NCBI RefSeq assembly: GCF_026676115.1
Contig: NZ_JAPONB010000002.1
Span: forward strand, 1 to 64,000
DNA from: Salinimicrobium sp. TH3
Lineage (GTDB): Bacteria > Bacteroidota > Bacteroidia > Flavobacteriales > Flavobacteriaceae
DNA: 64,000 nucleotides
Direction: 5' to 3'
The notes beneath the pieces are model-generated. The model had not been told where the DNA came from. It searched no databases and worked only from the letters and a program-made list of their open reading frames with translations. The position numbers and the translations under genes are program-made. Every line of letters starts with the position of its first letter. Position 1 is the first letter of the stretch. Shown piece after piece: positions 1 through 64,000 of this stretch.

Positions 1-235
1 TCTGAGAGGCTTTCTGTGCGGGCGAAAGGACTTCCCTCGACTGCGCTCGGGATAAACTTCTCGCCCTTTCGCCCGAAAAATCTTTTGAAAATAACTGAAA
101 ATAAAAAAGCCTCTCATTTCTGAGAGGCTTTCTGTGCGGGCGAAAGGACTTCCCTCGACTGCGCTCGGGATAAACTTCTCGCCCTTTCGCCCGAAGAATC
201 TTTTGAAATAACTGAAAATAAAAAAGCCTCTCATT
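1..235. repeat. Tandem duplication of the tRNA-Leu 3' flank (about 118-bp units)
   Basis: Two consecutive units (1-118 and 119-235) differ by one base deletion and one substitution, and a third partial copy (236-267) runs into tRNA-Leu. Each unit carries, read on the minus strand, the last 16 bases of the tRNA, its hairpin terminator, and a REP-like hairpin whose outer arms (CGGGCGAAAGG/CCTTTCGCCCG) copy the tRNA end. The array starts at or before the window edge, so its full length is unknown. It could have arisen by replication slippage or from att-like duplication at a tRNA 3' end. Confidence 0.85.
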
Positions 236-248
236 TCTGAGAGGCTTT
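218..248 (-). terminator. Terminator of tRNA-Leu
   Basis: An 11-bp perfect stem (223-233 with 238-248, core AGCCTCTC/GAGAGGCT) is followed on the minus strand by a run of T. It lies four bases past the tRNA 3' end. An identical hairpin sits in the preceding repeat unit at about 104-131. Confidence 0.85.
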
Positions 249-251
249 CTG

Positions 252-333
252 TGCGGGCGAAAGGACTCGAACCTTCACACCTTGCGGCACTAGATCCTAA
301 GTCTAGCGTGTCTACCAATTCCACCACGCCCGC
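252..333 (-). tRNA. tRNA-Leu (anticodon UAG)
   Basis: The reverse complement folds as a class II tRNA. The acceptor GCGGGCG pairs with CGCCCGC and the discriminator is A. The anticodon stem CTAGA/TCTAG encloses loop CTTAGGA, giving anticodon UAG. The short variable arm and GTTCGAGTC T-arm are present. CCA is not encoded. Confidence 0.95.
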
Positions 334-552
334 GTTGGTAATTTCAATATGTTTGCTTGTTGTAAGCGGATGCAAATATAAGTATAAGTTTGAATTTGCA
401 AATAGGAAAAGGAAATTTTTTTCCTGTCAACAGCAAAAAAATTTCTTCTCAGATTTGAGATCCAAGATATGAGGATTGAAAGCTTCTCTCCGGTCTCACC
501 CTCATTATCTAAAATCTATTTTTTACCTTTACTTATAACCAAAAGACACAAC

Positions 553-1950
553 ATGCAAGAAATAAAAGACTACGTTGAAAACAATAAGGAGCGCTTTATT
601 GATGAGTTGATACAATTACTAAAAATTCCTTCTATAAGTGCCGATTCCAAGTATAAAAAGGATCTTTTAAATACTGCCGAAGCTGTTAAACAAAGCTTAC
701 TAGATGCCGGTTGCGATGTAGCAGAGCTGCATGAAACCCCGGGACACCCTGTAGTTTATGGAGAAAAGATCATCGACAAAAATCTTCCTACGGTCCTGGT
801 CTATGGTCATTACGATGTTCAACCCCCAGATCCTGTGGAGCTATGGGAGAGCCCACCGTTTGAGCCGGTAATTAAGGAAACTAAAATCCATCCCGAAGGT
901 GCCATTTTTGCCCGGGGAGCCTGTGACGATAAAGGCCAGATGTACATGCACGTCAAAGCACTGGAGTATATGACCAAAAACGATAAGCTTCCGTGCAATG
1001 TGAAGTTCATGATCGAAGGAGAAGAAGAAGTTGGAAGTGAAAACCTGGGCTGGTTCATTGAAAAGAACAGGGAAAAGCTGCAGAATGATGTAATTCTAAT
1101 TAGCGATACCGGGATGATCGCTAAAGACACTCCTTCCATTACTACAGGATTACGGGGATTAAGTTATATGGAGGTCGCAGTCACCGGTCCTAACCGGGAT
1201 CTTCACAGCGGACTTTACGGAGGCGCCGTGGCCAATCCTATAAATGTGCTGGCAAAGATGATCGCCTCCCTGCAGGATGAGAACAACCGCATCACCATTC
1301 CCGGATTCTATGATAAAGTACTTGAATACAGTGAAGAGGAGCGTACCAAAATGGCCGAAGCACCTTTTGACCTTAAGGAATATAAAGAAAAGCTAAATAT
1401 TGATGATGTTCATGGCGAGGCAGGCTACTCCACGCTGGAACGTGCTTCTATCCGTCCAACTTTGGATGTAAACGGGATTTGGGGCGGATACACGGGCGAA
1501 GGTGCTAAAACTGTGTTGCCTTCAAAAGCGTATGCCAAAATCTCTATGAGACTGGTTTCAGATCAGGACTGGAAAGAGATCAGCGCTCTGTTCAAAGCGC
1601 ATTTTGAAAAAATCGCACCAAAAAGTGTAAAAGTAGAGGTGAATACCCACCATGGTGGCCAGGCTTACGTAACTCCTATTGATACCCTGGAATATCAGGC
1701 TGCAAATGACGCTTATGCTGAAGCCTTCGGGAAAGATCCAATTCCGCAGCACAGTGGAGGAAGCATTCCCATAGTTGCCCTTTTTGAGAAGGAATTAAAG
1801 AGCAAGACCATCCTGATGGGCTTCGGACTTGACACAGATGCCATTCACTCTCCAAATGAACACTTCGGAATATGGAATTATTTAAGGGGAATTGAAACTA
1901 TTCCGCTTTTCTACAAGCATTTCACAAAGCTAAAACAAGCGGAAAAGTAG
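553..1950 (+). CDS. M20 family dipeptidase / metallopeptidase
   Basis: Predicted 465-residue cytosolic zinc aminoacyl-peptidase of the M20 (ArgE/DapE/CPG2) family, probably a dipeptidase. Metal ligands expected for the family are visible: H86 in GHYDVQ, D125 in GACDDKG, the catalytic Glu pair in EGEEEVG (about 156-160) and the late His in DAIHSPNE. The frame is open further upstream to 469, but the ATG at 553 gives the family's normal N-terminus (MQEIKDYVENN). Substrate cannot be set from sequence. It is a single gene followed by a strong hairpin terminator. Confidence 0.9.
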   Translation: MQEIKDYVENNKERFIDELIQLLKIPSISADSKYKKDLLNTAEAVKQSLLDAGCDVAELHETPGHPVVYGEKIIDKNLPTVLVYGHYDVQPPDPVELWESPPFEPVIKETKIHPEGAIFARGACDDKGQMYMHVKALEYMTKNDKLPCNVKFMIEGEEEVGSENLGWFIEKNREKLQNDVILISDTGMIAKDTPSITTGLRGLSYMEVAVTGPNRDLHSGLYGGAVANPINVLAKMIASLQDENNRITIPGFYDKVLEYSEEERTKMAEAPFDLKEYKEKLNIDDVHGEAGYSTLERASIRPTLDVNGIWGGYTGEGAKTVLPSKAYAKISMRLVSDQDWKEISALFKAHFEKIAPKSVKVEVNTHHGGQAYVTPIDTLEYQAANDAYAEAFGKDPIPQHSGGSIPIVALFEKELKSKTILMGFGLDTDAIHSPNEHFGIWNYLRGIETIPLFYKHFTKLKQAEK

Positions 1951-1999
1951 TGATCAGTGGTCGGTGATCAATGATCAGTTTTTATAAAAACTAAATTCA

Positions 2000-2035
2000 A
2001 ACCTAACAGGTCTCAGAGACCTGTTAGGTTTTTTT
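2000..2035 (+). terminator. Terminator after the M20 peptidase
   Basis: A perfect 13-bp inverted repeat (AACCTAACAGGTC and complement) with a 5-base loop is followed by seven T. A second hairpin with stem AAACCCTGTC/GACAGGGTTT and a T-rich tail lies at 2062-2107. Confidence 0.8.
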
Positions 2036-2221
2036 ATTAAAGTTTTTCTACTATTCCTAATAAACCCTGTCAGCGGCTTGATGCACCGACAGGGTTTCTA
2101 TTTTTTTTCATACCTCACCTGCAAGATCTTATTTAAGCCTTCAGAGCTTTATGTTACAGCCTGATAAACATTAGACTAGGAAAATATCGCAGATCATTCT
2201 TCGAAAATTTCACCTTCTATG

Positions 2222-2256
2222 TTTGTAGAATTAAATATTTATTCTACATTTGTAGA
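2222..2256 (+). promoter_or_regulatory. BlaI-type operator overlapping the promoter of the first blaI/M56 pair
   Basis: TTTG (2222-2225), 19 bp, then TACATTTG (2245-2252) match the Bacteroidota -33/-7 promoter. The perfect palindrome TCTACATTTGTAGA (2243-2256) covers the -7 box and contains TACA-N2-TGTA, the core recognised by staphylococcal BlaI/MecI. Further TTGTAGA half-sites lie at about 2223-2229 and 2270-2277. Autorepression of the downstream pair is inferred. Confidence 0.7.
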
Positions 2257-2280
2257 TATACATCTAAAGTTGTAGAACAA

Positions 2281-2646
2281 ATGCAGTTATCAAAGGCTGA
2301 AGAACAACTCATGCAGATCCTCTGGAAACAGGACAAAGCTTTTATGAAGGATCTCATTGAAGCTTATCCTCATCCAAAACCGGCACAGACCACAGTCGCC
2401 ACCCTCCTCAAGCGAATGCAGGATAAAAATTTTGTAGATTACAAGCAATATGGCAGGTCCAGAGAGTATTTTCCTTTGGTAAGGAAGAAAGACTACTTTT
2501 CCAAACAAGTCAACGGGATGATCAAGAATTTCTTCAACAATTCTGCTTCACAATTTGCCTCATTCTTCACCCAGGAGACCGATCTTACCAAGAAAGAACT
2601 TGAGGAATTACGAAGCCTTATTGACCGGGAAATTAAAAACAAATAG
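2281..2646 (+). CDS. BlaI/MecI family transcriptional repressor
   Basis: The 121-residue protein has the BlaI/MecI layout: an N-terminal winged helix (LSKAEEQLMQILWK, then TTVATLLKRMQDKNFVDY as recognition and wing region) and a C-terminal dimerisation helix. Family members repress until a sensor peptidase triggers their cleavage. Here the partner M56 gene starts 2 bp after the stop, and a TACA-N2-TGTA palindrome sits on its own promoter. The target is probably envelope-related rather than beta-lactamase, as no beta-lactamase is nearby (inference). Confidence 0.9.
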   Translation: MQLSKAEEQLMQILWKQDKAFMKDLIEAYPHPKPAQTTVATLLKRMQDKNFVDYKQYGRSREYFPLVRKKDYFSKQVNGMIKNFFNNSASQFASFFTQETDLTKKELEELRSLIDREIKNK

Positions 2647-2648
2647 TC

Positions 2649-4076
2649 ATGGAAATCTATTTTTTAAAAGCTGTCGCCTGCCTCTCAATATTGCTTCTGT
2701 TCTACAAGCTATTATTGGAAAAGGAAAACATGCACAATTTTAAGAGATTTTTCCTTCTTATGGTACCAGTTATTTCCTTTGGAATTCCGGCCATTAGCTT
2801 TCCCGAATATGTAATAATTTCTTCGAGAGGTACGGCCTCCCTTAGCGAAGTCTCCATTTCTACAGCAGCAGCCAATTTCCCACTTTTTGAAATACTGCTT
2901 AGCAGTTTCTATATAATGGGTCTCATTTTCTTCGGAAGCAGATTCCTTATAAATCTGAACTCTCTTCTGAAAAGGGCAAGAAACAATCCAAAAGTTGAAA
3001 CTTTAGAGGCCACTCATGTCCTTCTAAAAGATGATATAAGTCCGCACACTTTCTGGAGCTATATCTATCTCAACCGGAACAAATTCGAGAACGATCAAAT
3101 TCCGCAGGAAGTAATGGATCACGAATTGGCCCATGTGAGGCAAAAACATACTGCCGATATTCTGTTCATGGAATTACTGCAGGTATTGCTATGGTTCCTC
3201 CCTCTGGTTTATCTGCTAAAAAAGGCTGTGAGGCTTAATCATGAATTTCTTGCCGATAGTGCAGCATTACAGAAAGCAGAGAATATAGGTCTTTATCAGG
3301 AAATCCTGCTTTCATTTTCATCGGGAGAGCAGAACAATCTTGTCAATTCAATCAATTATCAGTCAATCAAAAAACGATTTACAGTTATGAAAAAACAACC
3401 CTCTCAAAAAGCCATTTTGGTGCGGACAATTATTTTCCTGCCTCTCCTTGCTATTTTGCTCTACAGTTTTAGTAGCCGCGAAACAATAATGTTAGAAGAA
3501 TATAAACCGAACGACGAATTATTTCAGGAAAAAGCCACGCCCGAAATGGTGACAGATTACAACAAGTGGGCGAAGCATAACAATGAAAATAAAAATGCCT
3601 TCGTGAAAGTTGAGGTTTGGAAAAGAATGAAATACATCTACAGTATCATGACTCCTGCACAAAAAAAAGAAGCTGAAGAATTCCCTGACCTTAATCCTAA
3701 TTATATCATAACTATTGAGGAGGTTGAAAATCACTCCAAAAACAAAACTTCCAGAGAAAGGAATGGAGAAGTTCCGTCTCCACCTCCACCACCTCCCGCT
3801 CCACCCGTTTCCGAAGATGGGCAAATACCTCCTCCTCCACCACCTCCTGCACAAGAAATAAAAGATTTACCTGTTCCCCATCCACCCCCGCCATCTCCCG
3901 AGGAGGCCATTAAAAAATGGATGAACGAGGACGCTGAATTTTTCTATAACGGAAAGAAAGTTTCAGGAAAAGAAGCTCTAAAAGTAGTACAGGAAAATGA
4001 TGGAAGGAATCTCAAGGTTAATGTGAAGGATGATGGTTCCAAAAAAACTGTAAGAATATCCGATAATAAGAAATAA
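2649..4076 (+). CDS. M56 family (BlaR1/MecR1-like) membrane metallopeptidase with proline-rich tail
   Basis: The 475-residue protein has N-terminal membrane segments (about 5-22, 33-52, 82-102) and a cytoplasmic zinc protease domain with HELAH (158-162) and the third-ligand motif HEFLAD (about 198-203). Another membrane span lies near 255-275, followed by a periplasmic tail. Instead of a penicillin-binding sensor, the tail contains two polyproline blocks (about 376-415) and ends in a lysine-rich segment. It pairs with the BlaI-like gene directly upstream. It presumably cleaves that repressor when the tail senses an envelope signal; the signal is unknown. Confidence 0.85.
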   Translation: MEIYFLKAVACLSILLLFYKLLLEKENMHNFKRFFLLMVPVISFGIPAISFPEYVIISSRGTASLSEVSISTAAANFPLFEILLSSFYIMGLIFFGSRFLINLNSLLKRARNNPKVETLEATHVLLKDDISPHTFWSYIYLNRNKFENDQIPQEVMDHELAHVRQKHTADILFMELLQVLLWFLPLVYLLKKAVRLNHEFLADSAALQKAENIGLYQEILLSFSSGEQNNLVNSINYQSIKKRFTVMKKQPSQKAILVRTIIFLPLLAILLYSFSSRETIMLEEYKPNDELFQEKATPEMVTDYNKWAKHNNENKNAFVKVEVWKRMKYIYSIMTPAQKKEAEEFPDLNPNYIITIEEVENHSKNKTSRERNGEVPSPPPPPPAPPVSEDGQIPPPPPPPAQEIKDLPVPHPPPPSPEEAIKKWMNEDAEFFYNGKKVSGKEALKVVQENDGRNLKVNVKDDGSKKTVRISDNKK

Positions 4077-4139
4077 AAAAAAGTAGACCTTACCGTCCCT
4101 ATAGCTATTGGGACTGTAAGACAATAAAAAATAAAAAGC

Positions 4140-4175
4140 AGACCTCACAGGTTTTGGAAACCTATGAGGTCTTTT
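4140..4175 (+). terminator. Terminator after the first M56 gene
   Basis: Inverted repeat AGACCTCA(C)AGGTTT / AAACCTATGAGGTCT with short loop and following T-run. A weaker inverted repeat lies just before it (about 4086-4121). Confidence 0.65.
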
Positions 4176-4298
4176 CTTATCAAGAACCTAAAGCTCTGTT
4201 TTCATCAACCTGAACTTGTATCAGGTTCCAGGAGAAATGAAAATTAAACATGTAAGAACCTGAAATAAATTCAGAAGGACGGGTAAAGGCTTTCCATC

Positions 4299-4874
4299 CT
4301 AAACTTTCTTTACAAACTTCGTAAGGATAACGATCTGTTGACCTTCCACCTTACCTTCGATCTGTTCGGGGTTGTCGTGAACCAGGGAGACTCTTCTTAC
4401 CGAAGTTCCTCTTTTAGCCACAAGACTGGAGCCCCGCACCGGAAGATCTTTGATCAAAACAACAGTATCCCCTGCTTCGATAGTAACACCATTACTGTCT
4501 TTGTGTTCCACACCCCCGGAAGTTTCTCCGGTTGCCTGTCCCGCTTTGGCCCACGCCAGTTGATCCTCCTCCATGTACATCATGTCCAGTAGATCCTGCG
4601 GCCAGCCTTCACCTTTCAACCTGTTGAGCATTCTCCAAGCCATCACCTGTACTGCCGGCACAGAACTCCACATACTGTCATTCAGGCAACGCCAGTGTTT
4701 GGGATCTGTTTTCTCGGGCTCTTCTATCTGTTCTTTGCAGATACCGCAAATAAGAATGTGATTTTCAAGTCCATCTGGAGAATCTGGAACTGCGTATACT
4801 TGTAGATCATCTTTTGAACCGCAAAGTTCACACTGGGATCCGCTTCTTTGAAATAAATCTTGCTCTAGGCTCAT
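4299..4874 (-). CDS. PhnA/YjdM-like zinc-ribbon protein
   Basis: The 191-residue protein has an N-terminal zinc ribbon (CxxC pairs at C15/C18 and C43/C46). A central helical part contains a WxLAWAK-like stretch, and a C-terminal PhnA domain spans about 120-191 (DSNGVTIEAGDTVVLIKDLPVRG). Despite the historical name (alkylphosphonate uptake), the family's molecular role is unsettled, and no phn genes are near. The start ATG is the only sensible one. It is longer than the E. coli YjdM (about 110 residues) because of the central segment. Confidence 0.85.
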   Translation of the reverse strand: MSLEQDLFQRSGSQCELCGSKDDLQVYAVPDSPDGLENHILICGICKEQIEEPEKTDPKHWRCLNDSMWSSVPAVQVMAWRMLNRLKGEGWPQDLLDMMYMEEDQLAWAKAGQATGETSGGVEHKDSNGVTIEAGDTVVLIKDLPVRGSSLVAKRGTSVRRVSLVHDNPEQIEGKVEGQQIVILTKFVKKV

Positions 4875-4916
4875 GGAATAACGATTTGTGCAAAAGTAAA
4901 CTTTAAAATGGTTTCA

Positions 4917-5185
4917 CGGCATGGATCACAGATCCGCGCCAACTCTATTTCCAAATTACGATAGCGCGGATTTGCAATCCGTGCTGAGTACAACAAAATA
5001 ATAATAACTCGTCACGGATCACAGATCCGCGCCAACCCTGTAGTTCGACTCAAGGATAGCGCGGATTTGTAATCCGTGCTGAGCATTCTAATAAATAAAA
5101 TTGAAAATACAACAAAAGGCAACGTCACGGATCACAGATCCGCGCCAGCTCTGTTCCCAAATTTTGATAGCGTGAATTTTAGTCT
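4917..5185. repeat. Three copies of a REP-like palindromic element
   Basis: Each unit pairs ACGGATCACAGATCCGCGCC with a spaced partner AGCGCGGATTTGCAATCCGTG, so the unit is an imperfect palindrome with internal palindromes. Copies lie at about 4917-4987, 5015-5082 and 5126-5185; the third has a degraded right arm. A single right-arm-like piece recurs at 8073-8096. Such elements are common between flavobacterial genes. No RAYT-type transposase is present in the window. Confidence 0.75.
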
Positions 5186-5225
5186 TGGTTCTTGATTCTA
5201 GCAGCGCAGCGATCTCCTGTCTTAA

Positions 5226-6938
5226 CTATTTTAAACTCCTCTCAATATAAGCCTCAACCATTTCCTCCATAATAGGTAAAGTAACAGTTCCCTGCTCCAG
5301 GATCACTTCATGAAATTCCCTGATATTAAAGTCAGTTTCCAAAGCGGCTTCAGCCTTTTTTCTCAGCTCCTTTATTTTCATTTCACCAATCTTATAAGAA
5401 ACTGCCTGTCCCGGCCAGGAGATATAGCGGTCCACTTCTGTATTAATATTGTGCATGGAAAGGGCAGTGTTTGAACGAAGGAATTCCACCGCCTGTTCTC
5501 TGGTCCAGCCCATGGCGTGAATTCCTGTATCAACCACCAGTCGGCCGGCACGCCACTGCTCATAAGTGAGTTTCCCAAAACGCTCATAAGGAGTCCTGTA
5601 GATACCCATTTCTTCGGCTAGAGCTTCAGAATATAAACCCCAACCTTCTCCAAAAGCCGATAAATAGAAGTTCCTTCTGAATTTTGGAATACTATCTCCC
5701 AATTCCTTGTTCAGTGAGATTTGAAGGTGGTGACCCGGTACTGCTTCATGTGCGGTCAATGCCGGAAGCACGTATAGCGGCCGGTTCGGGAGGTTATAAG
5801 TGTTCACCCAATAATATCCCGGTTGCGTATCATCTCCCCCGCCAATATAACGCCCGGTGGTATATTTTGGTGCAATAGCATCGGGAACCGGGGCCACTCC
5901 ATAAGGTCTTCTGGGGAGCGTTTTAAAGTAGGCGGGCAGCTGCGCGTCAATTCGTTTTGAAATATCCCTGGCTTCCTTTAACAGCTCTTCTCCTGTCTCC
6001 GCATAGAACCGTTTATCTGTCCGCAGAAAGTGAATAAAATCCTCAAAGCTGCCTTCAAATTCTACCTCTGCAATGATCTTCTTCATTTCGGCATTGATCC
6101 TGGCCACTTCTTCAAGACCCCTCTGGTGGATCTCTTCTGCGGAAAGATTTAATGTAGTATAATAATTCAGGCGGTTTTGATAAAATTCCCTGCCGCGAGG
6201 AGCTTCTGAAACTCCGATACTCTTCCTGGCTGCCGGAAGGTATTCCTCTTCAAAAAAGGCTTTTATACGCCTAAATTGTGGGATTACATTATTTGAAACA
6301 GCGATTTCTGCTGCCTTTAATACAGAATCCTTTTGCTGCCGACTCAATATTGGCGGAAGGTTTAGAAATGGAGAATAATAATAGCTTTCTTTGGGATCAT
6401 CAACGAGCTGGTCGTTGTAAGTTGATTCATAACCCTCGAATATTACAGCTGGCTGCAAAATACCTTTTTTGATCCCTTTTCTAAGCAACCCAAGATGTTG
6501 ATCTACGTACGCAGGAATTGCATTTAGCTTATCCAGGTATTCTTTCACCTGTTTATAATTACTAAAATCCCTCACATGATAAGGTAAGCTCACATGAAAT
6601 CCGGCATCTGATAACAGCGGATTTAAATACGCCTCATACTCATAAAAATCCACAGCTTCCTGAAGCTTATATCGTAAAAGTTCAGCAGAGATCTTTTCGG
6701 TTTCAGATAATTCCTCTCTATTGATCTTTCCCAGCTCTTTAAGCCGCTCTGCCGCAAATTCTGCTTCGTTTTTATAATATTCTTCAGTATACAGGCCCAG
6801 CGGATAAGCTTTTTGATCATAACCCTCGTGCTCATCCACCTTTTCGATAACCTGATCAAGGGCTTTGGAAGGATTTTGACTAAAGACCTGAAAATTTAAA
6901 AAGACAAAAAGTATGAGGCTCCAAAAAGGGTATTTCAT
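5226..6938 (-). CDS. DUF885 family secreted peptidase-like protein
   Basis: The 570-residue protein starts with a Sec signal peptide (MKYPFWSLILFVFLNFQVFSQ). The ATG at 6938 is preferred over a TTG two codons upstream. DUF885 proteins are predicted gluzincin-like metallopeptidases; the hallmark HEAVPGHHLQ is seen near residue 395, with a downstream GEGWGLYSEAL motif carrying the expected third-ligand Glu. It is probably periplasmic or outer-membrane facing and degrades peptides or peptidoglycan fragments (inference). It is a single gene with no clear partner. Confidence 0.85.
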   Translation of the reverse strand: MKYPFWSLILFVFLNFQVFSQNPSKALDQVIEKVDEHEGYDQKAYPLGLYTEEYYKNEAEFAAERLKELGKINREELSETEKISAELLRYKLQEAVDFYEYEAYLNPLLSDAGFHVSLPYHVRDFSNYKQVKEYLDKLNAIPAYVDQHLGLLRKGIKKGILQPAVIFEGYESTYNDQLVDDPKESYYYSPFLNLPPILSRQQKDSVLKAAEIAVSNNVIPQFRRIKAFFEEEYLPAARKSIGVSEAPRGREFYQNRLNYYTTLNLSAEEIHQRGLEEVARINAEMKKIIAEVEFEGSFEDFIHFLRTDKRFYAETGEELLKEARDISKRIDAQLPAYFKTLPRRPYGVAPVPDAIAPKYTTGRYIGGGDDTQPGYYWVNTYNLPNRPLYVLPALTAHEAVPGHHLQISLNKELGDSIPKFRRNFYLSAFGEGWGLYSEALAEEMGIYRTPYERFGKLTYEQWRAGRLVVDTGIHAMGWTREQAVEFLRSNTALSMHNINTEVDRYISWPGQAVSYKIGEMKIKELRKKAEAALETDFNIREFHEVILEQGTVTLPIMEEMVEAYIERSLK

Positions 6939-6993
6939 AATCAAATTTTTTAGAAGATTAAATACAACCTATTGCATTTGCAGTTACTTAAAT

Positions 6994-7995
6994 TTAATTA
7001 CCCTTGATCCTTTCCCAAAGATCAAGAAGGATCTGTTTTCCATCGTCGGGACTTTTTGGTTCTTCTTCGGCCCTTATAGTCCCTTCCTCCGGAATTAGCT
7101 TATAGCTAAAGGCGAAGTTCGAATCTTCGTCTGAAGGATTCAGCTTTCCGAAACGCAGGTCATTAAAATATAAAAATCCGTCCTTTTCTGAAATGGTGTA
7201 CCAGCCTTTTGAGATTTCAATTAAACGTTGCACATTTTTATCCTTTTTGAGACTCCCAAGATAATGCCAGTTCTTTGGCACCGCCTCAAACCTTATCATC
7301 TCCTCATCAAAAAAAGAATAATAGCCAATGAGAAAATCGTTCTCTGCTTCGGCATTGGCTGCCCATAAAATGGTATTAAGAGGCGTGGGACGTGTATCAA
7401 GCCGGGAATAAAACATTCCCTGCTGCTCCAGGCTTTCTTTAAACTGTTGATGAGCCGTGAATTTCAAAACCAGGGTAAGCATTAAATAACCCGTACTTAC
7501 TATTAAACCAAGACGATTGAATTTTGCCCTTTTTGGATCCTCTTTTTTCCTGCGCATGGCCAGAATGAGAAAAGTAAGAAAGGGAAGGGTGTATAAAGGG
7601 TCAATTACAAAGATGCTTTTAAATGCAAGCCTTATGTCCAGCGGCCAGAATAGCTGCGTTCCCCAGGTCGTGAATGAATCGAGTATAGGGTGTGTGAACA
7701 GTCCCCAGAACATAAGCCATGACCAGTCCTTCCAGCCTAAGCCGCTCTTCCTTTCGATCCTGGAGATAAGGTAACCAAAAACAGGCGATGCCAGTACTGC
7801 AAAAACTATGGAATGTGAAAATCCTCTATGGACCTCGATCGCAGTAATAGTGTCTGTAAAATTTCCTGCAAGTGCATCGAGATCGGGGATGGTACCGGCA
7901 ATGGCTCCATACAACATCGCTTTATTCCCCACTTTACGTCCAAGAACTGCTTCGCCTACTGCCGTACCGAGTACTATTTGAGTTAAACTATCCAT
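6994..7995 (-). CDS. Membrane-bound metal-dependent hydrolase, YdjM/DUF457-like
   Basis: The 333-residue protein has an N-terminal YdjM-type domain: MDSLTQIVLGTAVGEA, then IPDLD (about 36-40), HRGFSHS (56-62) and THPILDSFTTWG, which together give the Asp/His set expected to bind metal. Four to five hydrophobic segments fall between residues 1 and 180. The C-terminal half (about 190-333) is soluble and poorly conserved. Family members are poorly characterised inner-membrane proteins, and the substrate is unknown. Confidence 0.85.
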   Translation of the reverse strand: MDSLTQIVLGTAVGEAVLGRKVGNKAMLYGAIAGTIPDLDALAGNFTDTITAIEVHRGFSHSIVFAVLASPVFGYLISRIERKSGLGWKDWSWLMFWGLFTHPILDSFTTWGTQLFWPLDIRLAFKSIFVIDPLYTLPFLTFLILAMRRKKEDPKRAKFNRLGLIVSTGYLMLTLVLKFTAHQQFKESLEQQGMFYSRLDTRPTPLNTILWAANAEAENDFLIGYYSFFDEEMIRFEAVPKNWHYLGSLKKDKNVQRLIEISKGWYTISEKDGFLYFNDLRFGKLNPSDEDSNFAFSYKLIPEEGTIRAEEEPKSPDDGKQILLDLWERIKGN

Positions 7996-8035
7996 CTTTT
8001 AATTCAAGGTTCAAAATTCAAGGTTCAAGATTATT

Positions 8036-8131
8036 CCAGAGGTCTCGATTTCGCTCGACCTGACAAAATTAGGCGGCACGGATTGCAAATCCGCGCAAAA
8101 CTTTTGAGACCTCTCGACTCCGCTCGAGGTG
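8036..8131. repeat. Degenerate intergenic REP-like repeats
   Basis: Two TCTCGA-TTTCGC-TCGA type elements, a common flavobacterial intergenic motif, lie at about 8041-8063 and 8105-8130. They bracket a single CACGGATTGCAAATCCGCGC arm (8077-8096) related to the 4917-5185 elements. The stretch 8000-8030 is made of short AAGGTTCAA repeats. No gene is visible here. Confidence 0.6.
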
Positions 8132-8168
8132 ACAACCACTTCTAATTTCGCAATTCTAAAATCTAACT

Positions 8169-9941
8169 TCAGTCAACAATTTCCATCTTTTTCAGCAGGA
8201 AAGAAGCATTCATATTTTGGCAAACTCCTTCCTTAAAGCGGTAGTCGAAATTAAGTTCGTCGTTGATGATCTCGGCATCAAAATAGTAGTTTTTTACCTG
8301 CGGCAGCTCTTCTGTCACTTCACAAAGGCTAAGGTCATGAGTAGCGATAATTCCCGTGGAATTGGAGCGAACAAGCTTTTCTATAAATTTTCGGGACCCG
8401 ATTGCCTTATCGGTGCTGTTAGTTCCCTTAAGGATCTCGTCGAGAATAATAAAATATTTATCGGTTTTGATCTCGTCCACTACAAACTTGAGCCGCTTTA
8501 ATTCAGAAAAGAAATAGGATTCATCATCTGTAAGCGAGTCTGTTGTGCGCATACTGGTGATAAGCTTTATAGGTGTGTAATGACAGGAAGTGGCACAAAC
8601 CGGAAGACCGACATTTCCCATAAGGATCTGCAAACTTACAGTTCTCAAAAAGGTGCTTTTCCCGGCCATGTTCGCACCGGTGATGATAAAAAATTGCTCT
8701 TTTTCTATAGAAAAGTTATTGGCAATCCGCTTTTCGGGATCCAATAAAGGGTGTGCGAGTTGAGTGGCATCAGAAATATGGGAGTCGTGATGCAGTTCGG
8801 GAAAAACATAAACGGGATGATTGAAGGCAAAATTCCCAAGGGAATTATAGGCATCCAGAAATTCTATCGCGCGGAACCATTTTTGGACCACCTGTCCATG
8901 TTCCTGGATCCACTTTTCCAGTTTCCAGGAATAACGCAGGTCCCACAGCAAAAAACCATTCCCAAGAACTCCAAAGATCATGTTGTTGCGTTGGTCCAAA
9001 GAATCTATAGCTTTGGAAAATTTCTTAAGGATGGCAGAAGCCTTCTGTTTTTCGGAAGCTATCTCATCCTTGTTCTTCCGTAGCAATTCAGATTCAAAAG
9101 TGGTGTTTTCAATAAGGCCGAGCAATTGGTAATACTGGTGAAAAGTATCCTGCACCTTGCTTACACTGGAAGAGAGCAGGTTAATGCGCTTTAGGAAAAA
9201 TCCTGTGATGAGCAGGCCTGCAAAAAACCATAACGCCAGTTCAATTCCCCCAATCAAATCAAGAAAATAAGCAGCTATGACAACCCCCGAAATGGTAGAG
9301 AAAAGTAAAGGAAGCCACTTCATAAAGCCGGGAACAAAACCTTTGTAGTTGTTAAGCCAGCCCGTTATTACAGCTGTTCTGGATTCAGTTTTTACAAGCG
9401 TAGCCAGGGCAGAGAAATTCTGTCGCCAGTCGGCTTTTTCAGCCAGCTCTTTTACAGCATCCTGCTTCAGGTTGATATTATCAATATCATTTGAAAGCAG
9501 CAACTGTGCGAGCTTATCATTTCCTTCCAGCAGCGTTGTACGGTTCAAATACTGAAAAAAAGAACCTTTCCCGAAAAGATCGATATCCTGACTGTATGGA
9601 TGTAATGGATCGGCGAACTCAGTTCCTGTGGGTAATTGATGAAAATTCCTCTTAAGGACCTCCAGTTCGGTCTCATTGATCCTTATTAACTCCCGGAATT
9701 TATCCCGCTCGTACCGCAGATCGGAATGCCTGGAAACAAGTAGTATGAAGATCGCGATCCCAACAAGAATGGAAGCAATAACAGCAGTAGAATTTCCCCA
9801 AAAGGCGTAAACAGCATAGGCCACCGCCAAAAAAATAAGGAGTCGCAATAAACTGGATAAACCCAGTTTGCGGGAAGCAGCATGAAGCTGAGTACGATAT
9901 TTCTCTATCTGGGCATTATAAAAAATTGCGGGATCCTGCAT
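8169..9941 (-). CDS. Membrane-anchored MutS-like ATPase
   Basis: The 590-residue protein has a C-terminal MutS ATPase domain. Walker A is GANMAGKSTFL (422-432), Walker B is YFIILDE with D501/E502, then GTNSTD and the ATHD histidine (about 532). It lacks the MutS mismatch-binding domain I and the MutS2 Smr nuclease. Two hydrophobic hairpins (about 25-65 and 205-250) predict membrane attachment, which is unlike canonical MutS. The middle resembles the MutS core/clamp helices. This Bacteroidota-typical subgroup is usually annotated as a DNA mismatch repair protein, but a repair role is unproven. Confidence 0.85.
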   Translation of the reverse strand: MQDPAIFYNAQIEKYRTQLHAASRKLGLSSLLRLLIFLAVAYAVYAFWGNSTAVIASILVGIAIFILLVSRHSDLRYERDKFRELIRINETELEVLKRNFHQLPTGTEFADPLHPYSQDIDLFGKGSFFQYLNRTTLLEGNDKLAQLLLSNDIDNINLKQDAVKELAEKADWRQNFSALATLVKTESRTAVITGWLNNYKGFVPGFMKWLPLLFSTISGVVIAAYFLDLIGGIELALWFFAGLLITGFFLKRINLLSSSVSKVQDTFHQYYQLLGLIENTTFESELLRKNKDEIASEKQKASAILKKFSKAIDSLDQRNNMIFGVLGNGFLLWDLRYSWKLEKWIQEHGQVVQKWFRAIEFLDAYNSLGNFAFNHPVYVFPELHHDSHISDATQLAHPLLDPEKRIANNFSIEKEQFFIITGANMAGKSTFLRTVSLQILMGNVGLPVCATSCHYTPIKLITSMRTTDSLTDDESYFFSELKRLKFVVDEIKTDKYFIILDEILKGTNSTDKAIGSRKFIEKLVRSNSTGIIATHDLSLCEVTEELPQVKNYYFDAEIINDELNFDYRFKEGVCQNMNASFLLKKMEIVD

Positions 9942-9947
9942 CTAAAT

Positions 9948-10304
9948 CTATAAATTTTGTAATTCCTGCTGAAGTTTCTTTGAAAGACCGGAGACCACCA
10001 GCGAGTAAGAATGATCAATAAGTTCTTTGACTAATTTTGGCGGAAGGCTCTCTGTTTGTAAGCTATTCCAATGTTTTTTACTCATGTGATAGGCGCCTTC
10101 AATATGATCTGGATATTCATCCCTAAGTGAGAGCGCTTTTTCGGGATCACATTTAAGACTTACCCGAAAAGGAATCGTCTCCAGGGCTGCCAGTGCAAAC
10201 ATTTTCCCCGCCACTTTGAATACCAGAGCATCGGGACCAAAAGGCAACTCTTCGGTCACGCCCCGTTTAGCTAAACAATAAGTTCTAACGGCCTCAATAT
10301 CCAT
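9948..10304 (-). CDS. MmcQ/YjbR family DNA-binding-like protein
   Basis: The 118-residue cytosolic protein matches MmcQ/YjbR over its length: an N-terminal RTYCLAKRGVTEELPFG, then VFKVAGKMFAL and a C-terminal KHWNSLQTESLP with SYSLVVSGL. The fold resembles a double-wing motif, but the function is unknown. It lies 6 bp downstream-side of the MutS-like gene on the same strand and may be co-transcribed with it. Confidence 0.85.
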   Translation of the reverse strand: MDIEAVRTYCLAKRGVTEELPFGPDALVFKVAGKMFALAALETIPFRVSLKCDPEKALSLRDEYPDHIEGAYHMSKKHWNSLQTESLPPKLVKELIDHSYSLVVSGLSKKLQQELQNL

Positions 10305-10322
10305 AGCCCAAAGATAAGAACT

Positions 10323-10712
10323 TCAGGACAGTTGAGGACCCTGTTCCTTCTTTGTCATTTTCTCTTTTCCAATTTCCCCCAGGTGGGTATATTTAAAGCC
10401 TTTTTTGTACTTAAGTCCGTAGCCCAGCATTCTGTCAAAAGCAGCGTGGGAGAACAAAATGACACCAGCCAACTGCAACACCGGAATAAGAAAAAAGGCA
10501 CCCGCGAGAAAGATAAGAATAGCCAATCCCCTGTGATGAAAAAGATTGTATAAAACTGCTCCGGCTTTATTCCCAAAGGCATAACCAATCATCCCGAGAT
10601 CTGGTCCCAGGAACAACACCAAAAACCACCACCATTCGTAATGCAGAAATCCAAAGACATAGATTCCCAGAAGGAGCATTGTAAGCTCTTCAAGTTTTAA
10701 AGTTGTTTTCAT
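10323..10712 (-). CDS. DUF4260 family membrane protein
   Basis: The 129-residue protein has four hydrophobic segments and the DUF4260 signature pieces FLGPDLGMIGY, GAVLYNLFHH and HAAFDRMLGYGLKY followed by FKYTHLGEIG. Family function is unknown. Its ATG overlaps the upstream cyclase stop (ATGA), so the two are translationally coupled. Confidence 0.8.
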   Translation of the reverse strand: MKTTLKLEELTMLLLGIYVFGFLHYEWWWFLVLFLGPDLGMIGYAFGNKAGAVLYNLFHHRGLAILIFLAGAFFLIPVLQLAGVILFSHAAFDRMLGYGLKYKKGFKYTHLGEIGKEKMTKKEQGPQLS

Positions 10713-11461
10713 TTTAATTCAGGTTTATAAAGTACAGGTTTGGAAGGCGCAGCATCATTTTCAAAAGATGCGGGTTGGAGGTTGAGGAAATAGAATCCGT
10801 CCTCAATTCTTGAAGGAGCGTAAACAAGTTCTGTTATAGTCGCATTAAGTCGGACATTTTTTGGATAATTCCAAAAAGCTTTATGCGCCAGCAGCTTTCC
10901 GCCGTCTTCTTCTCTGTCAACAGAAGGCAGATCGATCAATAAATGCTCCACGCCGCATTCCCGGATGTAAATTGCCGCTTCTTCCTGCAAGTAAGGCCAG
11001 TTGGAATGGGAATAGTGTTTGCTGCGCTTGGCAATGCTGTTAGGAAGCGTACGAATGATAAGCGCCTGGGCTTCCTCTTTACTAAAATGTGCTTTTATTT
11101 GCTCTTTAGTGATCACCTCATCCCCGTTAATCTTAACAGGCTCCACTGAGATCAGTTTAGCGGCAAAAAAGAAGGTTTTGAGACTTTCGTTGATGCTGTG
11201 GAACTCGGGGGTGATATGCCCCACGCATTCGGTGTGGGTAGTATGCCCGTGCGGATTGAAATAGATATTATTGAAGTTGACAGATCCACCTTTGCTCACT
11301 TTCCCAATCCAGTTTCCTTCCTGTACAGGTGCAATTCTTGGTGCTTTAAGATACCAGGCAACGGGATTTTTGTCGTCTCCCCGTAAACTCAGGGAAATAT
11401 CCAGGGGTTTGGAGAGGTCAATTTGGTATTGTTGCTGATTGTATATTATTAGGGCCTGCAT
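10709..11461 (-). CDS. Cyclase family protein (kynurenine formamidase-like fold)
   Basis: The 250-residue protein belongs to the putative cyclase/KynB metal-hydrolase family. The metal-binding stretch reads NPHGHTTHTECVGHI (about 69-83), a variant of the family's HxGTHxDxPxH, with Asp replaced by Glu. VEHLLIDLPSVDREEDGG gives the downstream acidic motif. It could hydrolyse an N-formyl or lactone substrate, but no tryptophan catabolic genes are adjacent. It forms a two-gene unit with the DUF4260 gene. Confidence 0.75.
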   Translation of the reverse strand: MQALIIYNQQQYQIDLSKPLDISLSLRGDDKNPVAWYLKAPRIAPVQEGNWIGKVSKGGSVNFNNIYFNPHGHTTHTECVGHITPEFHSINESLKTFFFAAKLISVEPVKINGDEVITKEQIKAHFSKEEAQALIIRTLPNSIAKRSKHYSHSNWPYLQEEAAIYIRECGVEHLLIDLPSVDREEDGGKLLAHKAFWNYPKNVRLNATITELVYAPSRIEDGFYFLNLQPASFENDAAPSKPVLYKPELK

Positions 11462-11518
11462 ATTGAAATCCTATAGTTGAATCAAAGATAATGGGATTAA
11501 TTTTTTGGTGATAGAAGA

Positions 11519-12288
11519 AGACCCTGAAAATAAATTCAGGGTGACGGATGTCTTTTCTGTCGTCATGCTAAACTCGTTTCAGCATCTCTTTCACATTCCA
11601 ATTCAAATGGACCCTTAAATAAATTCAGGGTGACGGGTTCTTTGTACCACGTCATGCTGAACTCGTTTCAGCATCTCTTACCGACATTCCATTTCAAAAG
11701 GACCCTGAAATAAATTCAGGGTGACGGAGGCCTTTTCTGTCGTCATGCTGAACTCGTTTCAGCATCTCTTTCACATTCCAATTCAAATGGACCCTGAAAT
11801 GAATTCAGGGTGACGGGTTCTTTGTACCACGTCATGCTGAACTCGTTTCAGCATCTCTTAAGGCCCGATCTGGTGAAAAAGATCTTCTAATTCTGGATTT
11901 AACTGCTTTATCAAGTTCCACTTCCATTCTTTATGCCAGTTCTTCAACTGCTTTTCTCTTGCTATTGCCTGATAAATTGCAGAAAACTCTTCAAAATAAA
12001 CAAGAACTTTTAAGTTGTACTTTTTTGTAAAAATAGAACCTTTACGCGATTTGTGCTCAACTACTCGCTTATAAAGATCTGTAGTAACGCCAATGTATAG
12101 CATGGATCTCCTCTCATTCGAAAGGATGTAAACAAAGCTGTTTTTCATAACCAGATCATAGTTTACAAGGACCCTAAAACAAGTTCAGGGTGACGGGTTC
12201 ATTGTACCACGTCATGCAAACTTGTTTCAGCATCTCTTACCAAGATTCCATTTCAAAAGGATCCTGAAAATAAATTCAGGGTGACAGA
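11519..12288. repeat. Array of 90-bp palindromic repeats interrupted by a GIY-YIG gene
   Basis: Units start at about 11521, 11611, 11702, 11791 and 12171, with a half unit at 12261. Each holds a hairpin ACCCTGAA-TAAA-TTCAGGGT plus a second one, ATGCTGAAC-TCG-TTTCAGCAT. Two subtypes alternate, so units 1-2 and 3-4 form a roughly 180-bp duplicated dimer. The spacing is interrupted only between units 4 and 5, where the GIY-YIG gene sits. These are intergenic palindromes, not CRISPR repeats. Confidence 0.9.
11858..12148 (-). CDS. GIY-YIG domain protein (single-domain, UPF0213-like)
   Basis: The 96-residue protein is a stand-alone GIY-YIG nuclease fold. FVYILSN and LYIGVTTDLYKRVVEHK supply the YIL/YIG elements and catalytic Arg. 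Later come a Glu in YFEEF and a terminal LIKQLNPEL typical of the small flavobacterial members. Its stop codon falls on the last bases of a 90-bp repeat unit, and the whole gene replaces one inter-repeat interval. No partner domain or methylase is present. Nuclease activity is unproven for these short proteins. Confidence 0.85.
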   Translation of the reverse strand: MKNSFVYILSNERRSMLYIGVTTDLYKRVVEHKSRKGSIFTKKYNLKVLVYFEEFSAIYQAIAREKQLKNWHKEWKWNLIKQLNPELEDLFHQIGP

Positions 12289-12297
12289 TTAGTTACT

Positions 12298-13425
12298 TTA
12301 CTCCTCCACCCAAAATAGCTCCGAGGCAATACCATCACTCAAAAATTTCCCTTTTTTGGAAACCTGCAACCTCTCCTGATCCCACTCCAGCATTCCGTCA
12401 TCAACTAAAGCGGCAGCTTCCCGAAGCAGGTAATCTTTATATTTTTTCCCAAAGCTCCTTTCCACCTCATCTACTAAAATCCCCCACCTGGTTCGCAGGC
12501 GGGTCATTACGAGCTCATTGTACCTGTCGGTAATGGAAAGCTTCTCAACCTCTGCCGGGATTTCCCCTTTTTGAAGCGCCTTGATGTAGAGTGTATTATT
12601 ACTAACATTCCATTTTCTGTGAAATCCATCAAAAGAATGTGCCGATGGCCCTATCCCCAAATAAGGTTTCCCAAACCAGTATGCGGTATTGTTCCGGGAA
12701 AAGTAGCCGGGCTTTCCAAAGTTGGAAAACTCATAATTATCAAAGCCGGCAGTTGCTAATTTGTCAATCATGATCTCATACTGCTCTTTTGCAGCCTCTT
12801 CCTCTACCGGCGCTATCTTCCCTTTTTCTATCATGCTTTTCAAGGCGGTACGCGGTTCAACGGTGAGAGCATAACTGGAAATATGTGGCACTCCAAGCTC
12901 AAGGGCAATATCAAGATTTTCCTTCCAGCGGTCGTTGCTCATCCCGGGGATACCGTAAATGAGATCAATGGAGATATTCTCAAAATGCTTTTTTGCCATT
13001 TTGATTGATTCCAAAGCTTCAGCTGAATTATGTGCACGGTTCATCAGCTTAAGGTCTTCTTCAAAAAAAGATTGCACTCCAATACTCAGCCGGTTCACAG
13101 GAGAAGCTGCCAGCATCTTCAGTTTTTCTTCAGTAAGATCATCGGGGTTAGCTTCCAAAGTTATTTCCGGATCTTTGGTGACTTTATAGTAGTCATGAAT
13201 AACAGTGAAGATCTGCTGTAATTCTTCGGCAGAAAGTAACGACGGAGTCCCGCCTCCAAAGTAGATAGTCTCTACCTCATCTTTTATTTCATCCTTTCGC
13301 AGCTCCAGCTCTTTGCAGATCGCCTTCACCATCTCCGGCTTCTTCTTTACCGAAGTCGAAAAATGAAAGTCACAGTAGTGACAGGCTTGTTTACAAAAAG
13401 GTATGTGAATATAAATTCCAGCCAT
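12298..13425 (-). CDS. hemW: HemW-type radical SAM haem chaperone
   Basis: The 375-residue cytosolic radical SAM enzyme has its [4Fe-4S] CxxxCxxC motif at C11/C15/C18 in IPFCKQACHYCDF. It also shows GGGTPSLL, EANPDDL, RLSIGVQSF and the HemN C-terminal helical domain with RTRWGI. It is shorter than HemN and has the N-terminal MAGIYIHIPFC typical of HemW, which delivers haem to respiratory proteins rather than oxidising coproporphyrinogen. That would suit the cytochrome genes elsewhere in the window, though no operon link exists. Confidence 0.88.
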   Translation of the reverse strand: MAGIYIHIPFCKQACHYCDFHFSTSVKKKPEMVKAICKELELRKDEIKDEVETIYFGGGTPSLLSAEELQQIFTVIHDYYKVTKDPEITLEANPDDLTEEKLKMLAASPVNRLSIGVQSFFEEDLKLMNRAHNSAEALESIKMAKKHFENISIDLIYGIPGMSNDRWKENLDIALELGVPHISSYALTVEPRTALKSMIEKGKIAPVEEEAAKEQYEIMIDKLATAGFDNYEFSNFGKPGYFSRNNTAYWFGKPYLGIGPSAHSFDGFHRKWNVSNNTLYIKALQKGEIPAEVEKLSITDRYNELVMTRLRTRWGILVDEVERSFGKKYKDYLLREAAALVDDGMLEWDQERLQVSKKGKFLSDGIASELFWVEE

Positions 13426-13506
13426 TGTTCAATTTGAAGATTCGAAAATTTGAAGATTTGAAGATGAAATGGAATTTTCTAATTCTCAAATCCTCTAATT
13501 TTCAAA

Positions 13507-14058
13507 TTATTTTATTTTCCCCGGATTTTGCTTTACAAAAGCTGCCCAGCCCGAATAATTTTTCCCGATCTCCACTTTTCCGGAGTTATAGAAGTGGCAA
13601 ACCGCAGCTGCGAGTCCGTCGGTGGCATCGAGGTTCTTGGGGAGGGATTTAAGTGATAGAAGGCTCTGTAGCATTCCCGCGACCTGTTCCTTGCTTGCAT
13701 TTCCATTTCCGGTAATGGCCATTTTTATCTTTTTTGGAGAATATTCTGTTACCGGCACTTCCCTGCTCAATCCCGCTGCCATGGCAACTCCCTGTGCCCG
13801 CCCCAGCTTAAGCATGGATTGCACATTTTTTCCGAAGAAAGGGGCTTCAATAGCAATTTCATCGGGATGCCAGGTGTCAATAAGTTCTACTGTTCGTTCA
13901 AAGATGAGCTTCAGCTTGATATAAGGATCATCATACTTTTGCAGGTGCAGTTCGTTAAGTTGCAGGAAAGACATTTTGCGGTTCACAACCTTAATTAGCC
14001 CAAAGCCCATGATCGTGGTTCCGGGATCAATGCCTAAAATGATTTTTTCGGTATTCAA
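13507..14058 (-). CDS. ruvC: Crossover junction endodeoxyribonuclease RuvC
   Basis: The 183-residue protein is a Holliday-junction resolvase of homologous recombination. The catalytic acidic set is complete: D11 (GIDPGTT), E71 (IEAPFF), D144 and D147 (DATDGLA). Length fits the family. There is no upstream in-frame ATG; TTG at 14058 gives the family N-terminus (NTEKIILGIDPG), so a TTG start is proposed. It lies 81 bp from hemW on the same strand. Confidence 0.92.
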   Translation of the reverse strand: MNTEKIILGIDPGTTIMGFGLIKVVNRKMSFLQLNELHLQKYDDPYIKLKLIFERTVELIDTWHPDEIAIEAPFFGKNVQSMLKLGRAQGVAMAAGLSREVPVTEYSPKKIKMAITGNGNASKEQVAGMLQSLLSLKSLPKNLDATDGLAAAVCHFYNSGKVEIGKNYSGWAAFVKQNPGKIK

Positions 14059-14134
14059 AAGCTTCGTAATATTGCAAGATCAAACCTGCCGGTGATGAAA
14101 TGCCGGGAAATTCAACCGGTTCTTAAATAAATTT

Positions 14135-15103
14135 ATGCGAATAACCTCGCACAAAGCTAATCAATTCTTCTCACTAGTAATCAAGATCCTGGTGGTCCTG
14201 GCAGCAGTATCATTTATTTGGTACAAAGTCACCAATGATGAGGCCATGGATTTTGACAGTTTTGTTGATATACTTAATGATTACAGGATCTTTTCCTTTA
14301 CCAATATAATGGTTTTGATAATTCTCACCGTTCTCAACTGGTACTTTGAGATTCTCAAATGGCAAAATTTAAGCTCCCATGTGCGGGAGAATTCTTTTAA
14401 AGCTGCCATGCGCGAAAGTTTGGCTTCTTTCACTGCTGCTATTTTCACCCCCAGCCGTATTGGGGAGTACGGGGCCAAGTGCCTTTACTACACCCGCTCA
14501 TCGTGGAGAAAGATCATTTTTCTCAACTTCCTTGGAAATACCGCTCAACTTTTCGCCACTTATTTCTTTGGGATTGCAGGACTCCTGTTTCTCATAACTT
14601 CACTGGATCATCTTGCTCTTCCCGTATTCAATATTATCCTGGTAACAGGTTTGTTATTTGCGCCATTTATTCTTTATGTGGTTATGAAGAAATTCAGGAT
14701 TCGGATTAAAGGCTATTCTATTCAAAGACTGGAAGAATCTTTTCACAATGTTTCTGAAAAAATTCGCTGGAACACCCTCATTTTTGCCAGCATAAGATTC
14801 CTGATATTTACCCACCAGTTCTATTTCCTGCTGCTGCAATTCAAGGTTGATGTCTCTTATCCATTACTAATTTCGGCTGTATTCAGCACCTATATTCTGG
14901 CTTCCATCATTCCCACCATGATCATTTTTGATGCTTTCATCAAAGGTGGATTTGCGGTGTGGATCTTCGGATTATTGCAAGTGCCACAAATCATTGTGTT
15001 TACGATAGTTCTTACCGTGTGGATCCTAAATTTTGGCCTGCCCGGTCTTGCCGGAAGTTACTATATCCTTAGGTACAAAAAGTCCAAGCACGCTATAGCA
15101 TGA
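14135..15103 (+). CDS. Flippase-like membrane protein (UPF0104/AglD-type)
   Basis: The 322-residue integral membrane protein has about 8 hydrophobic segments. The layout (NWYFEILKWQNLS, then FTPSRIGEYGAKCLY) matches the lysylphosphatidylglycerol synthase N-terminal/flippase-like superfamily; the TPSRIGEYG motif is typical. It ends in an ATGA overlap with a glycosyltransferase. The pair may build or move a lipid-linked glycan (inference). Confidence 0.8.
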   Translation: MRITSHKANQFFSLVIKILVVLAAVSFIWYKVTNDEAMDFDSFVDILNDYRIFSFTNIMVLIILTVLNWYFEILKWQNLSSHVRENSFKAAMRESLASFTAAIFTPSRIGEYGAKCLYYTRSSWRKIIFLNFLGNTAQLFATYFFGIAGLLFLITSLDHLALPVFNIILVTGLLFAPFILYVVMKKFRIRIKGYSIQRLEESFHNVSEKIRWNTLIFASIRFLIFTHQFYFLLLQFKVDVSYPLLISAVFSTYILASIIPTMIIFDAFIKGGFAVWIFGLLQVPQIIVFTIVLTVWILNFGLPGLAGSYYILRYKKSKHAIA

Positions 15104-16233
15104 TCGCGGGAGCTGTAGTTATCACGCTACTTTATGTCCTAACCATGTTGTTTCTCCTTTACGGGTTTACTCATGTGCCAAATTTCTCCGGAAAAAATTC
15201 TGCTCCAAAAACCACTTTTTCAATAGTCATTGTCTACCGCAATGAATCTGAAAATCTTCAGCTGTTATTTAAATCTCTTCGGAAGTTGGAGTATCCCCCG
15301 GAGCTGTTTGAAATCCTTGCAGTCAATGATGCTTCCGAAGATAATTCAGCAGAATTATGGCAGGAATTCCTGAAGGAATATCCTCAACTCAACATTAGGT
15401 TACTGGAGAATATCCGGAAATCGGGCAGTCCCAAAAAAGATGGGCTTGAACTGGCGGTTTCGACTTCAGGAAATGATTATATCGTAACCACAGATGCCGA
15501 TTGTGAGGTGCCACAGGACTGGCTAAAGGAATACAACTCCCTGATCTTAAAGACCAATGCAGCTGCCATTGCCGCCCCGGTCACTTTAAAGACTGAAGGG
15601 TCAAAAATGTCATTTTTGGACCACTTTCAGGAGCTGGATATTTTTAGTTTGCAGGCTGCCACCATTGGAGGATTTGGCGTAGACCTCCCATTTATGTGCA
15701 ACGGCGCTAACTTTTGCTACTCAAAAGAGGCATTCTTGAAGGTGAATGGTTTCGAAGGAAATAGAGATGTGGCGAGTGGCGATGATGTTTTCCTGTTGGA
15801 GAAGTTCCAAAAATCTGGTTTAAAAACAGCATTTTTGAAATCCCGGGAAGCAGTGGTATTGACAGCCCCAACCGGCTCCTGGAGGGAACTTTTCTTCCAG
15901 CGAGTGAGATGGGCTTCAAAAACTACAGCCTATAAAAGTTTTTTCTCCAGGGGCCTGGGTATGCTTGTTTTCCTGATGAATCTACTAATTGTCACTTTTA
16001 GCATTCTCGTGTTTTTAGGTCTATTACAACCTTCACTGCTGCTCATTTGTTTCCTGCTCAAGTTCAATGTGGATTTCTATCTCATTTACAGCAGCGCAAA
16101 ATTCTTTAGCAGGGAAAAGGCCATGAAAACCTATTTTCTAAGCAGCTTACTTTATCCCTTCTTTAGCAGTGCTGTTGCAATATTTTCTTTATTCTCTGGT
16201 TATAAATGGAAAGGCCGTAACTTTACAAAATAA
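15100..16233 (+). CDS. Membrane-bound family 2 glycosyltransferase
   Basis: The 377-residue protein has one N-terminal span (about 3-22), a GT-A catalytic domain, and two to three C-terminal spans (about 285-370). Seen motifs are IVYRNESENL, VNDASEDNS, the DxD element TTDADC (D132/D134), GDDVF and the QRVRW (QxxRW) acceptor motif. That combination marks processive or inner-membrane GT2 enzymes. Sugar and acceptor are unknown. It is translationally coupled to the flippase-like gene by a 4-bp overlap. Confidence 0.88.
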   Translation: MIAGAVVITLLYVLTMLFLLYGFTHVPNFSGKNSAPKTTFSIVIVYRNESENLQLLFKSLRKLEYPPELFEILAVNDASEDNSAELWQEFLKEYPQLNIRLLENIRKSGSPKKDGLELAVSTSGNDYIVTTDADCEVPQDWLKEYNSLILKTNAAAIAAPVTLKTEGSKMSFLDHFQELDIFSLQAATIGGFGVDLPFMCNGANFCYSKEAFLKVNGFEGNRDVASGDDVFLLEKFQKSGLKTAFLKSREAVVLTAPTGSWRELFFQRVRWASKTTAYKSFFSRGLGMLVFLMNLLIVTFSILVFLGLLQPSLLLICFLLKFNVDFYLIYSSAKFFSREKAMKTYFLSSLLYPFFSSAVAIFSLFSGYKWKGRNFTK

Positions 16234-16281
16234 GGCTCACCCGATTTTTTCTTATCTTTAAATTTATTGTTTTCCCTTAAA

Positions 16282-17154
16282 ATGCAAAAAATAAAAGCCT
16301 TCTTATTCGGTTTGTTCTTTTGTCTTGCACTCCCCATGGCTGCGCAGGAAACCTATATTATCAATAAAGATACGCTGCAACTTAACAGGGAAGTAAAGGG
16401 ACCTCTTAGCCTCTTTTGGGCAGAAGAAGATCATAACTACAGGTACTTTGTGCAAAAGGGCAATCGCATGGTAGAATTGCTCAACCCTAATGGGAACGGG
16501 CAATATAAAGAACAGCTTCTTGAATTAACTGCAGATGAGAAAATAAGGACGCAAGATGTTCTATTCGTACTTTACAGCCTGCGGCATTTTACCAACACCT
16601 ATAATTCTATGGTCCAGGAGGATTATGTCAAGAATGAATCCACCAAAAACATCAAACAGAGAATTGCCTTTTTTGCGGGACTCTCAAATAATATTTACAC
16701 CGATAATCCTGAAAATATTCTTGTACCGGTGGCAGGCCTGGAATATGAATTTTATGACCCTAATCTGGCGCCACGCCATTCTGCATTTCTTCAGTTGCGG
16801 CATAGCTTCAAAGGGAATGATTACCGCTACACCTCTACTCAGCTGTCTATCAATTACCGGTTCAAGGCGCTTTATTTAAAACATTTTGACATTCATGTAG
16901 ACGCCCGGCTGGCAAGTTTGTTCTATTCAGAAGAGACCATAACAATTACAAATGATGCGGGGGAAGTAGTCGCCGTAAAGGATGACAGCGGCTTTACCTT
17001 TACTACACCCTTGAGTTTTGGAATAGGCAGCGATATTAAGGTCACCCCTAACAGTTTTATCACTGTGGGTTATAATGATATTTTTGCCATTGTTCTTGAC
17101 AGTAACGGCAGGTTTCCTCTTGATTTTACCTTGGGATATAAGTACAATCTTTAG
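16282..17154 (+). CDS. Secreted protein, possible outer-membrane beta-barrel, function unknown
   Basis: The 290-residue protein starts at ATG 16282, giving a signal peptide (MQKIKAFLFGLFFCLALPMAAQ); a TTG five codons upstream is less likely. The C-terminal half (about 130-290) alternates polar and aromatic residues and ends YKYNL, resembling flavobacterial outer-membrane barrels. No family is recognised. It follows the glycosyltransferase by 48 bp. Confidence 0.65.
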   Translation: MQKIKAFLFGLFFCLALPMAAQETYIINKDTLQLNREVKGPLSLFWAEEDHNYRYFVQKGNRMVELLNPNGNGQYKEQLLELTADEKIRTQDVLFVLYSLRHFTNTYNSMVQEDYVKNESTKNIKQRIAFFAGLSNNIYTDNPENILVPVAGLEYEFYDPNLAPRHSAFLQLRHSFKGNDYRYTSTQLSINYRFKALYLKHFDIHVDARLASLFYSEETITITNDAGEVVAVKDDSGFTFTTPLSFGIGSDIKVTPNSFITVGYNDIFAIVLDSNGRFPLDFTLGYKYNL

Positions 17155-17332
17155 GTGTTGGCCGGGGCTGCGGCGGAAAGATTCAAGAGCCATAAACCAG
17201 GACTTTTTAATAAGTTTTCTTTATAGTTCCTGAAAAATCAAAGTTTTCGCAATTCAAATTTCTACAGTCTAACTTCTTGCAAACCTCCTGTGTACTGCTA
17301 AATTTTGCTAACCGGTCACTGACCACTGTGCA

Positions 17333-17812
17333 CTACTCTGCCTTAATAACCACCGGCATTCTAAAGGTAGTTTTCACCGGAATACCACGTTTAGTGGCCG
17401 GATAGATCTTTGGCAGGGAATCAACACTTTGAGAAAGCCAGGTCCTAATCCCGGGCAGCTGGTCCAGCACCAGAGAGTCTATTTCCATGGAGTCTATGGC
17501 CGGCGTACCTTTTTCCGATATTTTTAAGTAGAGGTAAAGGGTATCATCCAAAGCTTCGGTCACAACGGGTTGTTTAGCTTCGAGCCTGGAATAGAAGTAT
17601 TGTGCGACTTTATTGCCAAAACAGGCTTTTGCGGCTTCAACTTCCATAATATTCCGGCATTCTTCAAAAGCCGGATATTGATCTACTTCATGCCAGTTAA
17701 AATCACTAGTCTCTTCTGAAAGTATTTCTTCCGAAGATATCTTTCGCGTCTGAAACTCCTCACAGGAGACAAACAGAAAAGCCAACAGCAGTAAGAATAG
17801 AATTTTCTTCAT
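17333..17812 (-). CDS. Lipoprotein with TonB C-terminal-like domain
   Basis: The 159-residue protein has a lipobox (LLAFLFVSC, Cys about 17). The mature part has YPAFEECRN ... ACFGNKVAQYFY and ends KTTFRMPVVI, which mirrors the TonB-like tail of the M56 protein at 18.2-19.5 kb (FPGCEEL ... PITFQI). It is probably a periplasm-facing lipoprotein that binds a partner through this fold. A TonB energising role is unlikely, as no membrane anchor helix or Pro-rich arm is present. Confidence 0.65.
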   Translation of the reverse strand: MKKILFLLLLAFLFVSCEEFQTRKISSEEILSEETSDFNWHEVDQYPAFEECRNIMEVEAAKACFGNKVAQYFYSRLEAKQPVVTEALDDTLYLYLKISEKGTPAIDSMEIDSLVLDQLPGIRTWLSQSVDSLPKIYPATKRGIPVKTTFRMPVVIKAE

Positions 17813-18163
17813 TCGGGACAGAAACTTTTCAAAAATAGTGAATTTAAGGGGTTTGAGGAAAAGTTTTCTACCGTGGATATGACATAATTAAGTCATTATG
17901 ATCTTAAACTAATTTAGGACAGCGCTAACGAAATTAATTAAAGATCTGTCATGGTCTTTCAAGAAATTAATTTTCTCCCTCTCGTTTTATTTCTCTTTCC
18001 CTCAAAGAATAAATTTTGATGCCAAAGACTTTCAGAAATCCACAAATTTTTCGAAATAATTTCCTAATGCCTAAGGGTTTTCGGCAATAGATAAAGCCGA
18101 AGGCTGAGCTTCGGCTTTGGTGGCTGAAAATAACATTAAATAAAATGAATTTTTATTTTAGTT
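17813..18163. other. Intergenic region with palindrome and terminator
   Basis: No supported gene. It contains TGACATAATTAAGTCA (17880-17895), an inverted repeat upstream of the minus-strand lipoprotein that may be a regulatory site, and a clean terminator hairpin AAAGCCGAAG-N6-CTTCGGCTTT (18093-18118) that ends the minus-strand M56 transcript. Confidence 0.6.
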
Positions 18164-19534
18164 TTAATTCTTATCTTCTTCATTCCCCTCTTCTTTAGGT
18201 TCAGGCTCGGCAATCTGGAAGGTAATAGGAAGAGAATAAAGTACCGCCACCTCTTTTCCTCCATGAATGGCCGGTTCCATATCTGGTAAATCGTTCACTA
18301 CTCTTTCAGCCTCTGCACCCAGATCTGGATGTGGTGCTCTTGATCTTACCTCGATAACCTCTCCTTTTTTCGAAACCTTAAATTGAACGTAAATCCTGTG
18401 GATACCAGTTAATCCTAATTCTTTCCCCAAGCCTACATTGAAATTTTTATTGACATGCATATTAATGTTCCTGGTCATACATTCTTTTTGTTCCTCCATT
18501 GTTTTCAATTCTTCGCACCCCGGAAAAAGGGGAATCTGTTCAACCACGGCAAATGGAATGGGTAAGCTAGGATCAAGGTTCTTTTGTCCTTCTGTAACCA
18601 CTACCGAAGAAGGAGTTGATGGTGGCTGCGGAGTTTCCGGGGCTGTAACTTCTTTATTCGGGGCTTGTGTCGAACTACAGGAAACATAAGTCAGCATTAC
18701 TGCCATAAGTGGCAGAATGATTAAAAACTTGAATTTTGACGTCGATCTTGATTTGTTTTTTTGCAACATAACTATTCGTTTTTTGATGATTGAATGATTA
18801 AAAAATTGATTGACAAATGAAATATCTTCGGTATTAAAAGCTGAATTGAGGAGCTGCTGGAAATAATCCTGTTTTTTGACATTTTTGACTACCCCGGCAT
18901 CAGCAATATATTCATGTATGGCTGAAATTTTTGATTGATAGATGTAGATAAGCGGATTGAACCAGAAAATGATCTTCAAAAATTCAAACAGTAAAAGATC
19001 CAGTGTATGGTTTTGTTCCACATGAACTAATTCGTGAGAAAGTATCTGTTCCCGCTCTTTTTCTGAAAGTTCGGCTCCCAGAAAGATGGTCTTGTAAAAC
19101 GTACAGGCAATTTTTGATTGAGGCACCTCCACGATCTTTATGCCGTGGTTTTGCCGGACTGGTTTATGAGAAAAAAGCTGCTTTAAAACTCTGAACTTAT
19201 TGAAGAAAATACCGAGGCTAAAAATAAATCCGCCGCTGTAGGCAAGTAGCCACCAATTGATGGTTTGTACAGCTTCAGGAGTTTCAGAATTTAAGGTTAC
19301 AGGTGATTCACTGCTTGCACCTATTAATACTTCCGGCAGTATCACAAAATTTTCCGCAGGAATTGCAGCCTGCAGGAATGGTATCTTTAGCAATGGTAAA
19401 AGCATTGCCAGTACCGGAGTTATCAAAAGATAAGCACGATTATAATTGAAAAAGGTCTCTTTCTTTAGAAACAGCTCGAAACCTATTAAAAATAAGAGCT
19501 GAAAAGCGACAACCTGTATAAGGTAGTGTAACAT
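18164..19534 (-). CDS. M56 family (BlaR1-like) membrane metallopeptidase with TonB-like tail
   Basis: The 456-residue protein has hydrophobic segments near the N-terminus (about 5-20, 33-50, 92-110), a zinc protease domain with HELVHVEQNH and HEYIADAG, and a further span at about 270-290. Its periplasmic tail ends in a TonB C-terminal-type domain (FPGCEELKTMEEQKEC to LPITFQI). It lies 2 bp after the upstream BlaI-like stop. Compared with the pair at 2.3-4.1 kb the protease is conserved but the sensor tail differs, suggesting a different signal. Confidence 0.87.
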   Translation of the reverse strand: MLHYLIQVVAFQLLFLIGFELFLKKETFFNYNRAYLLITPVLAMLLPLLKIPFLQAAIPAENFVILPEVLIGASSESPVTLNSETPEAVQTINWWLLAYSGGFIFSLGIFFNKFRVLKQLFSHKPVRQNHGIKIVEVPQSKIACTFYKTIFLGAELSEKEREQILSHELVHVEQNHTLDLLLFEFLKIIFWFNPLIYIYQSKISAIHEYIADAGVVKNVKKQDYFQQLLNSAFNTEDISFVNQFFNHSIIKKRIVMLQKNKSRSTSKFKFLIILPLMAVMLTYVSCSSTQAPNKEVTAPETPQPPSTPSSVVVTEGQKNLDPSLPIPFAVVEQIPLFPGCEELKTMEEQKECMTRNINMHVNKNFNVGLGKELGLTGIHRIYVQFKVSKKGEVIEVRSRAPHPDLGAEAERVVNDLPDMEPAIHGGKEVAVLYSLPITFQIAEPEPKEEGNEEDKN

Positions 19535-19536
19535 AA

Positions 19537-19896
19537 CTATTGCTTTTTGTTGATCTCCTTAAGGATTGATTCCAATTCTTTGGTGTCCATTTTATTCTCT
19601 TTCATAAAGAAGGAAACCATACTTTTAAAGGAGCCGTTAAAGTATCCATCAATGAGTTTATTCATACTTTGATTAGTATAGGTCTCCTTATCTACCAGCG
19701 GAAAATAGATATATCCTTTTCCCTTTTTGCGATGGTCTACGAACTTTTTGCTTTCCAGGATGCGAACTATAGTGGAAACTGTATTATAAGCAGGTTTCGG
19801 CTCCTTCATCTCCTCTATTATTAGGGCGACGTTGGCTTCCTTTAAATTCCAAAGGATCTGCATGATCTCTTCTTCGGCTTTGGTCAATTGCTTCAT
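19537..19896 (-). CDS. BlaI/MecI family transcriptional repressor
   Basis: The 119-residue winged-helix repressor is a paralogue of the one at 2281-2646 (LTKAEEEIMQILWNL, NTVSTIVRILESKKFV, FMKENKMDTKELESILKEI). It is co-transcribed with the M56 gene and probably cleaved when that protease is activated. Two identical-half-site palindromes lie just upstream of its start, consistent with autorepression. Confidence 0.9.
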   Translation of the reverse strand: MKQLTKAEEEIMQILWNLKEANVALIIEEMKEPKPAYNTVSTIVRILESKKFVDHRKKGKGYIYFPLVDKETYTNQSMNKLIDGYFNGSFKSMVSFFMKENKMDTKELESILKEINKKQ

Positions 19897-19924
19897 AATT
19901 CTTTCTTTGTTATCGCTAATATAT

Positions 19925-19958
19925 AACTAATTATTTAGTTTGAACTAATCTTTTAGTT
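19925..19958 (-). promoter_or_regulatory. Twin palindromic operator of the second blaI/M56 pair
   Basis: Two 16-bp palindromes, AACTAATTATTTAGTT (19925-19940) and AACTAATCTTTTAGTT (19943-19958), share half-site AACTAA and are set 18 bp apart, about 30 bp upstream of the repressor start. Their half-site differs from the TACA-N2-TGTA core of the first pair. Confidence 0.65.
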
Positions 19959-20004
19959 GTTTTTTATGTCTGCTCTTTCTCTATCTTAGCCAAAAATTAG
20001 TTTT

Positions 20005-20502
20005 ATGGATCTTATTCTTATAGTACTTGCAGGCATTCTTATGCTGGTAGGAATTCTTGGAAGTTTTCTCCCGATGTTACCCGGTATCCCGGTTAGCTGG
20101 GCGGGTTTACTATTATTGCATCTAACATCTGCCATACCCATGGATTACGCTTACCTGGGGATTACTTTAATAATAACCATCATTATTTTTGCACTTCAAT
20201 ATGCCATACCGGCTTTGGGCACAAAATATCTTGGAGGCAGTAAACAGGGAATGATGGGAGCGACAATAGGTCTATTTGCGGGAATTTTTATCCCTATCCC
20301 CTTTGCTATTCTTATTGCTCCATTTGCTGGCGCCTGTATTGGAGAGATCCTGAACAAGGCCGATTCAAAAACCGCCCTCAAGGCAGCATCGGGTTCATTT
20401 ATAGGGTTACTGGCATCTACATTTATGGAGTTTGTGGTAACTGCAATTTTTCTTCTGCTTTATATTTATAAAGTATGGGAGTTCAGGACAGTGCTCCTTT
20501 AA
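20005..20502 (+). CDS. DUF456 family membrane protein
   Basis: The 165-residue protein has four to five hydrophobic segments with glycine/proline-rich loops. LVGILGSFLPMLPGIPVSWAG and GTKYLGGSKQGMMGATIGLFAG match DUF456. The function is unknown. It is divergent from the second blaI gene (108 bp apart), so the twin operator could influence it too. Confidence 0.8.
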   Translation: MDLILIVLAGILMLVGILGSFLPMLPGIPVSWAGLLLLHLTSAIPMDYAYLGITLIITIIIFALQYAIPALGTKYLGGSKQGMMGATIGLFAGIFIPIPFAILIAPFAGACIGEILNKADSKTALKAASGSFIGLLASTFMEFVVTAIFLLLYIYKVWEFRTVLL

Positions 20503-20607
20503 ATTGTGAATCAAGGGATAACTTATTTTCATATCTTTGCCCCTGTTTAAAAAATTGATTTCCTTTTAAAATCCCCGGTTGCTCCGCTACTTTGATTTAC
20601 TTATTAT

Positions 20608-21003
20608 ATGAACTTAGACCTTGTTGTTATTGATGACGATGCAGTCGTCCTATTCCTGCACAAGGTGCTTATCAAAAAAAGTAAGTTTCCTTCAAATGTT
20701 TTGGATTTTCTCCATGCACAGGAAGCCCTGGAGTTTTTAAGCCATCATCCCTCTTCAAAGCAACTCTTAATACTGCTGGATATTAATATGCCACAATGCA
20801 ACGGCTGGGAATTCCTTAAGCAAGTGGCGCATTTACCGCAAGCAGATAAAATTTATGTGGTAATGGTCACCTCCTCAATTAATGAAAGTGACCGAAAAAG
20901 GGCTGCAGAGTTTCCCCAGGTTATAGGTTTTCGTGAGAAACCCCTTTCAAAACAGGACTGTGAGGATATCTATATTAAACTTCTTCCTTTGATTATTTCT
21001 TAA
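20608..21003 (+). CDS. Single-domain response regulator
   Basis: The 131-residue CheY-like receiver has no output domain. Acidic pocket residues are in VVIDDDA, the phospho-acceptor Asp is in LLDINMP, the Thr/Ser switch is in VVMVTSS, and Lys is in REKPLSK. The cognate kinase is not adjacent. Such stand-alone receivers in Flavobacteria usually take part in phosphorelays. Confidence 0.88.
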   Translation: MNLDLVVIDDDAVVLFLHKVLIKKSKFPSNVLDFLHAQEALEFLSHHPSSKQLLILLDINMPQCNGWEFLKQVAHLPQADKIYVVMVTSSINESDRKRAAEFPQVIGFREKPLSKQDCEDIYIKLLPLIIS

Positions 21004-21137
21004 TTATTTTATCATTTCCACACGGTTTCCGCTTTAAACACTAAGTTCTCCTTAAAAGAACCCGGATTTAAGATTAATTTTAAAAAATACCCTTCTCAAA
21101 ACTTTAATTTAGGTGTATAACCAATTAAAAATCAGAT

Positions 21138-22829
21138 ATGAAGAGGTATACTTTATTATTATGTGCGTTATTCCCTTTGAATTTATTTGCTCAGGAAGGA
21201 ATGGGAGCAGCCGTCCTGCTTGAGGAGACAAATTTCTTCATCGCAGTAGTTGCGGGGGTACTACTCGCATTAGGATTTCAGTTATTATTGACGTCAATTT
21301 CTGTGGCCGGAGGAATTACCGCAGTAGGTAACATTCGCAAGAAAGGTCACAGTGATTCCACCAAAGACAGGCAAAAAGCGAAAGATCACGAAGATGACGA
21401 TAACGATGGTATGAATGTGGGTCAAAAAGTTTCCACAGGCCTTGGCGCGTGGACCATGATCACCACCTCCATCGCCCTGTTCTTTGCAAGTCTGCTGGCT
21501 GTAAAATTAGGATTTATAGGTGCAAACTTTATAGGAGCTACTCTTGGGCTGGTAATTTGGGCAGCCTTTTTTATGGTGGTCACATATCTTGAGATCAATA
21601 TGGTAACCTCTCTCGTTGGAGGACTGGCATCTACAGTTAAAAGCAGTCTTTCATCTGCAGGTTCTGTTTTTCAGAAATCAGATGCAGGAGTGGCCAAAGA
21701 TATTGCGAAAACAAAAGCGAAATCTGAAGCAAAAGAAATGCGGAAGCAGTTTGAAAAGCTTTTCTCCACACATGACGTAGACAAGAAAGTTGAGGATTAT
21801 GTCAAAGAACTTAAGCCGCAGCACATAGATATTCAAAACCTGAAAAAACAGATCAAGGATCTTTTTACCGATTTACAGGTTACAGAAAAAGCCGATTTTG
21901 ACTATCCAAATTCAGTAAAGAAATTGATTTTGGAAGAAGCCGACAAAAGTACCCTTTCCAAAGAAGATAAAGAGGCCGTTAAAAATCATGTGAACAGCAT
22001 TAAAGATATTGCTCAAAGTGATGCCTCTCCAGAGGAAAAAGCTAAGGCCGGAATTGAAGATCTAACTCCTGCCGACAGGGAGCAGATCAATAAATATCAG
22101 GATCAAATAAAAGGTGCTCTTCAAAACACCAACAAAAAAGAGTTGCAACCAGACCAACTGGAGCAAGATCTTAAGAAGATCCTTAATGAGCCCAAACAAG
22201 CTACCAATATTGCTAAAGCAAAAGCAAGTGCAATAGATAGAGAGACCCTGGTGAAACTTCTTGCCTCTCAGGACATGGATGAAAGAGAAGCAGATAAAAG
22301 AATTTCTCAGGCAGAAAAAGTTCTGAATAAGGTGCAGGCTTACTTTAGTAACGGAAAGGATAATGCACAGGCGAAAAAAGGAGAGTTGCAACAGAAAAAA
22401 GGTGATTTGCAGGCAAAAATAAAAGCCATGTTCGCAGGTGGAACAAATGATCTTAAGAGGATTTACTCAGATTTCACTGCTATTTTTCAGGATTCAGGAG
22501 CCGGTCCCGATCTAAAATATAAGCTTGAACATTATAATAAGGAAGAAATGATCATAATGATTATCGACCGCACCTCCCTTAGCCGAAGCGAAGCAGAACC
22601 TATCGCTGATAAAATTGTAAGTGCGAGAGATTCCGTTATTGAAAAGGCTTATGAGGTACAGATCAAGGTGAACGAGAAAATGGCCGAAGCCAGGGAAAAA
22701 GCTCTTATTGCAGCCGAAGAATCCAGAAAAGCAGCCGCAACCGCTGCATGGTGGCTGGTTGCTACGGGAATAGTTTCGGCCGTTGCATCGGCAGTTGGTG
22801 GTATGCTGGCACTTGAAGGAATTTTATAG
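21138..22829 (+). CDS. Large membrane protein with long helical domain, function unknown
   Basis: The 563-residue protein starts with a signal peptide (MKRYTLLLCALFPLNLFAQ), followed by membrane spans near 31-62 and 105-150 with an acidic loop between them (KDHEDDDNDG). A long Lys/Glu-rich helical region covers about 185-525, and a C-terminal span 535-560 follows. Inside the helical part similar units recur, such as IDRETLVKLLASQDMDEREADKRI and the MIIMIIDRTSLSRSEAEPIADKI block, with shorter likenesses near 255-275. No family is recognised. Three acidic lipoprotein genes follow on the same strand. Confidence 0.75.
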   Translation: MKRYTLLLCALFPLNLFAQEGMGAAVLLEETNFFIAVVAGVLLALGFQLLLTSISVAGGITAVGNIRKKGHSDSTKDRQKAKDHEDDDNDGMNVGQKVSTGLGAWTMITTSIALFFASLLAVKLGFIGANFIGATLGLVIWAAFFMVVTYLEINMVTSLVGGLASTVKSSLSSAGSVFQKSDAGVAKDIAKTKAKSEAKEMRKQFEKLFSTHDVDKKVEDYVKELKPQHIDIQNLKKQIKDLFTDLQVTEKADFDYPNSVKKLILEEADKSTLSKEDKEAVKNHVNSIKDIAQSDASPEEKAKAGIEDLTPADREQINKYQDQIKGALQNTNKKELQPDQLEQDLKKILNEPKQATNIAKAKASAIDRETLVKLLASQDMDEREADKRISQAEKVLNKVQAYFSNGKDNAQAKKGELQQKKGDLQAKIKAMFAGGTNDLKRIYSDFTAIFQDSGAGPDLKYKLEHYNKEEMIIMIIDRTSLSRSEAEPIADKIVSARDSVIEKAYEVQIKVNEKMAEAREKALIAAEESRKAAATAAWWLVATGIVSAVASAVGGMLALEGIL

Positions 22830-22901
22830 TAGCTCGAAGATATCTGCCGAAGGAAAATCCTTCCGCAGCTTTTAAACAAAGAGAATTAAAAATTAAACAT
22901 T

Positions 22902-23516
22902 ATGAAACGATTTATTTTATTATTCACATTTCTATTTACAGTAAGCAGTTCTTTCCTGGCTTGTAAAGATGCCGAAAGAGAAGCAGATGAAATAGAAGTG
23001 ATAGAAGAAGAAATTGAAACTGAAGTCTATGAAGAAGATGAAGTAATGGACGAAGGTTTTGGAGCTTATGACGCCGATGGTGATTCAATGCTCGATGAGA
23101 ATGAATTTGGAGAAGCAAATAACACCGCTTTTTCTGAGTGGGATGAAGACGACAGTTCTACTTTTGATGATGAAGAATTCTACGAATCAACATTTGGCGT
23201 GGCAGATGTCAATGATGATGATATGATAGACGAGAACGAATGGAATGAAGGTAGAAACAACTGGTATACAGATTATGCAGGTGAAGAAGATTGGGACCTG
23301 TTTGACAAAGATGAAGACGGCCTTTTAAGTAGTGACGAATGGAATGAAGGGTTTGGAGATTCCAATTGGTTTAATGACTTTGACGAGAATGATGACCGTT
23401 TTGTAGATAACAATGAATGGAATTCTGGGTTGTTCGATGACTGGGACGCCAATGACGATGGTTTTCTAGATGAAAATGAATATAACAGCTTTAGGGGAAC
23501 GACCAGGGAAATGTAA
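22902..23516 (+). CDS. Acidic lipoprotein with EF-hand-like repeats
   Basis: The 204-residue protein has a lipobox (SSFLAC, Cys about 21), a Glu-rich linker, then about six DxDxDG-like loops (DADGDSMLDENEF, DVNDDDMIDENEW, DKDEDGLLSSDEW, DANDDGFLDENEY and two weaker ones). The pattern is that of calcium-binding EF-hands, with Asp at the expected loop positions and Glu at position 12. It is probably an exported, lipid-anchored Ca2+-binding protein. It lies 72 bp after the unknown membrane protein gene. Confidence 0.8.
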   Translation: MKRFILLFTFLFTVSSSFLACKDAEREADEIEVIEEEIETEVYEEDEVMDEGFGAYDADGDSMLDENEFGEANNTAFSEWDEDDSSTFDDEEFYESTFGVADVNDDDMIDENEWNEGRNNWYTDYAGEEDWDLFDKDEDGLLSSDEWNEGFGDSNWFNDFDENDDRFVDNNEWNSGLFDDWDANDDGFLDENEYNSFRGTTREM

Positions 23517-23539
23517 TCCCTTGAGTCCCGTCAAATTAA

Positions 23540-23572
23540 TTAAAGCCATCCTTTGGGGATGGTTTTAATTTT
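23540..23572 (+). terminator. Terminator after the EF-hand lipoprotein
   Basis: Stem AAGCCATCC / GGATGGTTT with loop TTTGG, followed by a T-rich tract. Confidence 0.65.
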
Positions 23573-23711
23573 TAAAGAAGTTCTAAAAACACCATTTTCA
23601 AGGATCATTTTTACAACTTCTTTCATAAGTAATATTAAATTATTGCAAAATTATAAAAATAACGTGAACGGGTGTTATACCTTGGCTCCTTCAAATACTA
23701 AATATTGACAT

Positions 23712-23948
23712 ATGAAAATCAAAAGTTTTTTTGCATTAATGGCTTTGGGAACTATTTTTTTTACTTCCTGCCGTGATACCGTTACCGAAAGAGAAGTTGT
23801 TCGTGAAACAGAGGTGGAAGTAGAAAGAGAAGAAGTCGAGGTGGAAGAGGACAATGAAGGAATCATTGAAAGAACCGGTAAAAAAGTTGACCAGGAAGTT
23901 AATGAGGAGATCAACGAAGAAATCGACAAAATAGGAGATGACAACTAA
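23712..23948 (+). CDS. Small highly acidic lipoprotein
   Basis: The 78-residue protein has a lipoprotein signal (MKIKSFFALMALGTIFFTSC, Cys about 20) and a mature part that is nearly all Glu, Val, Arg and Asp, predicted as a charged helix. It has no known domain. Its layout matches the smaller neighbour at 24064-24234, so the two may be diverged copies. Confidence 0.7.
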   Translation: MKIKSFFALMALGTIFFTSCRDTVTEREVVRETEVEVEREEVEVEEDNEGIIERTGKKVDQEVNEEINEEIDKIGDDN

Positions 23949-24063
23949 AAATTTGATTTAAAATACGGCTTTTAAGGCTGTTTTATGAAAATTTTAGCAA
24001 GCAAAATGCTTATTATGAGCAGGTTTCTATAAATTTGTTAGAACTAATCTTAAAAACACAACC

Positions 24064-24234
24064 ATGAAAAAGTTTATTTTAATCTTTTCCCTCCTGTTCA
24101 CCGTAAGCTCATCTTTCATTTCGTGTCGCGATGAGCCGGACAGAGGAGATCGAGTCGAAGAAGCTACTGACGAACTTGAAGAAAGAGGTGATGAAGTAGA
24201 GGAAGCATATGATGAGATGGACGATGATGTCTAA
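24064..24234 (+). CDS. Very small acidic lipoprotein (56 residues)
   Basis: ATG at 24064 opens 57 codons, giving a signal close to that of the EF-hand lipoprotein (MKKFILIFSLLFTVSSSFIS then Cys21) and an acidic tail (RDEPDRGDRVEEATDELEE... DDDV). The upstream AAACACAACC and a strong downstream terminator support expression. The shared signal peptide with the gene at 22.9 kb suggests duplication followed by loss of the EF-hand part. The function is unknown. Confidence 0.65.
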   Translation: MKKFILIFSLLFTVSSSFISCRDEPDRGDRVEEATDELEERGDEVEEAYDEMDDDV

Positions 24235-24298
24235 TCTTGTATTAAGGAATATCATTTAATACAACTAACCAACAACCACAGGATCTTTAGATCCTGGA

Positions 24299-24329
24299 AA
24301 ACGGCCTGAAGTTCTCAGGCCGTTTTTTT
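24299..24329. terminator. Bidirectional terminator
   Basis: Nine-bp GC-rich stem ACGGCCTGA/TCAGGCCGT with a 5-base loop and T7 on the plus side. It ends the small lipoprotein gene and overlaps the stop codon of the convergent S24 regulator. Confidence 0.9.
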
Positions 24330-25095
24330 AATGTTTAAGAGTTTTAAATTCACTTTTGAGATCCTCCATAGATTGCTGGAGCTGTTTTAGCAAACTGCTT
24401 TCTGAAGGGGCGTCGAGGTTAAAAGTAAGCTTAGAATTCACCTGCCATAACTCCTGGATATCATTTACCCTCACTTCAATTGGTAAATATTCTTCATTGA
24501 GAGATATGAGCAGGAGTTTTGAAGGATCGGGTAACTTCTGAAGTTTTTTTACAAGGACTGAATCATATAACACTACCACGTAAATCCTGTTATTGCTGGC
24601 TTCTTCAATGGTGGGAACTGCTTTTCCCAGAACCCATTCGCCCGGCCTAAAGTTTGGTAACATACTATCTCCTTCTACCTGGAAGCCCCGATGGGTCGCA
24701 TTGCGATATTCGGGCAAAGGAATATCAAAAGCCGGAAGCTGTTGGTACCATTCCACATCCTGCACGTTTTGTGGATATCCCGCCGCTGCTTTTACATTTA
24801 CCAGTACAATGTTCTCTTCCTCTGCACTATTAAGACTTACTACCTTAGGACTTATATCTCCCTTAGTCAACTGCAGGTATTTTTGATTGCTTTCCCCAAA
24901 CAACCACAAAGGATTGATCGCGAATTGCCGAAGCAGTTCGGCCACTACCTTACCAGAAAGTTTTGTGCGGCCTCTTTCAATATCGGCTGTAGAATTCTTA
25001 ATGCCCAGCAGCTGGGCAAATTCGGTTTGGGTAAAGTTATTTTCATCCCTTACCTCTTTGAACCGTTTGATTTCTTGTGATACATCTGTTCCCAT
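24328..25095 (-). CDS. XRE/HTH regulator with S24 (LexA/UmuD-like) autoprotease domain
   Basis: The 255-residue protein begins at ATG 25095 (MGTDVSQEIKRF); the frame stays open upstream, but that stretch is not family-like. Residues 5-65 form an XRE helix-turn-helix (TQTEFAQLLGIKNSTADIERGR). The S24 domain shows a probable Ala-Gly cleavage site (A105-G106), Ser144 (EGDSM) and Lys183 (VLVKK), the autoproteolysis dyad. A C-terminal helix follows. It resembles phage-type repressors, yet no phage or umuDC genes are near. It may answer DNA damage. Confidence 0.87.
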   Translation of the reverse strand: MGTDVSQEIKRFKEVRDENNFTQTEFAQLLGIKNSTADIERGRTKLSGKVVAELLRQFAINPLWLFGESNQKYLQLTKGDISPKVVSLNSAEEENIVLVNVKAAAGYPQNVQDVEWYQQLPAFDIPLPEYRNATHRGFQVEGDSMLPNFRPGEWVLGKAVPTIEEASNNRIYVVVLYDSVLVKKLQKLPDPSKLLLISLNEEYLPIEVRVNDIQELWQVNSKLTFNLDAPSESSLLKQLQQSMEDLKSEFKTLKH

Positions 25096-25236
25096 ACTAA
25101 CAAATTTAATCCTTTTTGGAAAATATCCTATTTGTGCATTGGATAAAATCCTAAAAAGTTGCGTTTTATGGTACAGCAATAAAGAAGTAACATTCTTTTA
25201 TGAAGGGAAAGAAAGAATAAGCCCTATTTTTCCGTA

Positions 25237-26487
25237 ATGGAAGAACATTACCTGATCCTTGCCGGCCTTGGATTTGCTACCATAATAATGGCGTGGCTGC
25301 CCGCTTTTTCCAAAAAACTAAAAATTAGCTCCCCAATCGTACTTTTATTAATTGGCTTTGGGCTTTTTGCTGTGGGGCTGCCTTTAAACTGGCCGGATCC
25401 TCTATGGAAGGACGAACATCTCATGTACTTTTCCGAAGCCCTTGTTATCATTTCCCTCATGGGAGCCGGTCTTAAAATAGGTGCAAATTACAGTCTCCGT
25501 GCCTGGCGAAAGCCTCTCCTTTTGGTTTTTGTCACCATGCCCATTTGTATGATCTCGGCTTTTTTATTGGGACAATACTTCCTGTTACTCAGTTTACCGT
25601 CCAGCCTTTTACTGGCCGCAGTACTGGCTCCTACAGATCCTGTTCTCGCAGCCGAGGTGCAACTGGATGATCCAATGGAGGAAGAAGAAAACGCGAATGA
25701 TATTAGATTCACCCTCACTGCCGAAGCAGGACTCAATGATGGTATTGCTTACCCCTTCTCTTATCTTGCAGTCCTGGTAGCACAGGCGGGAAGCTGGGCC
25801 GCCTTTAATTTTACAGACTGGCTTTGGGATAAATTGCTTCTCAAGGTGGTCATAGGAGTGATTTGTGGATTATTCATTGGATGGTTAATAGGGCATTTGA
25901 TGGATAGGATCCATAAATATGCAGGGGTAAAAACCTTTGTTGGCTTCCTTGCCCTCTCCCTTACCTTTATGACTTACGGTGTAACAGAACTACTGCATGG
26001 GTATGGCTTTCTGGCGGTTTTCTTTGCCGGTTTCAGCCTTAGATATTACGAAAAGGTAGATCAGGATTACAAGAAAAAACTTCACGATTTTGTCCAGGAA
26101 ATGGAGCACCTGTTTATGGTTATCTATATTTTGTTGTTTGGGGGATCTATCATGAATGGAATGCTCACTTTGACCGATTGGAAAGGAGTAGTATTCGCTT
26201 TTCTCTTTGTTTTGATCATTAGACCTGTTGCAGGTTTAATTGGGTTACTTGGGGTAAAAGGAAACTTCAAGAGCAAACTGGCGGTGAGCTTCTTTGGGAT
26301 ACGCGGGATAGGGTCCATCTTCTATTTATCCTGGGCCTTTGTCACCTTTGATTATTTTGGCCACAAAAATGAATTATATGCAATAACAGCATATATCATT
26401 TTGATTTCTATTATCATACATGGTTTTACAGCTCCTTCGGTTATAGGTCATTTTAAAAAAAGAGACAGGATGAAGCAAAAAAGCTAA
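25237..26487 (+). CDS. Na+/H+ antiporter, CPA1 family (NhaP-like)
   Basis: The 416-residue protein has about 12 membrane segments. The conserved ion-binding ND motif is in EAGLNDGIAYP, preceded by the LAPTDPVLAAEV stretch of CPA1 exchangers and followed by GIRGIGSIFYL. The C-terminus is short, with no cytoplasmic regulatory tail. It is probably used for sodium and pH homeostasis, in keeping with a saline habitat (inference). Confidence 0.88.
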   Translation: MEEHYLILAGLGFATIIMAWLPAFSKKLKISSPIVLLLIGFGLFAVGLPLNWPDPLWKDEHLMYFSEALVIISLMGAGLKIGANYSLRAWRKPLLLVFVTMPICMISAFLLGQYFLLLSLPSSLLLAAVLAPTDPVLAAEVQLDDPMEEEENANDIRFTLTAEAGLNDGIAYPFSYLAVLVAQAGSWAAFNFTDWLWDKLLLKVVIGVICGLFIGWLIGHLMDRIHKYAGVKTFVGFLALSLTFMTYGVTELLHGYGFLAVFFAGFSLRYYEKVDQDYKKKLHDFVQEMEHLFMVIYILLFGGSIMNGMLTLTDWKGVVFAFLFVLIIRPVAGLIGLLGVKGNFKSKLAVSFFGIRGIGSIFYLSWAFVTFDYFGHKNELYAITAYIILISIIIHGFTAPSVIGHFKKRDRMKQKS

Positions 26488-26582
26488 GCATTCCGCAGGA
26501 TTAACAAATGTTTATAGCTGTAGTGAGAAGTTCTGCTTAATGAATTTCTTATTTTAAGAATGATAACTCAAAAATAAAAGTA

Positions 26583-27476
26583 ATGAGCAGAGATTATAAT
26601 CCTCCCCGAAAAATGGAAAAACCATCAAAGATCCCTTTTTCAGGATGGAAATCTATAGGGCTTGGGGTAAAAGATGAAATTGGTGAAAACAATGTTTCCA
26701 TTATTTCTGCAGGGGTTGCGTTCTATGCATTTCTTGCAGTTTTCCCTGCCATTGGGGCCTTAGTTTCGATTTACGGCCTGGCTATGGACCCGCAGAGCCT
26801 TCAGGATCAACTACAAACAATCTCTCAAGTAATGCCACAACAGGCTTTCAATATCATAGAATCCCAGCTTGAGGATGTAGTTTCCACATCGGGAAGCGCC
26901 TTAAGCTGGAGTTTAATTATAGGGATCCTATTTAGTCTTTGGAGTGCCAACAAAGGAACGAAATCAATGTTCACCGGATTGGATGTCGCTTACGACACCA
27001 GTAATGACCGGGGCTTCATAAAGCAAAATGCCCTTACCCTGCTCTTTACATTTGGCACCATCATCCTGGTCATTATTAGCCTGGGGCTCATTGTAATTTG
27101 GCCTGCTATTGTTAATTTTATTTCCCTGCCTTCCAGCCTGGAAACGTTGATCACCTGGCTAAGATGGGTACTCCTGGCCGCAATAGTAGTATTTTTCCTG
27201 GCTGCGATGTACCGTTATGCTCCCGATAGGAGAACCCCGGCCTATAAATGGGTATATCCGGGAGCGCTCCTGGCCACACTTTTGTGGTTAATCGCTTCCT
27301 GGGGCTTTTCATTTTACGTTCAGAACTTCGGAAGTTACGGGGAAGTATACGGCTCTATTTCGGCAGTAGTGGTTATGCTGTTATGGTTGTTCCTAACGAG
27401 TTTTATCATTCTTCTTGGCGCCGAATTAAATTCTGAAATTGAAAAATATTCGGGTGTCGGGCGAGGAAAGCATTAA
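26583..27476 (+). CDS. YihY/virulence factor BrkB family membrane protein
   Basis: The 297-residue protein has six membrane segments and YihY signatures: AGVAFYAFLAVFPAIGAL, LWSANKGTKSMFTGLDVAYD, YRYAPDRRTPAYKWVYPGA and the C-terminal GAELNSEIEKY. The family was once called RNase BN, but it is now an uncharacterised membrane family, possibly transporters. Confidence 0.88.
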   Translation: MSRDYNPPRKMEKPSKIPFSGWKSIGLGVKDEIGENNVSIISAGVAFYAFLAVFPAIGALVSIYGLAMDPQSLQDQLQTISQVMPQQAFNIIESQLEDVVSTSGSALSWSLIIGILFSLWSANKGTKSMFTGLDVAYDTSNDRGFIKQNALTLLFTFGTIILVIISLGLIVIWPAIVNFISLPSSLETLITWLRWVLLAAIVVFFLAAMYRYAPDRRTPAYKWVYPGALLATLLWLIASWGFSFYVQNFGSYGEVYGSISAVVVMLLWLFLTSFIILLGAELNSEIEKYSGVGRGKH

Positions 27477-27538
27477 TTCCCATTTTCTATGGTAGAAGAG
27501 TTCCAGAAATGTCATTTTTAAAAAGCATTCCAGGAATA

Positions 27539-27581
27539 TGACCTACGTCATATTTTCCAATCTGCTCATTTTCAACCTTTG
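27539..27581 (+). promoter_or_regulatory. FNR/CRP-type promoter of ccoI
   Basis: TGACCTACGTCA (27539-27550), a TGA-N6-TCA palindrome, is centred exactly 33 bp before AACCTTTG (27574-27581), a -7 box one base off TANNTTTG. The start codon follows 27 bases later. This is the class II activator geometry shared by four other promoters in the window. Confidence 0.65.
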
Positions 27582-27607
27582 TACCCGGTACGAAACGAGC
27601 AATTTTT

Positions 27608-29977
27608 ATGGAGGAACTTTCTTGTTATCACTGTGGTGATACGATTAAGTCATGTGTTAGCTTTGATGACAAGTCTTTTTGCTGCAATGGCTGTAAGACC
27701 GTTTATGAAATATTTTCAGAAAACGGACTTTCTTCTTATTATGATATGGAAGCCACGCCCGGTGCGGCACCGGCACAATTTGAAGGGAAATATGACTTTC
27801 TTAGCAATGAAAAAATTGCAGATAAACTGCTGGAGTTCAATGACGGGAACATTCAGGTAATCTCCCTGTACATTCCTCATATCCACTGCAGTTCCTGCAT
27901 CTGGATCCTCGAAAACCTCAACAAGCTAAAACCGGAGATCACCGCATCACAAGTGGATTTCCCGAAGAAAAGTCTTCGTATTACCTACAATTCAGAAAAG
28001 TTAAGTTTAAAAGACCTGGTCTTATTTATCAGCAGTATTGGTTACGAGCCCTACATAAGTCTTGATGACACCGAAACCGGAAAAAAGAAGATCAACCGCA
28101 GCATCATCTATAAACTGGGGGTTGCAGGTTTTGCCTTTGGGAATGTAATGTTCCTCTCTTTCCCCGAATATTTTGATGTCAATGAATACTGGCTGGAACA
28201 ATATAAAGGCCTTTTTAGGTGGTTAATGTTTGCTTTTTCCCTCCCGGTAGTTTTTTATGTCGCGCAGGATTACTTTATCTCTGCCTACAAAGGCCTGCGG
28301 GCAAAAATCCTCAACATTGATGTGCCGCTCGCCCTTGGCGTACTGGTGCTCTTTGTACGTAGCACATTAGAAATAACTTTTGACTGGGGATCCGGCTTCT
28401 TTGACAGTCTTACAGGTCTTGTATTTTTCCTTACTCTGGGGAAATTCTTTCAGCAAAAGACTTACAATTTCCTCTCTTTTGAGAGGGACTACAAATCATA
28501 TTTCCCCATTGGTATCACCCGCATAAATCCCGACGGGAAAGAGGAGAGTATACATGTGCACGATATTGAAAAAGGTGACAGGATCTTAATAAGGAATGAA
28601 GAACTTATTCCTGTGGATGGCATTCTTATCAATGGGAATGCCCGTATTGATTACAGCTTTGTAACAGGAGAATCTGAAGCTGTGCAGAAGGAATCGGGAG
28701 ATAAATTATATGCAGGAGGGCGGCAGGTTTCGGGCATGATCGAGATGGAAGCTCTCAAATCGGTTTCTCAAAGTTACCTTACAAAATTATGGAGCAATGA
28801 TGTTTTCCAGGTTAAAAAGGAAGACTCCTTCACCTCTTTCATCAACCATATAAGCAAGTACTTCACTATTGTATTACTTTTAATCGCTTTTACGGCAACA
28901 GCCTGGTGGGCATTTTTGGATTTTGCCACCGCGATCAATGTCTTTACAGCAGTATTAATAATTGCCTGTCCCTGTGCGCTTGCCATGTCCACACCATTCA
29001 CCCTTGGAAACCTCTTGAGGATCTTTGGCAACAAAAAGTTTTATCTGAAAAATGCCGGTGTGATCGAGCAGCTCGCCAAAGCCGATACTTTGATCTTTGA
29101 CAAAACAGGAACCATCACCTCCAATAAAAAAAGCAGCATTAGTTATGAAGGAATTACCCTTACTGCTGAAGAAGAATCTCTCCTTAAGAACACGCTTCGC
29201 GCATCAAATCATCCTTTGAGCCGCAAATTATATGATATGCTGGCCGAATATGATATTACCGCACCCGAAGAATTTCGCGAAGTCACAGGAAAAGGAATTG
29301 AAGCCGTACACCAAAAGCAGGCGATGAAAGTGGGATCGGCCGAATTTGTGGGAAATACCGTTCTTGCACCAACCCTTAACACTTCGGTACACATTAGCTC
29401 GAACAATGAATACAAAGGCAGGTACGTTTTTTTCAATGAATATCGTGAGGGGGTAAAAGATCTTTTTTCTGAACTGGCTCCACATTACCAGCTTTCCATT
29501 CTTTCGGGAGATAATGAAGGAGAAAAGGAGAGACTTGAAAATCTTCTGCCGGTAAATACTAAAATGCTCTTCAACCAAAAGCCGGAGAGTAAGCTCAATT
29601 ACATTGCCTCTCTTCAACAGAAGGGAAGAAAAACCATTATGGTGGGCGATGGTCTTAATGATGCCGGGGCACTGGCAAAAAGTGAGGTGGGAATAGCAAT
29701 CTCAGAAAATGTAAATGTCTTCTCCCCCGCCTGTGATGCTATTCTGGATGCAAGCAGGTTTGACAGTCTTTTTAAGTTCATTAAAGCTTCAAAGTCGGCA
29801 ATGAAGGTGATCAAGATAAGTATGATCCTGTCCTTTTTATATAATGTCGTGGGTCTTTATTTTGCGGTTACCGGGCAACTATCCCCAATTATCGCGGCTA
29901 TTCTTATGCCTTTAAGTTCAATAAGTATCATTGCTTTCACTACAGTATGCACCAATTTCATTGGCCGCAGGATTTAA
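27608..29977 (+). CDS. ccoI: Copper-translocating P1B-type ATPase, CcoI/FixI type
   Basis: The 789-residue protein pumps copper needed to assemble cbb3 oxidase. Its N-terminal Cys-rich module (C6, C9, C16, C25-C26, C29) is typical of CcoI/FixI in this phylum. A heavy-metal-associated domain with CSSC (94-97), eight membrane spans, the CPC motif (about 453-455), DKTGT phosphorylation site (about D498), SNHPLS and the GDGLNDAGAL hinge follow. An FNR-type site lies upstream, matching those of the cco operon 9 kb away. Confidence 0.9.
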   Translation: MEELSCYHCGDTIKSCVSFDDKSFCCNGCKTVYEIFSENGLSSYYDMEATPGAAPAQFEGKYDFLSNEKIADKLLEFNDGNIQVISLYIPHIHCSSCIWILENLNKLKPEITASQVDFPKKSLRITYNSEKLSLKDLVLFISSIGYEPYISLDDTETGKKKINRSIIYKLGVAGFAFGNVMFLSFPEYFDVNEYWLEQYKGLFRWLMFAFSLPVVFYVAQDYFISAYKGLRAKILNIDVPLALGVLVLFVRSTLEITFDWGSGFFDSLTGLVFFLTLGKFFQQKTYNFLSFERDYKSYFPIGITRINPDGKEESIHVHDIEKGDRILIRNEELIPVDGILINGNARIDYSFVTGESEAVQKESGDKLYAGGRQVSGMIEMEALKSVSQSYLTKLWSNDVFQVKKEDSFTSFINHISKYFTIVLLLIAFTATAWWAFLDFATAINVFTAVLIIACPCALAMSTPFTLGNLLRIFGNKKFYLKNAGVIEQLAKADTLIFDKTGTITSNKKSSISYEGITLTAEEESLLKNTLRASNHPLSRKLYDMLAEYDITAPEEFREVTGKGIEAVHQKQAMKVGSAEFVGNTVLAPTLNTSVHISSNNEYKGRYVFFNEYREGVKDLFSELAPHYQLSILSGDNEGEKERLENLLPVNTKMLFNQKPESKLNYIASLQQKGRKTIMVGDGLNDAGALAKSEVGIAISENVNVFSPACDAILDASRFDSLFKFIKASKSAMKVIKISMILSFLYNVVGLYFAVTGQLSPIIAAILMPLSSISIIAFTTVCTNFIGRRI

Positions 29978-30170
29978 TCATTCCCCTCAAAATTCTTCTC
30001 CTTTTTCACTTTTAATTTTTTTTAAAAAAAAGTTGGGAATAAAAAGGAAAATCGGGTAAATTGGGACTGTGATTAAATTATTTGTTTCCCTGCTATTTGC
30101 AGGGAGAGCCAACTAGGAAGCAACCCCCTACTTGCTTCTTGTTGTTTCCTTCTATAAGCTTTCTCCTTAC

Positions 30171-30347
30171 ATGCTTTTTTCAAAGAGTTTTTTATTGAAG
30201 CTAACCGGGCTACTATTTATAGTTGCTGGAATAGCCTTACGATTTTCATATTTTGAATCTGCTTTCTCTCCCTCCATCTTAGGCGGACTTATTGGCGGGG
30301 GATCTGTTCTGCTTTTTGGAATAGGCAGAAAAGAAAACAGGCCATAA
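30171..30347 (+). CDS. Small membrane protein, function unknown
   Basis: A 58-residue ORF from ATG 30171 with two hydrophobic segments (LLKLTGLLFIVAGIAL and ILGGLIGGGSVLLFG) and a basic tail. A TTG 13 codons upstream is a less likely start. There is no recognised family. It sits between ccoI and the small ORF at 30.4 kb. Confidence 0.5.
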   Translation: MLFSKSFLLKLTGLLFIVAGIALRFSYFESAFSPSILGGLIGGGSVLLFGIGRKENRP

Positions 30348-30383
30348 AATAAGAGGTTCCAAAAATGACATTTTTGACAGCCG

Positions 30384-30611
30384 ATGAAAAAACCTCCTTA
30401 CCCTGAGTATCCAAAAATAGCTTCTGAAGAGATCCTTTTCAGAAAGATTAAGCTCGAAGAACTTTCAGAACTTCTCATCATTTCCTTCTACGATGGAAAA
30501 CAGGCCAAAAATGAAACCGAAGCTGCAGCGATGCTTCACAGAATTGAAAATGATTGTCTCAATGGGGAAAACATTCACTGGGGGTTACCTCTCAGAAAAA
30601 TTTCAGGATGA
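30384..30611 (+). CDS. Small hypothetical protein
   Basis: A 75-residue, charged, probably cytosolic ORF (MKKPPYPEYPKIASEEILF, then LSELLIISFYDGKQAKNETEAAAML). No domain is recognised. Its stop overlaps ATG of a 32-codon ORF (30608-30706), and the DNA beyond looks degenerate, so this may be the intact front end of a decayed locus. Confidence 0.45.
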   Translation: MKKPPYPEYPKIASEEILFRKIKLEELSELLIISFYDGKQAKNETEAAAMLHRIENDCLNGENIHWGLPLRKISG

Positions 30612-31249
30612 TCACTTCACTGGAGCGTTTAAACTTCAGGAAAACTAAGAAAGTGGGTGAAGAAGTGCAGTCCGAAATCCTGCGAAAGGGATTTATTCAG
30701 CATTAAGAAGACCAAAGAACATGATAGGAAACAGGTACTATTACCGCAAATTTACAGCCTTCCGAATTAAAGTACCTTGAGGAGCATTTGGAAAATGATG
30801 CACAGCACTTAATGTTGAAGAAGGACCGGGCTGCATTCTTGCTTCCGGAGGACAGAAGTCTGGATTCGATTCGGGAAATTTGACAGGAGCTCATCCTGCG
30901 TTTCAAAGGCTGGAAATTCAAAAGGAGCTTACGCTTTTTAGGATCTAAGAAATTCACAAAGAACCCGTTGCGAAAAAGATCGTAGTAAGGACAACCCGCC
31001 AAGCAGAAAGTTTTTATATACGGGCTTTCAAAAAAGGCATTTTAAGAAGATTTCTTGGCGCCGGGTCTTGACCTTTGCCAGATGAAGTTGCACTTATTAC
31101 CAACTAATCCTAAATTTATCAAAGGTGCTAAATATCATTATTTTACACGCACCGATTTTCTAAATTTAATAATATCTGCCGCCACAATAGAGCAAAGGGA
31201 AATTTTGCTTCATGAATCCCCCCTGGCAGTCCTTTAAAAATCAGGAAAT
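30612..31249 (+). pseudogene. Degenerate coding-like region, no intact gene
   Basis: About 640 bases lack an ORF over about 60 codons with a convincing start. Plus-strand frames show protein-like stretches broken by stops and shifts: MIGNRYYYRKFTAFRIKVP then, one frame over, LQPSELKYLEEHLENDAQH and, after a stop, KGWKFKRSLRFLGSKKF. This suggests one or two decayed genes. The parent family is not recognised. No terminator or promoter stands out before the ATPase gene. Confidence 0.35.
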
Positions 31250-33943
31250 ATGGAAATGTCCTGGTATCAAATGAGTTCCGAAGAGGTGATGAAGAAACTC
31301 GACACCTCCCCCGGTGGCTTGTCATCTGGCCAACACAACAGCAGGCAACAGAAGTATGGAAAAAACCTCCTGCCAAAAAAAAAGAAAATAACCCTCATCA
31401 GATTGTTTTTCGCCCAGTTCCTCAATTCACTTATTTATGTCTTACTGGCAGCAGCCCTTGTGGCTCTTTTATTGGGAGAATATTCAGATGCTATTTTTAT
31501 TTTCCTGGTCCTCCTCGTTAATGCGGGCATAGGTACTTTTCAGGAATGGAAGGCAGAAGAAAAAGCATCTGCCCTGGAAAACCTTATCAAGCTACGCGTC
31601 AAGGTAAGGAGGAACAATCAGGTTATTGTGGTTGACAGTGAAGACCTGGTGCCCGGTGATGTCGTTTTGATGGAATCGGGGAACAAGGTACCGGCAGACA
31701 TAAGGGTAATCAATTACAACAATTTAATGGCAGAAGAAGCTATTCTCACCGGGGAGTCCAAAGCCATAGAGAAAGACAGCAGCGCCATTATAAAAGAAAA
31801 TGTTGGAGTGCCCGATCAAACCAACATGCTGTTTGCCGGCACCACCATAACAACAGGAAGAGGTACCGGGATAGTTGTCTCTACAGGAATTGAAACCGAG
31901 ATCGGGAAGATTGCATCTTCCCTTCAGGAACTTGAGACAGGCAAGGCGCCACTGGTAAAGAGAATGGAGATCTTTACGCGTAAAATAACATATATCGTCC
32001 TGGCAGCCAGTATGGTCCTGGGAATTATGGGATATTACTTTGGCATTCCTGTAAAAGAGATTTTCTTTTTCGTCGTGGCCGTGGCAGTATCGGCCATTCC
32101 GGAAGGTTTACCTATTGCCATGACGGTTGCGCTTTCCATAGGTGGATCTAGAATGGCCAAAAGAAACGTAATCATTCGAAAACTCACAGCCGTTGAGGGT
32201 CTTGGCAGCTGCACCTTCATAGCGACAGATAAAACAGGAACCTTAACAGTTGACCAGCAAACCGCAAGAATACTGATATTGCCGGGGCCAACAGCACTCA
32301 AAGTCACAGGTGAAGGTTATAACGGCGAAGGAAAGATAGTTTCACGGGGTGGTGACGAAGTTCTTTTAAATGAATCAAGTGATCTCCAAAAGCTACTTAA
32401 GGCCGTATCCATATGTAATGAAGGGAACCTCAATTATATTGATGGCAGCTGGTCATTTTCGGGAGATCCCATAGATGTTGCTTTATTGGGCCTCCCTTTT
32501 AAAGCCGGAACATCCCCGGAAAAATTTCAAGCTCAAATTAATAAGGTGAAAGAGGTGCCATTTGAGTCGGCCCGACAATTTGCTGCAGTATATTATAAAC
32601 AGGGGGAAACTGAGGAGCTCCAAATTGCTGTTAAAGGTGCTGTTGAAAAAATAAAGGATCATATAGATGCTAAAAAATATGCTCCTCTTTTGGAAGAGGC
32701 CGCCAACCATGCGGAAAGCGGCTATCGAATTATTGCTGTCGCGGGAGGAACTGCAGATAAAATATTACCTGCAGGGGAGCTCCCTCATCTGGAACTGTTA
32801 GGGTTTATTGCCCTAATAGATCCATTACGGCCCGAAGCAGCACCAGCAGTGAAAGAATGCCATGCCGCAGGAGTACAAGTCGCAATGGTCACGGGAGATC
32901 ATCCTGCAACTTCGCTTGCTATTGCTAAAGAAGTAGGCATTGCAAACATGCAGGAGCAAGTCATTACCGGAACTGAATTGAGTTCTATCGAGAACGCTCC
33001 CGAAAAGCTGACCAATATCCTACGGACAAAGCGGGTTTTTGCCAGGGTCACACCGCAACAGAAACAAATGATAGTTGAATCCATAAGAGAATCAGGACAT
33101 TTAATTGCGGTAACCGGAGATGGAGTAAACGATGCTCCGGCACTTAAAACGGCAAATATTGGAGTCGCAATGGGCTATGGAACAGATGTGGCAAAAGACA
33201 CCGCATCTATTATCATTAGTGACAATAACTTTGCATCTATTGCTGCAGGTATTGAAGAAGGGCGTTTCACCTATAGCAATTTGAGGAAGATCATTTACCT
33301 GCTCATTTCCACAGGGGCGGCCGAATTACTCACCATTGGTCTTTCTCTGGCCTTCCTGTTACCACTGCCTTTCCTTCCTGTACAGCTATTGTGGCTCAAC
33401 CTGGTCACTAACGGGATACAGGATGTTGCCCTGGCCTTTGAAGCAGGAGAAAAAAAAGTTATGCTTCAACCTCCCAGAAAACCTAATGAGCCCATTTTTG
33501 ACCCGCTCATGATAAAACAAACCCTACTCTCTGCTGCAGTAATAGCATTGCTGGCTTTTGGCTTATGGTATCATTTGCTTAACCAACTTCATTGGGAGGA
33601 ACAACCTGCAAGAAATGCGGTGCTGATGCTAATGGTTTTACTTCAAAACTTCCACACCTTTAATTGCCGGTCGGAGACCAGATCTGCATTTAGAATTCCG
33701 GTAAAAAAGAACCTGGTTTTACTTTTTGGAGTTTTAGGAGCTCAAAGCCTTCATATCCTGGCTTTGCAGACCCCCTTTATGCAAACCTTATTAAGCCTCA
33801 ATCCCCTTCCACCAAGGCACTGGGTGTACCTTTTCTTTTCTGCTTCTTTGATACTGGTGGCGATGGAATTGTTTAAATTATTAGTTGCCAAAAAAGAAGT
33901 TGAAAAACAACGAACCCTCAATGGCCGGGGCACAACAGTATAG
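31250..33943 (+). CDS. P2-type cation-transporting ATPase
   Basis: The 897-residue protein has the P-type ATPase layout: N-terminal cation-ATPase domain (1-60), actuator TGES (in LTGESKAI), M4 PEGLP, DKTGTLT (about D327), nucleotide domain, GDGVNDAPAL (about 623-632) and a C-terminal six-helix bundle. It resembles Ca2+ (SERCA/PMR1-like) pumps, but the M6 motif reads NLVTNGIQD rather than the Ca2+-pump NLVTDG. Ion selectivity is therefore uncertain. ATG 31250 is the natural start. A strong terminator follows. Confidence 0.88.
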   Translation: MEMSWYQMSSEEVMKKLDTSPGGLSSGQHNSRQQKYGKNLLPKKKKITLIRLFFAQFLNSLIYVLLAAALVALLLGEYSDAIFIFLVLLVNAGIGTFQEWKAEEKASALENLIKLRVKVRRNNQVIVVDSEDLVPGDVVLMESGNKVPADIRVINYNNLMAEEAILTGESKAIEKDSSAIIKENVGVPDQTNMLFAGTTITTGRGTGIVVSTGIETEIGKIASSLQELETGKAPLVKRMEIFTRKITYIVLAASMVLGIMGYYFGIPVKEIFFFVVAVAVSAIPEGLPIAMTVALSIGGSRMAKRNVIIRKLTAVEGLGSCTFIATDKTGTLTVDQQTARILILPGPTALKVTGEGYNGEGKIVSRGGDEVLLNESSDLQKLLKAVSICNEGNLNYIDGSWSFSGDPIDVALLGLPFKAGTSPEKFQAQINKVKEVPFESARQFAAVYYKQGETEELQIAVKGAVEKIKDHIDAKKYAPLLEEAANHAESGYRIIAVAGGTADKILPAGELPHLELLGFIALIDPLRPEAAPAVKECHAAGVQVAMVTGDHPATSLAIAKEVGIANMQEQVITGTELSSIENAPEKLTNILRTKRVFARVTPQQKQMIVESIRESGHLIAVTGDGVNDAPALKTANIGVAMGYGTDVAKDTASIIISDNNFASIAAGIEEGRFTYSNLRKIIYLLISTGAAELLTIGLSLAFLLPLPFLPVQLLWLNLVTNGIQDVALAFEAGEKKVMLQPPRKPNEPIFDPLMIKQTLLSAAVIALLAFGLWYHLLNQLHWEEQPARNAVLMLMVLLQNFHTFNCRSETRSAFRIPVKKNLVLLFGVLGAQSLHILALQTPFMQTLLSLNPLPPRHWVYLFFSASLILVAMELFKLLVAKKEVEKQRTLNGRGTTV

Positions 33944-33947
33944 AAAC

Positions 33948-33979
33948 AAAAAAAGCTGCTATACAGCAGCCTTTTTTTA
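33948..33979. terminator. Bidirectional terminator between the ATPase and the nirK operon
   Basis: A7, stem GCTGCT/AGCAGC with loop ATAC, then CT7. It serves both the plus-strand ATPase and the convergent SCO gene. Confidence 0.85.
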
Positions 33980-33996
33980 TCTGACATGAAATCTTC

Positions 33997-34623
33997 TTAA
34001 TTCGAAACTTCGGTTTTAATGGCTTCAACTGTTTCTGTGTTATCTACTCCAAGGCCTTCCTGCTGGTGGACCAGTACTCCATCTTCATCAAATACGCTAA
34101 TGATGTTGGAGTGGGAAAAATCAATGGGAGAGATCTGCTTATAACTCACCGCGAGTACGGTTGCAAATTCCCGGGTATCTTCGGGCGTACCACGAAGGAA
34201 CATCCAGTGGTCATCTTCCATCACATTTTCTTTAGCAAAGGAATTAAGACGTTGGGGCGTATCGGTTTCAGGATCAATGCTTACCATGATAAACTTTGTT
34301 TTGTCGAGATATTCCTCCGGCATTTGCTTTTCAATATTCCGCATATCTGCGATAAGTCTGGGACAGGCGGCTTTACAGGAGGTGTAGATCATTACCATAA
34401 CCAGTACATTCCCCCGAAGGTCCTCCAGCTGAATATTCTCATTATCCTGTGTGGTCCAGGTGGAGGGCAGATTATAGATAGAAAGTTCGGGAATTTCCTC
34501 CTTGATTTCCTTTGTATTTACTGCGACTTCTTCCTTGACATCAGCTTCTTTCTTTTCGGCATTGTTACATGCTGAAAAAAGAAAGACTGAAAGCATTATT
34601 AAAACAACTTTTTTCATGATCAT
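33997..34623 (-). CDS. SCO1/SenC/PrrC family copper-binding lipoprotein
   Basis: The 208-residue protein has a lipoprotein signal (LMLSVFLFSAC-like, Cys about 19) and a thioredoxin fold. The copper site of SCO proteins is present: CKAAC (C83, C87) and His171 (DFSHSN), with VSIDPETDTP between them. SCO proteins deliver copper to oxidase CuA or other copper enzymes. Here the operon suggests delivery to NirK (inference). ATG 34623 overlaps the upstream stop (ATGA); ATG 34617 is the alternative. Confidence 0.88.
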   Translation of the reverse strand: MIMKKVVLIMLSVFLFSACNNAEKKEADVKEEVAVNTKEIKEEIPELSIYNLPSTWTTQDNENIQLEDLRGNVLVMVMIYTSCKAACPRLIADMRNIEKQMPEEYLDKTKFIMVSIDPETDTPQRLNSFAKENVMEDDHWMFLRGTPEDTREFATVLAVSYKQISPIDFSHSNIISVFDEDGVLVHQQEGLGVDNTETVEAIKTEVSN

Positions 34624-35399
34624 AATTCTGATTTTTCAATATCCTGTACACATCTAAACCCAAGGTTCTTGATTGAGTACTTTGCTTTCATGCTTCCGCG
34701 GAAGGCATAGCGCATAAAAGCTGCATAGTTCATAAGATCTGTGGCGCCAACTGCCGCCCCTCCGCAAAAGAGGTTATTATCTCCCGTACTATCCTGCCGG
34801 GATTCCCCACCAATCATCACAGAGTTAAAATCTGATGTCCACTCCCATACCAACCCGTGAAGGTCGGACACTCCCCAATAATTCCTAAAGGTATTACCTA
34901 TAGTGTTTTTATATGTGTTGGGGGTTTCATACCAGCTTAAGATAAATTGATTATAAGATTTTTCTTCGCGTGCATCGGGACTGGTTTCATTTGCCATGGC
35001 TACATACTCCCACTCATCTACTGTAGGCAATCTCTTGCCCTGGCATTCGCAGTAATTCTTTGCTGCAAACCAGGAGACATTAGTCACCGGGGAATTGGGC
35101 ATCATGTCATCACCAAAGCTTAAATCATTCTTCCAGTTACGCAGGTAATTATCATCGGCAAACAGCTTTTTCACCTGGGATTTTCTCCAGCGCGGATTCT
35201 CTTCAACAAACTTAAGAAACTCTGCGTTTGTAACAGGATAAACATCCATCCTGAAATCTTTCACAGGAACTTCTGTTTTGGTTCCGTAGAGGGGAATAAA
35301 CTCCCCTCCCTTCACCTCTACCATTGAACCAGACTGGCTGTGAGCCTGGCTCGTGATCATTATCGCGATGCAAAATGCCAATCTGGTTAATGTTTTCAT
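34620..35399 (-). CDS. nirV: NirV-like formylglycine-generating-enzyme family protein
   Basis: The 259-residue exported protein (signal peptide ending near SQAHSQ) has the FGE-sulfatase fold: GGEFIPLYG, DVYPVTNAEF, PVTNVSWFAAKNYCECQGKRLPT, EWEY, WEWTSDF and the C-terminal FRGS ... LGFRC. NirV proteins of this family accompany nirK in many denitrifiers, although their role is not established. It sits 13 bp after nirK and is coupled to the SCO gene, so the three form one operon. Confidence 0.85.
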   Translation of the reverse strand: MKTLTRLAFCIAIMITSQAHSQSGSMVEVKGGEFIPLYGTKTEVPVKDFRMDVYPVTNAEFLKFVEENPRWRKSQVKKLFADDNYLRNWKNDLSFGDDMMPNSPVTNVSWFAAKNYCECQGKRLPTVDEWEYVAMANETSPDAREEKSYNQFILSWYETPNTYKNTIGNTFRNYWGVSDLHGLVWEWTSDFNSVMIGGESRQDSTGDNNLFCGGAAVGATDLMNYAAFMRYAFRGSMKAKYSIKNLGFRCVQDIEKSEL

Positions 35400-35412
35400 A
35401 TTATAAAGATAA

Positions 35413-36864
35413 TTATTTTACTTCTTTTACCATTTTCTGAGTAACTTCAGTCTTATTGTTGCCCCAGTTGTTGTACACATAAGTAAGTACGGCAGCAACA
35501 TCTTCATCTGAAATATTTTGTTTGGGCATAGCACTGTTGTATGCGTTGCCATTCACTTCAATCTCTCCCGTCAATCCAAATTTCACGACCTCGATTGCTC
35601 TGTGAACATCGGCATTTAGATAATCTGACTCTGCAAGTGGAGGGAAAGCATTAGGAATACCTGCACCGGTTGCCTGGTGACATGCAAGACAATTTTGAGT
35701 ATAGATCTGTTTACCTCTTTCCATCTTATCTGCCATCGACATTTCGGCTACCTGCTCTCCGTCATTTGTTTCTTCAGCAACTTCGCTAACAGATGTACCG
35801 GGATTATAAATTTTCTCTTCGATTTTACCACCAAAGACTTTTTCATTTTCTTCTCCTTCAACTTTTAGGATACCCAAGGCTCCCTTATTGAAAGCTCTGA
35901 AGATCGAGTGGTCAACCAATACCAGGTTACCTGGAACTTCAACCTTAAACTCAACAATGGCAGCGCCACCGGCAGGGATGAGTGTTGTTTGCACATTCTC
36001 ATTAATCATAGCTCCACCTTCAACATATACTTTGTCAAAGATCTCCCCAATTACGTGGAAGGAAGAGACAAGATTGGGTCCACCATTACCTACGAACAAA
36101 CGTACAGTTTCTCCAACTTTTGCAGTTAGGGCATTATCTCCTGTTAATCCACCAACTTTTCCATTGAAGACTACATAATCTGCATCTTCATCAATTGCTT
36201 TGTCCATACTAAAAGCCTGAAGCCCTCTTTCTCCATTCTCACCTTCGGTATAGAAATCCCCCTGCATTACATAGTATTCTTTATCCACCGGCTCAAGACC
36301 ACCTTCTGGTTCAACCAGGATAAGACCGTACATTCCATTTGCGATGTGCATTCCCACAGGAGCGGTAGCACAGTGATATACATAAAGCCCGGGGTTCATG
36401 GTCTTAAAGGTAAATACGGCTTCGTGCCCCGGAGCTACGAAAGAAGATTCGGCACCACCACCGGGTCCGGTCACTGCATGAAGGTCAATATTGTGAGGCA
36501 GTTTTGAATCGGGGTGGTTTTTAAGGTGAAATTCAATTTCATCCCCTACCCTTGTACGAATAAAGCTTCCGGGTACGGTACCGTCAAAGGTCCAGTACAC
36601 ATAGGTTACTCCGTCGCTCATTTCCATTTCTTTTTCCACTACCTCCATATTAACCACAAGTTTGGTAGCAGCTCTTTTTCCAACTGGTCTTGGAACCATT
36701 GGAGGAGCAGTCATTTCGGCTTCACTCTCTCCATACACCTTCATTAGTTCGGGATTTTCTTTTGCAGCCACTGCTTTTTCGCAGGAAGTAAACAGACCCG
36801 CTACAAGGGCTGCCAGGAAGAAAACGTATACAATACTTCTTTTTGAATTTTTGAAATTTTTCAT
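35413..36864 (-). CDS. nirK: Copper nitrite reductase with fused C-terminal cytochrome c domain
   Basis: The 483-residue lipoprotein (lipobox Cys28) reduces nitrite to NO. Two cupredoxin domains carry the type 1 copper ligands H124, C165, H173 and M178, and the type 2 ligands H129, H164 and H319. Active-site D127 and H270 are also present. A linker (about 350-375) leads to a haem c domain with CLACH (392-396) and Met446. The fusion lets the enzyme take electrons through its own haem. It is the first gene of nirK-nirV-SCO with an FNR-type site upstream, and it implies NO production by partial denitrification. Confidence 0.94.
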
Positions 36865-36895
36865 GATCAGATGTGTTAAATATTAATTTCAGATA

Positions 36896-36938
36896 CAAAT
36901 GTCCGAATTAAGAACACTCCTGAATATGAGCGTAATCA
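36896..36938 (-). promoter_or_regulatory. FNR/CRP-type promoter of nirK
   Basis: On the minus strand TGATTACGCTCA (36927-36938) is centred 33 bp before GACATTTG (36896-36903), a -7 box close to TANNTTTG. The nirK ATG lies about 32 bases further on. It is adjacent to, and divergent from, the ccoS promoter. Confidence 0.65.
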
Positions 36939-36980
36939 TATATGGCTTAATTTTTTACAAATGCTTTTCTGGCAAAAACC

Positions 36981-37023
36981 TGATCGAAATCATATTTCCC
37001 AAAAACCAATGCCTGTAGCTTTG
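36981..37023 (+). promoter_or_regulatory. FNR/CRP-type promoter of the cco operon
   Basis: TGATCGAAATCA (36981-36992) is centred 33 bp before a perfect TANNTTTG -7 box, TAGCTTTG (37016-37023). The ccoS start follows after 17 bases. The site is closest to the E. coli FNR half-site TTGAT/ATCAA. Confidence 0.72.
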
Positions 37024-37040
37024 CCGGATAATAAATAGGT

Positions 37041-37229
37041 ATGAGCGTCATCTATTTACTCCTTACAATAAGCATTATTGTAGCGGTATTGTTTTTCGTT
37101 GTTTTTATCCTGGCTGTACGTAGTGGCCAGTTCGACGATGACTATACCCCTTCTGTGCGTATTCTTTTTGAGGATGAGCTTGTCAAAGAGAAATCAACAA
37201 AATCGAGTAAAATTAATCAAGACAATTAA
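37041..37229 (+). CDS. ccoS: cbb3 oxidase assembly protein CcoS
   Basis: The 62-residue protein has one N-terminal membrane span (IYLLLTISIIVAVLFFVVFI) followed by SGQFDDDYTPSVRILFED, the typical CcoS motif (GQFDDxxxPxxRILxED). CcoS is needed to insert cofactors into CcoN. It is the first gene of the cco operon, 3 bp before ccoNO. Confidence 0.93.
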   Translation: MSVIYLLLTISIIVAVLFFVVFILAVRSGQFDDDYTPSVRILFEDELVKEKSTKSSKINQDN

Positions 37230-37232
37230 AAA

Positions 37233-39422
37233 ATGGAATTGCAACAGTTCTACTACGACAACAAAATCGTTAAAAAGTTCCTTTATGCTACCCTTTTCTG
37301 GGGAGTTATCGGAATGTCAGTCGGGCTTCTTTTGGCCTTCTTATTCCTGTTCCCTAACCTAACCGACGGAATTTCCTGGTTAAGTTTTGGACGCCTGCGC
37401 CCACTGCATACCAATGCGGTGATTTTTGCTTTCGTAGGAAATGCCATTTTTGCGGGAGTATATTACTCCACCCAACGCCTGCTCAAAGCCAGGATGTACA
37501 GTGACATCCTTAGCAGCATCAACTTTTGGGGCTGGCAATTGATCATTGTTGGAGCGGCAATCACCCTCCCCCTTGGGTTCACCAGTTCAAAGGAATACGC
37601 CGAGCTGGAATGGCCCTTTGACATTGCGATTGCAGTAGTTTGGGTAGTTTTTGGATGGAACCTTATTGCCACTATTTTTAAGAGAAGACAAAGACATTTA
37701 TATGTAGCCATCTGGTTCTATATCGCAACTTTTGTCACTGTTGCAGTACTGCACATCTTCAACAGTCTAGCAATACCTGTAGGCTTATTTAAGAGTTACT
37801 CTGTTTACGCCGGAGTGCAGGACGCATTGGTACAATGGTGGTACGGGCATAATGCCGTTGCTTTTTTCCTTACCACGCCTTTCCTGGGACTTATGTATTA
37901 CTTTGTTCCCAAGGCTGCCAACAGGCCGGTTTACTCCTATAAATTATCTATTATCCACTTTTGGTCCCTTATCTTTATTTATATCTGGGCGGGGCCACAC
38001 CACTTGTTATATTCATCCCTGCCAGACTGGGCTCAAAACCTTGGAGTTGCGTTTTCGGTGATGCTATTGATGCCATCATGGGGTGGTATGATCAACGGAC
38101 TTCTAACGCTTCGCGGAGCATGGGATAAAGTAAAGACAGATCCTGTTTTAAAGTTCATGGTGGTAGCGATCACGGGCTACGGTATGGCAACTTTTGAAGG
38201 ACCCATGCTATCCCTAAAAAATATTAATGCCATCGCCCACTTTACAGATTGGATCATAGCCCACGTTCACGTAGGCGCCCTTGCCTGGAACGGGTTCTTA
38301 ACCTTTGGAATGGTCTACTGGCTGGTACCAAGAATGTTCAAAACCAAACTGTATTCCATTAAACTTGCAAATGCGCACTTCTGGACAGGTACTTTAGGTA
38401 TTATCCTTTATACTTTACCAATGTATGTTGCCGGTTTTGTTCAGGCTTCCATGTGGAAACAATTCAACCCGGATGGTACACTAGTCTACGGAAACTTCCT
38501 TGAGACGGTGACCGAAATCATGCCTATGTACTGGTTTAGAGCTATTGGAGGTAGTATGTATATAGCCGGAATGTTCATCCTTTTATGGAACGTATATAAG
38601 ACCATTAAAAGTGGTAGTGAAGTCACAGACGAACTGGCCGAAGCTGCACCACTACAAAAAATTAGCAATAGAAGGCTTGCGGGAGAAGGTTTCCATACCT
38701 GGTTAGAGCGCAAACCTGTCCAGCTTACCATATTAGCTACTATTGCCATCCTTATTGGAGGTATTATACAAATTGTTCCTACGATCCTGGTGAAGTCTAA
38801 TATTCCTACTATTACCAGCGTGAAACCCTATACTCCTCTGGAACTGGAAGGAAGGGATATTTACATAAGAGAAGGGTGTGTCTCCTGTCACTCACAAATG
38901 ATACGTCCTTTTAGAAGTGAAGTTGAACGCTACGGAGAATATTCAAAAGCAGGAGAGTATGTGTACGATCACCCATTCCTGTGGGGCAGTAAACGTACCG
39001 GCCCGGACTTAATGAGGGTGGGCGGCAAGTATTCGGATAACTGGCACTTTAACCACATGTACGATCCACAAAGTACCTCATCGGGTTCAATCATGCCGGG
39101 TTATAAATGGCTTATTACAGATAAGCACGACCGTTCAAACATAGAGGATAAAATGGAAGCCATGGTAGAACTGGGTGTACCCTATACAGAGGCCGAAATT
39201 GCCAATGCACAGGCTCATATGGAGGAACAGGCCACACAAATCCAGGAGAACCTTTATAGCGATCCAGATTTTGTAGCTACCTATGAAGCCGACAAGAAAT
39301 ATGCAGAGGAGCAGGGACTTGACTTTGTGGAAATGAAAGAGCGGGAAATCGTTGCCCTTATCGCGTATATACAGCGATTAGGAACAGATATTAAAGTGGT
39401 GAATTCAACAACCTCAAATTAA
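37233..39422 (+). CDS. ccoNO: Fused cbb3 cytochrome c oxidase subunits I and II (CcoN-CcoO)
   Basis: The 729-residue membrane protein joins the haem-copper subunit CcoN (about 1-480, 12 or more spans; haem and CuB histidines in PLHTNAVIFAF, WWYGHNAVAF, GPHHLLY and WIIAHVHVGAL) to the monohaem subunit CcoO (about 490-729; CVSCH at 549-553, then SQMIRPF). Such a fusion is common in Bacteroidota. It reduces O2 at low concentration while pumping protons. Met in GSIMPGY is the probable distal haem ligand. Confidence 0.94.
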   Translation: MELQQFYYDNKIVKKFLYATLFWGVIGMSVGLLLAFLFLFPNLTDGISWLSFGRLRPLHTNAVIFAFVGNAIFAGVYYSTQRLLKARMYSDILSSINFWGWQLIIVGAAITLPLGFTSSKEYAELEWPFDIAIAVVWVVFGWNLIATIFKRRQRHLYVAIWFYIATFVTVAVLHIFNSLAIPVGLFKSYSVYAGVQDALVQWWYGHNAVAFFLTTPFLGLMYYFVPKAANRPVYSYKLSIIHFWSLIFIYIWAGPHHLLYSSLPDWAQNLGVAFSVMLLMPSWGGMINGLLTLRGAWDKVKTDPVLKFMVVAITGYGMATFEGPMLSLKNINAIAHFTDWIIAHVHVGALAWNGFLTFGMVYWLVPRMFKTKLYSIKLANAHFWTGTLGIILYTLPMYVAGFVQASMWKQFNPDGTLVYGNFLETVTEIMPMYWFRAIGGSMYIAGMFILLWNVYKTIKSGSEVTDELAEAAPLQKISNRRLAGEGFHTWLERKPVQLTILATIAILIGGIIQIVPTILVKSNIPTITSVKPYTPLELEGRDIYIREGCVSCHSQMIRPFRSEVERYGEYSKAGEYVYDHPFLWGSKRTGPDLMRVGGKYSDNWHFNHMYDPQSTSSGSIMPGYKWLITDKHDRSNIEDKMEAMVELGVPYTEAEIANAQAHMEEQATQIQENLYSDPDFVATYEADKKYAEEQGLDFVEMKEREIVALIAYIQRLGTDIKVVNSTTSN

Positions 39423-39427
39423 TTATC

Positions 39428-39613
39428 ATGCTAAAATTTGTAAAAGGACATATGGAAAGCATTGCAGGAATAGAGATCTATCCAATATTATCCCTGCTTA
39501 TATTTTTTATCTTTTTTGTAGCACTTTTCTGGTGGGTATTTACTGCCAAGAGAGACTACATAAGTACTGTAGAACGAATCCCATTAGAAACCGATAACGA
39601 CCAGAACTCATGA
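39428..39613 (+). CDS. ccoQ: Small cbb3 oxidase subunit, CcoQ-like
   Basis: The 61-residue protein has one span (PILSLLIFFIFFVALFWWVF) and a short polar tail. Size and position between ccoNO and ccoP identify it as CcoQ/FixQ. It overlaps ccoP by 4 bp. Confidence 0.85.
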   Translation: MLKFVKGHMESIAGIEIYPILSLLIFFIFFVALFWWVFTAKRDYISTVERIPLETDNDQNS

Positions 39614-40482
39614 GACATGCCATCCCAGCCTGGATAAGAATTCCAATTTTCTTCCTCATCATTGCGGGAGCTTTAGAATACTTTATAGACTCAGGTGACA
39701 ATTTTGCCTTTATTGAATTCCCAATGTTATCGCTGGTACTGGCGATGATCCTGCTGTTTCTTATCGCTGCGGAATTTATTCTCGACGCAGTAGAGAACAT
39801 CATGTTTCAATCACTCTCACCTGAAGCTAAAGAGCGCTATATGGCCGCCCAGCAGAAGCGAATGGAGAAATACGATCTTAAAAAGATCTACAGGAAACTT
39901 GCAGGTACCCGCCCAATTTCAGAAGAAAGAGATCTGGAACTGGATCACAACTATGACGGGATCAAGGAACTTGACAATAAACTTCCACCATGGTGGCTTT
40001 ATTCCTTCTATGCTTCCATCATTTTCGCTTTTGGATATCTTGCTTACTACCACATTTTGGGGGGAGAAAACCAGCATATGGAATTTGAAGAGGAAATGGT
40101 TGCAGCAAGACTGGCAGTGGAAGAATACAAAAAAACAGCACCAGACCTGGTAGACGCCGAAAGCGTAGAGCTGCTAACTGATGCCGCAGACCTGGACAAA
40201 GGGGCTGCCATTTACCAGGCCAATTGTATGGCTTGCCACGCTGCCGACGGAGGTGGTGGAATTGGACCAAACCTTACAGATGAGCACTGGATCCTGGGAG
40301 GCGGGATCAAGAACGTATTTAATACAGTTAGTGAAGGTGGACGTGCGGGTAAAGGAATGATCGCATGGAAATCTACCCTTAGACCAACAGAGATACAACA
40401 AGTATCGAGCTATATTTTAAGTTTACAAGGCACCACTCCAACCAGTCCAAAAGAGGCCGAAGGTGAGATCTGGACAGAGTAA
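39610..40482 (+). CDS. ccoP: cbb3 oxidase subunit III (CcoP), monohaem form
   Basis: The 290-residue protein has two N-terminal spans (about 8-28, 36-60), a linker, the FixP/CcoP N-domain motif with a third span (about 127-147), and a cytochrome c domain with CMACH (207-211) and Met in KGMIAW. Proteobacterial CcoP carries two CxxCH sites; only one is found here, so this is the monohaem Bacteroidota form. It passes electrons to CcoO/CcoN. Confidence 0.92.
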   Translation: MRHAIPAWIRIPIFFLIIAGALEYFIDSGDNFAFIEFPMLSLVLAMILLFLIAAEFILDAVENIMFQSLSPEAKERYMAAQQKRMEKYDLKKIYRKLAGTRPISEERDLELDHNYDGIKELDNKLPPWWLYSFYASIIFAFGYLAYYHILGGENQHMEFEEEMVAARLAVEEYKKTAPDLVDAESVELLTDAADLDKGAAIYQANCMACHAADGGGGIGPNLTDEHWILGGGIKNVFNTVSEGGRAGKGMIAWKSTLRPTEIQQVSSYILSLQGTTPTSPKEAEGEIWTE

Positions 40483-40514
40483 ATCACATTTTTCAGGAGT
40501 AAAAGCAGTAGGAA

Positions 40515-41933
40515 GTGGAGAAACCAGGAAATAACTTTAGAGATAGAATAGGCACGATGAATGACGAAGGCAAACGCGCCTGGGTCTATCCTAAAAAACC
40601 AGACGGCCGGTTCTATAAATATCGTACCCGGTTAACCTGGTTCCTGCTACTTTTCCTTATTGCGTCCCCTTTTATCCATATTAATGGGAACCAGTTCATG
40701 TTGTTCAATGTTCTGGGACGGGAATTTTACATTTTTGGACAACCATTCTGGCCTCAGGACTTTTACCTGGGAGTGATGGCAATGATCATTGGAGTACTCT
40801 TTGTGACCCTTTTCACCTCTGCCTTTGGAAGGATCTTCTGTGGCTGGATCTGTCCCCAGACCATCTTTATGGAAATGGTCTTCAGAAAGATCGAATATGG
40901 CATAGAAGGCGACCGTGGAGCGCAAATGAGACTTGATAAACAGGAATGGAACAGTGAAAAGATCAGGAAAAAAGGATTAAAATGGTTTTTGTTCTTTTTG
41001 ATCTCCTTTGGAATCGCAAATGTCTTCCTGGCCTATTTGGTTGGAAGCAAAAAACTGCTGCAGTATGTGACTGAAGGTCCACTGGAAAACCTGAGTACCT
41101 TTATAGCTCTGCTCATCTTCACAGGGGTATTCTATTTCATCTTCTCCTGGTTTAGAGAGCAGGTTTGCACCATAGCCTGCCCTTACGGAAGATTACAAGG
41201 GGTGTTACTTGACAAAAAATCTGTAGTTGTTGCCTACGATCACAAGCGGGGGGAACGTACACTAGGAAGATCAAAATTTAAAAAGAATGAAGATCGGGCC
41301 GCGCTGGGCAAAGGGGATTGTATCGATTGCTTACAATGTGTCAACGTCTGCCCTACCGGGATTGATATCAGGAATGGAACTCAACTGGAATGTATCAATT
41401 GTACCGCCTGTATTGACGCCTGCGACATCATAATGGAAAAGGTGGACCTGCCAAAAGGGCTCATCGGCTTTTATTCCGAAGAGAATATTGAAAAGGAGGA
41501 GAAGGTTAGGTTCAATTCAAGGATGAAAGGATTTGCTGCTATCCTGTTTGTGCTGGTGGGAATACTTTCAGGAATGTTGTTTATAAGGACAGATGTGGAA
41601 GCGACAGTTCTAAGACTTCCGGGACAGCTTTATGAAACCCAGGATGATAATGTAATTAGCAACGTCTACACCTTTAAATTAATAAACAAGACAATGAGCA
41701 CTTTTGACGATGTGCATTTCGAATTACTCTCGCACGACGGAAAAATTGAATCTGTAACTCACGATAAAATTGTAGTCCCCGAAAAAGGGCTTGCAGAGGG
41801 AACTTTATTCATTAAGATCCCTAAGTCTTTGCTGAAGGATGAAAAGAACAGTGTAGAGATTGGGATCTATAATGGGAAGAAGCTTTTAGAAACTACCAAT
41901 ACAAATTTTATGGGACCCAGGAGCTTTAGGTAA
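40515..41933 (+). CDS. ccoG: cbb3 oxidase maturation ferredoxin-like protein CcoG
   Basis: The 472-residue membrane protein has about five spans, CGWICPQT and CTIACPYG cysteine motifs in loops, two 4Fe-4S motifs (CIDCLQCVNVCP and CINCTACIDAC) and a C-terminal Ig-like domain. CcoG/RdxA reduces Cu2+ to Cu+ for oxidase assembly. GTG at 40515 is chosen because it gives the conserved family N-terminus (MEKPGNNFRDRIGT); ATG 40557 would lose it. Confidence 0.92.
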   Translation: MEKPGNNFRDRIGTMNDEGKRAWVYPKKPDGRFYKYRTRLTWFLLLFLIASPFIHINGNQFMLFNVLGREFYIFGQPFWPQDFYLGVMAMIIGVLFVTLFTSAFGRIFCGWICPQTIFMEMVFRKIEYGIEGDRGAQMRLDKQEWNSEKIRKKGLKWFLFFLISFGIANVFLAYLVGSKKLLQYVTEGPLENLSTFIALLIFTGVFYFIFSWFREQVCTIACPYGRLQGVLLDKKSVVVAYDHKRGERTLGRSKFKKNEDRAALGKGDCIDCLQCVNVCPTGIDIRNGTQLECINCTACIDACDIIMEKVDLPKGLIGFYSEENIEKEEKVRFNSRMKGFAAILFVLVGILSGMLFIRTDVEATVLRLPGQLYETQDDNVISNVYTFKLINKTMSTFDDVHFELLSHDGKIESVTHDKIVVPEKGLAEGTLFIKIPKSLLKDEKNSVEIGIYNGKKLLETTNTNFMGPRSFR

Positions 41934-41961
41934 CTTCCCATAAGAGCTAAAAAAAGAAAAG

Positions 41962-42258
41962 ATGCTGGTAAAAGAAATATTATCTGAATTACCCACCGCT
42001 ACAAAAATTGTGGTGAGAAGATTTGATCAGGAAGCAGGTTCTCATGTTCTGGCTATTGGTTTAAATAAAAATGTGAAACTGCATGAGCATAAAAGTGATA
42101 TTCCGGCCAGAATTTTGGTCATCAAGGGAAGCATCATTTATGTAGCAGGAGGTAGAAAAACTTCTCTTTGCCTTTATGACGAACACGTAATTCCTATTGG
42201 AGAATATCATTCTGTAGAACCACAGGAAGACAGCATTTTCCTGGTAATAAAAAAATAA
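41962..42258 (+). CDS. Small cupin-like protein in the cco operon
   Basis: The 98-residue protein has a cupin pattern: LAIGLNKNVKLHEHKS (HxH metal ligands), then ILVIKGSIIYVAGG, and a late His in GEYHSVEP. It is not a known cco assembly factor. It lies 4 bp before fixH and so belongs to the operon. It might bind copper or another metal, but this is only suggested by context. Confidence 0.65.
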   Translation: MLVKEILSELPTATKIVVRRFDQEAGSHVLAIGLNKNVKLHEHKSDIPARILVIKGSIIYVAGGRKTSLCLYDEHVIPIGEYHSVEPQEDSIFLVIKK

Positions 42259-42262
42259 TATT

Positions 42263-42709
42263 ATGAAAATATCCTGGGGTACAGCCATAGTGTTGGCAAT
42301 GATAAGTTTTATCGCTTTTATTATGTTCTTTGTAATTACAATGAGCACAGATGATAAATACAGCCACGACCTTGTTGTGGAAGAATATTACAAAAATGAA
42401 CTCACCTTTGAGAACCAATTGGATAAGACCAGGAATGCCTCAAAATTGTCAGAAAATATTAACCTGAAAAAAACTCCTGAAGGACTGGTGGTGACTTTTC
42501 CTCAAGAACTAACAGCATCAAAAATTACAGGAAATGTGTTCCTTTACCGGCCGTCTAACAAGCAGTTGGACTCTGAGATTCCTCTCTCATTGTCTTCACA
42601 TCAATTGCTCGTACCTGAAAGAAGCTTGATAGGCGGCCGCTGGAACATTATTATAGACTGGGAGTACCAGGGCGATAAATTCTATTTTAAAGAAGATATC
42701 ATTTATTAA
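42263..42709 (+). CDS. fixH: FixH family protein
   Basis: The 148-residue protein has one N-terminal span (GTAIVLAMISFIAFIMFFVI) and a periplasmic beta domain. VEEYYKNELTFENQLDKTRNA and GGRWNIIIDWEYQGD match FixH/CcoH, needed for cbb3 assembly with the copper pump. Its last base is shared with the next start codon region (TAATG). Confidence 0.87.
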   Translation: MKISWGTAIVLAMISFIAFIMFFVITMSTDDKYSHDLVVEEYYKNELTFENQLDKTRNASKLSENINLKKTPEGLVVTFPQELTASKITGNVFLYRPSNKQLDSEIPLSLSSHQLLVPERSLIGGRWNIIIDWEYQGDKFYFKEDIIY

Positions 42710-43410
42710 TGCTCTATTCTGCCTTCATATTAGGTATTCTTGGAAGTTTTCACTGTATAGGCATGTGTGGCCCTATAGCTTTTATGCTGCCGGTCTCACG
42801 TGAAAATAAAGTGCTTAAATTCTTCCAGATCTTTCTTTACCACATTGGAAGGCTTTTTTCATACAGTATAATTGGTCTTGCCTTTGGGTTGATAGGAAAA
42901 AGCCTGAACCTCTTTGGCATTCAGCAGCAGTTGTCAATAGGAATTGGAATCCTTATGATCCTGGTGATCCTCCTGCCATCCAAAAAACTGCAGAGATACA
43001 ATTTTTCACAACCTTTATATCGTATCGTGGGAAAAGTCAAATCTTCTCTGGGAGCAGCTCTTAAGAAAAGAACCCCCGATACTTTTTTTACGATAGGATT
43101 TCTCAATGGTTTTCTCCCCTGCGGACTCGTTTACATGGCTGTGTTTGGTGCCATCGCAGCTGGTGGGATTACAGAAGGCAGCCTTTATATGCTGCTGTTT
43201 GGCCTTGGAACCATCCCTCTAATGACCACAGCTGTTTACTTTAGTAGCCTGTTGGGCGGCAAATTGAGAAATAAGGTGCAGCGGTTGATCCCTGCTTTTG
43301 TAGTTCTCATGGGGCTGCTCTTTATAATAAGAGGAATGGGGCTGGACATTCCTTATCTATCCCCGGCCCCTGCAACGGCTATGGTGGAAGCCTCCGCCAG
43401 TTGCCACTAA
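42709..43410 (+). CDS. Sulfite exporter TauE/SafE-type membrane protein of the cco cluster
   Basis: The 233-residue protein has six spans. The N-terminal ILGSFHCIGMCGP motif (HCxxMCG) and the second Cys-containing helix NGFLPCGLVYMA mark the UreH/TauE-like subgroup regularly found beside ccoG and fixH. That subgroup is thought to act in copper or haem delivery to cbb3 oxidase rather than in sulfite export. It is the last gene of the operon. Confidence 0.83.
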   Translation: MLYSAFILGILGSFHCIGMCGPIAFMLPVSRENKVLKFFQIFLYHIGRLFSYSIIGLAFGLIGKSLNLFGIQQQLSIGIGILMILVILLPSKKLQRYNFSQPLYRIVGKVKSSLGAALKKRTPDTFFTIGFLNGFLPCGLVYMAVFGAIAAGGITEGSLYMLLFGLGTIPLMTTAVYFSSLLGGKLRNKVQRLIPAFVVLMGLLFIIRGMGLDIPYLSPAPATAMVEASASCH

Positions 43411-43463
43411 TTCCCGAGTCTTTTTAGAATCTGCTGGTTTGGAGTGGAAATCATTTCTGCCTT

Positions 43464-43488
43464 CCGGACATATTTATCCGGTTTTTAC
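43464..43488 (+). terminator. Probable terminator of the cco operon
   Basis: Short stem CCGGA/TCCGG with 8-base AT loop followed by T5. The stem is weak. The rest of 43411-43716 is AT-rich with no supported gene. Confidence 0.45.
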
Positions 43489-43716
43489 ATTTAAACCCAC
43501 CCCACAATTGTTAAAATTTATTAAAACTATTTTCAAAAAATCCTTCTTTTTGGAGCTTTGGGGCAAAATATGATGGGAAAAATATGAGCATTATCAGCTT
43601 TTTGAAGGAGCTACAGGGAAAAATAACCGCCAATGCTCTCATTTTGCTGCTATTATAGGAAAAGTTAATATGAACTTAAATATATCTAAGACAGGTTCAA
43701 GAATTTCGTCGAAACC

Positions 43717-43759
43717 TGACCCGCGTCATACTGCATACTTCATTTCTACCCCATCTTTG
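43717..43759 (+). promoter_or_regulatory. FNR/CRP-type promoter of the first yceI gene
   Basis: TGACCCGCGTCA (43717-43728) is centred 33 bp before CATCTTTG (43752-43759), a -7 box one base off TANNTTTG. The start codon follows after 23 bases. GTCA half-sites match those of the ccoI site. Confidence 0.67.
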
Positions 43760-43782
43760 TATCATAATTAAAAACAAAAATC

Positions 43783-44373
43783 ATGAAAACAACAAAGAAA
43801 TTTTCCTTAGGACTTGTAAGCTTCCTTCTAATGGTTTTTTCAGTTCAAACCTCAATAGGACAGAACTTCAATATCAATAAAGGAGCATCAAATCTAAAAG
43901 TGCTTGGGACATCAAACATCCACGATTGGGAATTAGATGCAAAAGATTTCCAGGGAAACCTAAAAGCTCAATTAGAAGACGGACAATTGGTAAAGATTGA
44001 TGAGTTAAACTTTGCTGTTGTTGCCGAAAGCCTTAAGAGTGGTAAAGGAGGTATGGATAAGAATACTTACAAAGCCCTTGATACCGATAAGCACCAGAGG
44101 ATCACATTCCAACTTCAAAATGTTAAGAACATCGATTGTACCTCCAAAACAAATTGTAAAGTAACCACTTCCGGATACCTTACTATCGCAGGGACAAAAA
44201 AATCGGTAGAACTAATTTTTGACGCAAAAGTAACCGGAGATAAGATAACATTGTCTGGAAACCATAAACTTAAAATGACAGATTTTAAAGTGGATCCTCC
44301 AACAGCAATGTTCGGAACAATTACCACCGGCGATGAAGTAAACATCAAGTTTCAAACTGTATTCACTAAATAA
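43783..44373 (+). CDS. YceI family exported lipocalin-like protein
   Basis: The 196-residue protein has a signal peptide (ending QTSIGQ) and a YceI beta-barrel: STSNIHDWELDAKDFQGNL-type start, MDKNTYKALDTDKHQRITFQL in the middle, and LKMTDFKVDPPTAMFGTITTGDEV at the end. YceI proteins bind isoprenoid or other lipids in the periplasm. The FNR-type promoter places it in the low-oxygen/NO group, possibly as a quinone-handling protein (inference). Confidence 0.88.
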   Translation: MKTTKKFSLGLVSFLLMVFSVQTSIGQNFNINKGASNLKVLGTSNIHDWELDAKDFQGNLKAQLEDGQLVKIDELNFAVVAESLKSGKGGMDKNTYKALDTDKHQRITFQLQNVKNIDCTSKTNCKVTTSGYLTIAGTKKSVELIFDAKVTGDKITLSGNHKLKMTDFKVDPPTAMFGTITTGDEVNIKFQTVFTK

Positions 44374-44426
44374 TTAATCAAAAGCAAATTTTTAAAATTC
44401 AACTATCAACTTTTTAATTTATCAAA

Positions 44427-45734
44427 ATGAAAAACTTAATTAAATATTCCGGTATTGCTCTCTTGATGGCCATAGGTTATCAGGCACAGGCACAAGATGT
44501 AGATGTATTGGTTGTGGAAGATGAGAACACCACTCTTTGGGACAGAAGCCTTCCTAACTATAGATATCCAGATCAACGCGGCATCAGCACGTTCGAACCT
44601 AACAAAGACATCGTTTATGGTGATTTTGAAGGAGTACAGGTGAGACTGGGTGGAGCATTCGCACTACAATTCCAGGGACTTGACCAGGAAAACACTGCCA
44701 ATACAGTACATGAACTAGGTAAGGATTTCAACCTTGCTACTGCAAACATGACTTTTGACATTTTGCTTGCAAAAGGAGTTAGAGTACACCTTAACACCTA
44801 TCTTTCTTCTCAACACCACCCGGAAGCTTATGTAAAAGGTGGATACCTTCAGGTAGACAACCTTGACTTCATCAGCGAAGGTCTGGCTTCAGGTCTAATG
44901 GAGCATTTGAGAATTAAGTTTGGTCACATGGAAAATAACTATGGTGATGCTCACTTTAGAAGATCTGATAACGCAATGGCTCTTTACAACCCATTCGTTG
45001 GAAACTACCTAATGGACAGCTTTACTACAGAAGTAGGTGGAGAGATCTATTTCTTCAATAACGGATGGTTAGCTATGGGAGGATTTACTAACGGTAAATT
45101 AAACCAGTCTACCGTTGGAGAAGGTCACACCAGCCCATCTTGGTTAGCAAAAATTGGATATGACAAACAAATCACTGAAGATTTCAGATTCAGATTAACT
45201 GGATCTCTATTCCACGCTCCACATAACAATGGAAGAGGTATTTACCTTTACAGTGGAGACCGCGCAGGTTCAAGATACTACAATGTTATGACTGGTCCTG
45301 ACGGCGGAGACGGCTTTAGAGCTGGTAGAATCAACCCAGACCTTAAGAACGAAATGACTGCTTTCATGATCAACCCTTTCATCAAAGTAGGTGGACTTGA
45401 ATTCTTCGGAATCTACGAATCTGCATCTGGAAAAAAAGTATCTGAAACAGATGACAGAACTTTCAACCAATATGCTGGTGAACTTATCTACAGATTTGGT
45501 GCAACTGAAGACTTCTACGTAGGTGCACGTTACAACACTGTAAACGGTGAACTGGAAACTGGTGATGATGTTACTATCAACCGCTTCAACGTAGGTGGTG
45601 GATGGTTTATGACCAAGAACATCCTTACAAAAGTGGAATATGTAAACCAGGAGTATAACGACTACCCAACAGGAGACATCCACCAGGGAGGAAAATTCAA
45701 CGGATTCAACATTGAAGCAGTTATTAGCTTCTAA
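44427..45734 (+). CDS. Outer-membrane porin-like beta-barrel
   Basis: The 435-residue protein has a signal peptide (ending YQAQAQ) and many short alternating strands. GDFEGVQVRLGGAFALQFQG opens the barrel, FGHMENNYGDAHFRRSDNA resembles phosphate-selective-porin loops, and the C-terminus ends in the aromatic Phe of outer-membrane proteins (EAVISF). It is probably a porin for a small anion or organic acid. It sits between two yceI genes. Codon use is strongly biased, which suggests high expression. Confidence 0.75.
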   Translation: MKNLIKYSGIALLMAIGYQAQAQDVDVLVVEDENTTLWDRSLPNYRYPDQRGISTFEPNKDIVYGDFEGVQVRLGGAFALQFQGLDQENTANTVHELGKDFNLATANMTFDILLAKGVRVHLNTYLSSQHHPEAYVKGGYLQVDNLDFISEGLASGLMEHLRIKFGHMENNYGDAHFRRSDNAMALYNPFVGNYLMDSFTTEVGGEIYFFNNGWLAMGGFTNGKLNQSTVGEGHTSPSWLAKIGYDKQITEDFRFRLTGSLFHAPHNNGRGIYLYSGDRAGSRYYNVMTGPDGGDGFRAGRINPDLKNEMTAFMINPFIKVGGLEFFGIYESASGKKVSETDDRTFNQYAGELIYRFGATEDFYVGARYNTVNGELETGDDVTINRFNVGGGWFMTKNILTKVEYVNQEYNDYPTGDIHQGGKFNGFNIEAVISF

Positions 45735-45759
45735 ACATAAGATTCGTTTGAACTAGCCG

Positions 45760-45792
45760 AAAATGGGGGAACTAAAATTCCCCCATTTTTTT
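45760..45792 (+). terminator. Terminator after the porin gene
   Basis: AAATGGGGGAA-CTAAA-TTCCCCCATTT stem followed by T8. The promoter of the next gene overlaps its tail (TATCTTTA at about 45793). Confidence 0.88.
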
Positions 45793-45805
45793 TATCTTTA
45801 AAAAA

Positions 45806-46378
45806 ATGAAAAAAATTGCGTTTGTATTATTGGTGCTTTTTTGTGGTGCGGTAACACACGCACAGAACTTCCAAAAGAGAGAAATTACGGTTCTGCCTTC
45901 CAGCGACCTTACAATCATTGGAGATTCCAACATTGCAGCTTTTCAATGCGAGTTTGACAATTCTTATCTTCAAGACTCCCAGAATATTTCCTATAACCAA
46001 ACAGGAAATAAGATCGAATTTCAAGGAGCTGTTCTTATTCTTAACAACAAAGGTTTCGACTGTGGAAGCAAAGGCATCAACCGGGACTTTCACGATCTCC
46101 TGGAGACCGATGACCACCCACAAATACTATTAACCCTCAACAAAGTAGTTCTTTCTTCACCTCAAAAAGGTATGGCAACTGTTGGCATCACCATAGCAGG
46201 AAAAGAAAAATTTTATGAGGTGCCTGTAACTATCAAAAATGCTGCAATAGCAGAATTTAAAGGAAAACTCCTGTTAAACATTAAAGACTATGGACTTGAG
46301 CCTCCAAAAAAGCTCTTTGGAATGATCGTCGTAAAAGATGTAATTGAAATAAAATTTGATCTTCTTGTAAAAAAATAA
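45806..46378 (+). CDS. YceI-like exported protein
   Basis: The 190-residue protein has a signal peptide (ending VTHAQ) and a diverged YceI fold: LTIIGDSNIAAFQCEFDN, then RDFHDLLETDDHPQILLTL and DYGLEPPKKLFGMIVVKDVIEI, parallel to the paralogue at 43.8 kb. It has two Cys in the central part (QCEF and FDCGSKG). It is followed 6 bp later by the CoA-transferase gene, so they are probably co-transcribed. Confidence 0.8.
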   Translation: MKKIAFVLLVLFCGAVTHAQNFQKREITVLPSSDLTIIGDSNIAAFQCEFDNSYLQDSQNISYNQTGNKIEFQGAVLILNNKGFDCGSKGINRDFHDLLETDDHPQILLTLNKVVLSSPQKGMATVGITIAGKEKFYEVPVTIKNAAIAEFKGKLLLNIKDYGLEPPKKLFGMIVVKDVIEIKFDLLVKK

Positions 46379-46384
46379 GCAACT

Positions 46385-47659
46385 ATGGAATTATTATCTG
46401 CTGCCGAAGCTGTATCACATGTAAAAACGGGGGATAGGGTCTTCTTCCAGGGAGCGGCTATGACCCCAAATATTCTTATTGAAGCCCTTGTTGACCGCTA
46501 CAAAGAACTCAAAGATGTGGAGATCTTTCACATCCATACCGAAGGACCTGCCCGTTACACCCAAATACCATACAGGGAATCCTTCAGGCTTAACAGCTGT
46601 TTTGCTGCCGGAAATGTGAGAGACTTTGTAAACTCTGAATACGGAGCTTATATCCCAATTTTCCTTAGCGAGATCCATTTGTTATTCAGAAGAAATATAT
46701 TACCGCTGGACGTAGCCTTTATACAGGTTTCTCCTCCAGATAAACATGGCTTTTGTTCCCTGGGAGTATCGGTGGATATTACCCTGCCTGCAATTCAAAC
46801 TGCCAAAAAGGTTATTGCACAAATAAATCCACAAGTACCAAGAACCCACGGCGACGGAATTATACATATAAGCAGGATCACTGCCGCAGTAGAGACAGAT
46901 GTGCCATTACATTCGCATGAACCAACAGAAGCTTCTGAAATTGAGAAGCAAATTGGAAAAAATGTAGCCGAACTTATTGAAGACGGTGCTACCCTGCAAA
47001 TGGGAATTGGCGGAATTCCCAATGTCGTTCTCAACAACCTCATGAACCATAAACGGCTGGGAATTCATACCGAAATGTTTTCTGACGGAGTTTTACCCCT
47101 TATTGAAAAGGGAATTATTACAGGAGAAGAAAAAGAGGTGAAAACCGGGAAAATTGTTACCTGCTTCGCTTTGGGATCCCCAAGATTATACGATTTCATT
47201 GATGATAATCCCATAGTTCATTTTAAGGAAGCCGCATATACCAATGACACTGCCATAATTAGGAAAAACCCAAAGGTTACTGCCATTAACAGCGCAATTG
47301 AAATAGATCTTACCGGCCAGGTTTGTGCAGACACGATTGGCACCTATCAATACTCGGGCGTTGGGGGACAAATGGATTTTATTCGCGGTGCTTCCCTTTC
47401 AGAAGGTGGTAAGGCTATTATCGCATTGCCATCGGTTACGGCAAAGGGAATTTCAAAGATCGTCCCTAATCTTAGAGAGGGAGCAGGTGTTACCACCACC
47501 AGGGCTCACGTTCACTATATCGCTACTGAATACGGTGTGGTGAATCTTTACGGGAAAAACCTGAAACAGCGGGCTAAGGCTCTAATTTCCATCGCTCACC
47601 CCGATCACAGGGAGGCTCTGGAAGAGGAGGCTTATCATAGGATCAATAAAACACGCTAG
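46385..47659 (+). CDS. Acetyl-CoA hydrolase / 4-hydroxybutyrate CoA-transferase family
   Basis: The 424-residue cytosolic class I CoA-transferase has an N-terminal half with HIHTEGPARY and an IQVSPPDKHGFCSLG motif. The C-terminal half has LQMGIGGIPN, the probable catalytic Glu in SAIEIDLTGQV and the GVGGQMDFIRGA binding loop. It moves CoA between acetate, butyrate or succinate-type acids; the acid pair cannot be read from sequence. Linked with yceI, thioredoxin and crp/fnr genes, it may serve low-oxygen acetate metabolism (inference). Confidence 0.88.
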   Translation: MELLSAAEAVSHVKTGDRVFFQGAAMTPNILIEALVDRYKELKDVEIFHIHTEGPARYTQIPYRESFRLNSCFAAGNVRDFVNSEYGAYIPIFLSEIHLLFRRNILPLDVAFIQVSPPDKHGFCSLGVSVDITLPAIQTAKKVIAQINPQVPRTHGDGIIHISRITAAVETDVPLHSHEPTEASEIEKQIGKNVAELIEDGATLQMGIGGIPNVVLNNLMNHKRLGIHTEMFSDGVLPLIEKGIITGEEKEVKTGKIVTCFALGSPRLYDFIDDNPIVHFKEAAYTNDTAIIRKNPKVTAINSAIEIDLTGQVCADTIGTYQYSGVGGQMDFIRGASLSEGGKAIIALPSVTAKGISKIVPNLREGAGVTTTRAHVHYIATEYGVVNLYGKNLKQRAKALISIAHPDHREALEEEAYHRINKTR

Positions 47660-47722
47660 CGAAAAAAGCTTTCTAAAACAGGCATTTTTGAGTACCTTTA
47701 TTATGCTTAAAAAAAGGAAAAT

Positions 47723-48022
47723 ATGAAAAGTAACTTCAGCGAAATCATCAAGGACAACAAACCTGTACTTGTAGATTTCTTTGCCGACTGGTGTGGCCCG
47801 TGTAAAACACTCGCGCCTATCCTAAAAGATGCCAAAGCCGACCTGGGTGAAAAGGTTAAGATCGTTAAAATCGATGTGGATAAGAATCAAGCCCTGGCCG
47901 CAAAATATCAGGTGCGGGGGGTGCCTACATTGATCCTTTTTAAGAATGGGGAACAATTATGGAGACAATCGGGCGTAGTTCCAAAAGGAGATCTGGTTCA
48001 GCTTATCAACTCCCACCAGTAG
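47723..48022 (+). CDS. Thioredoxin
   Basis: The 99-residue thioredoxin has the redox centre WCGPCK (near 25-30), the cis-Pro motif RGVPTL and [13 protein letters not shown]. It is distinct from the second thioredoxin at 60.0 kb. It lies 4 bp ahead of the crp/fnr gene, so the two share a transcript. Confidence 0.93.
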
Positions 48023-48026
48023 GTCT

Positions 48027-48620
48027 ATGATAGATGAAAACCTGTTGCTTAATCATGGGGCAAAAAGAGTGACCTTTTCCAAGGGGGACCAGTTGTTTCG
48101 GGAAGGAGAGAGCGCCCTTAATTTCTACCAGATAGCTTCAGGAGAAATTAAAATGAATAACTACAATGAAGACGGCAAGGAGTTCATTCAGGGTATTTTC
48201 TCAATAGGTCAAAGTTTTGGTGAACCACCACTGCTGGCAAATGTCAAATATCCTGCAAACGCCGAAGCTATTTCAGATTCCGAAGTTTTTCAGCTTACAA
48301 AAGAGCAATTCCTTGAACTACTTTCCTCAAATCCCCGGGTACATCTAAAAATTACCGAAACCCTGGCAAAACGACTTTACTACAAAGCCATTATGGTTTC
48401 AGAAATTTCAAGTCAGGAACCGGAACATCGTATCTTAAGGATAATTGATTATTTAAAACACGTGGATAAGGTGGAAGGCCAGTTTGCATACCGGCTGGAT
48501 CTTACCCGGCAGCAACTTGCCGATCTTACAGGCCTAAGGGTTGAGACTGTTATCAGGGCCACAAAGTCCCTGGAGAAGAAGGGAGAACTACAGATAAAGA
48601 AAAGGAAAGTTTACCGGTAA
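48027..48620 (+). CDS. Crp/Fnr family transcriptional regulator
   Basis: The 197-residue protein has a cyclic-nucleotide-type beta-roll (about 10-115), a dimer helix and a winged helix (LTRQQLADLTGLRVETVIRA). Its recognition helix VETVIR matches E. coli FNR VETISR, and the Glu/Arg pair that reads TGA in FNR/CRP is kept. There is no cysteine anywhere, so an FNR iron-sulfur cluster is impossible. A haem/NO (DNR-like) or ligand-free mode is more likely. It is a strong candidate for the regulator of the five TGA-N6-TCA promoters in this window. Confidence 0.9.
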   Translation: MIDENLLLNHGAKRVTFSKGDQLFREGESALNFYQIASGEIKMNNYNEDGKEFIQGIFSIGQSFGEPPLLANVKYPANAEAISDSEVFQLTKEQFLELLSSNPRVHLKITETLAKRLYYKAIMVSEISSQEPEHRILRIIDYLKHVDKVEGQFAYRLDLTRQQLADLTGLRVETVIRATKSLEKKGELQIKKRKVYR

Positions 48621-48641
48621 AATCTCATAATCAACTTTTTA

Positions 48642-48718
48642 TGATCATTATCAGGGACAATAATGTCCGCTTTTATGATCCTAATCATATGATCTCCTCA
48701 CCTATCCCTTTAATTTTA
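48642..48718 (+). promoter_or_regulatory. Double FNR/CRP-type promoter upstream of the membrane protein/haemoglobin pair
   Basis: Two TGA-N6-TCA sites, TGATCATTATCA (48642-48653) and TGATCCTAATCA (48676-48687), lie 34 bp apart. The second is centred 33 bp before TAATTTTA (48711-48718), a -7 box one base off TANNTTTG. The start codon follows 24 bases later. Confidence 0.68.
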
Positions 48719-48742
48719 CAGCATAATTAAAATGATAATGGT

Positions 48743-49033
48743 ATGAGACTTTATAACGATCTTTACAAGGATTTTGAGGAACTTTATGTAGGATATTCTG
48801 CGGTAGCTGTAATTCTTTCAAGTTGTTTAGGTGCAGCTGCGGCTATGGTGATATTGATGAATGGACACGACTTCCTGCAAATGTTCCAGTTATTCCTGGT
48901 GGTTGCAGTATGTATGGTCTACCTGGTGACAGTGCTGGCGCAGTTGAAACCTAAATTTGTATTTAATACTTTAATTGTAAGTTTACTTGTAAGTACCATC
49001 CTGCTTTTGATCAATGTGGCAATGCGCTACTAA
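48743..49033 (+). CDS. Small three-span membrane protein of the FNR-type group
   Basis: The 96-residue protein has three hydrophobic segments (about 18-40, 47-66, 73-93). No family is recognised. It carries two FNR-type sites upstream and is 15 bp ahead of the truncated haemoglobin gene, so it is probably part of the low-oxygen/NO response. Confidence 0.7.
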   Translation: MRLYNDLYKDFEELYVGYSAVAVILSSCLGAAAAMVILMNGHDFLQMFQLFLVVAVCMVYLVTVLAQLKPKFVFNTLIVSLLVSTILLLINVAMRY

Positions 49034-49048
49034 GAGAAAGAACTTTTT

Positions 49049-49435
49049 ATGAAAAATGATATACAAAACCGGGAGGATGTTTTCCTCCTGGTTTCTACTT
49101 TTTATACCAAGGTAAGAGCCAACCAAAAAATAGGGCACTTCTTTAATGAGACCATTGAAGACTGGCCGGCGCACCTGGAAAAGCTTACCGACTTTTGGGA
49201 AACCAATCTCTTCATGGTAAGTAAATTCAGAGGAAATCCTATGCGGGCACACAAACAGGTGGATCGGGAATTCAACAACAGCATTGAGCAGGAACATTTT
49301 GGGGAATGGCTTAACATGTGGTATCAGACCATTGATGAACTATTTGAGGGAGACAGGGCAAACATTGCTAAAAATAGGGCAAGAAATATGGCGCACAATC
49401 TCTTTATGAACATTTATATGAGTAGGGAGCAATAG
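49049..49435 (+). CDS. Group III truncated haemoglobin
   Basis: The 128-residue haem protein resembles group III (trHbP) globins: FYTKVRANQKIGHFFN, then FWETNLFMVSKFRGNPMRAHKQVD with the proximal His in MRAHK, and HFGEWLNMWYQTIDELF. Group III globins are linked with NO and oxygen chemistry under microaerobic growth. The FNR-type promoter shared with the gene before it, and nirK nearby, support NO handling. Confidence 0.88.
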   Translation: MKNDIQNREDVFLLVSTFYTKVRANQKIGHFFNETIEDWPAHLEKLTDFWETNLFMVSKFRGNPMRAHKQVDREFNNSIEQEHFGEWLNMWYQTIDELFEGDRANIAKNRARNMAHNLFMNIYMSREQ

Positions 49436-49702
49436 CTTTTAATTCCAGCCACCAATTTCAAAGTTTCAATATACTGGTTAGCGAGAGGAATTTTCTTGTA
49501 ACAGTCCGGCAAATCATATGCACGGAGTGAAACAATTTCTTTCACTAATCCTATACCTTTTTTTCTGGTTAACCTGAGCAGATTTCTATTTAAGGAAATT
49601 AAATCTAGACCGGGTTTTAAGTTTTAGAAGTTAAATTACTGTTATTGACCGGTAAAGCCTTCTACACAAATCTTACCTTTTAAAGAATTAAAAATTTAAA
49701 TT

Positions 49703-50434
49703 ATGGAATTACAGGATAAGGTGGCGGTAGTTACCGGCGCCAGCAGTGGCATAGGTAGAGCAATAGCAAAAGCCCTTTCGGAAGCCGGCTGTAAGGTGGC
49801 ATTAGCCAGCCGTAGTGTAGATAAGTTAAGAGATCTACAGGAGGAGTTAAAACATAAAAGCCTTGTGGTACGCATGGACGTCAAAGATTCAGAAAGTGTA
49901 CAGGGTGCTTTCAAAGATATTTGGGACGAATTTGGGGAAGTGCATATTTTGGTGAATTGTGCCGGAGTAATGCCCCTCACCTATTTAAAGAACCAGCATT
50001 TGGAGGAGTGGCTGGAGACAATTGAAGTCAATGTAAAAGGAACATTAAGGTGCATCAACGCAGTCCTGCCTGCAATGAAGAACCAGCTAGACGGTCACAT
50101 AGTGAACATAGCATCTGTTGATGGAATAGAGGTTTTTAAAGGCGGTGCGGTCTATGGAGCTTCCAAAGCGGCGGTCATCGCTCTTTCCCGGGCTATGAGA
50201 ATGGAACTCTCTCCCGAATTCAACATAAGGGTTACTTCCATTGAACCGGGAACAGTGGCGACACATCTAAGGGAGGATATCACCGATAAAGAACTGCTCG
50301 ATGAAAAAAATTATTCTGAAGACGAGCCTAAACTAGATCCAAAGAATATTGCCGATGCAGTTCTATACGCAGTCACCCAACCGGACTCGGTTAATGTTAA
50401 TGAACTATTGATAAAACCTACAGGCAAGGCTTAA
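49703..50434 (+). CDS. Short-chain dehydrogenase/reductase (classical SDR)
   Basis: The 243-residue NAD(P)-dependent oxidoreductase has the cofactor motif TGASSGIG (11-18), NCAG, active-site Ser in NIASVDG (about 139), and YxxxK in YGASK (about Y152, K156). It resembles YdfG-type 3-hydroxyacid dehydrogenases. The substrate is unknown. It is a single gene followed by a small membrane protein gene. Confidence 0.9.
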   Translation: MELQDKVAVVTGASSGIGRAIAKALSEAGCKVALASRSVDKLRDLQEELKHKSLVVRMDVKDSESVQGAFKDIWDEFGEVHILVNCAGVMPLTYLKNQHLEEWLETIEVNVKGTLRCINAVLPAMKNQLDGHIVNIASVDGIEVFKGGAVYGASKAAVIALSRAMRMELSPEFNIRVTSIEPGTVATHLREDITDKELLDEKNYSEDEPKLDPKNIADAVLYAVTQPDSVNVNELLIKPTGKA

Positions 50435-50524
50435 AGGGTTAAAAAATTGTTATTTGGAAAGCCTTTAACGCAGGATATTTCAATTCTTCACGATCTTGCT
50501 ATCGAATCTTAAAAACCAACAAAA

Positions 50525-50704
50525 ATGAACTTGAAGAAAAATGCAACAGATGCAGGTGAAAAAGTAGTAAAATTATGGGCTGCTAAAAAAGGTCTTCAGT
50601 GGACCGGAAGTCTCCTTAAGTGGGGTGCCATCGCTGGAGCCGGATATTTCGCCTATACTCTTGTAAGAGACAATAAAGACGAGATCAAAGCAAAATTATC
50701 TTAA
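50525..50704 (+). CDS. Small membrane-associated protein (59 residues)
   Basis: A 60-codon ORF from ATG 50525 that starts with a basic helix (MNLKKNATDAGEKVVKLWAAKK), has one span (LLKWGAIAGAGYFAYTLV) and ends in a charged tail. An A-rich leader precedes it. No family is recognised, but the composition is that of a real small membrane protein. Confidence 0.6.
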   Translation: MNLKKNATDAGEKVVKLWAAKKGLQWTGSLLKWGAIAGAGYFAYTLVRDNKDEIKAKLS

Positions 50705-51079
50705 CATAGACAACTGTTGATAGTTGAAGGCTGCGGGGAAAATTTTAATTAGTCATAATGACCGTTTTAAAATTTTTTCTGTCGGCCTTTTTTGTTTTAA
50801 GATTTCTATATTTCCGGTCTTTGTGCCTAATCGAGAGAAGAAAATAATTTTAGCAGAATAAAGAAGTTAAAATGAATTTTGAAAATCATCTTTTCAAAAT
50901 ATTCTTAAGTTCGTTTTTTCTAAAATTTAAACCAGACCTAAAATATCCTTCTTCGAGAATTATTTCAGGAATCAATAATGAATCAATCCGCTAAAGTAAG
51001 AGAGCATACATATCCTGGAAGCTCATCAGCCCTCTACCGTATCATTGAATTATTGTTACCCATTTTTCCCTCAATAAGT
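50705..51079. other. Intergenic region, no supported gene
   Basis: AT-rich. The only plus-strand ORF with an ATG is 40 codons (50872-50994), with no family likeness. No clear promoter pair or GC-rich hairpin was found. It separates the small membrane protein gene from the convergent response regulator. Confidence 0.6.
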
Positions 51080-51427
51080 TTACCCAAGCTGCTTCTGTAT
51101 CCTTTTTAATAGCTCATCCACATCAAAAGGTTTGGCTATAAAATCATCTGCACCTTCGGTTCTGCTGATATCGGCATGAGCAGACATTAACACTACAGGA
51201 ATTTTACTGGTTTTTTCCCCTTTCTTTAATTCCCTGCAAAGATCCACCCCGTTTCCATCGGGTAGCATAATATCCAGCAGGAAAAGATCTGGCACTTCTC
51301 CAGGTATAGCTTTATGAAAAGCTCTTGCCGTAGGGAACGTCTTTACAGCGTACTGTTGACTTACTAATAAAAATTCTATTAATTCTCTAATTCCGTCGTC
51401 ATCTTCTACAATAAATATCTCTTTCAT
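51080..51427 (-). CDS. Single-domain response regulator
   Basis: The 115-residue receiver has EDDD at the acidic pocket, phospho-Asp in LLDIMLPDGNG, Ser switch in VVLMSAHAD, and Lys in DFIAKPFD. There is no output domain. It follows the PAS/GAF kinase gene by 37 bp on the same strand and is its likely partner. Confidence 0.9.
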   Translation of the reverse strand: MKEIFIVEDDDGIRELIEFLLVSQQYAVKTFPTARAFHKAIPGEVPDLFLLDIMLPDGNGVDLCRELKKGEKTSKIPVVLMSAHADISRTEGADDFIAKPFDVDELLKRIQKQLG

Positions 51428-51464
51428 ATCAACTTTTTTTCAGGAATTAATTAAATCTATTTTC

Positions 51465-53492
51465 CTAAATCGCTTTTTCTTTTTTTAGTTCTTGTACTGC
51501 CAATGGAAGGGTAAAGGAAAATTCAGACCCCTCACCATATTCACTGCTCACCTCAATTATTCCTCCATGACGATCAATGATCTGTTTGGTGAGATAGAGT
51601 CCCAGGCCAAGGCCACTAATCCCTTTTGTATCCTCTGCCCTGTAAAACCTGGTGAATAATTGTTGTCGTTGTTCCCCGGTTAATCCTATCCCTTTATCCC
51701 TTACCCTTACGGTCGTTTTTTCATTGACCACCTCAAGATTTATGAAAATCTCATCAGCTTTAGGAGAGTACTTAATGGCATTGGTGATAAGATTAAGGAT
51801 AGCCTGCTCAATACGTTGCCTGTCACCTCTAATGATGACCGGGTTATTTCCAAGATCTTCAATTACCCGGTGTGACTGAGAAGAGTAAGAAAAGGTTTCG
51901 ATAATTTCTCTCAACATTTCCTTTATATCAAAAACCTCAATATTAAAATTAAGCTGCCCCGATTCTATTCTTGACATATTCAATAAATCTTCCACCAGGG
52001 TCTGCAGCTTTTCAACCTGGTAAAGGGATCTGTCCACAAACAACTGAGACATTTTATCGGCTTCCTTTTTTGCAAGTACCTGCAAATATCCTTTAATTGT
52101 AGTGAGCGGGGTCTTGAGTTCATGACTTGCAAGAGCTATAAACTCATCTTTTTTCTCACTCAGGGATTTTACCTGTTCAAAAAGTTTTGAATTGTCCAGG
52201 GATACTGCTGCCTGGGCAGCAATATTCACCACAAGCAATTCGTGTTCCTCTGTAAACTTCCCGGCTTCGGGATGCCCGTATAGCAATCCGCCAATCACAC
52301 TTCCCGATTTTGAAATTACCGGAATAGCCAGGTAACTCGCCACCGAAAAATGGCCTTTTGGCATACCTTTAAAAGGCGCATTTTTTCCAAAATCAGCATG
52401 TTTGGTGATATCATCTACCCTCATCACCTTTTTGTCTCTAAAGGTGGGTAAGAATATATCTGTATGCCGAGGCATCGCCATGTTATCAAAGATCTTTCGT
52501 GGTGCACCCGAAAGAGTAAACAATTTGAATGAATTGCCTTTTTCATCAGAATTGTTATAGAAAAAAGCTCCGAATCCTGCACCTGTGAGGAGAGTGGTAG
52601 CATCGGTAACCCGTTGAAGTATCCCCTGCACATCAAGATTTTCTGAAATACTTTTTCCAACCGTATTCAGCGTTTCCAGGTTCTGTATGTATTTTTCCAT
52701 AGCCGCCTGGGATTCGATACGAGAAGTGATATCCCGGGCAACTTTTGAAGCCCCGACTATATTGCCTCGTGAATCCTTTACAGGTGAAACAGTGATGGAC
52801 ACAGGTATCTCCCCGCCTAATTTATGTTTTCGAATAGTTTCAAAATGTTCGATTTTAATCCCACGTTTTATTTTATCCAGGATCACATTTTCTTCGCTAA
52901 GGCGTTCTTCGGGAATAAGAAGCTTGATGGAGCGACCAATCACTTCCTCTTCGGAATGTCCAAAGATCTCCTGGGCACCCCTGTTCCAGCTGGTAATTAT
53001 TCCCTGCAAATCTTTACTAATAATTGCATCATCTGAAGATTGCACTATGGCCGAAAGAGTTTCCTTCTTTATGTGGTCCTTCTTTTGTTCGGTTATATCT
53101 ACAAGGGTATTATGAGCTCCCTGCAATTTCCCGTTTTTGTCGAATAAAAACCGTGGGAAAACCAATAAATTTTTGAATGTTCCATCGGGACATTCAATGT
53201 TTATTTCGCTCTTTCCCTCTTCTTTTCCAGATTTTATAATCCTGGCAATTGGGCTCTCCTCCAAAGGCATGGGAGCACCGTCGGGAGAATACATTTTCCA
53301 GGAGCCACACCATGATTCATTTTGCAAATAGGGAGTTCTGCCCCATAACTCTACAGCAGCTTTATTGAAGTAGGTTAACCTCCCTTTCACATCACAGGTA
53401 CAAACGGCAACCGCAGAATCCTCCAGTAGTTGACGGAACTCCACATCCATTCCTCCTGGTCCACCTATACCTGGCTTATTTTTGATCTGCAT
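51465..53492 (-). CDS. PAS-PAS-GAF sensor histidine kinase
   Basis: The 675-residue soluble kinase has two PAS domains (about 15-130 and 145-260, each with PAC), a GAF domain (about 275-430), HisKA with phospho-His in LASHELKTPLTTIKG, and HATPase with NAIKY and GLGLYLTKQI. ATG 53492 (AAAGAG upstream) is chosen; a TTG at 53564 is possible, and an ATG at 53450 has a good AGGAGG but starts inside the conserved region. No membrane span is present, so it senses a cytosolic cue. Confidence 0.88.
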   Translation of the reverse strand: MQIKNKPGIGGPGGMDVEFRQLLEDSAVAVCTCDVKGRLTYFNKAAVELWGRTPYLQNESWCGSWKMYSPDGAPMPLEESPIARIIKSGKEEGKSEINIECPDGTFKNLLVFPRFLFDKNGKLQGAHNTLVDITEQKKDHIKKETLSAIVQSSDDAIISKDLQGIITSWNRGAQEIFGHSEEEVIGRSIKLLIPEERLSEENVILDKIKRGIKIEHFETIRKHKLGGEIPVSITVSPVKDSRGNIVGASKVARDITSRIESQAAMEKYIQNLETLNTVGKSISENLDVQGILQRVTDATTLLTGAGFGAFFYNNSDEKGNSFKLFTLSGAPRKIFDNMAMPRHTDIFLPTFRDKKVMRVDDITKHADFGKNAPFKGMPKGHFSVASYLAIPVISKSGSVIGGLLYGHPEAGKFTEEHELLVVNIAAQAAVSLDNSKLFEQVKSLSEKKDEFIALASHELKTPLTTIKGYLQVLAKKEADKMSQLFVDRSLYQVEKLQTLVEDLLNMSRIESGQLNFNIEVFDIKEMLREIIETFSYSSQSHRVIEDLGNNPVIIRGDRQRIEQAILNLITNAIKYSPKADEIFINLEVVNEKTTVRVRDKGIGLTGEQRQQLFTRFYRAEDTKGISGLGLGLYLTKQIIDRHGGIIEVSSEYGEGSEFSFTLPLAVQELKKEKAI

Positions 53493-53661
53493 CTCTTTTT
53501 TATTTATAGGGTGCCAAAAGGGGCAATTTGACCTCAGATTTCTGTAAAGAAAATCTGGTAACAAAAATTTAAAGATAAGTTTTACATAAACAATTGAGTA
53601 GCAAAAAATAAATCTTATAATTCATTTAACACCAGCATCAATCCGGATTGATCTCAAAAGG

Positions 53662-53859
53662 GATCAATATCAAAAGTTATGTAGGAATTGAAGTAAAGGT
53701 AAATGTTTGCAGCAAAGTGTTATAAAACAAAAAAGCCTTTCCCTTAAAGGTAAAAGCTTCTCATTGGTTTACTTCTAAACCCAGGTAAGTCAAAGACTTT
53801 TCACAAACAAAACAACTAATTTTTATTGCCAAAAAAAGCTCCCCAATGTGAGGAGCTTC
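53662..53859. repeat. Left copy of a ~198-bp direct repeat flanking the K+ module
   Basis: It matches 58608-58804 almost base for base with scattered changes, in the same orientation. It contains two minus-strand terminator-like hairpins (53734-53760 and about 53831-53858) and, between them, the hairpins GGTTTA-CTTC-TAAACC and a weakened copy of the 8-bp hairpin of the right copy. The flanking DNA (53565-53661, 53860-54123) shows no supported gene. Confidence 0.85.
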
Positions 53860-54123
53860 ATTTGTTTCCAAATTTTTGGTTCCAGTCAACCTGAAGCTTT
53901 AGTTCCTGCATTGTAGATTAAGAAAATACAAAATTATTATAGCGGCAACAACCCACCACTAAACTAAAATTTTAAAAGGTCCTTTTTGTAGGTTAATTAT
54001 TTTTAACTGTTCAACTGTGGTCAGGGAAACCTTGATCTCAATTTCCCTGCATATTGTATTGAAGCTAAACTAACTTTAAGGTACAGGTAAGCTAGATTTT
54101 ATTGATTTAATCCCATTTTGGAA

Positions 54124-54819
54124 TCAATACTTTTCCTGGTCTTTTAATAATCTCTTTATGTTTTTATTATGCCCGTAAAGCACCATTATGTCATATTTAT
54201 GGAGAATTGTTTTTGCCGACGCTACTCCCTGGACATTTGAAACCTGTCGGTCTGCCCCAATTTCATTTTTTTCTCTTGTAATTTTTATTGTGGTGAGAAC
54301 GATAATATCATACTGCCGCTTAAGACCTATTTCCTCGAGAGTTCTGCCATCAAATTCCTCAGGAACTTCCGTCTCAATAATGCTGTAATCGCGATTAACT
54401 TCAAAGGAGTCTACCACTCCGGAAAGGTTGAGTTTCTTCGCCCATCTTTCGGCTGTTTCTTCCTCAGGATGTATTATTTCATCCACGCCCATAGCTTGCA
54501 GAACCATCTCCTGGAGCGGTGAAACAGCCCTACTTATGAGTCTTTTAACGTGCAACTGCTTCATAAGAGCGGTCGCCATAATGTTTGCTCCTTTGTCCTC
54601 CCCTATTCCTATAATAACAACGTCAGTATCTTTTAAGGGCAAACTGGATACTGCAGTAATATCTGTAGAATCCAGGTTTACTGCGTGAGTTATTTTATCT
54701 TTTATTGCTTCAACTTTACTCATGTTGGAATCAACTCCAATCACTTCATTACCCAGTTTCGTCAACTTTTCTGAAAGAGAGGCGCCGAAATTTCCAAGAC
54801 CTATTATTATATATTTCAT
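54124..54819 (-). CDS. trkA: TrkA-type K+ uptake regulatory subunit
   Basis: The 231-residue cytosolic protein has an RCK_N Rossmann domain (IIIGLGNFGASLSEKL, GVDSNMSKVEAI, NLDSTD) and a TrkA_C domain (about 145-225). It binds nucleotide and gates the TrkH channel encoded 2 bp upstream. It is a single RCK unit (KtrA/CglK-like length) rather than the duplicated 458-residue E. coli TrkA. Confidence 0.9.
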   Translation of the reverse strand: MKYIIIGLGNFGASLSEKLTKLGNEVIGVDSNMSKVEAIKDKITHAVNLDSTDITAVSSLPLKDTDVVIIGIGEDKGANIMATALMKQLHVKRLISRAVSPLQEMVLQAMGVDEIIHPEEETAERWAKKLNLSGVVDSFEVNRDYSIIETEVPEEFDGRTLEEIGLKRQYDIIVLTTIKITREKNEIGADRQVSNVQGVASAKTILHKYDIMVLYGHNKNIKRLLKDQEKY

Positions 54820-54821
54820 GT

Positions 54822-56612
54822 TTAATTCATTAGAATTTCTTCCTGTGGATATCTATAATTCAAATACTTAACCCTCCTTAAAAGAGCGATTAAAATAGTT
54901 AACATGCTCACTCTCCCAATGAACATTGTAGCTATAATTACCATCTTTGAAGCTGAACTAAGGTGGGGAGTTATTCCTAGACTGAGACCAACTGTACTAT
55001 AGGCCGAGAAGCTTTCAAAGGCAATGCTGAGCAAGGTCTTTTCTTCATCAAAGGATGCTATTAAAAAAATTGATGTTCCAATGACCATAAGAGACAAAGC
55101 CACAATTGCAAAGGCCCGTCTCATTGACTGATCAGATATTTCTCTTCTGAAAACTTCTACCCGATCCTTGCCACGAGCCAGGCTGAAAAAATTAAGGGTC
55201 ATTAAAGCAAAGGTGCTTGTCTTTATCCCACCTCCTGTGGAACCAGGAGAAGCTCCAATCCACATGAGAATAAAAATGATCATTAAGGTGGAAAAGTTTA
55301 AGGCAGTCATATCTACTGAATTAAATCCCGCTGTTCTTGGGGTAGCCGCACCAAAAAAGGAGACCACCAATTTCCCAAACCAGGAATGTTCCTGTAGAGT
55401 ATTATTGTATTCAAAATAATAAAACAGGATTGTTCCTACCAGAAGTAGTGCAGAGGTTGTTACCAACACAATCCTGGTATTTAAGCTAATTACCCATGGA
55501 GTATAAACTGAATTGGCCGGGTGTTGCAGTTTCACATATTGATTCTTCAGGAAATATCGAAAATACTTGTAAAGGTTGAAAAGAATGGGAAACCCAATAC
55601 CCCCCAGGATAAACAGGGTAACCACAATCAGCTGCAGCGGATAGTTGAACTTAAACTCAGGCTCATACAAACTGTTCTCGAGGGTGGAGAAACCCGCATT
55701 ACAAAAACCGGAAATACTGTGGAAAATTGAAAAGAAAACTTGCTCAAAAAAGCCTTCAACGGTTCCTGCTTCCAGACTAAAGAAAATAAATACCGCTCCA
55801 ACAGCCTCAACGGCTAGTGTAAGTAGAATGATCTTCTTAAGCACACTAAATACTTCTCCAATCTTTTCTGAATTCGTCATATCCTTTAGCATGATCTGGT
55901 GCTCGTAAGAACTCTTGCCGCGGAAGAAGTAGGAGAAATAACTGGCAAAGGTCATAATTCCCAGTCCTCCCAGTTGAATAAGGATCAAGATGACGGTTTG
56001 GCCAAGACCGGTAAAATAAGTTCCGGTGTCAACAACAATCAGACCTGTTACACATACAGCACTGGTTGCAGTGAAAAGTGCATCCACGGCAGATATCCCT
56101 TCATGAGTCGCTCTTGGCAGCATCAACAGAAGTGTTCCAATAAAGATTAATCCCAGGAAACTTGCGATAAACAATTGTGCGGGATTTAATACTTCACGGT
56201 TAAAATTCAGCCGGAGAGTAGAAAATTCCCTGACAAAATAAATTAGAAGGGCCAGGTAAAGCCATCCCATGTTGTTAAAAAATGCAAGACTGGGAAAGGT
56301 CTCAAGGAGAAAATCGAGTTTAATAAGGATCAATAGTATATTGAGGAGTAAAATGATCCCGTCGAAAATGTGGACTTTGAGAGGGAACTTTTCTTTTGAT
56401 ACCCAGTACCTTACAAGTATAGTAGTACTACCTATAAACAGAGTTACAAGATAAAAATCTGTAAGGTAAAGTTCTGTTTCTGATCTATGGGTGAAGCCAA
56501 GATCGAATATGATGAGACATATTGTTAAGAGACTCAACCAAAAAGAAAACTTTTTTAATACGTCAAGCCTACTCTGAATTTTTTCCCGTCTCTGTTTTTC
56601 GGTTAATTTCAA
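54822..56612 (-). CDS. trkH: TrkH/KtrB-type potassium transporter
   Basis: The 596-residue membrane protein has the superfamily's four pore loops; filter-type motifs include SAVCVTGL, GFCNAGFSTLEN, TPRTAGFNSVD and PGSTGGGIKTS. It has extra N-terminal spans (about 25-130) common in Bacteroidota members. No in-frame ATG exists at the start; TTG 56612 is proposed, 10 bp after the stop of a 45-residue ORF that could couple translation. It forms the K+ channel with TrkA. Confidence 0.9.
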   Translation of the reverse strand: MKLTEKQRREKIQSRLDVLKKFSFWLSLLTICLIIFDLGFTHRSETELYLTDFYLVTLFIGSTTILVRYWVSKEKFPLKVHIFDGIILLLNILLILIKLDFLLETFPSLAFFNNMGWLYLALLIYFVREFSTLRLNFNREVLNPAQLFIASFLGLIFIGTLLLMLPRATHEGISAVDALFTATSAVCVTGLIVVDTGTYFTGLGQTVILILIQLGGLGIMTFASYFSYFFRGKSSYEHQIMLKDMTNSEKIGEVFSVLKKIILLTLAVEAVGAVFIFFSLEAGTVEGFFEQVFFSIFHSISGFCNAGFSTLENSLYEPEFKFNYPLQLIVVTLFILGGIGFPILFNLYKYFRYFLKNQYVKLQHPANSVYTPWVISLNTRIVLVTTSALLLVGTILFYYFEYNNTLQEHSWFGKLVVSFFGAATPRTAGFNSVDMTALNFSTLMIIFILMWIGASPGSTGGGIKTSTFALMTLNFFSLARGKDRVEVFRREISDQSMRRAFAIVALSLMVIGTSIFLIASFDEEKTLLSIAFESFSAYSTVGLSLGITPHLSSASKMVIIATMFIGRVSMLTILIALLRRVKYLNYRYPQEEILMN

Positions 56613-56622
56613 AAAATCACAA

Positions 56623-56760
56623 TTAAATTTGACCGGAGCGTGAACATTGATCCAGCCAAATCACCAATGCAATGATCAGGATCATTATAATAATCGCAGG
56701 CCATTTGAGATGTAAAAAACCATCTGAACCTTCCCCGTCTGATTTACTCATCTTGCTCAT
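56623..56760 (-). CDS. Small single-span membrane protein upstream of trkH
   Basis: A 45-residue ORF starts at ATG 56760 (or 56751). It has a charged N-terminus (MSKMSKSDGEGSDG), one span (PAIIIMILIIALVIWL) and a short basic tail. It is same-strand, between kdpE-like and trkH, ending 10 bp before trkH. It could be a small accessory subunit of the transporter (as KdpF is for KdpA), but this is only positional. Confidence 0.5.
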   Translation of the reverse strand: MSKMSKSDGEGSDGFLHLKWPAIIIMILIIALVIWLDQCSRSGQI

Positions 56761-56841
56761 GATCTATAATAAACAAAGGTACTGGGGAAAATATAAGGAG
56801 TGTGTAAGGATTTGGTCGAGAGTATAAAGATTTTATAAAGA

Positions 56842-57519
56842 TCAAAGAAACCTGTAACCTACTCCACTTTCGGTAATAAAATGTACCGGATGGTTAGGAT
56901 CCTTTTCAAGTTTTTTTCGAAGTTGTGCAATGAATACTCTCAAATATTGTGTTTCCGTCTGGGCACCAAGCCCCCAGATAGTTCTTAACAGGTATTGGTG
57001 TGTTAACACCTTTCCCTGATTTTTGGCTAAAAGAACGAGGAGATTATATTCTGTAGATGTAAGTTTTACAATTTCCTGATCCCTGTAGACCGAACGGGAG
57101 GTAAGATCGATCTCAAGATCATCTGAAAAAATATTTTGTTGTAATTCAATTCCCTGGTTAAGCCGGATAGAAGAACGTATTCTGGCAAGAAGTTCTCCGG
57201 TTCTAAACGGTTTCGTTAGATAATCTGTCGCACCGCTGTCCAGAGCTTTTACAATATCCTCTTCAGAATCAATAACTGATAAGATTATTATGGATTTCTC
57301 GAACCAATTCCGCAGTTCCTTAAGTACCTCATGACCACTTATATCGGGAAGGCCAAGGTCAAGAATGATAAGTTCGGGAGGATGATTTGCTGCCAGGTGA
57401 ATTCCTTCGGTTCCGTTAGAAGCCATAATCGCCTTATAATCATTGCTTTCCAAAACGATCTTTAGTAATTTTCTTATCTGCGGTTCGTCATCAATTACAA
57501 GAATCTCCCCTTTATTCAT
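56842..57519 (-). CDS. KdpE-like OmpR-family response regulator
   Basis: The 225-residue protein has a receiver (IDDEP, phospho-Asp in LILDLGLPD, Lys in YLTKPFR) and an OmpR/PhoB winged helix (KLTSTEYNLLVLLAKNQGKVLTH ... YLRVFIAQLRKKLE). It is close to KdpE. It overlaps the kinase gene by 8 bp and precedes the K+ transporter genes, which are its likely targets since kdpFABC is absent here. Confidence 0.9.
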   Translation of the reverse strand: MNKGEILVIDDEPQIRKLLKIVLESNDYKAIMASNGTEGIHLAANHPPELIILDLGLPDISGHEVLKELRNWFEKSIIILSVIDSEEDIVKALDSGATDYLTKPFRTGELLARIRSSIRLNQGIELQQNIFSDDLEIDLTSRSVYRDQEIVKLTSTEYNLLVLLAKNQGKVLTHQYLLRTIWGLGAQTETQYLRVFIAQLRKKLEKDPNHPVHFITESGVGYRFL

Positions 57520-58582
57520 CGTCTATAGTGGTTAAATTTGCTTTCTGGGCAGGTATATCAATTGTAAATTTCGCTCCACCTGCAGGTGCATTTTCAAGAG
57601 TTATTGATCCATTGTGAGCTTTCACAAAGCCTTTGGATATTGAAAGTCCCAGTCCCGTTCCTCCCGCCACAGAATTCGGCAGCCGGTAAAATTTGTCAAA
57701 CACCTTATCCAACTTATCTTCAGGAAAGCCTGGACCTGTATCAATTATTTCAATTTTAAATCCATCCTTCCGCAGAAAGGTTGAAATAATAATTTCGGTT
57801 CCTTCCGGTGTATATTCAAGAGCGTTATATACAATGTTGTGAAGAACCTGTTCCATAAGTACTCCGTCAATCCTAAAAAGTGGCAGATCTTCTGTTGAGG
57901 AAAAAATTATGGAATGCGATTCTTTTCTATTGTTTTCTATAACTCCGTGTATTATTTCTTTGATATCATACCAGTCAAGTTGTAGCTTGAAAAAATCAGA
58001 TTCCAAGCGACTCATACTTAGCAAATTATTAACCTGCCGATGTAGTCTATTCCCAGCCAAAACCAGCTCGGTATATAATTCCACTTTATTGGCTTCAGAA
58101 ATTTTGTTCATTTTTAAAGTATCTACAGCACCTATAATTGTGGAAATGGGCGTTTTGAGTTCATGGGAGAGAGAGTTGAGTAGCGTGTTATAAAGATTCA
58201 GGGTTTTTTCCCGCTCCTTTCGTTGTCGGGCAACAGCTTCCAACTTTCTAAGACGGGAAGTAAAAACAGCATTAATTACTGCTATGACGAAATACATTAA
58301 AAAAAGTAAAGCATCCTGCGGAGTAGTAATATTAAAAGTTGCTTTTGGCTGAATAAAGAGGAAATTCCATGTCAAAGCGCTTAAAATGGCAACGGTCACC
58401 ACAGGAAGGGTATTGAGAAACATTGCCAGAATAGAAACGGCCAGGAGTAAAATAAGTGCAACTACATGGTAACCTATAAAATCATTAAAAAGAAAACAAA
58501 TGAAAGAAATAGAAAAGATACTGCCAATCCCTACAAGGTATTGCAGCCACCAATTCTCATCAATTTTTCTAAATAACTTCAC
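57512..58582 (-). CDS. KdpD-like histidine kinase lacking the N-terminal sensor domains
   Basis: The 356-residue protein matches the C-terminal half of KdpD: DUF4118 membrane part with about four spans (18-115), HisKA with SLSHELKTPISTIIG and HATPase with GTGLGLSISKG. The N-terminal KdpD/USP domains of the 890-residue E. coli protein are missing. It starts at GTG 58582, as no ATG is available. A TATATTTG -7-like box lies just upstream, so the mRNA leader may be very short. Confidence 0.88.
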   Translation of the reverse strand: MKLFRKIDENWWLQYLVGIGSIFSISFICFLFNDFIGYHVVALILLLAVSILAMFLNTLPVVTVAILSALTWNFLFIQPKATFNITTPQDALLFLMYFVIAVINAVFTSRLRKLEAVARQRKEREKTLNLYNTLLNSLSHELKTPISTIIGAVDTLKMNKISEANKVELYTELVLAGNRLHRQVNNLLSMSRLESDFFKLQLDWYDIKEIIHGVIENNRKESHSIIFSSTEDLPLFRIDGVLMEQVLHNIVYNALEYTPEGTEIIISTFLRKDGFKIEIIDTGPGFPEDKLDKVFDKFYRLPNSVAGGTGLGLSISKGFVKAHNGSITLENAPAGGAKFTIDIPAQKANLTTIDDE

Positions 58583-58607
58583 AAGCTACAAATATAAGGT
58601 GCTTACA

Positions 58608-58804
58608 GATCAATCTCTAAAGTTGTGGAGGAATTGAAGTAAAGGTAGATATTTGCAGAAACGTGTATAAAACAAAAAAGCCCTTCCCTCAAAGGGAAAA
58701 GCTTCTCATTGGTTTACTTCTAAACCCAGGTAAGTCAAAGACTTACCACAAACAACACAACTAATTTTTATTGCCAAAAAAAGCTCCCCGTTTAGAGGAG
58801 CTTC
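58608..58804. repeat. Right copy of the ~198-bp direct repeat, next to tRNA-Asp
   Basis: This copy starts 26 bp upstream of the kdpD-like start and ends 11 bp from the tRNA-Asp 3' end, including that tRNA's terminator. Its hairpins are intact, unlike the left copy, so this is probably the original position. Confidence 0.85.
58672..58765 (-). ncRNA. Possible structured small RNA inside the direct repeat
   Basis: On the minus strand, past the tRNA terminator, come a perfect 8-bp hairpin (58729-58747, GGTAAGTC loop TTT), a second hairpin GGTTTA-GAAG-TAAACC (58711-58726) and a 12-bp terminator stem with T6 (58674-58704). A stretch with its own terminator between two hairpins suggests an RNA of about 90 bases. 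No promoter matching TANNTTTG was found, and the left copy does not show compensating base changes. No known RNA family was recognised. Confidence 0.25.
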
Positions 58805-58805
58805 T
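58775..58805 (-). terminator. Terminator of tRNA-Asp
   Basis: Stem AAGCTCC(T)C / GGGAGCTT with T7 on the minus strand, ending about 10 bases past the tRNA. Confidence 0.85.
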
Positions 58806-58815
58806 TTGCAACTTG

Positions 58816-58889
58816 CGGTCTGGACGAGACTCGAACTCGCGACCCCCTGCGTGACAGGCAGGTATTCTAACCAACTGAACTACCAGACC
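58816..58889 (-). tRNA. tRNA-Asp (anticodon GUC)
   Basis: A 74-base cloverleaf on the minus strand: acceptor GGTCTGG/CCAGACC with discriminator G, D-arm AGTTCAGTTGGTTAGAAT, anticodon stem-loop CCTGC-CTGTCAC-GCAGG giving GUC, and T-arm GCGAGTTCGAGTCTCGT. CCA is not encoded. Confidence 0.96.
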
Positions 58890-58974
58890 GTTGCTTGATT
58901 GCGAGGGCAAATATACAGCACATTTTAAATTCAGCAAACCTTTTTTAAAATTATTTGAAAGTATTTTTTCATTT

Positions 58975-59904
58975 CTAAACAAACTTCTGACGCTCAACCA
59001 AATAGGTGGACAAAATTTTATTGAAGCTCCCGTTAATATCAGCCTGCACGTATTTGATCCCGTACTGAGCACACTTCAACTTAAGTCGGCTAAAATAGAT
59101 CTCAACCTCTTTTTGATAACTATCCTTCACATTATCAGCATATAAATCTATTTTCTCTCCTGTTTCCACATCTGTGAACTGCTGTGGTTCATCTCCAAAA
59201 TTAAAATTCAATTCCTTCTCTTTATCCAATACATGGAAAAGGATTAACTCATGCTTATTGAATTTTAAATGCCTTAGCGCTTCAAAAAGCTTCTCTTCCT
59301 CTACTTCATCCTGGAACATATCTGAAAAGAAAAAGATAAGAGACCGCCGTTTGATTTTTTCGGCAATTTGATGCAGATAAGTATAAGTTGCAGTTTGCTT
59401 TTTTTCTTTAGGCTGCCCAATGGTTTCCTCCAGTACATGCAGCAGCATCCTGCGGTGCCGTTCACTGCCTTTCTCGGGAGCATAATATTCATACCTGTCG
59501 CTATAAATACTAAGCCCTACGGCATCGCGTTGTTTTTTGAGGATCTGCATGAGGCAGGCCGAAGCCAGGACCGAAAAACCTATTTTATTGAGATCGTTTA
59601 GACTCTGGTTTTTTTTCTTCGGAAAATGCATGGAAGCAGAATTGTCGAGGATCAAATGACACCTAAGGTTGGTTTCCTCCTCGTAACGTTTTGTATAAAG
59701 CTTGTCTGTCTTGGCAAACAGCTTCCAGTCTATATGACGGGTACTCTCCCCTTGGTTATAAACTTTATGTTCTGCAAACTCTGAAGAAAAGCCATGGAAC
59801 GGACTCTTATGAAGCCCCGAAATGAATCCTTCCACTATTTGCGCGGCCAATAGTTCCAGATTAAGATATTGGCCGGCTTTATGTACTTCCTGCTCTAACT
59901 GCAT
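58975..59904 (-). CDS. DUF58 domain protein
   Basis: The 309-residue protein begins at ATG 59904 (MQLEQEVHKAG); a farther ATG at 59943 lies in the U-tract of the trxA terminator and is rejected. The DUF58 core GESTRHIDWKLFAKTDKLY and a von Willebrand-like metal site (LDNSASM) are visible. In Bacteroidota such proteins usually accompany MoxR ATPases and VWA membrane proteins (Bat operon), none of which lie in the window. Confidence 0.88.
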   Translation of the reverse strand: MQLEQEVHKAGQYLNLELLAAQIVEGFISGLHKSPFHGFSSEFAEHKVYNQGESTRHIDWKLFAKTDKLYTKRYEEETNLRCHLILDNSASMHFPKKKNQSLNDLNKIGFSVLASACLMQILKKQRDAVGLSIYSDRYEYYAPEKGSERHRRMLLHVLEETIGQPKEKKQTATYTYLHQIAEKIKRRSLIFFFSDMFQDEVEEEKLFEALRHLKFNKHELILFHVLDKEKELNFNFGDEPQQFTDVETGEKIDLYADNVKDSYQKEVEIYFSRLKLKCAQYGIKYVQADINGSFNKILSTYLVERQKFV

Positions 59905-59944
59905 CTCATAAAATTTATTTCCAAGATACAGAATTATAGGCATA

Positions 59945-59971
59945 AAAAAATCCGGAGTAAAACTCCGGATC
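59945..59971 (-). terminator. Terminator after thioredoxin
   Basis: Perfect ATCCGGAGT/ACTCCGGAT stem with 3-base loop, followed on the minus strand by T7. Confidence 0.9.
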
Positions 59972-59997
59972 TTTATATATCTAAATTTGAGGAAAAA

Positions 59998-60315
59998 CTA
60001 CAATAGTTGATCCAATGCTTCTGCGTATGTGTTTTTAGGCGCAACTCCAACCTGTCTTCCTACTACTTCTCCATTTTTGAAGATAAGTACTGTAGGAATG
60101 TTTCTCACGCCATACTTGGCTGCAAACTCCTGGTTGGCATCTACATCAAGTTTCCCAACCACTGCTTTACCTTCGTATTCTTTACTAATATCATCAATAA
60201 TAGGACCTACCATTCTACATGGTCCACACCATGCAGCCCAAAAATCAACCATTACCGGTTTGTCGCTTTTAAGTACTTGTTCCTCAAAAGTTGCGTCAGT
60301 TATTTCTAAAGCCAT
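59998..60315 (-). CDS. trxA: Thioredoxin TrxA
   Basis: The 105-residue canonical thioredoxin has WCGPC (about 29-33), DVDANQEFAAKYGVRNIPTV with cis-Pro, and the GEVVGRQVG strand. It is the general cytosolic disulfide reductant. It is monocistronic, with a terminator on its 3' side. Confidence 0.96.
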   Translation of the reverse strand: MALEITDATFEEQVLKSDKPVMVDFWAAWCGPCRMVGPIIDDISKEYEGKAVVGKLDVDANQEFAAKYGVRNIPTVLIFKNGEVVGRQVGVAPKNTYAEALDQLL

Positions 60316-60638
60316 ATCTGTAGTTTTTTTACGTTATAAATTATACACAAAAATAGTCAAAATAATAAGGAATCCTTACACAACGGAAATCACATTTGGC
60401 TATAAGGTTATTGTCGCCTCCTATAAAGACTGAAAAATTCTATTTATCAAAAATTACTTTTTGTAAGAAAAAACCTTCTTATTTATTCTGTGATTTCCAC
60501 TTTAACCACAATAATCACAACTTCAGCGAATTGTTAAAAATATACAAAACTAATCTTCCCCGATTTCCTATCTTTAGTAGCATAAGTAACTCAAAACCAA
60601 TATATATTCAAACAACTTTACCCTTAAAAAACATTGCC
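60316..60638. other. Intergenic region between trxA and the small membrane protein gene
   Basis: An AT-rich divergent promoter region. TATCTTTAG at about 60569 resembles a -7 box for the plus-strand gene. No further supported gene or palindrome was seen. Confidence 0.5.
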
Positions 60639-60782
60639 ATGACAGTATTAACTCAACTCTGGAAAGAACAAACAACGGGTTTTTCGTTGGTCCAAAAAGC
60701 GGTCATAGGAATTATCCTTTCATTTATCCTTTTTACAGCCATTTTCGCACTTGTACTGGTCTATTTGGAATTAACAAAGTAA
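60639..60782 (+). CDS. Small single-span membrane protein (47 residues)
   Basis: ATG 60639 opens 48 codons with a soluble start (MTVLTQLWKEQTTGFSLVQK) and one hydrophobic span (AVIGIILSFILFTAIFALVLVYL). The frame is open further upstream but is not protein-like there. A terminator follows at 60849-60891. The function is unknown. Confidence 0.55.
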   Translation: MTVLTQLWKEQTTGFSLVQKAVIGIILSFILFTAIFALVLVYLELTK

Positions 60783-60848
60783 CCTCAAACATCCATTACT
60801 CAATGATGTTATAGTTACTTCTGTTACTCCGGAAGAAGAGGAGAAAAA

Positions 60849-60891
60849 CAAGAATCCCTCTCAAAAATGACATTTTTGAGAGGGATTCTTG
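60849..60891. terminator. Bidirectional terminator between the small gene and dnaE
   Basis: A 20-bp perfect stem (CAAGAATCCCTCTCAAAAAT and complement, 3-base loop) whose centre is the AAAAATGACATTTTT motif also found at 15.6 and 30.36 kb. Confidence 0.85.
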
Positions 60892-60893
60892 TT

Positions 60894-63800
60894 TTAATTC
60901 AGTTTATATAGCACCTGTTGCTCTTCCAGGGCATTAAGCAACTCCTGGGAGATCCTTATTTTCTGTTTCCTGCTGGGCATATGCAACTTAATCCTGTCTT
61001 TCATTTCATATACCACAAAATTGAGCTTGTTCTCTCCACTATGGCTCCTAAAAAGGTCCTTTAAGCTATCTATTTTATCCTCCTGCAATTCATCGATATT
61101 GAGTTGGATGGTGAGTTTCTTTGCGTAGTTCTCCATCACGTCATGCAACAACTGAATGTTGTTGAATTGTAGTCTTGGATCCCCTTTTCTGCCCGTTTCC
61201 CTGTTGGGGTAACCTTCCCGAATAAAGATCTTTGCATGAATAAAGGAATTGGGAACAAGGAAATGTCTGTATTTTAAATATTCTTCCTTGAACATCCTAA
61301 ACTCATAGGAATCGGAATAATCTTCCACAACGAAAGTTGCCCAGCCCTGTCCCTGCTTATTAACGCGGTGTTGCACGTCACTTATTACACCTCCAAAAGT
61401 GAGCTCTTTGTTCAAAGCTTCTTCCAGATCCTGGAAGTCTGCAAGCACAGCGTTACAGAAGCTTTTTAATTCAATTTTAAAGTCATCCAGTGGATGTCCA
61501 GAGAGATAGATCCCTACAACTTCCCGCTCTCTTCTAAGCTTCTCCATGGTTCCCCATTCCTCACAAGGAGGCACTACAGGTTCGGGTATTTGTACTTCAC
61601 TGGCGTCTCCAAAAAGACTTACCTGAGAAGAATTCTCATTCTCCTGAAATTTTGCAGCATATTTTACTACTTTCTCCAAAAAGGTGATCCCGTCGCCCTC
61701 ATCATGAAAGTATTGGGCGCGGTGGGTATCCCCAAAACCATCAAAGCCCCCGGCCAAAGCCAGATTTTCGAAGGCTTTTTTATTGGCCGCTCTAAGGTCG
61801 ATCCTTTTGGCCATATCAAAAATAGACCTGTAAGCTCCCTTTTTTCTATTTTCAACAATGGTAGCTACCGCTCCTGCACCAACTCCTTTAATGGCACCCA
61901 TTCCAAAACGAACTGCATTTTCTTTGTTAACAGAGAACTTGTAATATGATTCATTCACATCGGGGCCAAGAACGTTTAACTTCATTCGCTTGCATTCTTC
62001 CATAAAGAATGTAACCTGCTTGATATCGTTCATGTTGTTCGACAACACGGCTGCCATATATTCTGCAGGATAATGCGCCTTTAAATATGCCGTTTGATAT
62101 GCAATCCAGGCGTAACAGGTAGAATGCGACTTATTAAAGGCATAGGATGCAAAAGCCTCCCAGTCTTTCCAGACTTTCTCAAGAACGTTTCGGGGATGCC
62201 CGTTTGCCTCTCCGCCATCAAGGAATTTTGGTTTCAGTTCTTCCAGCAGGGAGAATATTTTTTTCCCCATTGCCTTTCGCAGTACATCGGCTTCACCTTT
62301 TGTGAAACTGGCCAGTTTTTGCGACAGTAGCATCACCTGCTCCTGGTAAACTGTAATTCCGTAGGTTTCTTTGAGATACTCTTCCATAGCTGGAAGGTCA
62401 TAAATGATGTCCTCATCCCCATGTTTTCGGGCAATAAAGCTTGGAATGTACTCCATTGGACCCGGTCTGTAAAGCGCGTTCATGGCAATAAGATCATCAA
62501 AGACCGTTGGCTTCAGGTCTTTCATGTGCTTTTGCATGCCGGGAGATTCATATTGAAAAATCCCTACTGTTTCTCCCCGCTGGAACAACTCATAGGTTTT
62601 CTCATCATCGAGCGGAAAATTATCAGGGTCAAGATCGATGTCATGTCGGCCCTTTACAATCTTCACGGTATCCTTAATAAGGGTAAGGGTCTTGAGACCC
62701 AAAAAGTCCATTTTAAGAAGGCCTGCACTTTCTACAACCGAATTATCAAATTGGGTCACATAAAGATCCGAATCCTTGGCAAGGGCCACCGGTACAAAAT
62801 TCGTTATATCGCTTGGGGTAATGATTACTCCGCAGGCATGGATCCCGGTGTTTCTCACCGACCCTTCGAGAATTCGTGCCTGATTCACTGTTTGAGCTTC
62901 CAGATCATCCCCTTCAGAGATGTTTAGTAGTTCATTGATCTTATCCAGGTCCTCACTTCGAAAGTTGCTTTTTAAAGCCTTTTCATCCATTCCAAAGATC
63001 TTGGAAAGTTTGGTATTGGGGATAAGCTTAGAGATTCTATCGGCTTCGTTTAGCGGTAGATCAAGAACCCGCGCTGTATCCCTAATGGATGATTTAGCTG
63101 CCATGGTACCATATGTGATGATCTGGGCCACCTGGTTTGCTCCATATTTATTGATCACGTAGTCCATAACCCGGCTACGGCCTTCATCATCAAAATCAAT
63201 ATCAATATCGGGCATACTTACACGATCGGGATTCAGGAATCTCTCAAAAAGCAGATCGTATTTAATAGGATCAATATTTGTAATTCCCAGACAGTAGGCC
63301 ACAGCACTACCTGCTGCAGATCCCCTTCCAGGCCCAACAGAAACATCCATATTCCTGGCCTCCCTAATAAAATCTTCAACGATCAAAAAGTATCCCGGGT
63401 AGCCGGTATTCTCAATGACAGAAAGTTCAAAATCAAGACGCTCCTTTATTGAAGGGGTCAATTCTCCATAACGTTTTTCGGCCCCAACAAAGGTTATATG
63501 CTTAAGATAGGCATTCTCACCTCTCTTTCCTCCATCTTTGGCATCTTCGGCCACGATGAATTCTTCCGGAATGGTAAAGGCTGGAAGCAAGACATCACGT
63601 GCCAGCTCATATGGTTCTATTTTGTCAACTACTTCCTGTACATTAGAAATAGCCTCGGGAAGATCCTTAAAGAGGGCTTTCATTTCGTCACCGCTCTTGA
63701 AATAATATTCATTGTTAGGCAGCCCGTAACGATATCCCCGGCCTCGGCCTATTGGGGTGGCCTGTTTTTCCCCGTCTTTTACACAAAGTAAAATATCATG

Positions 63801-64000
63801 AGCATTTGCATCCTTCTGCTCGCAATAATAGGTGTTATTTGAAGCCACGAGTTTTACGTCGTGTTTTTTCGCCAGTTCCACCAGGACAGGATTCACCCTG
63901 TCTTCATCCTCCTGGTTGTGACGCATTAGCTCCACATAAAGATCTTCGCCAAATTGTTCTTTCCACCACAAAAGAGCTTCCTCGGCCTGGTTCTCCCCTA
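60894..64000 (-). CDS. dnaE: DNA polymerase III alpha subunit (partial, 5' end beyond window)
   Basis: This is the replicative polymerase. The reading frame is open to the right edge, so only about the last 1035 residues are present; family members here are usually about 1430-1450, so most of the PHP domain is missing from view. Visible parts are the palm with catalytic PDIDIDFDDEGR, GPGRGSAAGS, GIHACGVI, NALYRPGPMEYIPSFIARKHG, the helix-hairpin-helix region (IKGVGAGAV), and a C-terminal OB fold (LTFGGVISDVQHRV). Nothing suggests truncation other than the window edge. Confidence 0.96.
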   Translation of the reverse strand, partial: GENQAEEALLWWKEQFGEDLYVELMRHNQEDEDRVNPVLVELAKKHDVKLVASNNTYYCEQKDANAHDILLCVKDGEKQATPIGRGRGYRYGLPNNEYYFKSGDEMKALFKDLPEAISNVQEVVDKIEPYELARDVLLPAFTIPEEFIVAEDAKDGGKRGENAYLKHITFVGAEKRYGELTPSIKERLDFELSVIENTGYPGYFLIVEDFIREARNMDVSVGPGRGSAAGSAVAYCLGITNIDPIKYDLLFERFLNPDRVSMPDIDIDFDDEGRSRVMDYVINKYGANQVAQIITYGTMAAKSSIRDTARVLDLPLNEADRISKLIPNTKLSKIFGMDEKALKSNFRSEDLDKINELLNISEGDDLEAQTVNQARILEGSVRNTGIHACGVIITPSDITNFVPVALAKDSDLYVTQFDNSVVESAGLLKMDFLGLKTLTLIKDTVKIVKGRHDIDLDPDNFPLDDEKTYELFQRGETVGIFQYESPGMQKHMKDLKPTVFDDLIAMNALYRPGPMEYIPSFIARKHGDEDIIYDLPAMEEYLKETYGITVYQEQVMLLSQKLASFTKGEADVLRKAMGKKIFSLLEELKPKFLDGGEANGHPRNVLEKVWKDWEAFASYAFNKSHSTCYAWIAYQTAYLKAHYPAEYMAAVLSNNMNDIKQVTFFMEECKRMKLNVLGPDVNESYYKFSVNKENAVRFGMGAIKGVGAGAVATIVENRKKGAYRSIFDMAKRIDLRAANKKAFENLALAGGFDGFGDTHRAQYFHDEGDGITFLEKVVKYAAKFQENENSSQVSLFGDASEVQIPEPVVPPCEEWGTMEKLRREREVVGIYLSGHPLDDFKIELKSFCNAVLADFQDLEEALNKELTFGGVISDVQHRVNKQGQGWATFVVEDYSDSYEFRMFKEEYLKYRHFLVPNSFIHAKIFIREGYPNRETGRKGDPRLQFNNIQLLHDVMENYAKKLTIQLNIDELQEDKIDSLKDLFRSHSGENKLNFVVYEMKDRIKLHMPSRKQKIRISQELLNALEEQQVLYKLN

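Follow-up and report, generated by a model that had tools for sequence, protein, structure and literature searches.

A conserved CRP/FNR-type palindrome at fixed distance from the -7 box, and the candidate regulators of a low-oxygen/NO regulon in Salinimicrobium

The window analysed here is a stretch of 64,000 nt from the draft genome of Salinimicrobium sp. TH3 (21 contigs). A pattern scan of the window places TGA-N6-TCA palindromes at 27539, 36927, 36981, 43717, 48642 and 48676, in agreement with the positions that a preliminary description had given for the promoters of ccoI, nirK, ccoS, the first yceI and a membrane protein/trHb pair. The first predicted class II promoter (27539..27581, plus strand; palindrome 27539-27550, -7 box 27574-27581, AACCTTTG) precedes a ccoI-like heavy-metal P-type ATPase gene (27608..29977, plus strand) and should start transcription near 27586. 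The ATPase scores 325 bits, just below the NCBIfam cut-off of 346, and the name ccoI comes from the preliminary description, where it was based on context. The gene nirK (35413..36864, minus strand), identified by domain and family matches, encodes a copper nitrite reductase with a C-terminal cytochrome c domain. Its predicted promoter lies at 36896..36938 on the same strand (palindrome 36927-36938, box 36903-36896, GACATTTG). The plus-strand promoter predicted at 36981..37023 (palindrome 36981-36992, box 37016-37023, TAGCTTTG) would serve ccoS (37041..37229), which starts 17 nt past the box, and ccoNO (37233..39422), a fusion of the catalytic and mono-heme subunits of a cbb3 oxidase (COX1 and FixO), both on the plus strand. 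Further along the same strand, the promoter predicted at 43717..43759 (palindrome 43717-43728, box 43752-43759, CATCTTTG) precedes a gene for a YceI-like protein (43783..44373; domain match). The last one (48676..48718, plus strand; palindrome 48676-48687, box 48711-48718, TAATTTTA) has a second palindrome upstream (48642..48653, plus strand) at 34 bp centre to centre. It precedes genes for a small membrane protein of 96 aa with no family match (48743..49033, plus strand) and a group III truncated haemoglobin (trHb; 49049..49435, plus strand). The latter had no match in Pfam or NCBIfam and was recognised by a match to 2ig3 (E 3.8e-11).

The distance between the centres of the palindrome and of the -7 box is exactly 33 bp at all five promoters, as previously claimed. 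The start codon follows the box by 17-31 nt, which leaves the lower bound of the earlier range in place and lowers its upper bound from 32. The sequence TANNTTTG is exact in the ccoS box only, and the other four boxes have one mismatch each. The spacing is also exact in the same-genus relatives, of which nine out of eleven were examined: 9/9 for ccoI, nirK, ccoS and the membrane protein, and 8/8 for yceI, a gene that was not found in the ninth relative. Being nearly identical to the window, genome G124 was omitted from the comparison that includes the tree described below, in which yceI has eight rows. The nirK promoter site is present in all 12 Salinimicrobium genomes, source genome included, and stands upstream of the nirK match in all nine relatives. 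In 25 of the 30 loci read, the ccoS-ccoNO site stands no more than 800 nt ahead of ccoN.

Could such pairs arise by chance co-occurrence in AT-rich intergenic DNA? The palindrome alone is insufficient as evidence, because its count in the window barely exceeds that of shuffled sequences (32 versus 22.1 expected; at least 32 in 4 of 100 shuffles). Its density is thus only slightly increased and that of the -7 box not at all, and we set both densities aside as uninformative. The spacing is another matter. We ran the genome-wide scan proposed in the preliminary description: TGAN6TCA-N(8..38)-TANNTTTG matches 57 times in the whole 3.69-Mb genome. Gap 23, which corresponds to a centre distance of 33, accounts for 17 of these matches, whereas each of the remaining 30 gaps has 6 at most and 1.33 on average (Poisson P ~1e-13 for the peak). 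The 80 named loci described below, in other genomes, show the same preference, with 117 occurrences at gap 23 (next best gap, 9). When TCAT was required and one mismatch permitted, the whole genome gave 66 matches (65 of them inspected, C19:201159 being left out) against 9 for the reversed pattern, and about one such site in seven may therefore be due to chance. For the five window sites, the sharp peak at one gap, the few reversed-pattern matches and the exact spacing conserved across the genus refute a chance origin, as the preliminary description had anticipated.

The motif can be written ATGAY-N4-RTCAT. Among the 43 candidate promoters of the source genome, TGA is preceded by A or C in 84% and by T in 14%. 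The base after TCA, when left unforced, is T in 14 of the 17 gap-23 sites. The inner bases of the palindrome vary (TGAT..ATCA and TGAC..GTCA). With these flanking bases, the motif differs from the FNR/DNR site TTGAT-N4-ATCAA. The region around -33 is T-rich and lacks a TTG element, which occurs in 2 of the 43 candidates. According to the main text of a study of Flavobacterium psychrophilum, the -7 box TAnnTTTG of this species lies at -12 to -5 (PMC9723704). Together with a centre distance of 33 bp, this would centre the palindrome at -41.5. The rigid spacing to the sigma box and this predicted position, the classic one of class II, suggest that the five sites are class II promoters of a CRP/FNR-type activator. 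The earlier reading as an FNR/DNR-type system thus holds for the rigid CRP/FNR-type activator layout and its non-random spacing, but not for the site, which differs from the FNR/DNR box.

The 43 candidates comprise 12 exact matches to the pattern and 31 with one mismatch. They were retained when an ORF start lay at most 120 nt from the site: ccoS was kept on account of a spurious ORF start at a distance of 114 nt, and C16:216437 by hand, though it lies inside a short ORF. Candidate targets include hemN, nrfH, a PFL-like enzyme, RIC, hemerythrins, Usp and POR. The filter retains two hemerythrin-only or hemerythrin-PAS genes, and one more (L028) lies at 151 nt. Fermentation, heme synthesis, universal stress proteins and regulators are represented, as are some genes without an obvious link to oxygen. 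Many target functions do fit a low-oxygen/NO activator, as had been proposed, but not all of them, and the five promoters once taken as the regulon are a small part of it. The exact motif is present in 34 of the 37 sampled Flavobacteriaceae genomes. It occurs 171 times against 4 reversed-control matches when summed over 21 genomes of the family, and 113 times against 2 in the 12 Salinimicrobium genomes together. The five promoters belong to a wider anaerobic/NO regulon, whose motif is found in most sampled Flavobacteriaceae.

Which protein reads this motif? In most of the family, one reader is probably an FNR-type protein with four cysteines. Of 25 other family genomes, 21 have a match to it, with identities of 43-87%; this number includes G146, whose 43% match begins at residue 48 and does not cover the N-terminal cysteines. 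The gene of the FNR-type protein often adjoins ccoI. The four cysteines are present in all 14 FNR-type proteins of relatives that were read (12 from the family, 2 from other families). One genome, G152, has an FNR-type match yet no exact motif. In contrast, none of the 12 Salinimicrobium genomes, ten of which are at least 99% complete, gave an ortholog-level match (best E 1e-24 to 1e-31, paralogs). In the window, the usual place of the gene beside ccoI is occupied by another gene. The four conserved cysteines are also absent from R1-R8, the eight proteins with a Crp-type HTH that we analysed in the source genome, and on this ground we rejected a strict FNR regulon there, i.e., one under a [4Fe-4S] oxygen sensor. 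A ninth cNMP-binding regulator-like protein also exists (L079:5676-6254). It is conceivable that a four-cysteine master is missing from this draft assembly or too divergent to be matched, given that most other family genomes have the gene. However, its absence from all 12 genomes of the genus, the filled place next to ccoI and the lack of the four cysteines in R1-R8 make this very improbable.

Two other regulators, R3 and R4, are fusions of a response regulator with a CRP protein (PF00072, PF00027 and PF13545 in one chain; REC-CRP hereafter), and Salinimicrobium genomes usually encode two of them. In the source genome, one REC-CRP gene, that of R4, lies on a contig other than that of the window and overlaps the end of the gene for a FixL-like kinase. 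The second fusion, R3, has no adjoining kinase. The PAS domain of the FixL-like kinase next to R4 matches FixL (1d06, E 5.2e-7) and a multi-sensor kinase (10jx, 2e-7), and its alignment with 1d06 reveals a proximal His and a distal-side Arg in the FixL register. In FixL, these two residues bind the heme and contact O2, respectively. A histidine kinase is adjacent at all 80 named REC-CRP loci, and the motif is directly downstream at 77. A heme-ligand-like His is found in 78 of the 80 kinases and the His-x19-Arg register in 67, being missing in 13. The recognition residues E-x-x-I-R are common to the FNR-type proteins, REC-CRP and R7, although the regular expression did not capture 9 of the 80 REC-CRP helices. 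We then compared the 16 family genomes lacking the FNR-type protein. Between 5 and 14 motifs were counted in each of the 13 that show a REC-CRP-length match, whereas G131, G136 and G149, with no such match among the matches listed, have 0, 0 and 1. Presence was judged by open-frame length among the matches listed, where one of the two G136 matches is absent, and the comparison is not independent since 12 of the 13 genomes are of one genus. Conversely, 8 of 21 family genomes have no full-length fusion among the matches listed, yet carry 2-12 motifs; REC-CRP is thus not the sole reader in the family. Phylogenetic analysis gave high support to the REC-CRP (99/98) and R7 (100/100) clades. Since the FNR-type grouping is weak (55/81) and the joining of R7 and REC-CRP carries a warning that it may be a long-branch artefact, only the former two clades of the tree were used.

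The computed motif, spacing, conservation, gene content, four-cysteine absence and linkage suggest a mechanism whose binding, phosphorylation, ligand and direction of response we infer as follows. Low O2 (or NO) would change the heme of the FixL-like heme-PAS histidine kinase, which would phosphorylate the receiver of the REC-CRP fusion. A dimer on ATGAY-N4-RTCAT, centred at -41.5, would contact the housekeeping RNA polymerase at the -7 box TAnnTTTG, the CRP half of the fusion acting as activator at this position. Such a circuit would be a FixL-FixJ-FixK cascade with the FixJ receiver and the DNA-binding half of FixK in one protein. R7, whose gene lies at 48.0 kb, is probably a local and possibly NO-linked co-regulator that binds overlapping sites. 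We give a probability of about 0.62 to REC-CRP under the FixL-like kinase being the main route of control in Salinimicrobium, with R7 in this local role.

The role of R7 (48027..48620, plus strand), a cysteine-free regulator of the CRP/FNR family, could nevertheless be larger. It might directly activate the five window promoters and sense NO or redox, leaving to REC-CRP only its own Usp/RIC neighbourhood. It is matched at 78-100% identity in all nine genus relatives examined, at about 12 kb or less from ccoN and adjoining trHb, and its orthologs in G034 and G057 lie beside a gene that reads as trHb-like. Its recognition helix, VETVIR, has the E-x-x-I-R residues too, making it a candidate second binder. 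R7, too, is conserved in the genus beside the targets, so its mere presence does not suffice to decide between it and REC-CRP. However, among the matches listed, orthologs of at least 55% identity occur in only six other genomes of the family (G034, G057, G017, G096, G002 and G100). The motif-rich G061 (17 motifs), G081 (15), G110 (18), G105 (13) and G114 (12) have paralog-level best matches (E 1e-14 to 1e-18). R7 as sole master does not fit this distribution and, as the protein also lacks cysteines, the preliminary proposal of the 48.0-kb regulator as master is unlikely; we doubt even its direct control of the five promoters in place of REC-CRP. Somewhat less doubtful, if still improbable, is a regulon without a master, in which several regulators (R3, R4 and R7, plus R1 and R2 in the source genome) share the palindrome and divide the targets by signal. 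R3, R4 and R7 have E-x-x-I-R, R1 and R2 have E-x-x-N-R, the genes of R1 and R2 are each preceded by a motif with one mismatch, and the palindromes differ in their inner bases. But an R1-like protein occurs in only one other genome of the genus, G124, among the matches listed, so R1 and R2 cannot account for the genus-wide conservation, and we rejected them as masters.

If REC-CRP is the main regulator, its closest counterpart is the FixL-FixJ-FixK cascade of Alphaproteobacteria. This cascade likewise comprises a heme kinase, a receiver and a CRP/FNR activator without iron-sulfur cluster, with cco, hemN and (in Rhizobiales) nirK as targets (PMC4999443). Salinimicrobium belongs to another phylum, uses another -7 box and palindrome, and has the receiver and the CRP/FNR half in one protein, which does away with the transcriptional link between FixJ and FixK. 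PMC4999443 reports that FixLJ-FixK replaced FnrN in Caulobacterales, where the iron-sulfur FNR was lost and its sites retained, as may have happened in Salinimicrobium. We see even odds that the genus lost its iron-sulfur FNR and that the whole anaerobic/denitrification regulon passed, site by site, to the FixL-like kinase and a one-protein FixJ/FixK fusion, in parallel to and independently of Caulobacterales, while many other members of the family use the same fusion alongside FNR. The result would be an abridged two-component oxygen switch. An FNR regulon would then have outlived FNR in a second natural instance, with a circuit simpler than FixL-FixJ-FixK, which would make regulator replacement at fixed binding sites directly testable.

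FNR/DNR regulons have class II geometry. They also share with the present system a CRP/FNR-type palindrome and similar target functions. The box of DNR and FNR is TTGATnnnnATCAA (PMC1274295), whereas Salinimicrobium has ATGAY-N4-RTCAT, the E-x-x-I-R helix and no four-cysteine protein found in the genus. The same paper describes HcpR, also of the CRP/FNR family, linked to nitrogen-oxide metabolism and present in Bacteroides and Porphyromonas (PMC1274295). Its sites differ (TTGACnnnnGTCAA, wTGTGA-N6-TCACAw and GTAACnnnnGTTAC variants), and its predicted regulons in most Bacteroides species consist of hcp only. A literature search by titles and abstract openings, mostly outside subscription papers, returned no description of the motif or of the REC-CRP fusion, and the terms FNR, Crp and palindrom are absent from the main text of PMC9723704. 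Our results provide a testable map of low-oxygen/NO control in Flavobacteriaceae, made of a palindrome, a spacing, targets and candidate regulators. If it is correct, motif scans could forecast when marine flavobacteria turn on nitrite and NO reduction. The F. psychrophilum promoter map agrees with it in the position of the TAnnTTTG box and in the induction of cbb3 oxidase and heme genes by oxygen limitation (PMC9723704).

All five TGA-N6-TCA palindromes of the preliminary description, upstream of ccoI, nirK, ccoS, the first yceI, and the membrane protein/trHb pair, are present in the window as it had described them. The centre of each palindrome lies 33 bp from that of a TANNTTTG-like -7 box, and the start codon is 17–31 nt past the box, which keeps the lower end of the range first given and shortens the upper one (32). 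The box matches TANNTTTG perfectly only upstream of ccoS, the other four having one mismatch each. Taken alone, palindromes are only slightly more frequent in the window than expected (32 vs 22.1) and -7 boxes no more frequent (59 vs 67), so the case depends wholly on their pairing. The view that this pairing is unlikely to arise by chance was borne out by a genome scan, which gave a peak at a single spacing and low counts in controls made of the same motif letters reversed. Among 57 matches to TGAN6TCA followed by TANNTTTG in the 3.69-Mb genome (gaps 8–38), 17 were at gap 23 (centre distance 33), with a mean of 1.33 for the other 30 gaps. TGAN6TCAT-N23-ANNTTTG matched 25 times (1 reversed), and the full pattern with one mismatch allowed 66 times (9 reversed).

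Sites with up to one mismatch were re-found in the stretches examined and the window, and 43 of 65 were outside longer ORFs with an ATG at most 120 nt away (one was retained by hand); these are only candidate promoters because about one site in seven is a chance match by the reversed control. The core letters and the T following TCA were imposed on this set, up to one mismatch, and this T also occurs in 14 of the 17 unforced gap-23 sites. The base preceding TGA is A or C in 84% of the 43 candidates. Their positions -33 to -30 are T-rich, with TTG in only two of them. TAnnTTTG is positioned at -12 to -5 in the accessible part of one study (PMC9723704). Together with the centre distance of 33, this places the palindrome at -41.5 relative to the predicted start. 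Class II activators bind at -41.5. The window also has tandem palindromes 34 bp apart (48642–48687), possibly a class III (two-dimer) promoter, and its NirK (35413–36864) carries a C-terminal cytochrome c domain (Cu-oxidase + Cytochrom_C).

The motif is widely conserved. The exact pattern was found in 73 of 118 genomes of the order, in all 21 of a first sample of Flavobacteriaceae (171 matches vs 4 reversed, summed), and in 34 of the 37 of a second one, the exceptions being G131, G136, and G152. It accompanies the ccoN promoter in 25 of the 30 loci read. The divergent nirK-side site is kept in all 12 Salinimicrobium genomes, and the exact spacing at all five promoters in nine of them (yceI: eight). 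In alignments of the window with these nine (eight for yceI), excluding the near-copy G124, invariant columns concentrate in the core (63/65 vs 8/30 inner and 30/110 spacer positions). The genus weighs as one evolutionary event in such comparisons.

Which protein reads the motif seems to differ between genomes. The gene of the FNR-type protein of relatives is divergent from a ccoI-like gene in 10 of 14 loci read (genes named by sequence likeness), with the motif between them in eight of the 10. Four cysteines are common to the 14 FNR-type proteins read, 12 of them from family members, and are missing in all eight HTH_Crp_2 proteins of this genome (R1–R8). The genome has at least one more cNMP-binding protein that lacks HTH_Crp_2, a regulator-like one encoded near R8 (L079:5676–6254, contig C11). 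FNR-type matches at ortholog level occur in 21 of 25 other family genomes (43–87% identity) and in none of the 12 genus genomes, which despite this contain 113 motifs (2 in controls, summed). Outside the genus, the FNR-less family genome G148 has six motifs and matches of the length of REC-CRP, the response-regulator/CRP fusion; the FNR-less G131, G136, and G149 have 0, 0, and 1 motifs and no REC-CRP-length match among the matches listed. G152 has an FNR-type match, yet no exact motif. Eight of the 21 genomes of the first family sample have no full-length REC-CRP among the matches listed and still 2–12 motifs, so something else must read the motif in them. Six of the eight have an FNR-type protein among those read.

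Two proteins of this genome, R3 and R4, are such receiver-cNMP-HTH fusions. Among the matches listed, two open frames of REC-CRP length are present in 11 of 12 genus genomes and one in G118, which is 74% complete. The gene order on C11 is kinase, R4, motif, Usp, motif, RIC, and an NO reductase-like frame, and by coordinates R4 overlaps the kinase stop. We take the 762-aa frame 3' of RIC (L012, C11:317000–323200), from a look at its sequence, to be a quinol-type NO reductase. Downstream of R3, Hsp20 and Usp have motif promoters with one mismatch. In the REC-CRP loci of 80 named relatives, the best 80 of 564 confirmed (closest: S. nanhaiense and S. catena, 84% identity), a kinase always adjoins the REC-CRP gene (80/80), a motif with up to one mismatch lies within 200 bp 3' of it in 77, and in 68 the gene that follows begins like a Usp. 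The 993 kb of these loci contain 115 exact motifs and no reversed one. Their kinases have a heme-ligand-like His in 78 cases and His-x19-Arg in 67. The kinase PAS of this genome is matched by FixL structures, with one other multi-sensor kinase ranking ahead. Motif promoters are also dense around a REC-CRP gene, Usp genes, and a large PAS kinase in another genome (G066, contig C80; L067 and L074).

Most likely, the heme-PAS kinase would sense O2 (perhaps NO) and phosphorylate REC-CRP, whose CRP half would activate the class II promoters. The recognition helix E-x-x-I-R is common to the 14 FNR-type proteins, 71 of the 80 named REC-CRP (by regular expression; best 80 of 564), and R7, the cysteine-free CRP/FNR-family regulator at 48.0 kb. 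The corresponding residues in E. coli FNR are E-x-x-S-R, and a change from Ser to Ile would presumably suit A or C rather than T before TGA. R7 may use the same sites too. The proposed kinase/REC-CRP route has a parallel in Caulobacterales, where, according to the accessible part of PMC4999443, FnrN was lost and its old sites are now served by FixLJ-FixK. R7-like CRP-family proteins are strongly multiplied in f4 genomes such as G035, G072, and G101 (14 matches in each of the three).

Outside the window, candidate targets named from Pfam and NCBIfam include hemN, nrfH, a PFL-like enzyme, RIC/ScdA iron-sulfur repair, hemerythrin-domain proteins, five universal stress proteins, 2-oxoacid ferredoxin oxidoreductases, ferredoxin, a malic enzyme/PTA fusion, formate-THF ligase, glutamate dehydrogenase, alcohol dehydrogenases, a ferric-reductase-like protein, and Hsp20. 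For other candidates, a connection with oxygen or NO is not apparent: an MlaE permease, a CAAX protease, an MFS transporter, an HlyD protein, DeoC, a Cys/Met-metabolism enzyme, and a peptidase U32. The targets in the stretches L016, L029, and L035 had no Pfam match. One Rrf2 and two CRP-family regulators are also among the candidates. An R1-like gene was found elsewhere in the genus only in G124, among the matches listed. Two related CRP-family genes with the helix KETVNR (L001, C16:12.5 kb; L002, C11:553.8 kb) each have a one-mismatch motif upstream.
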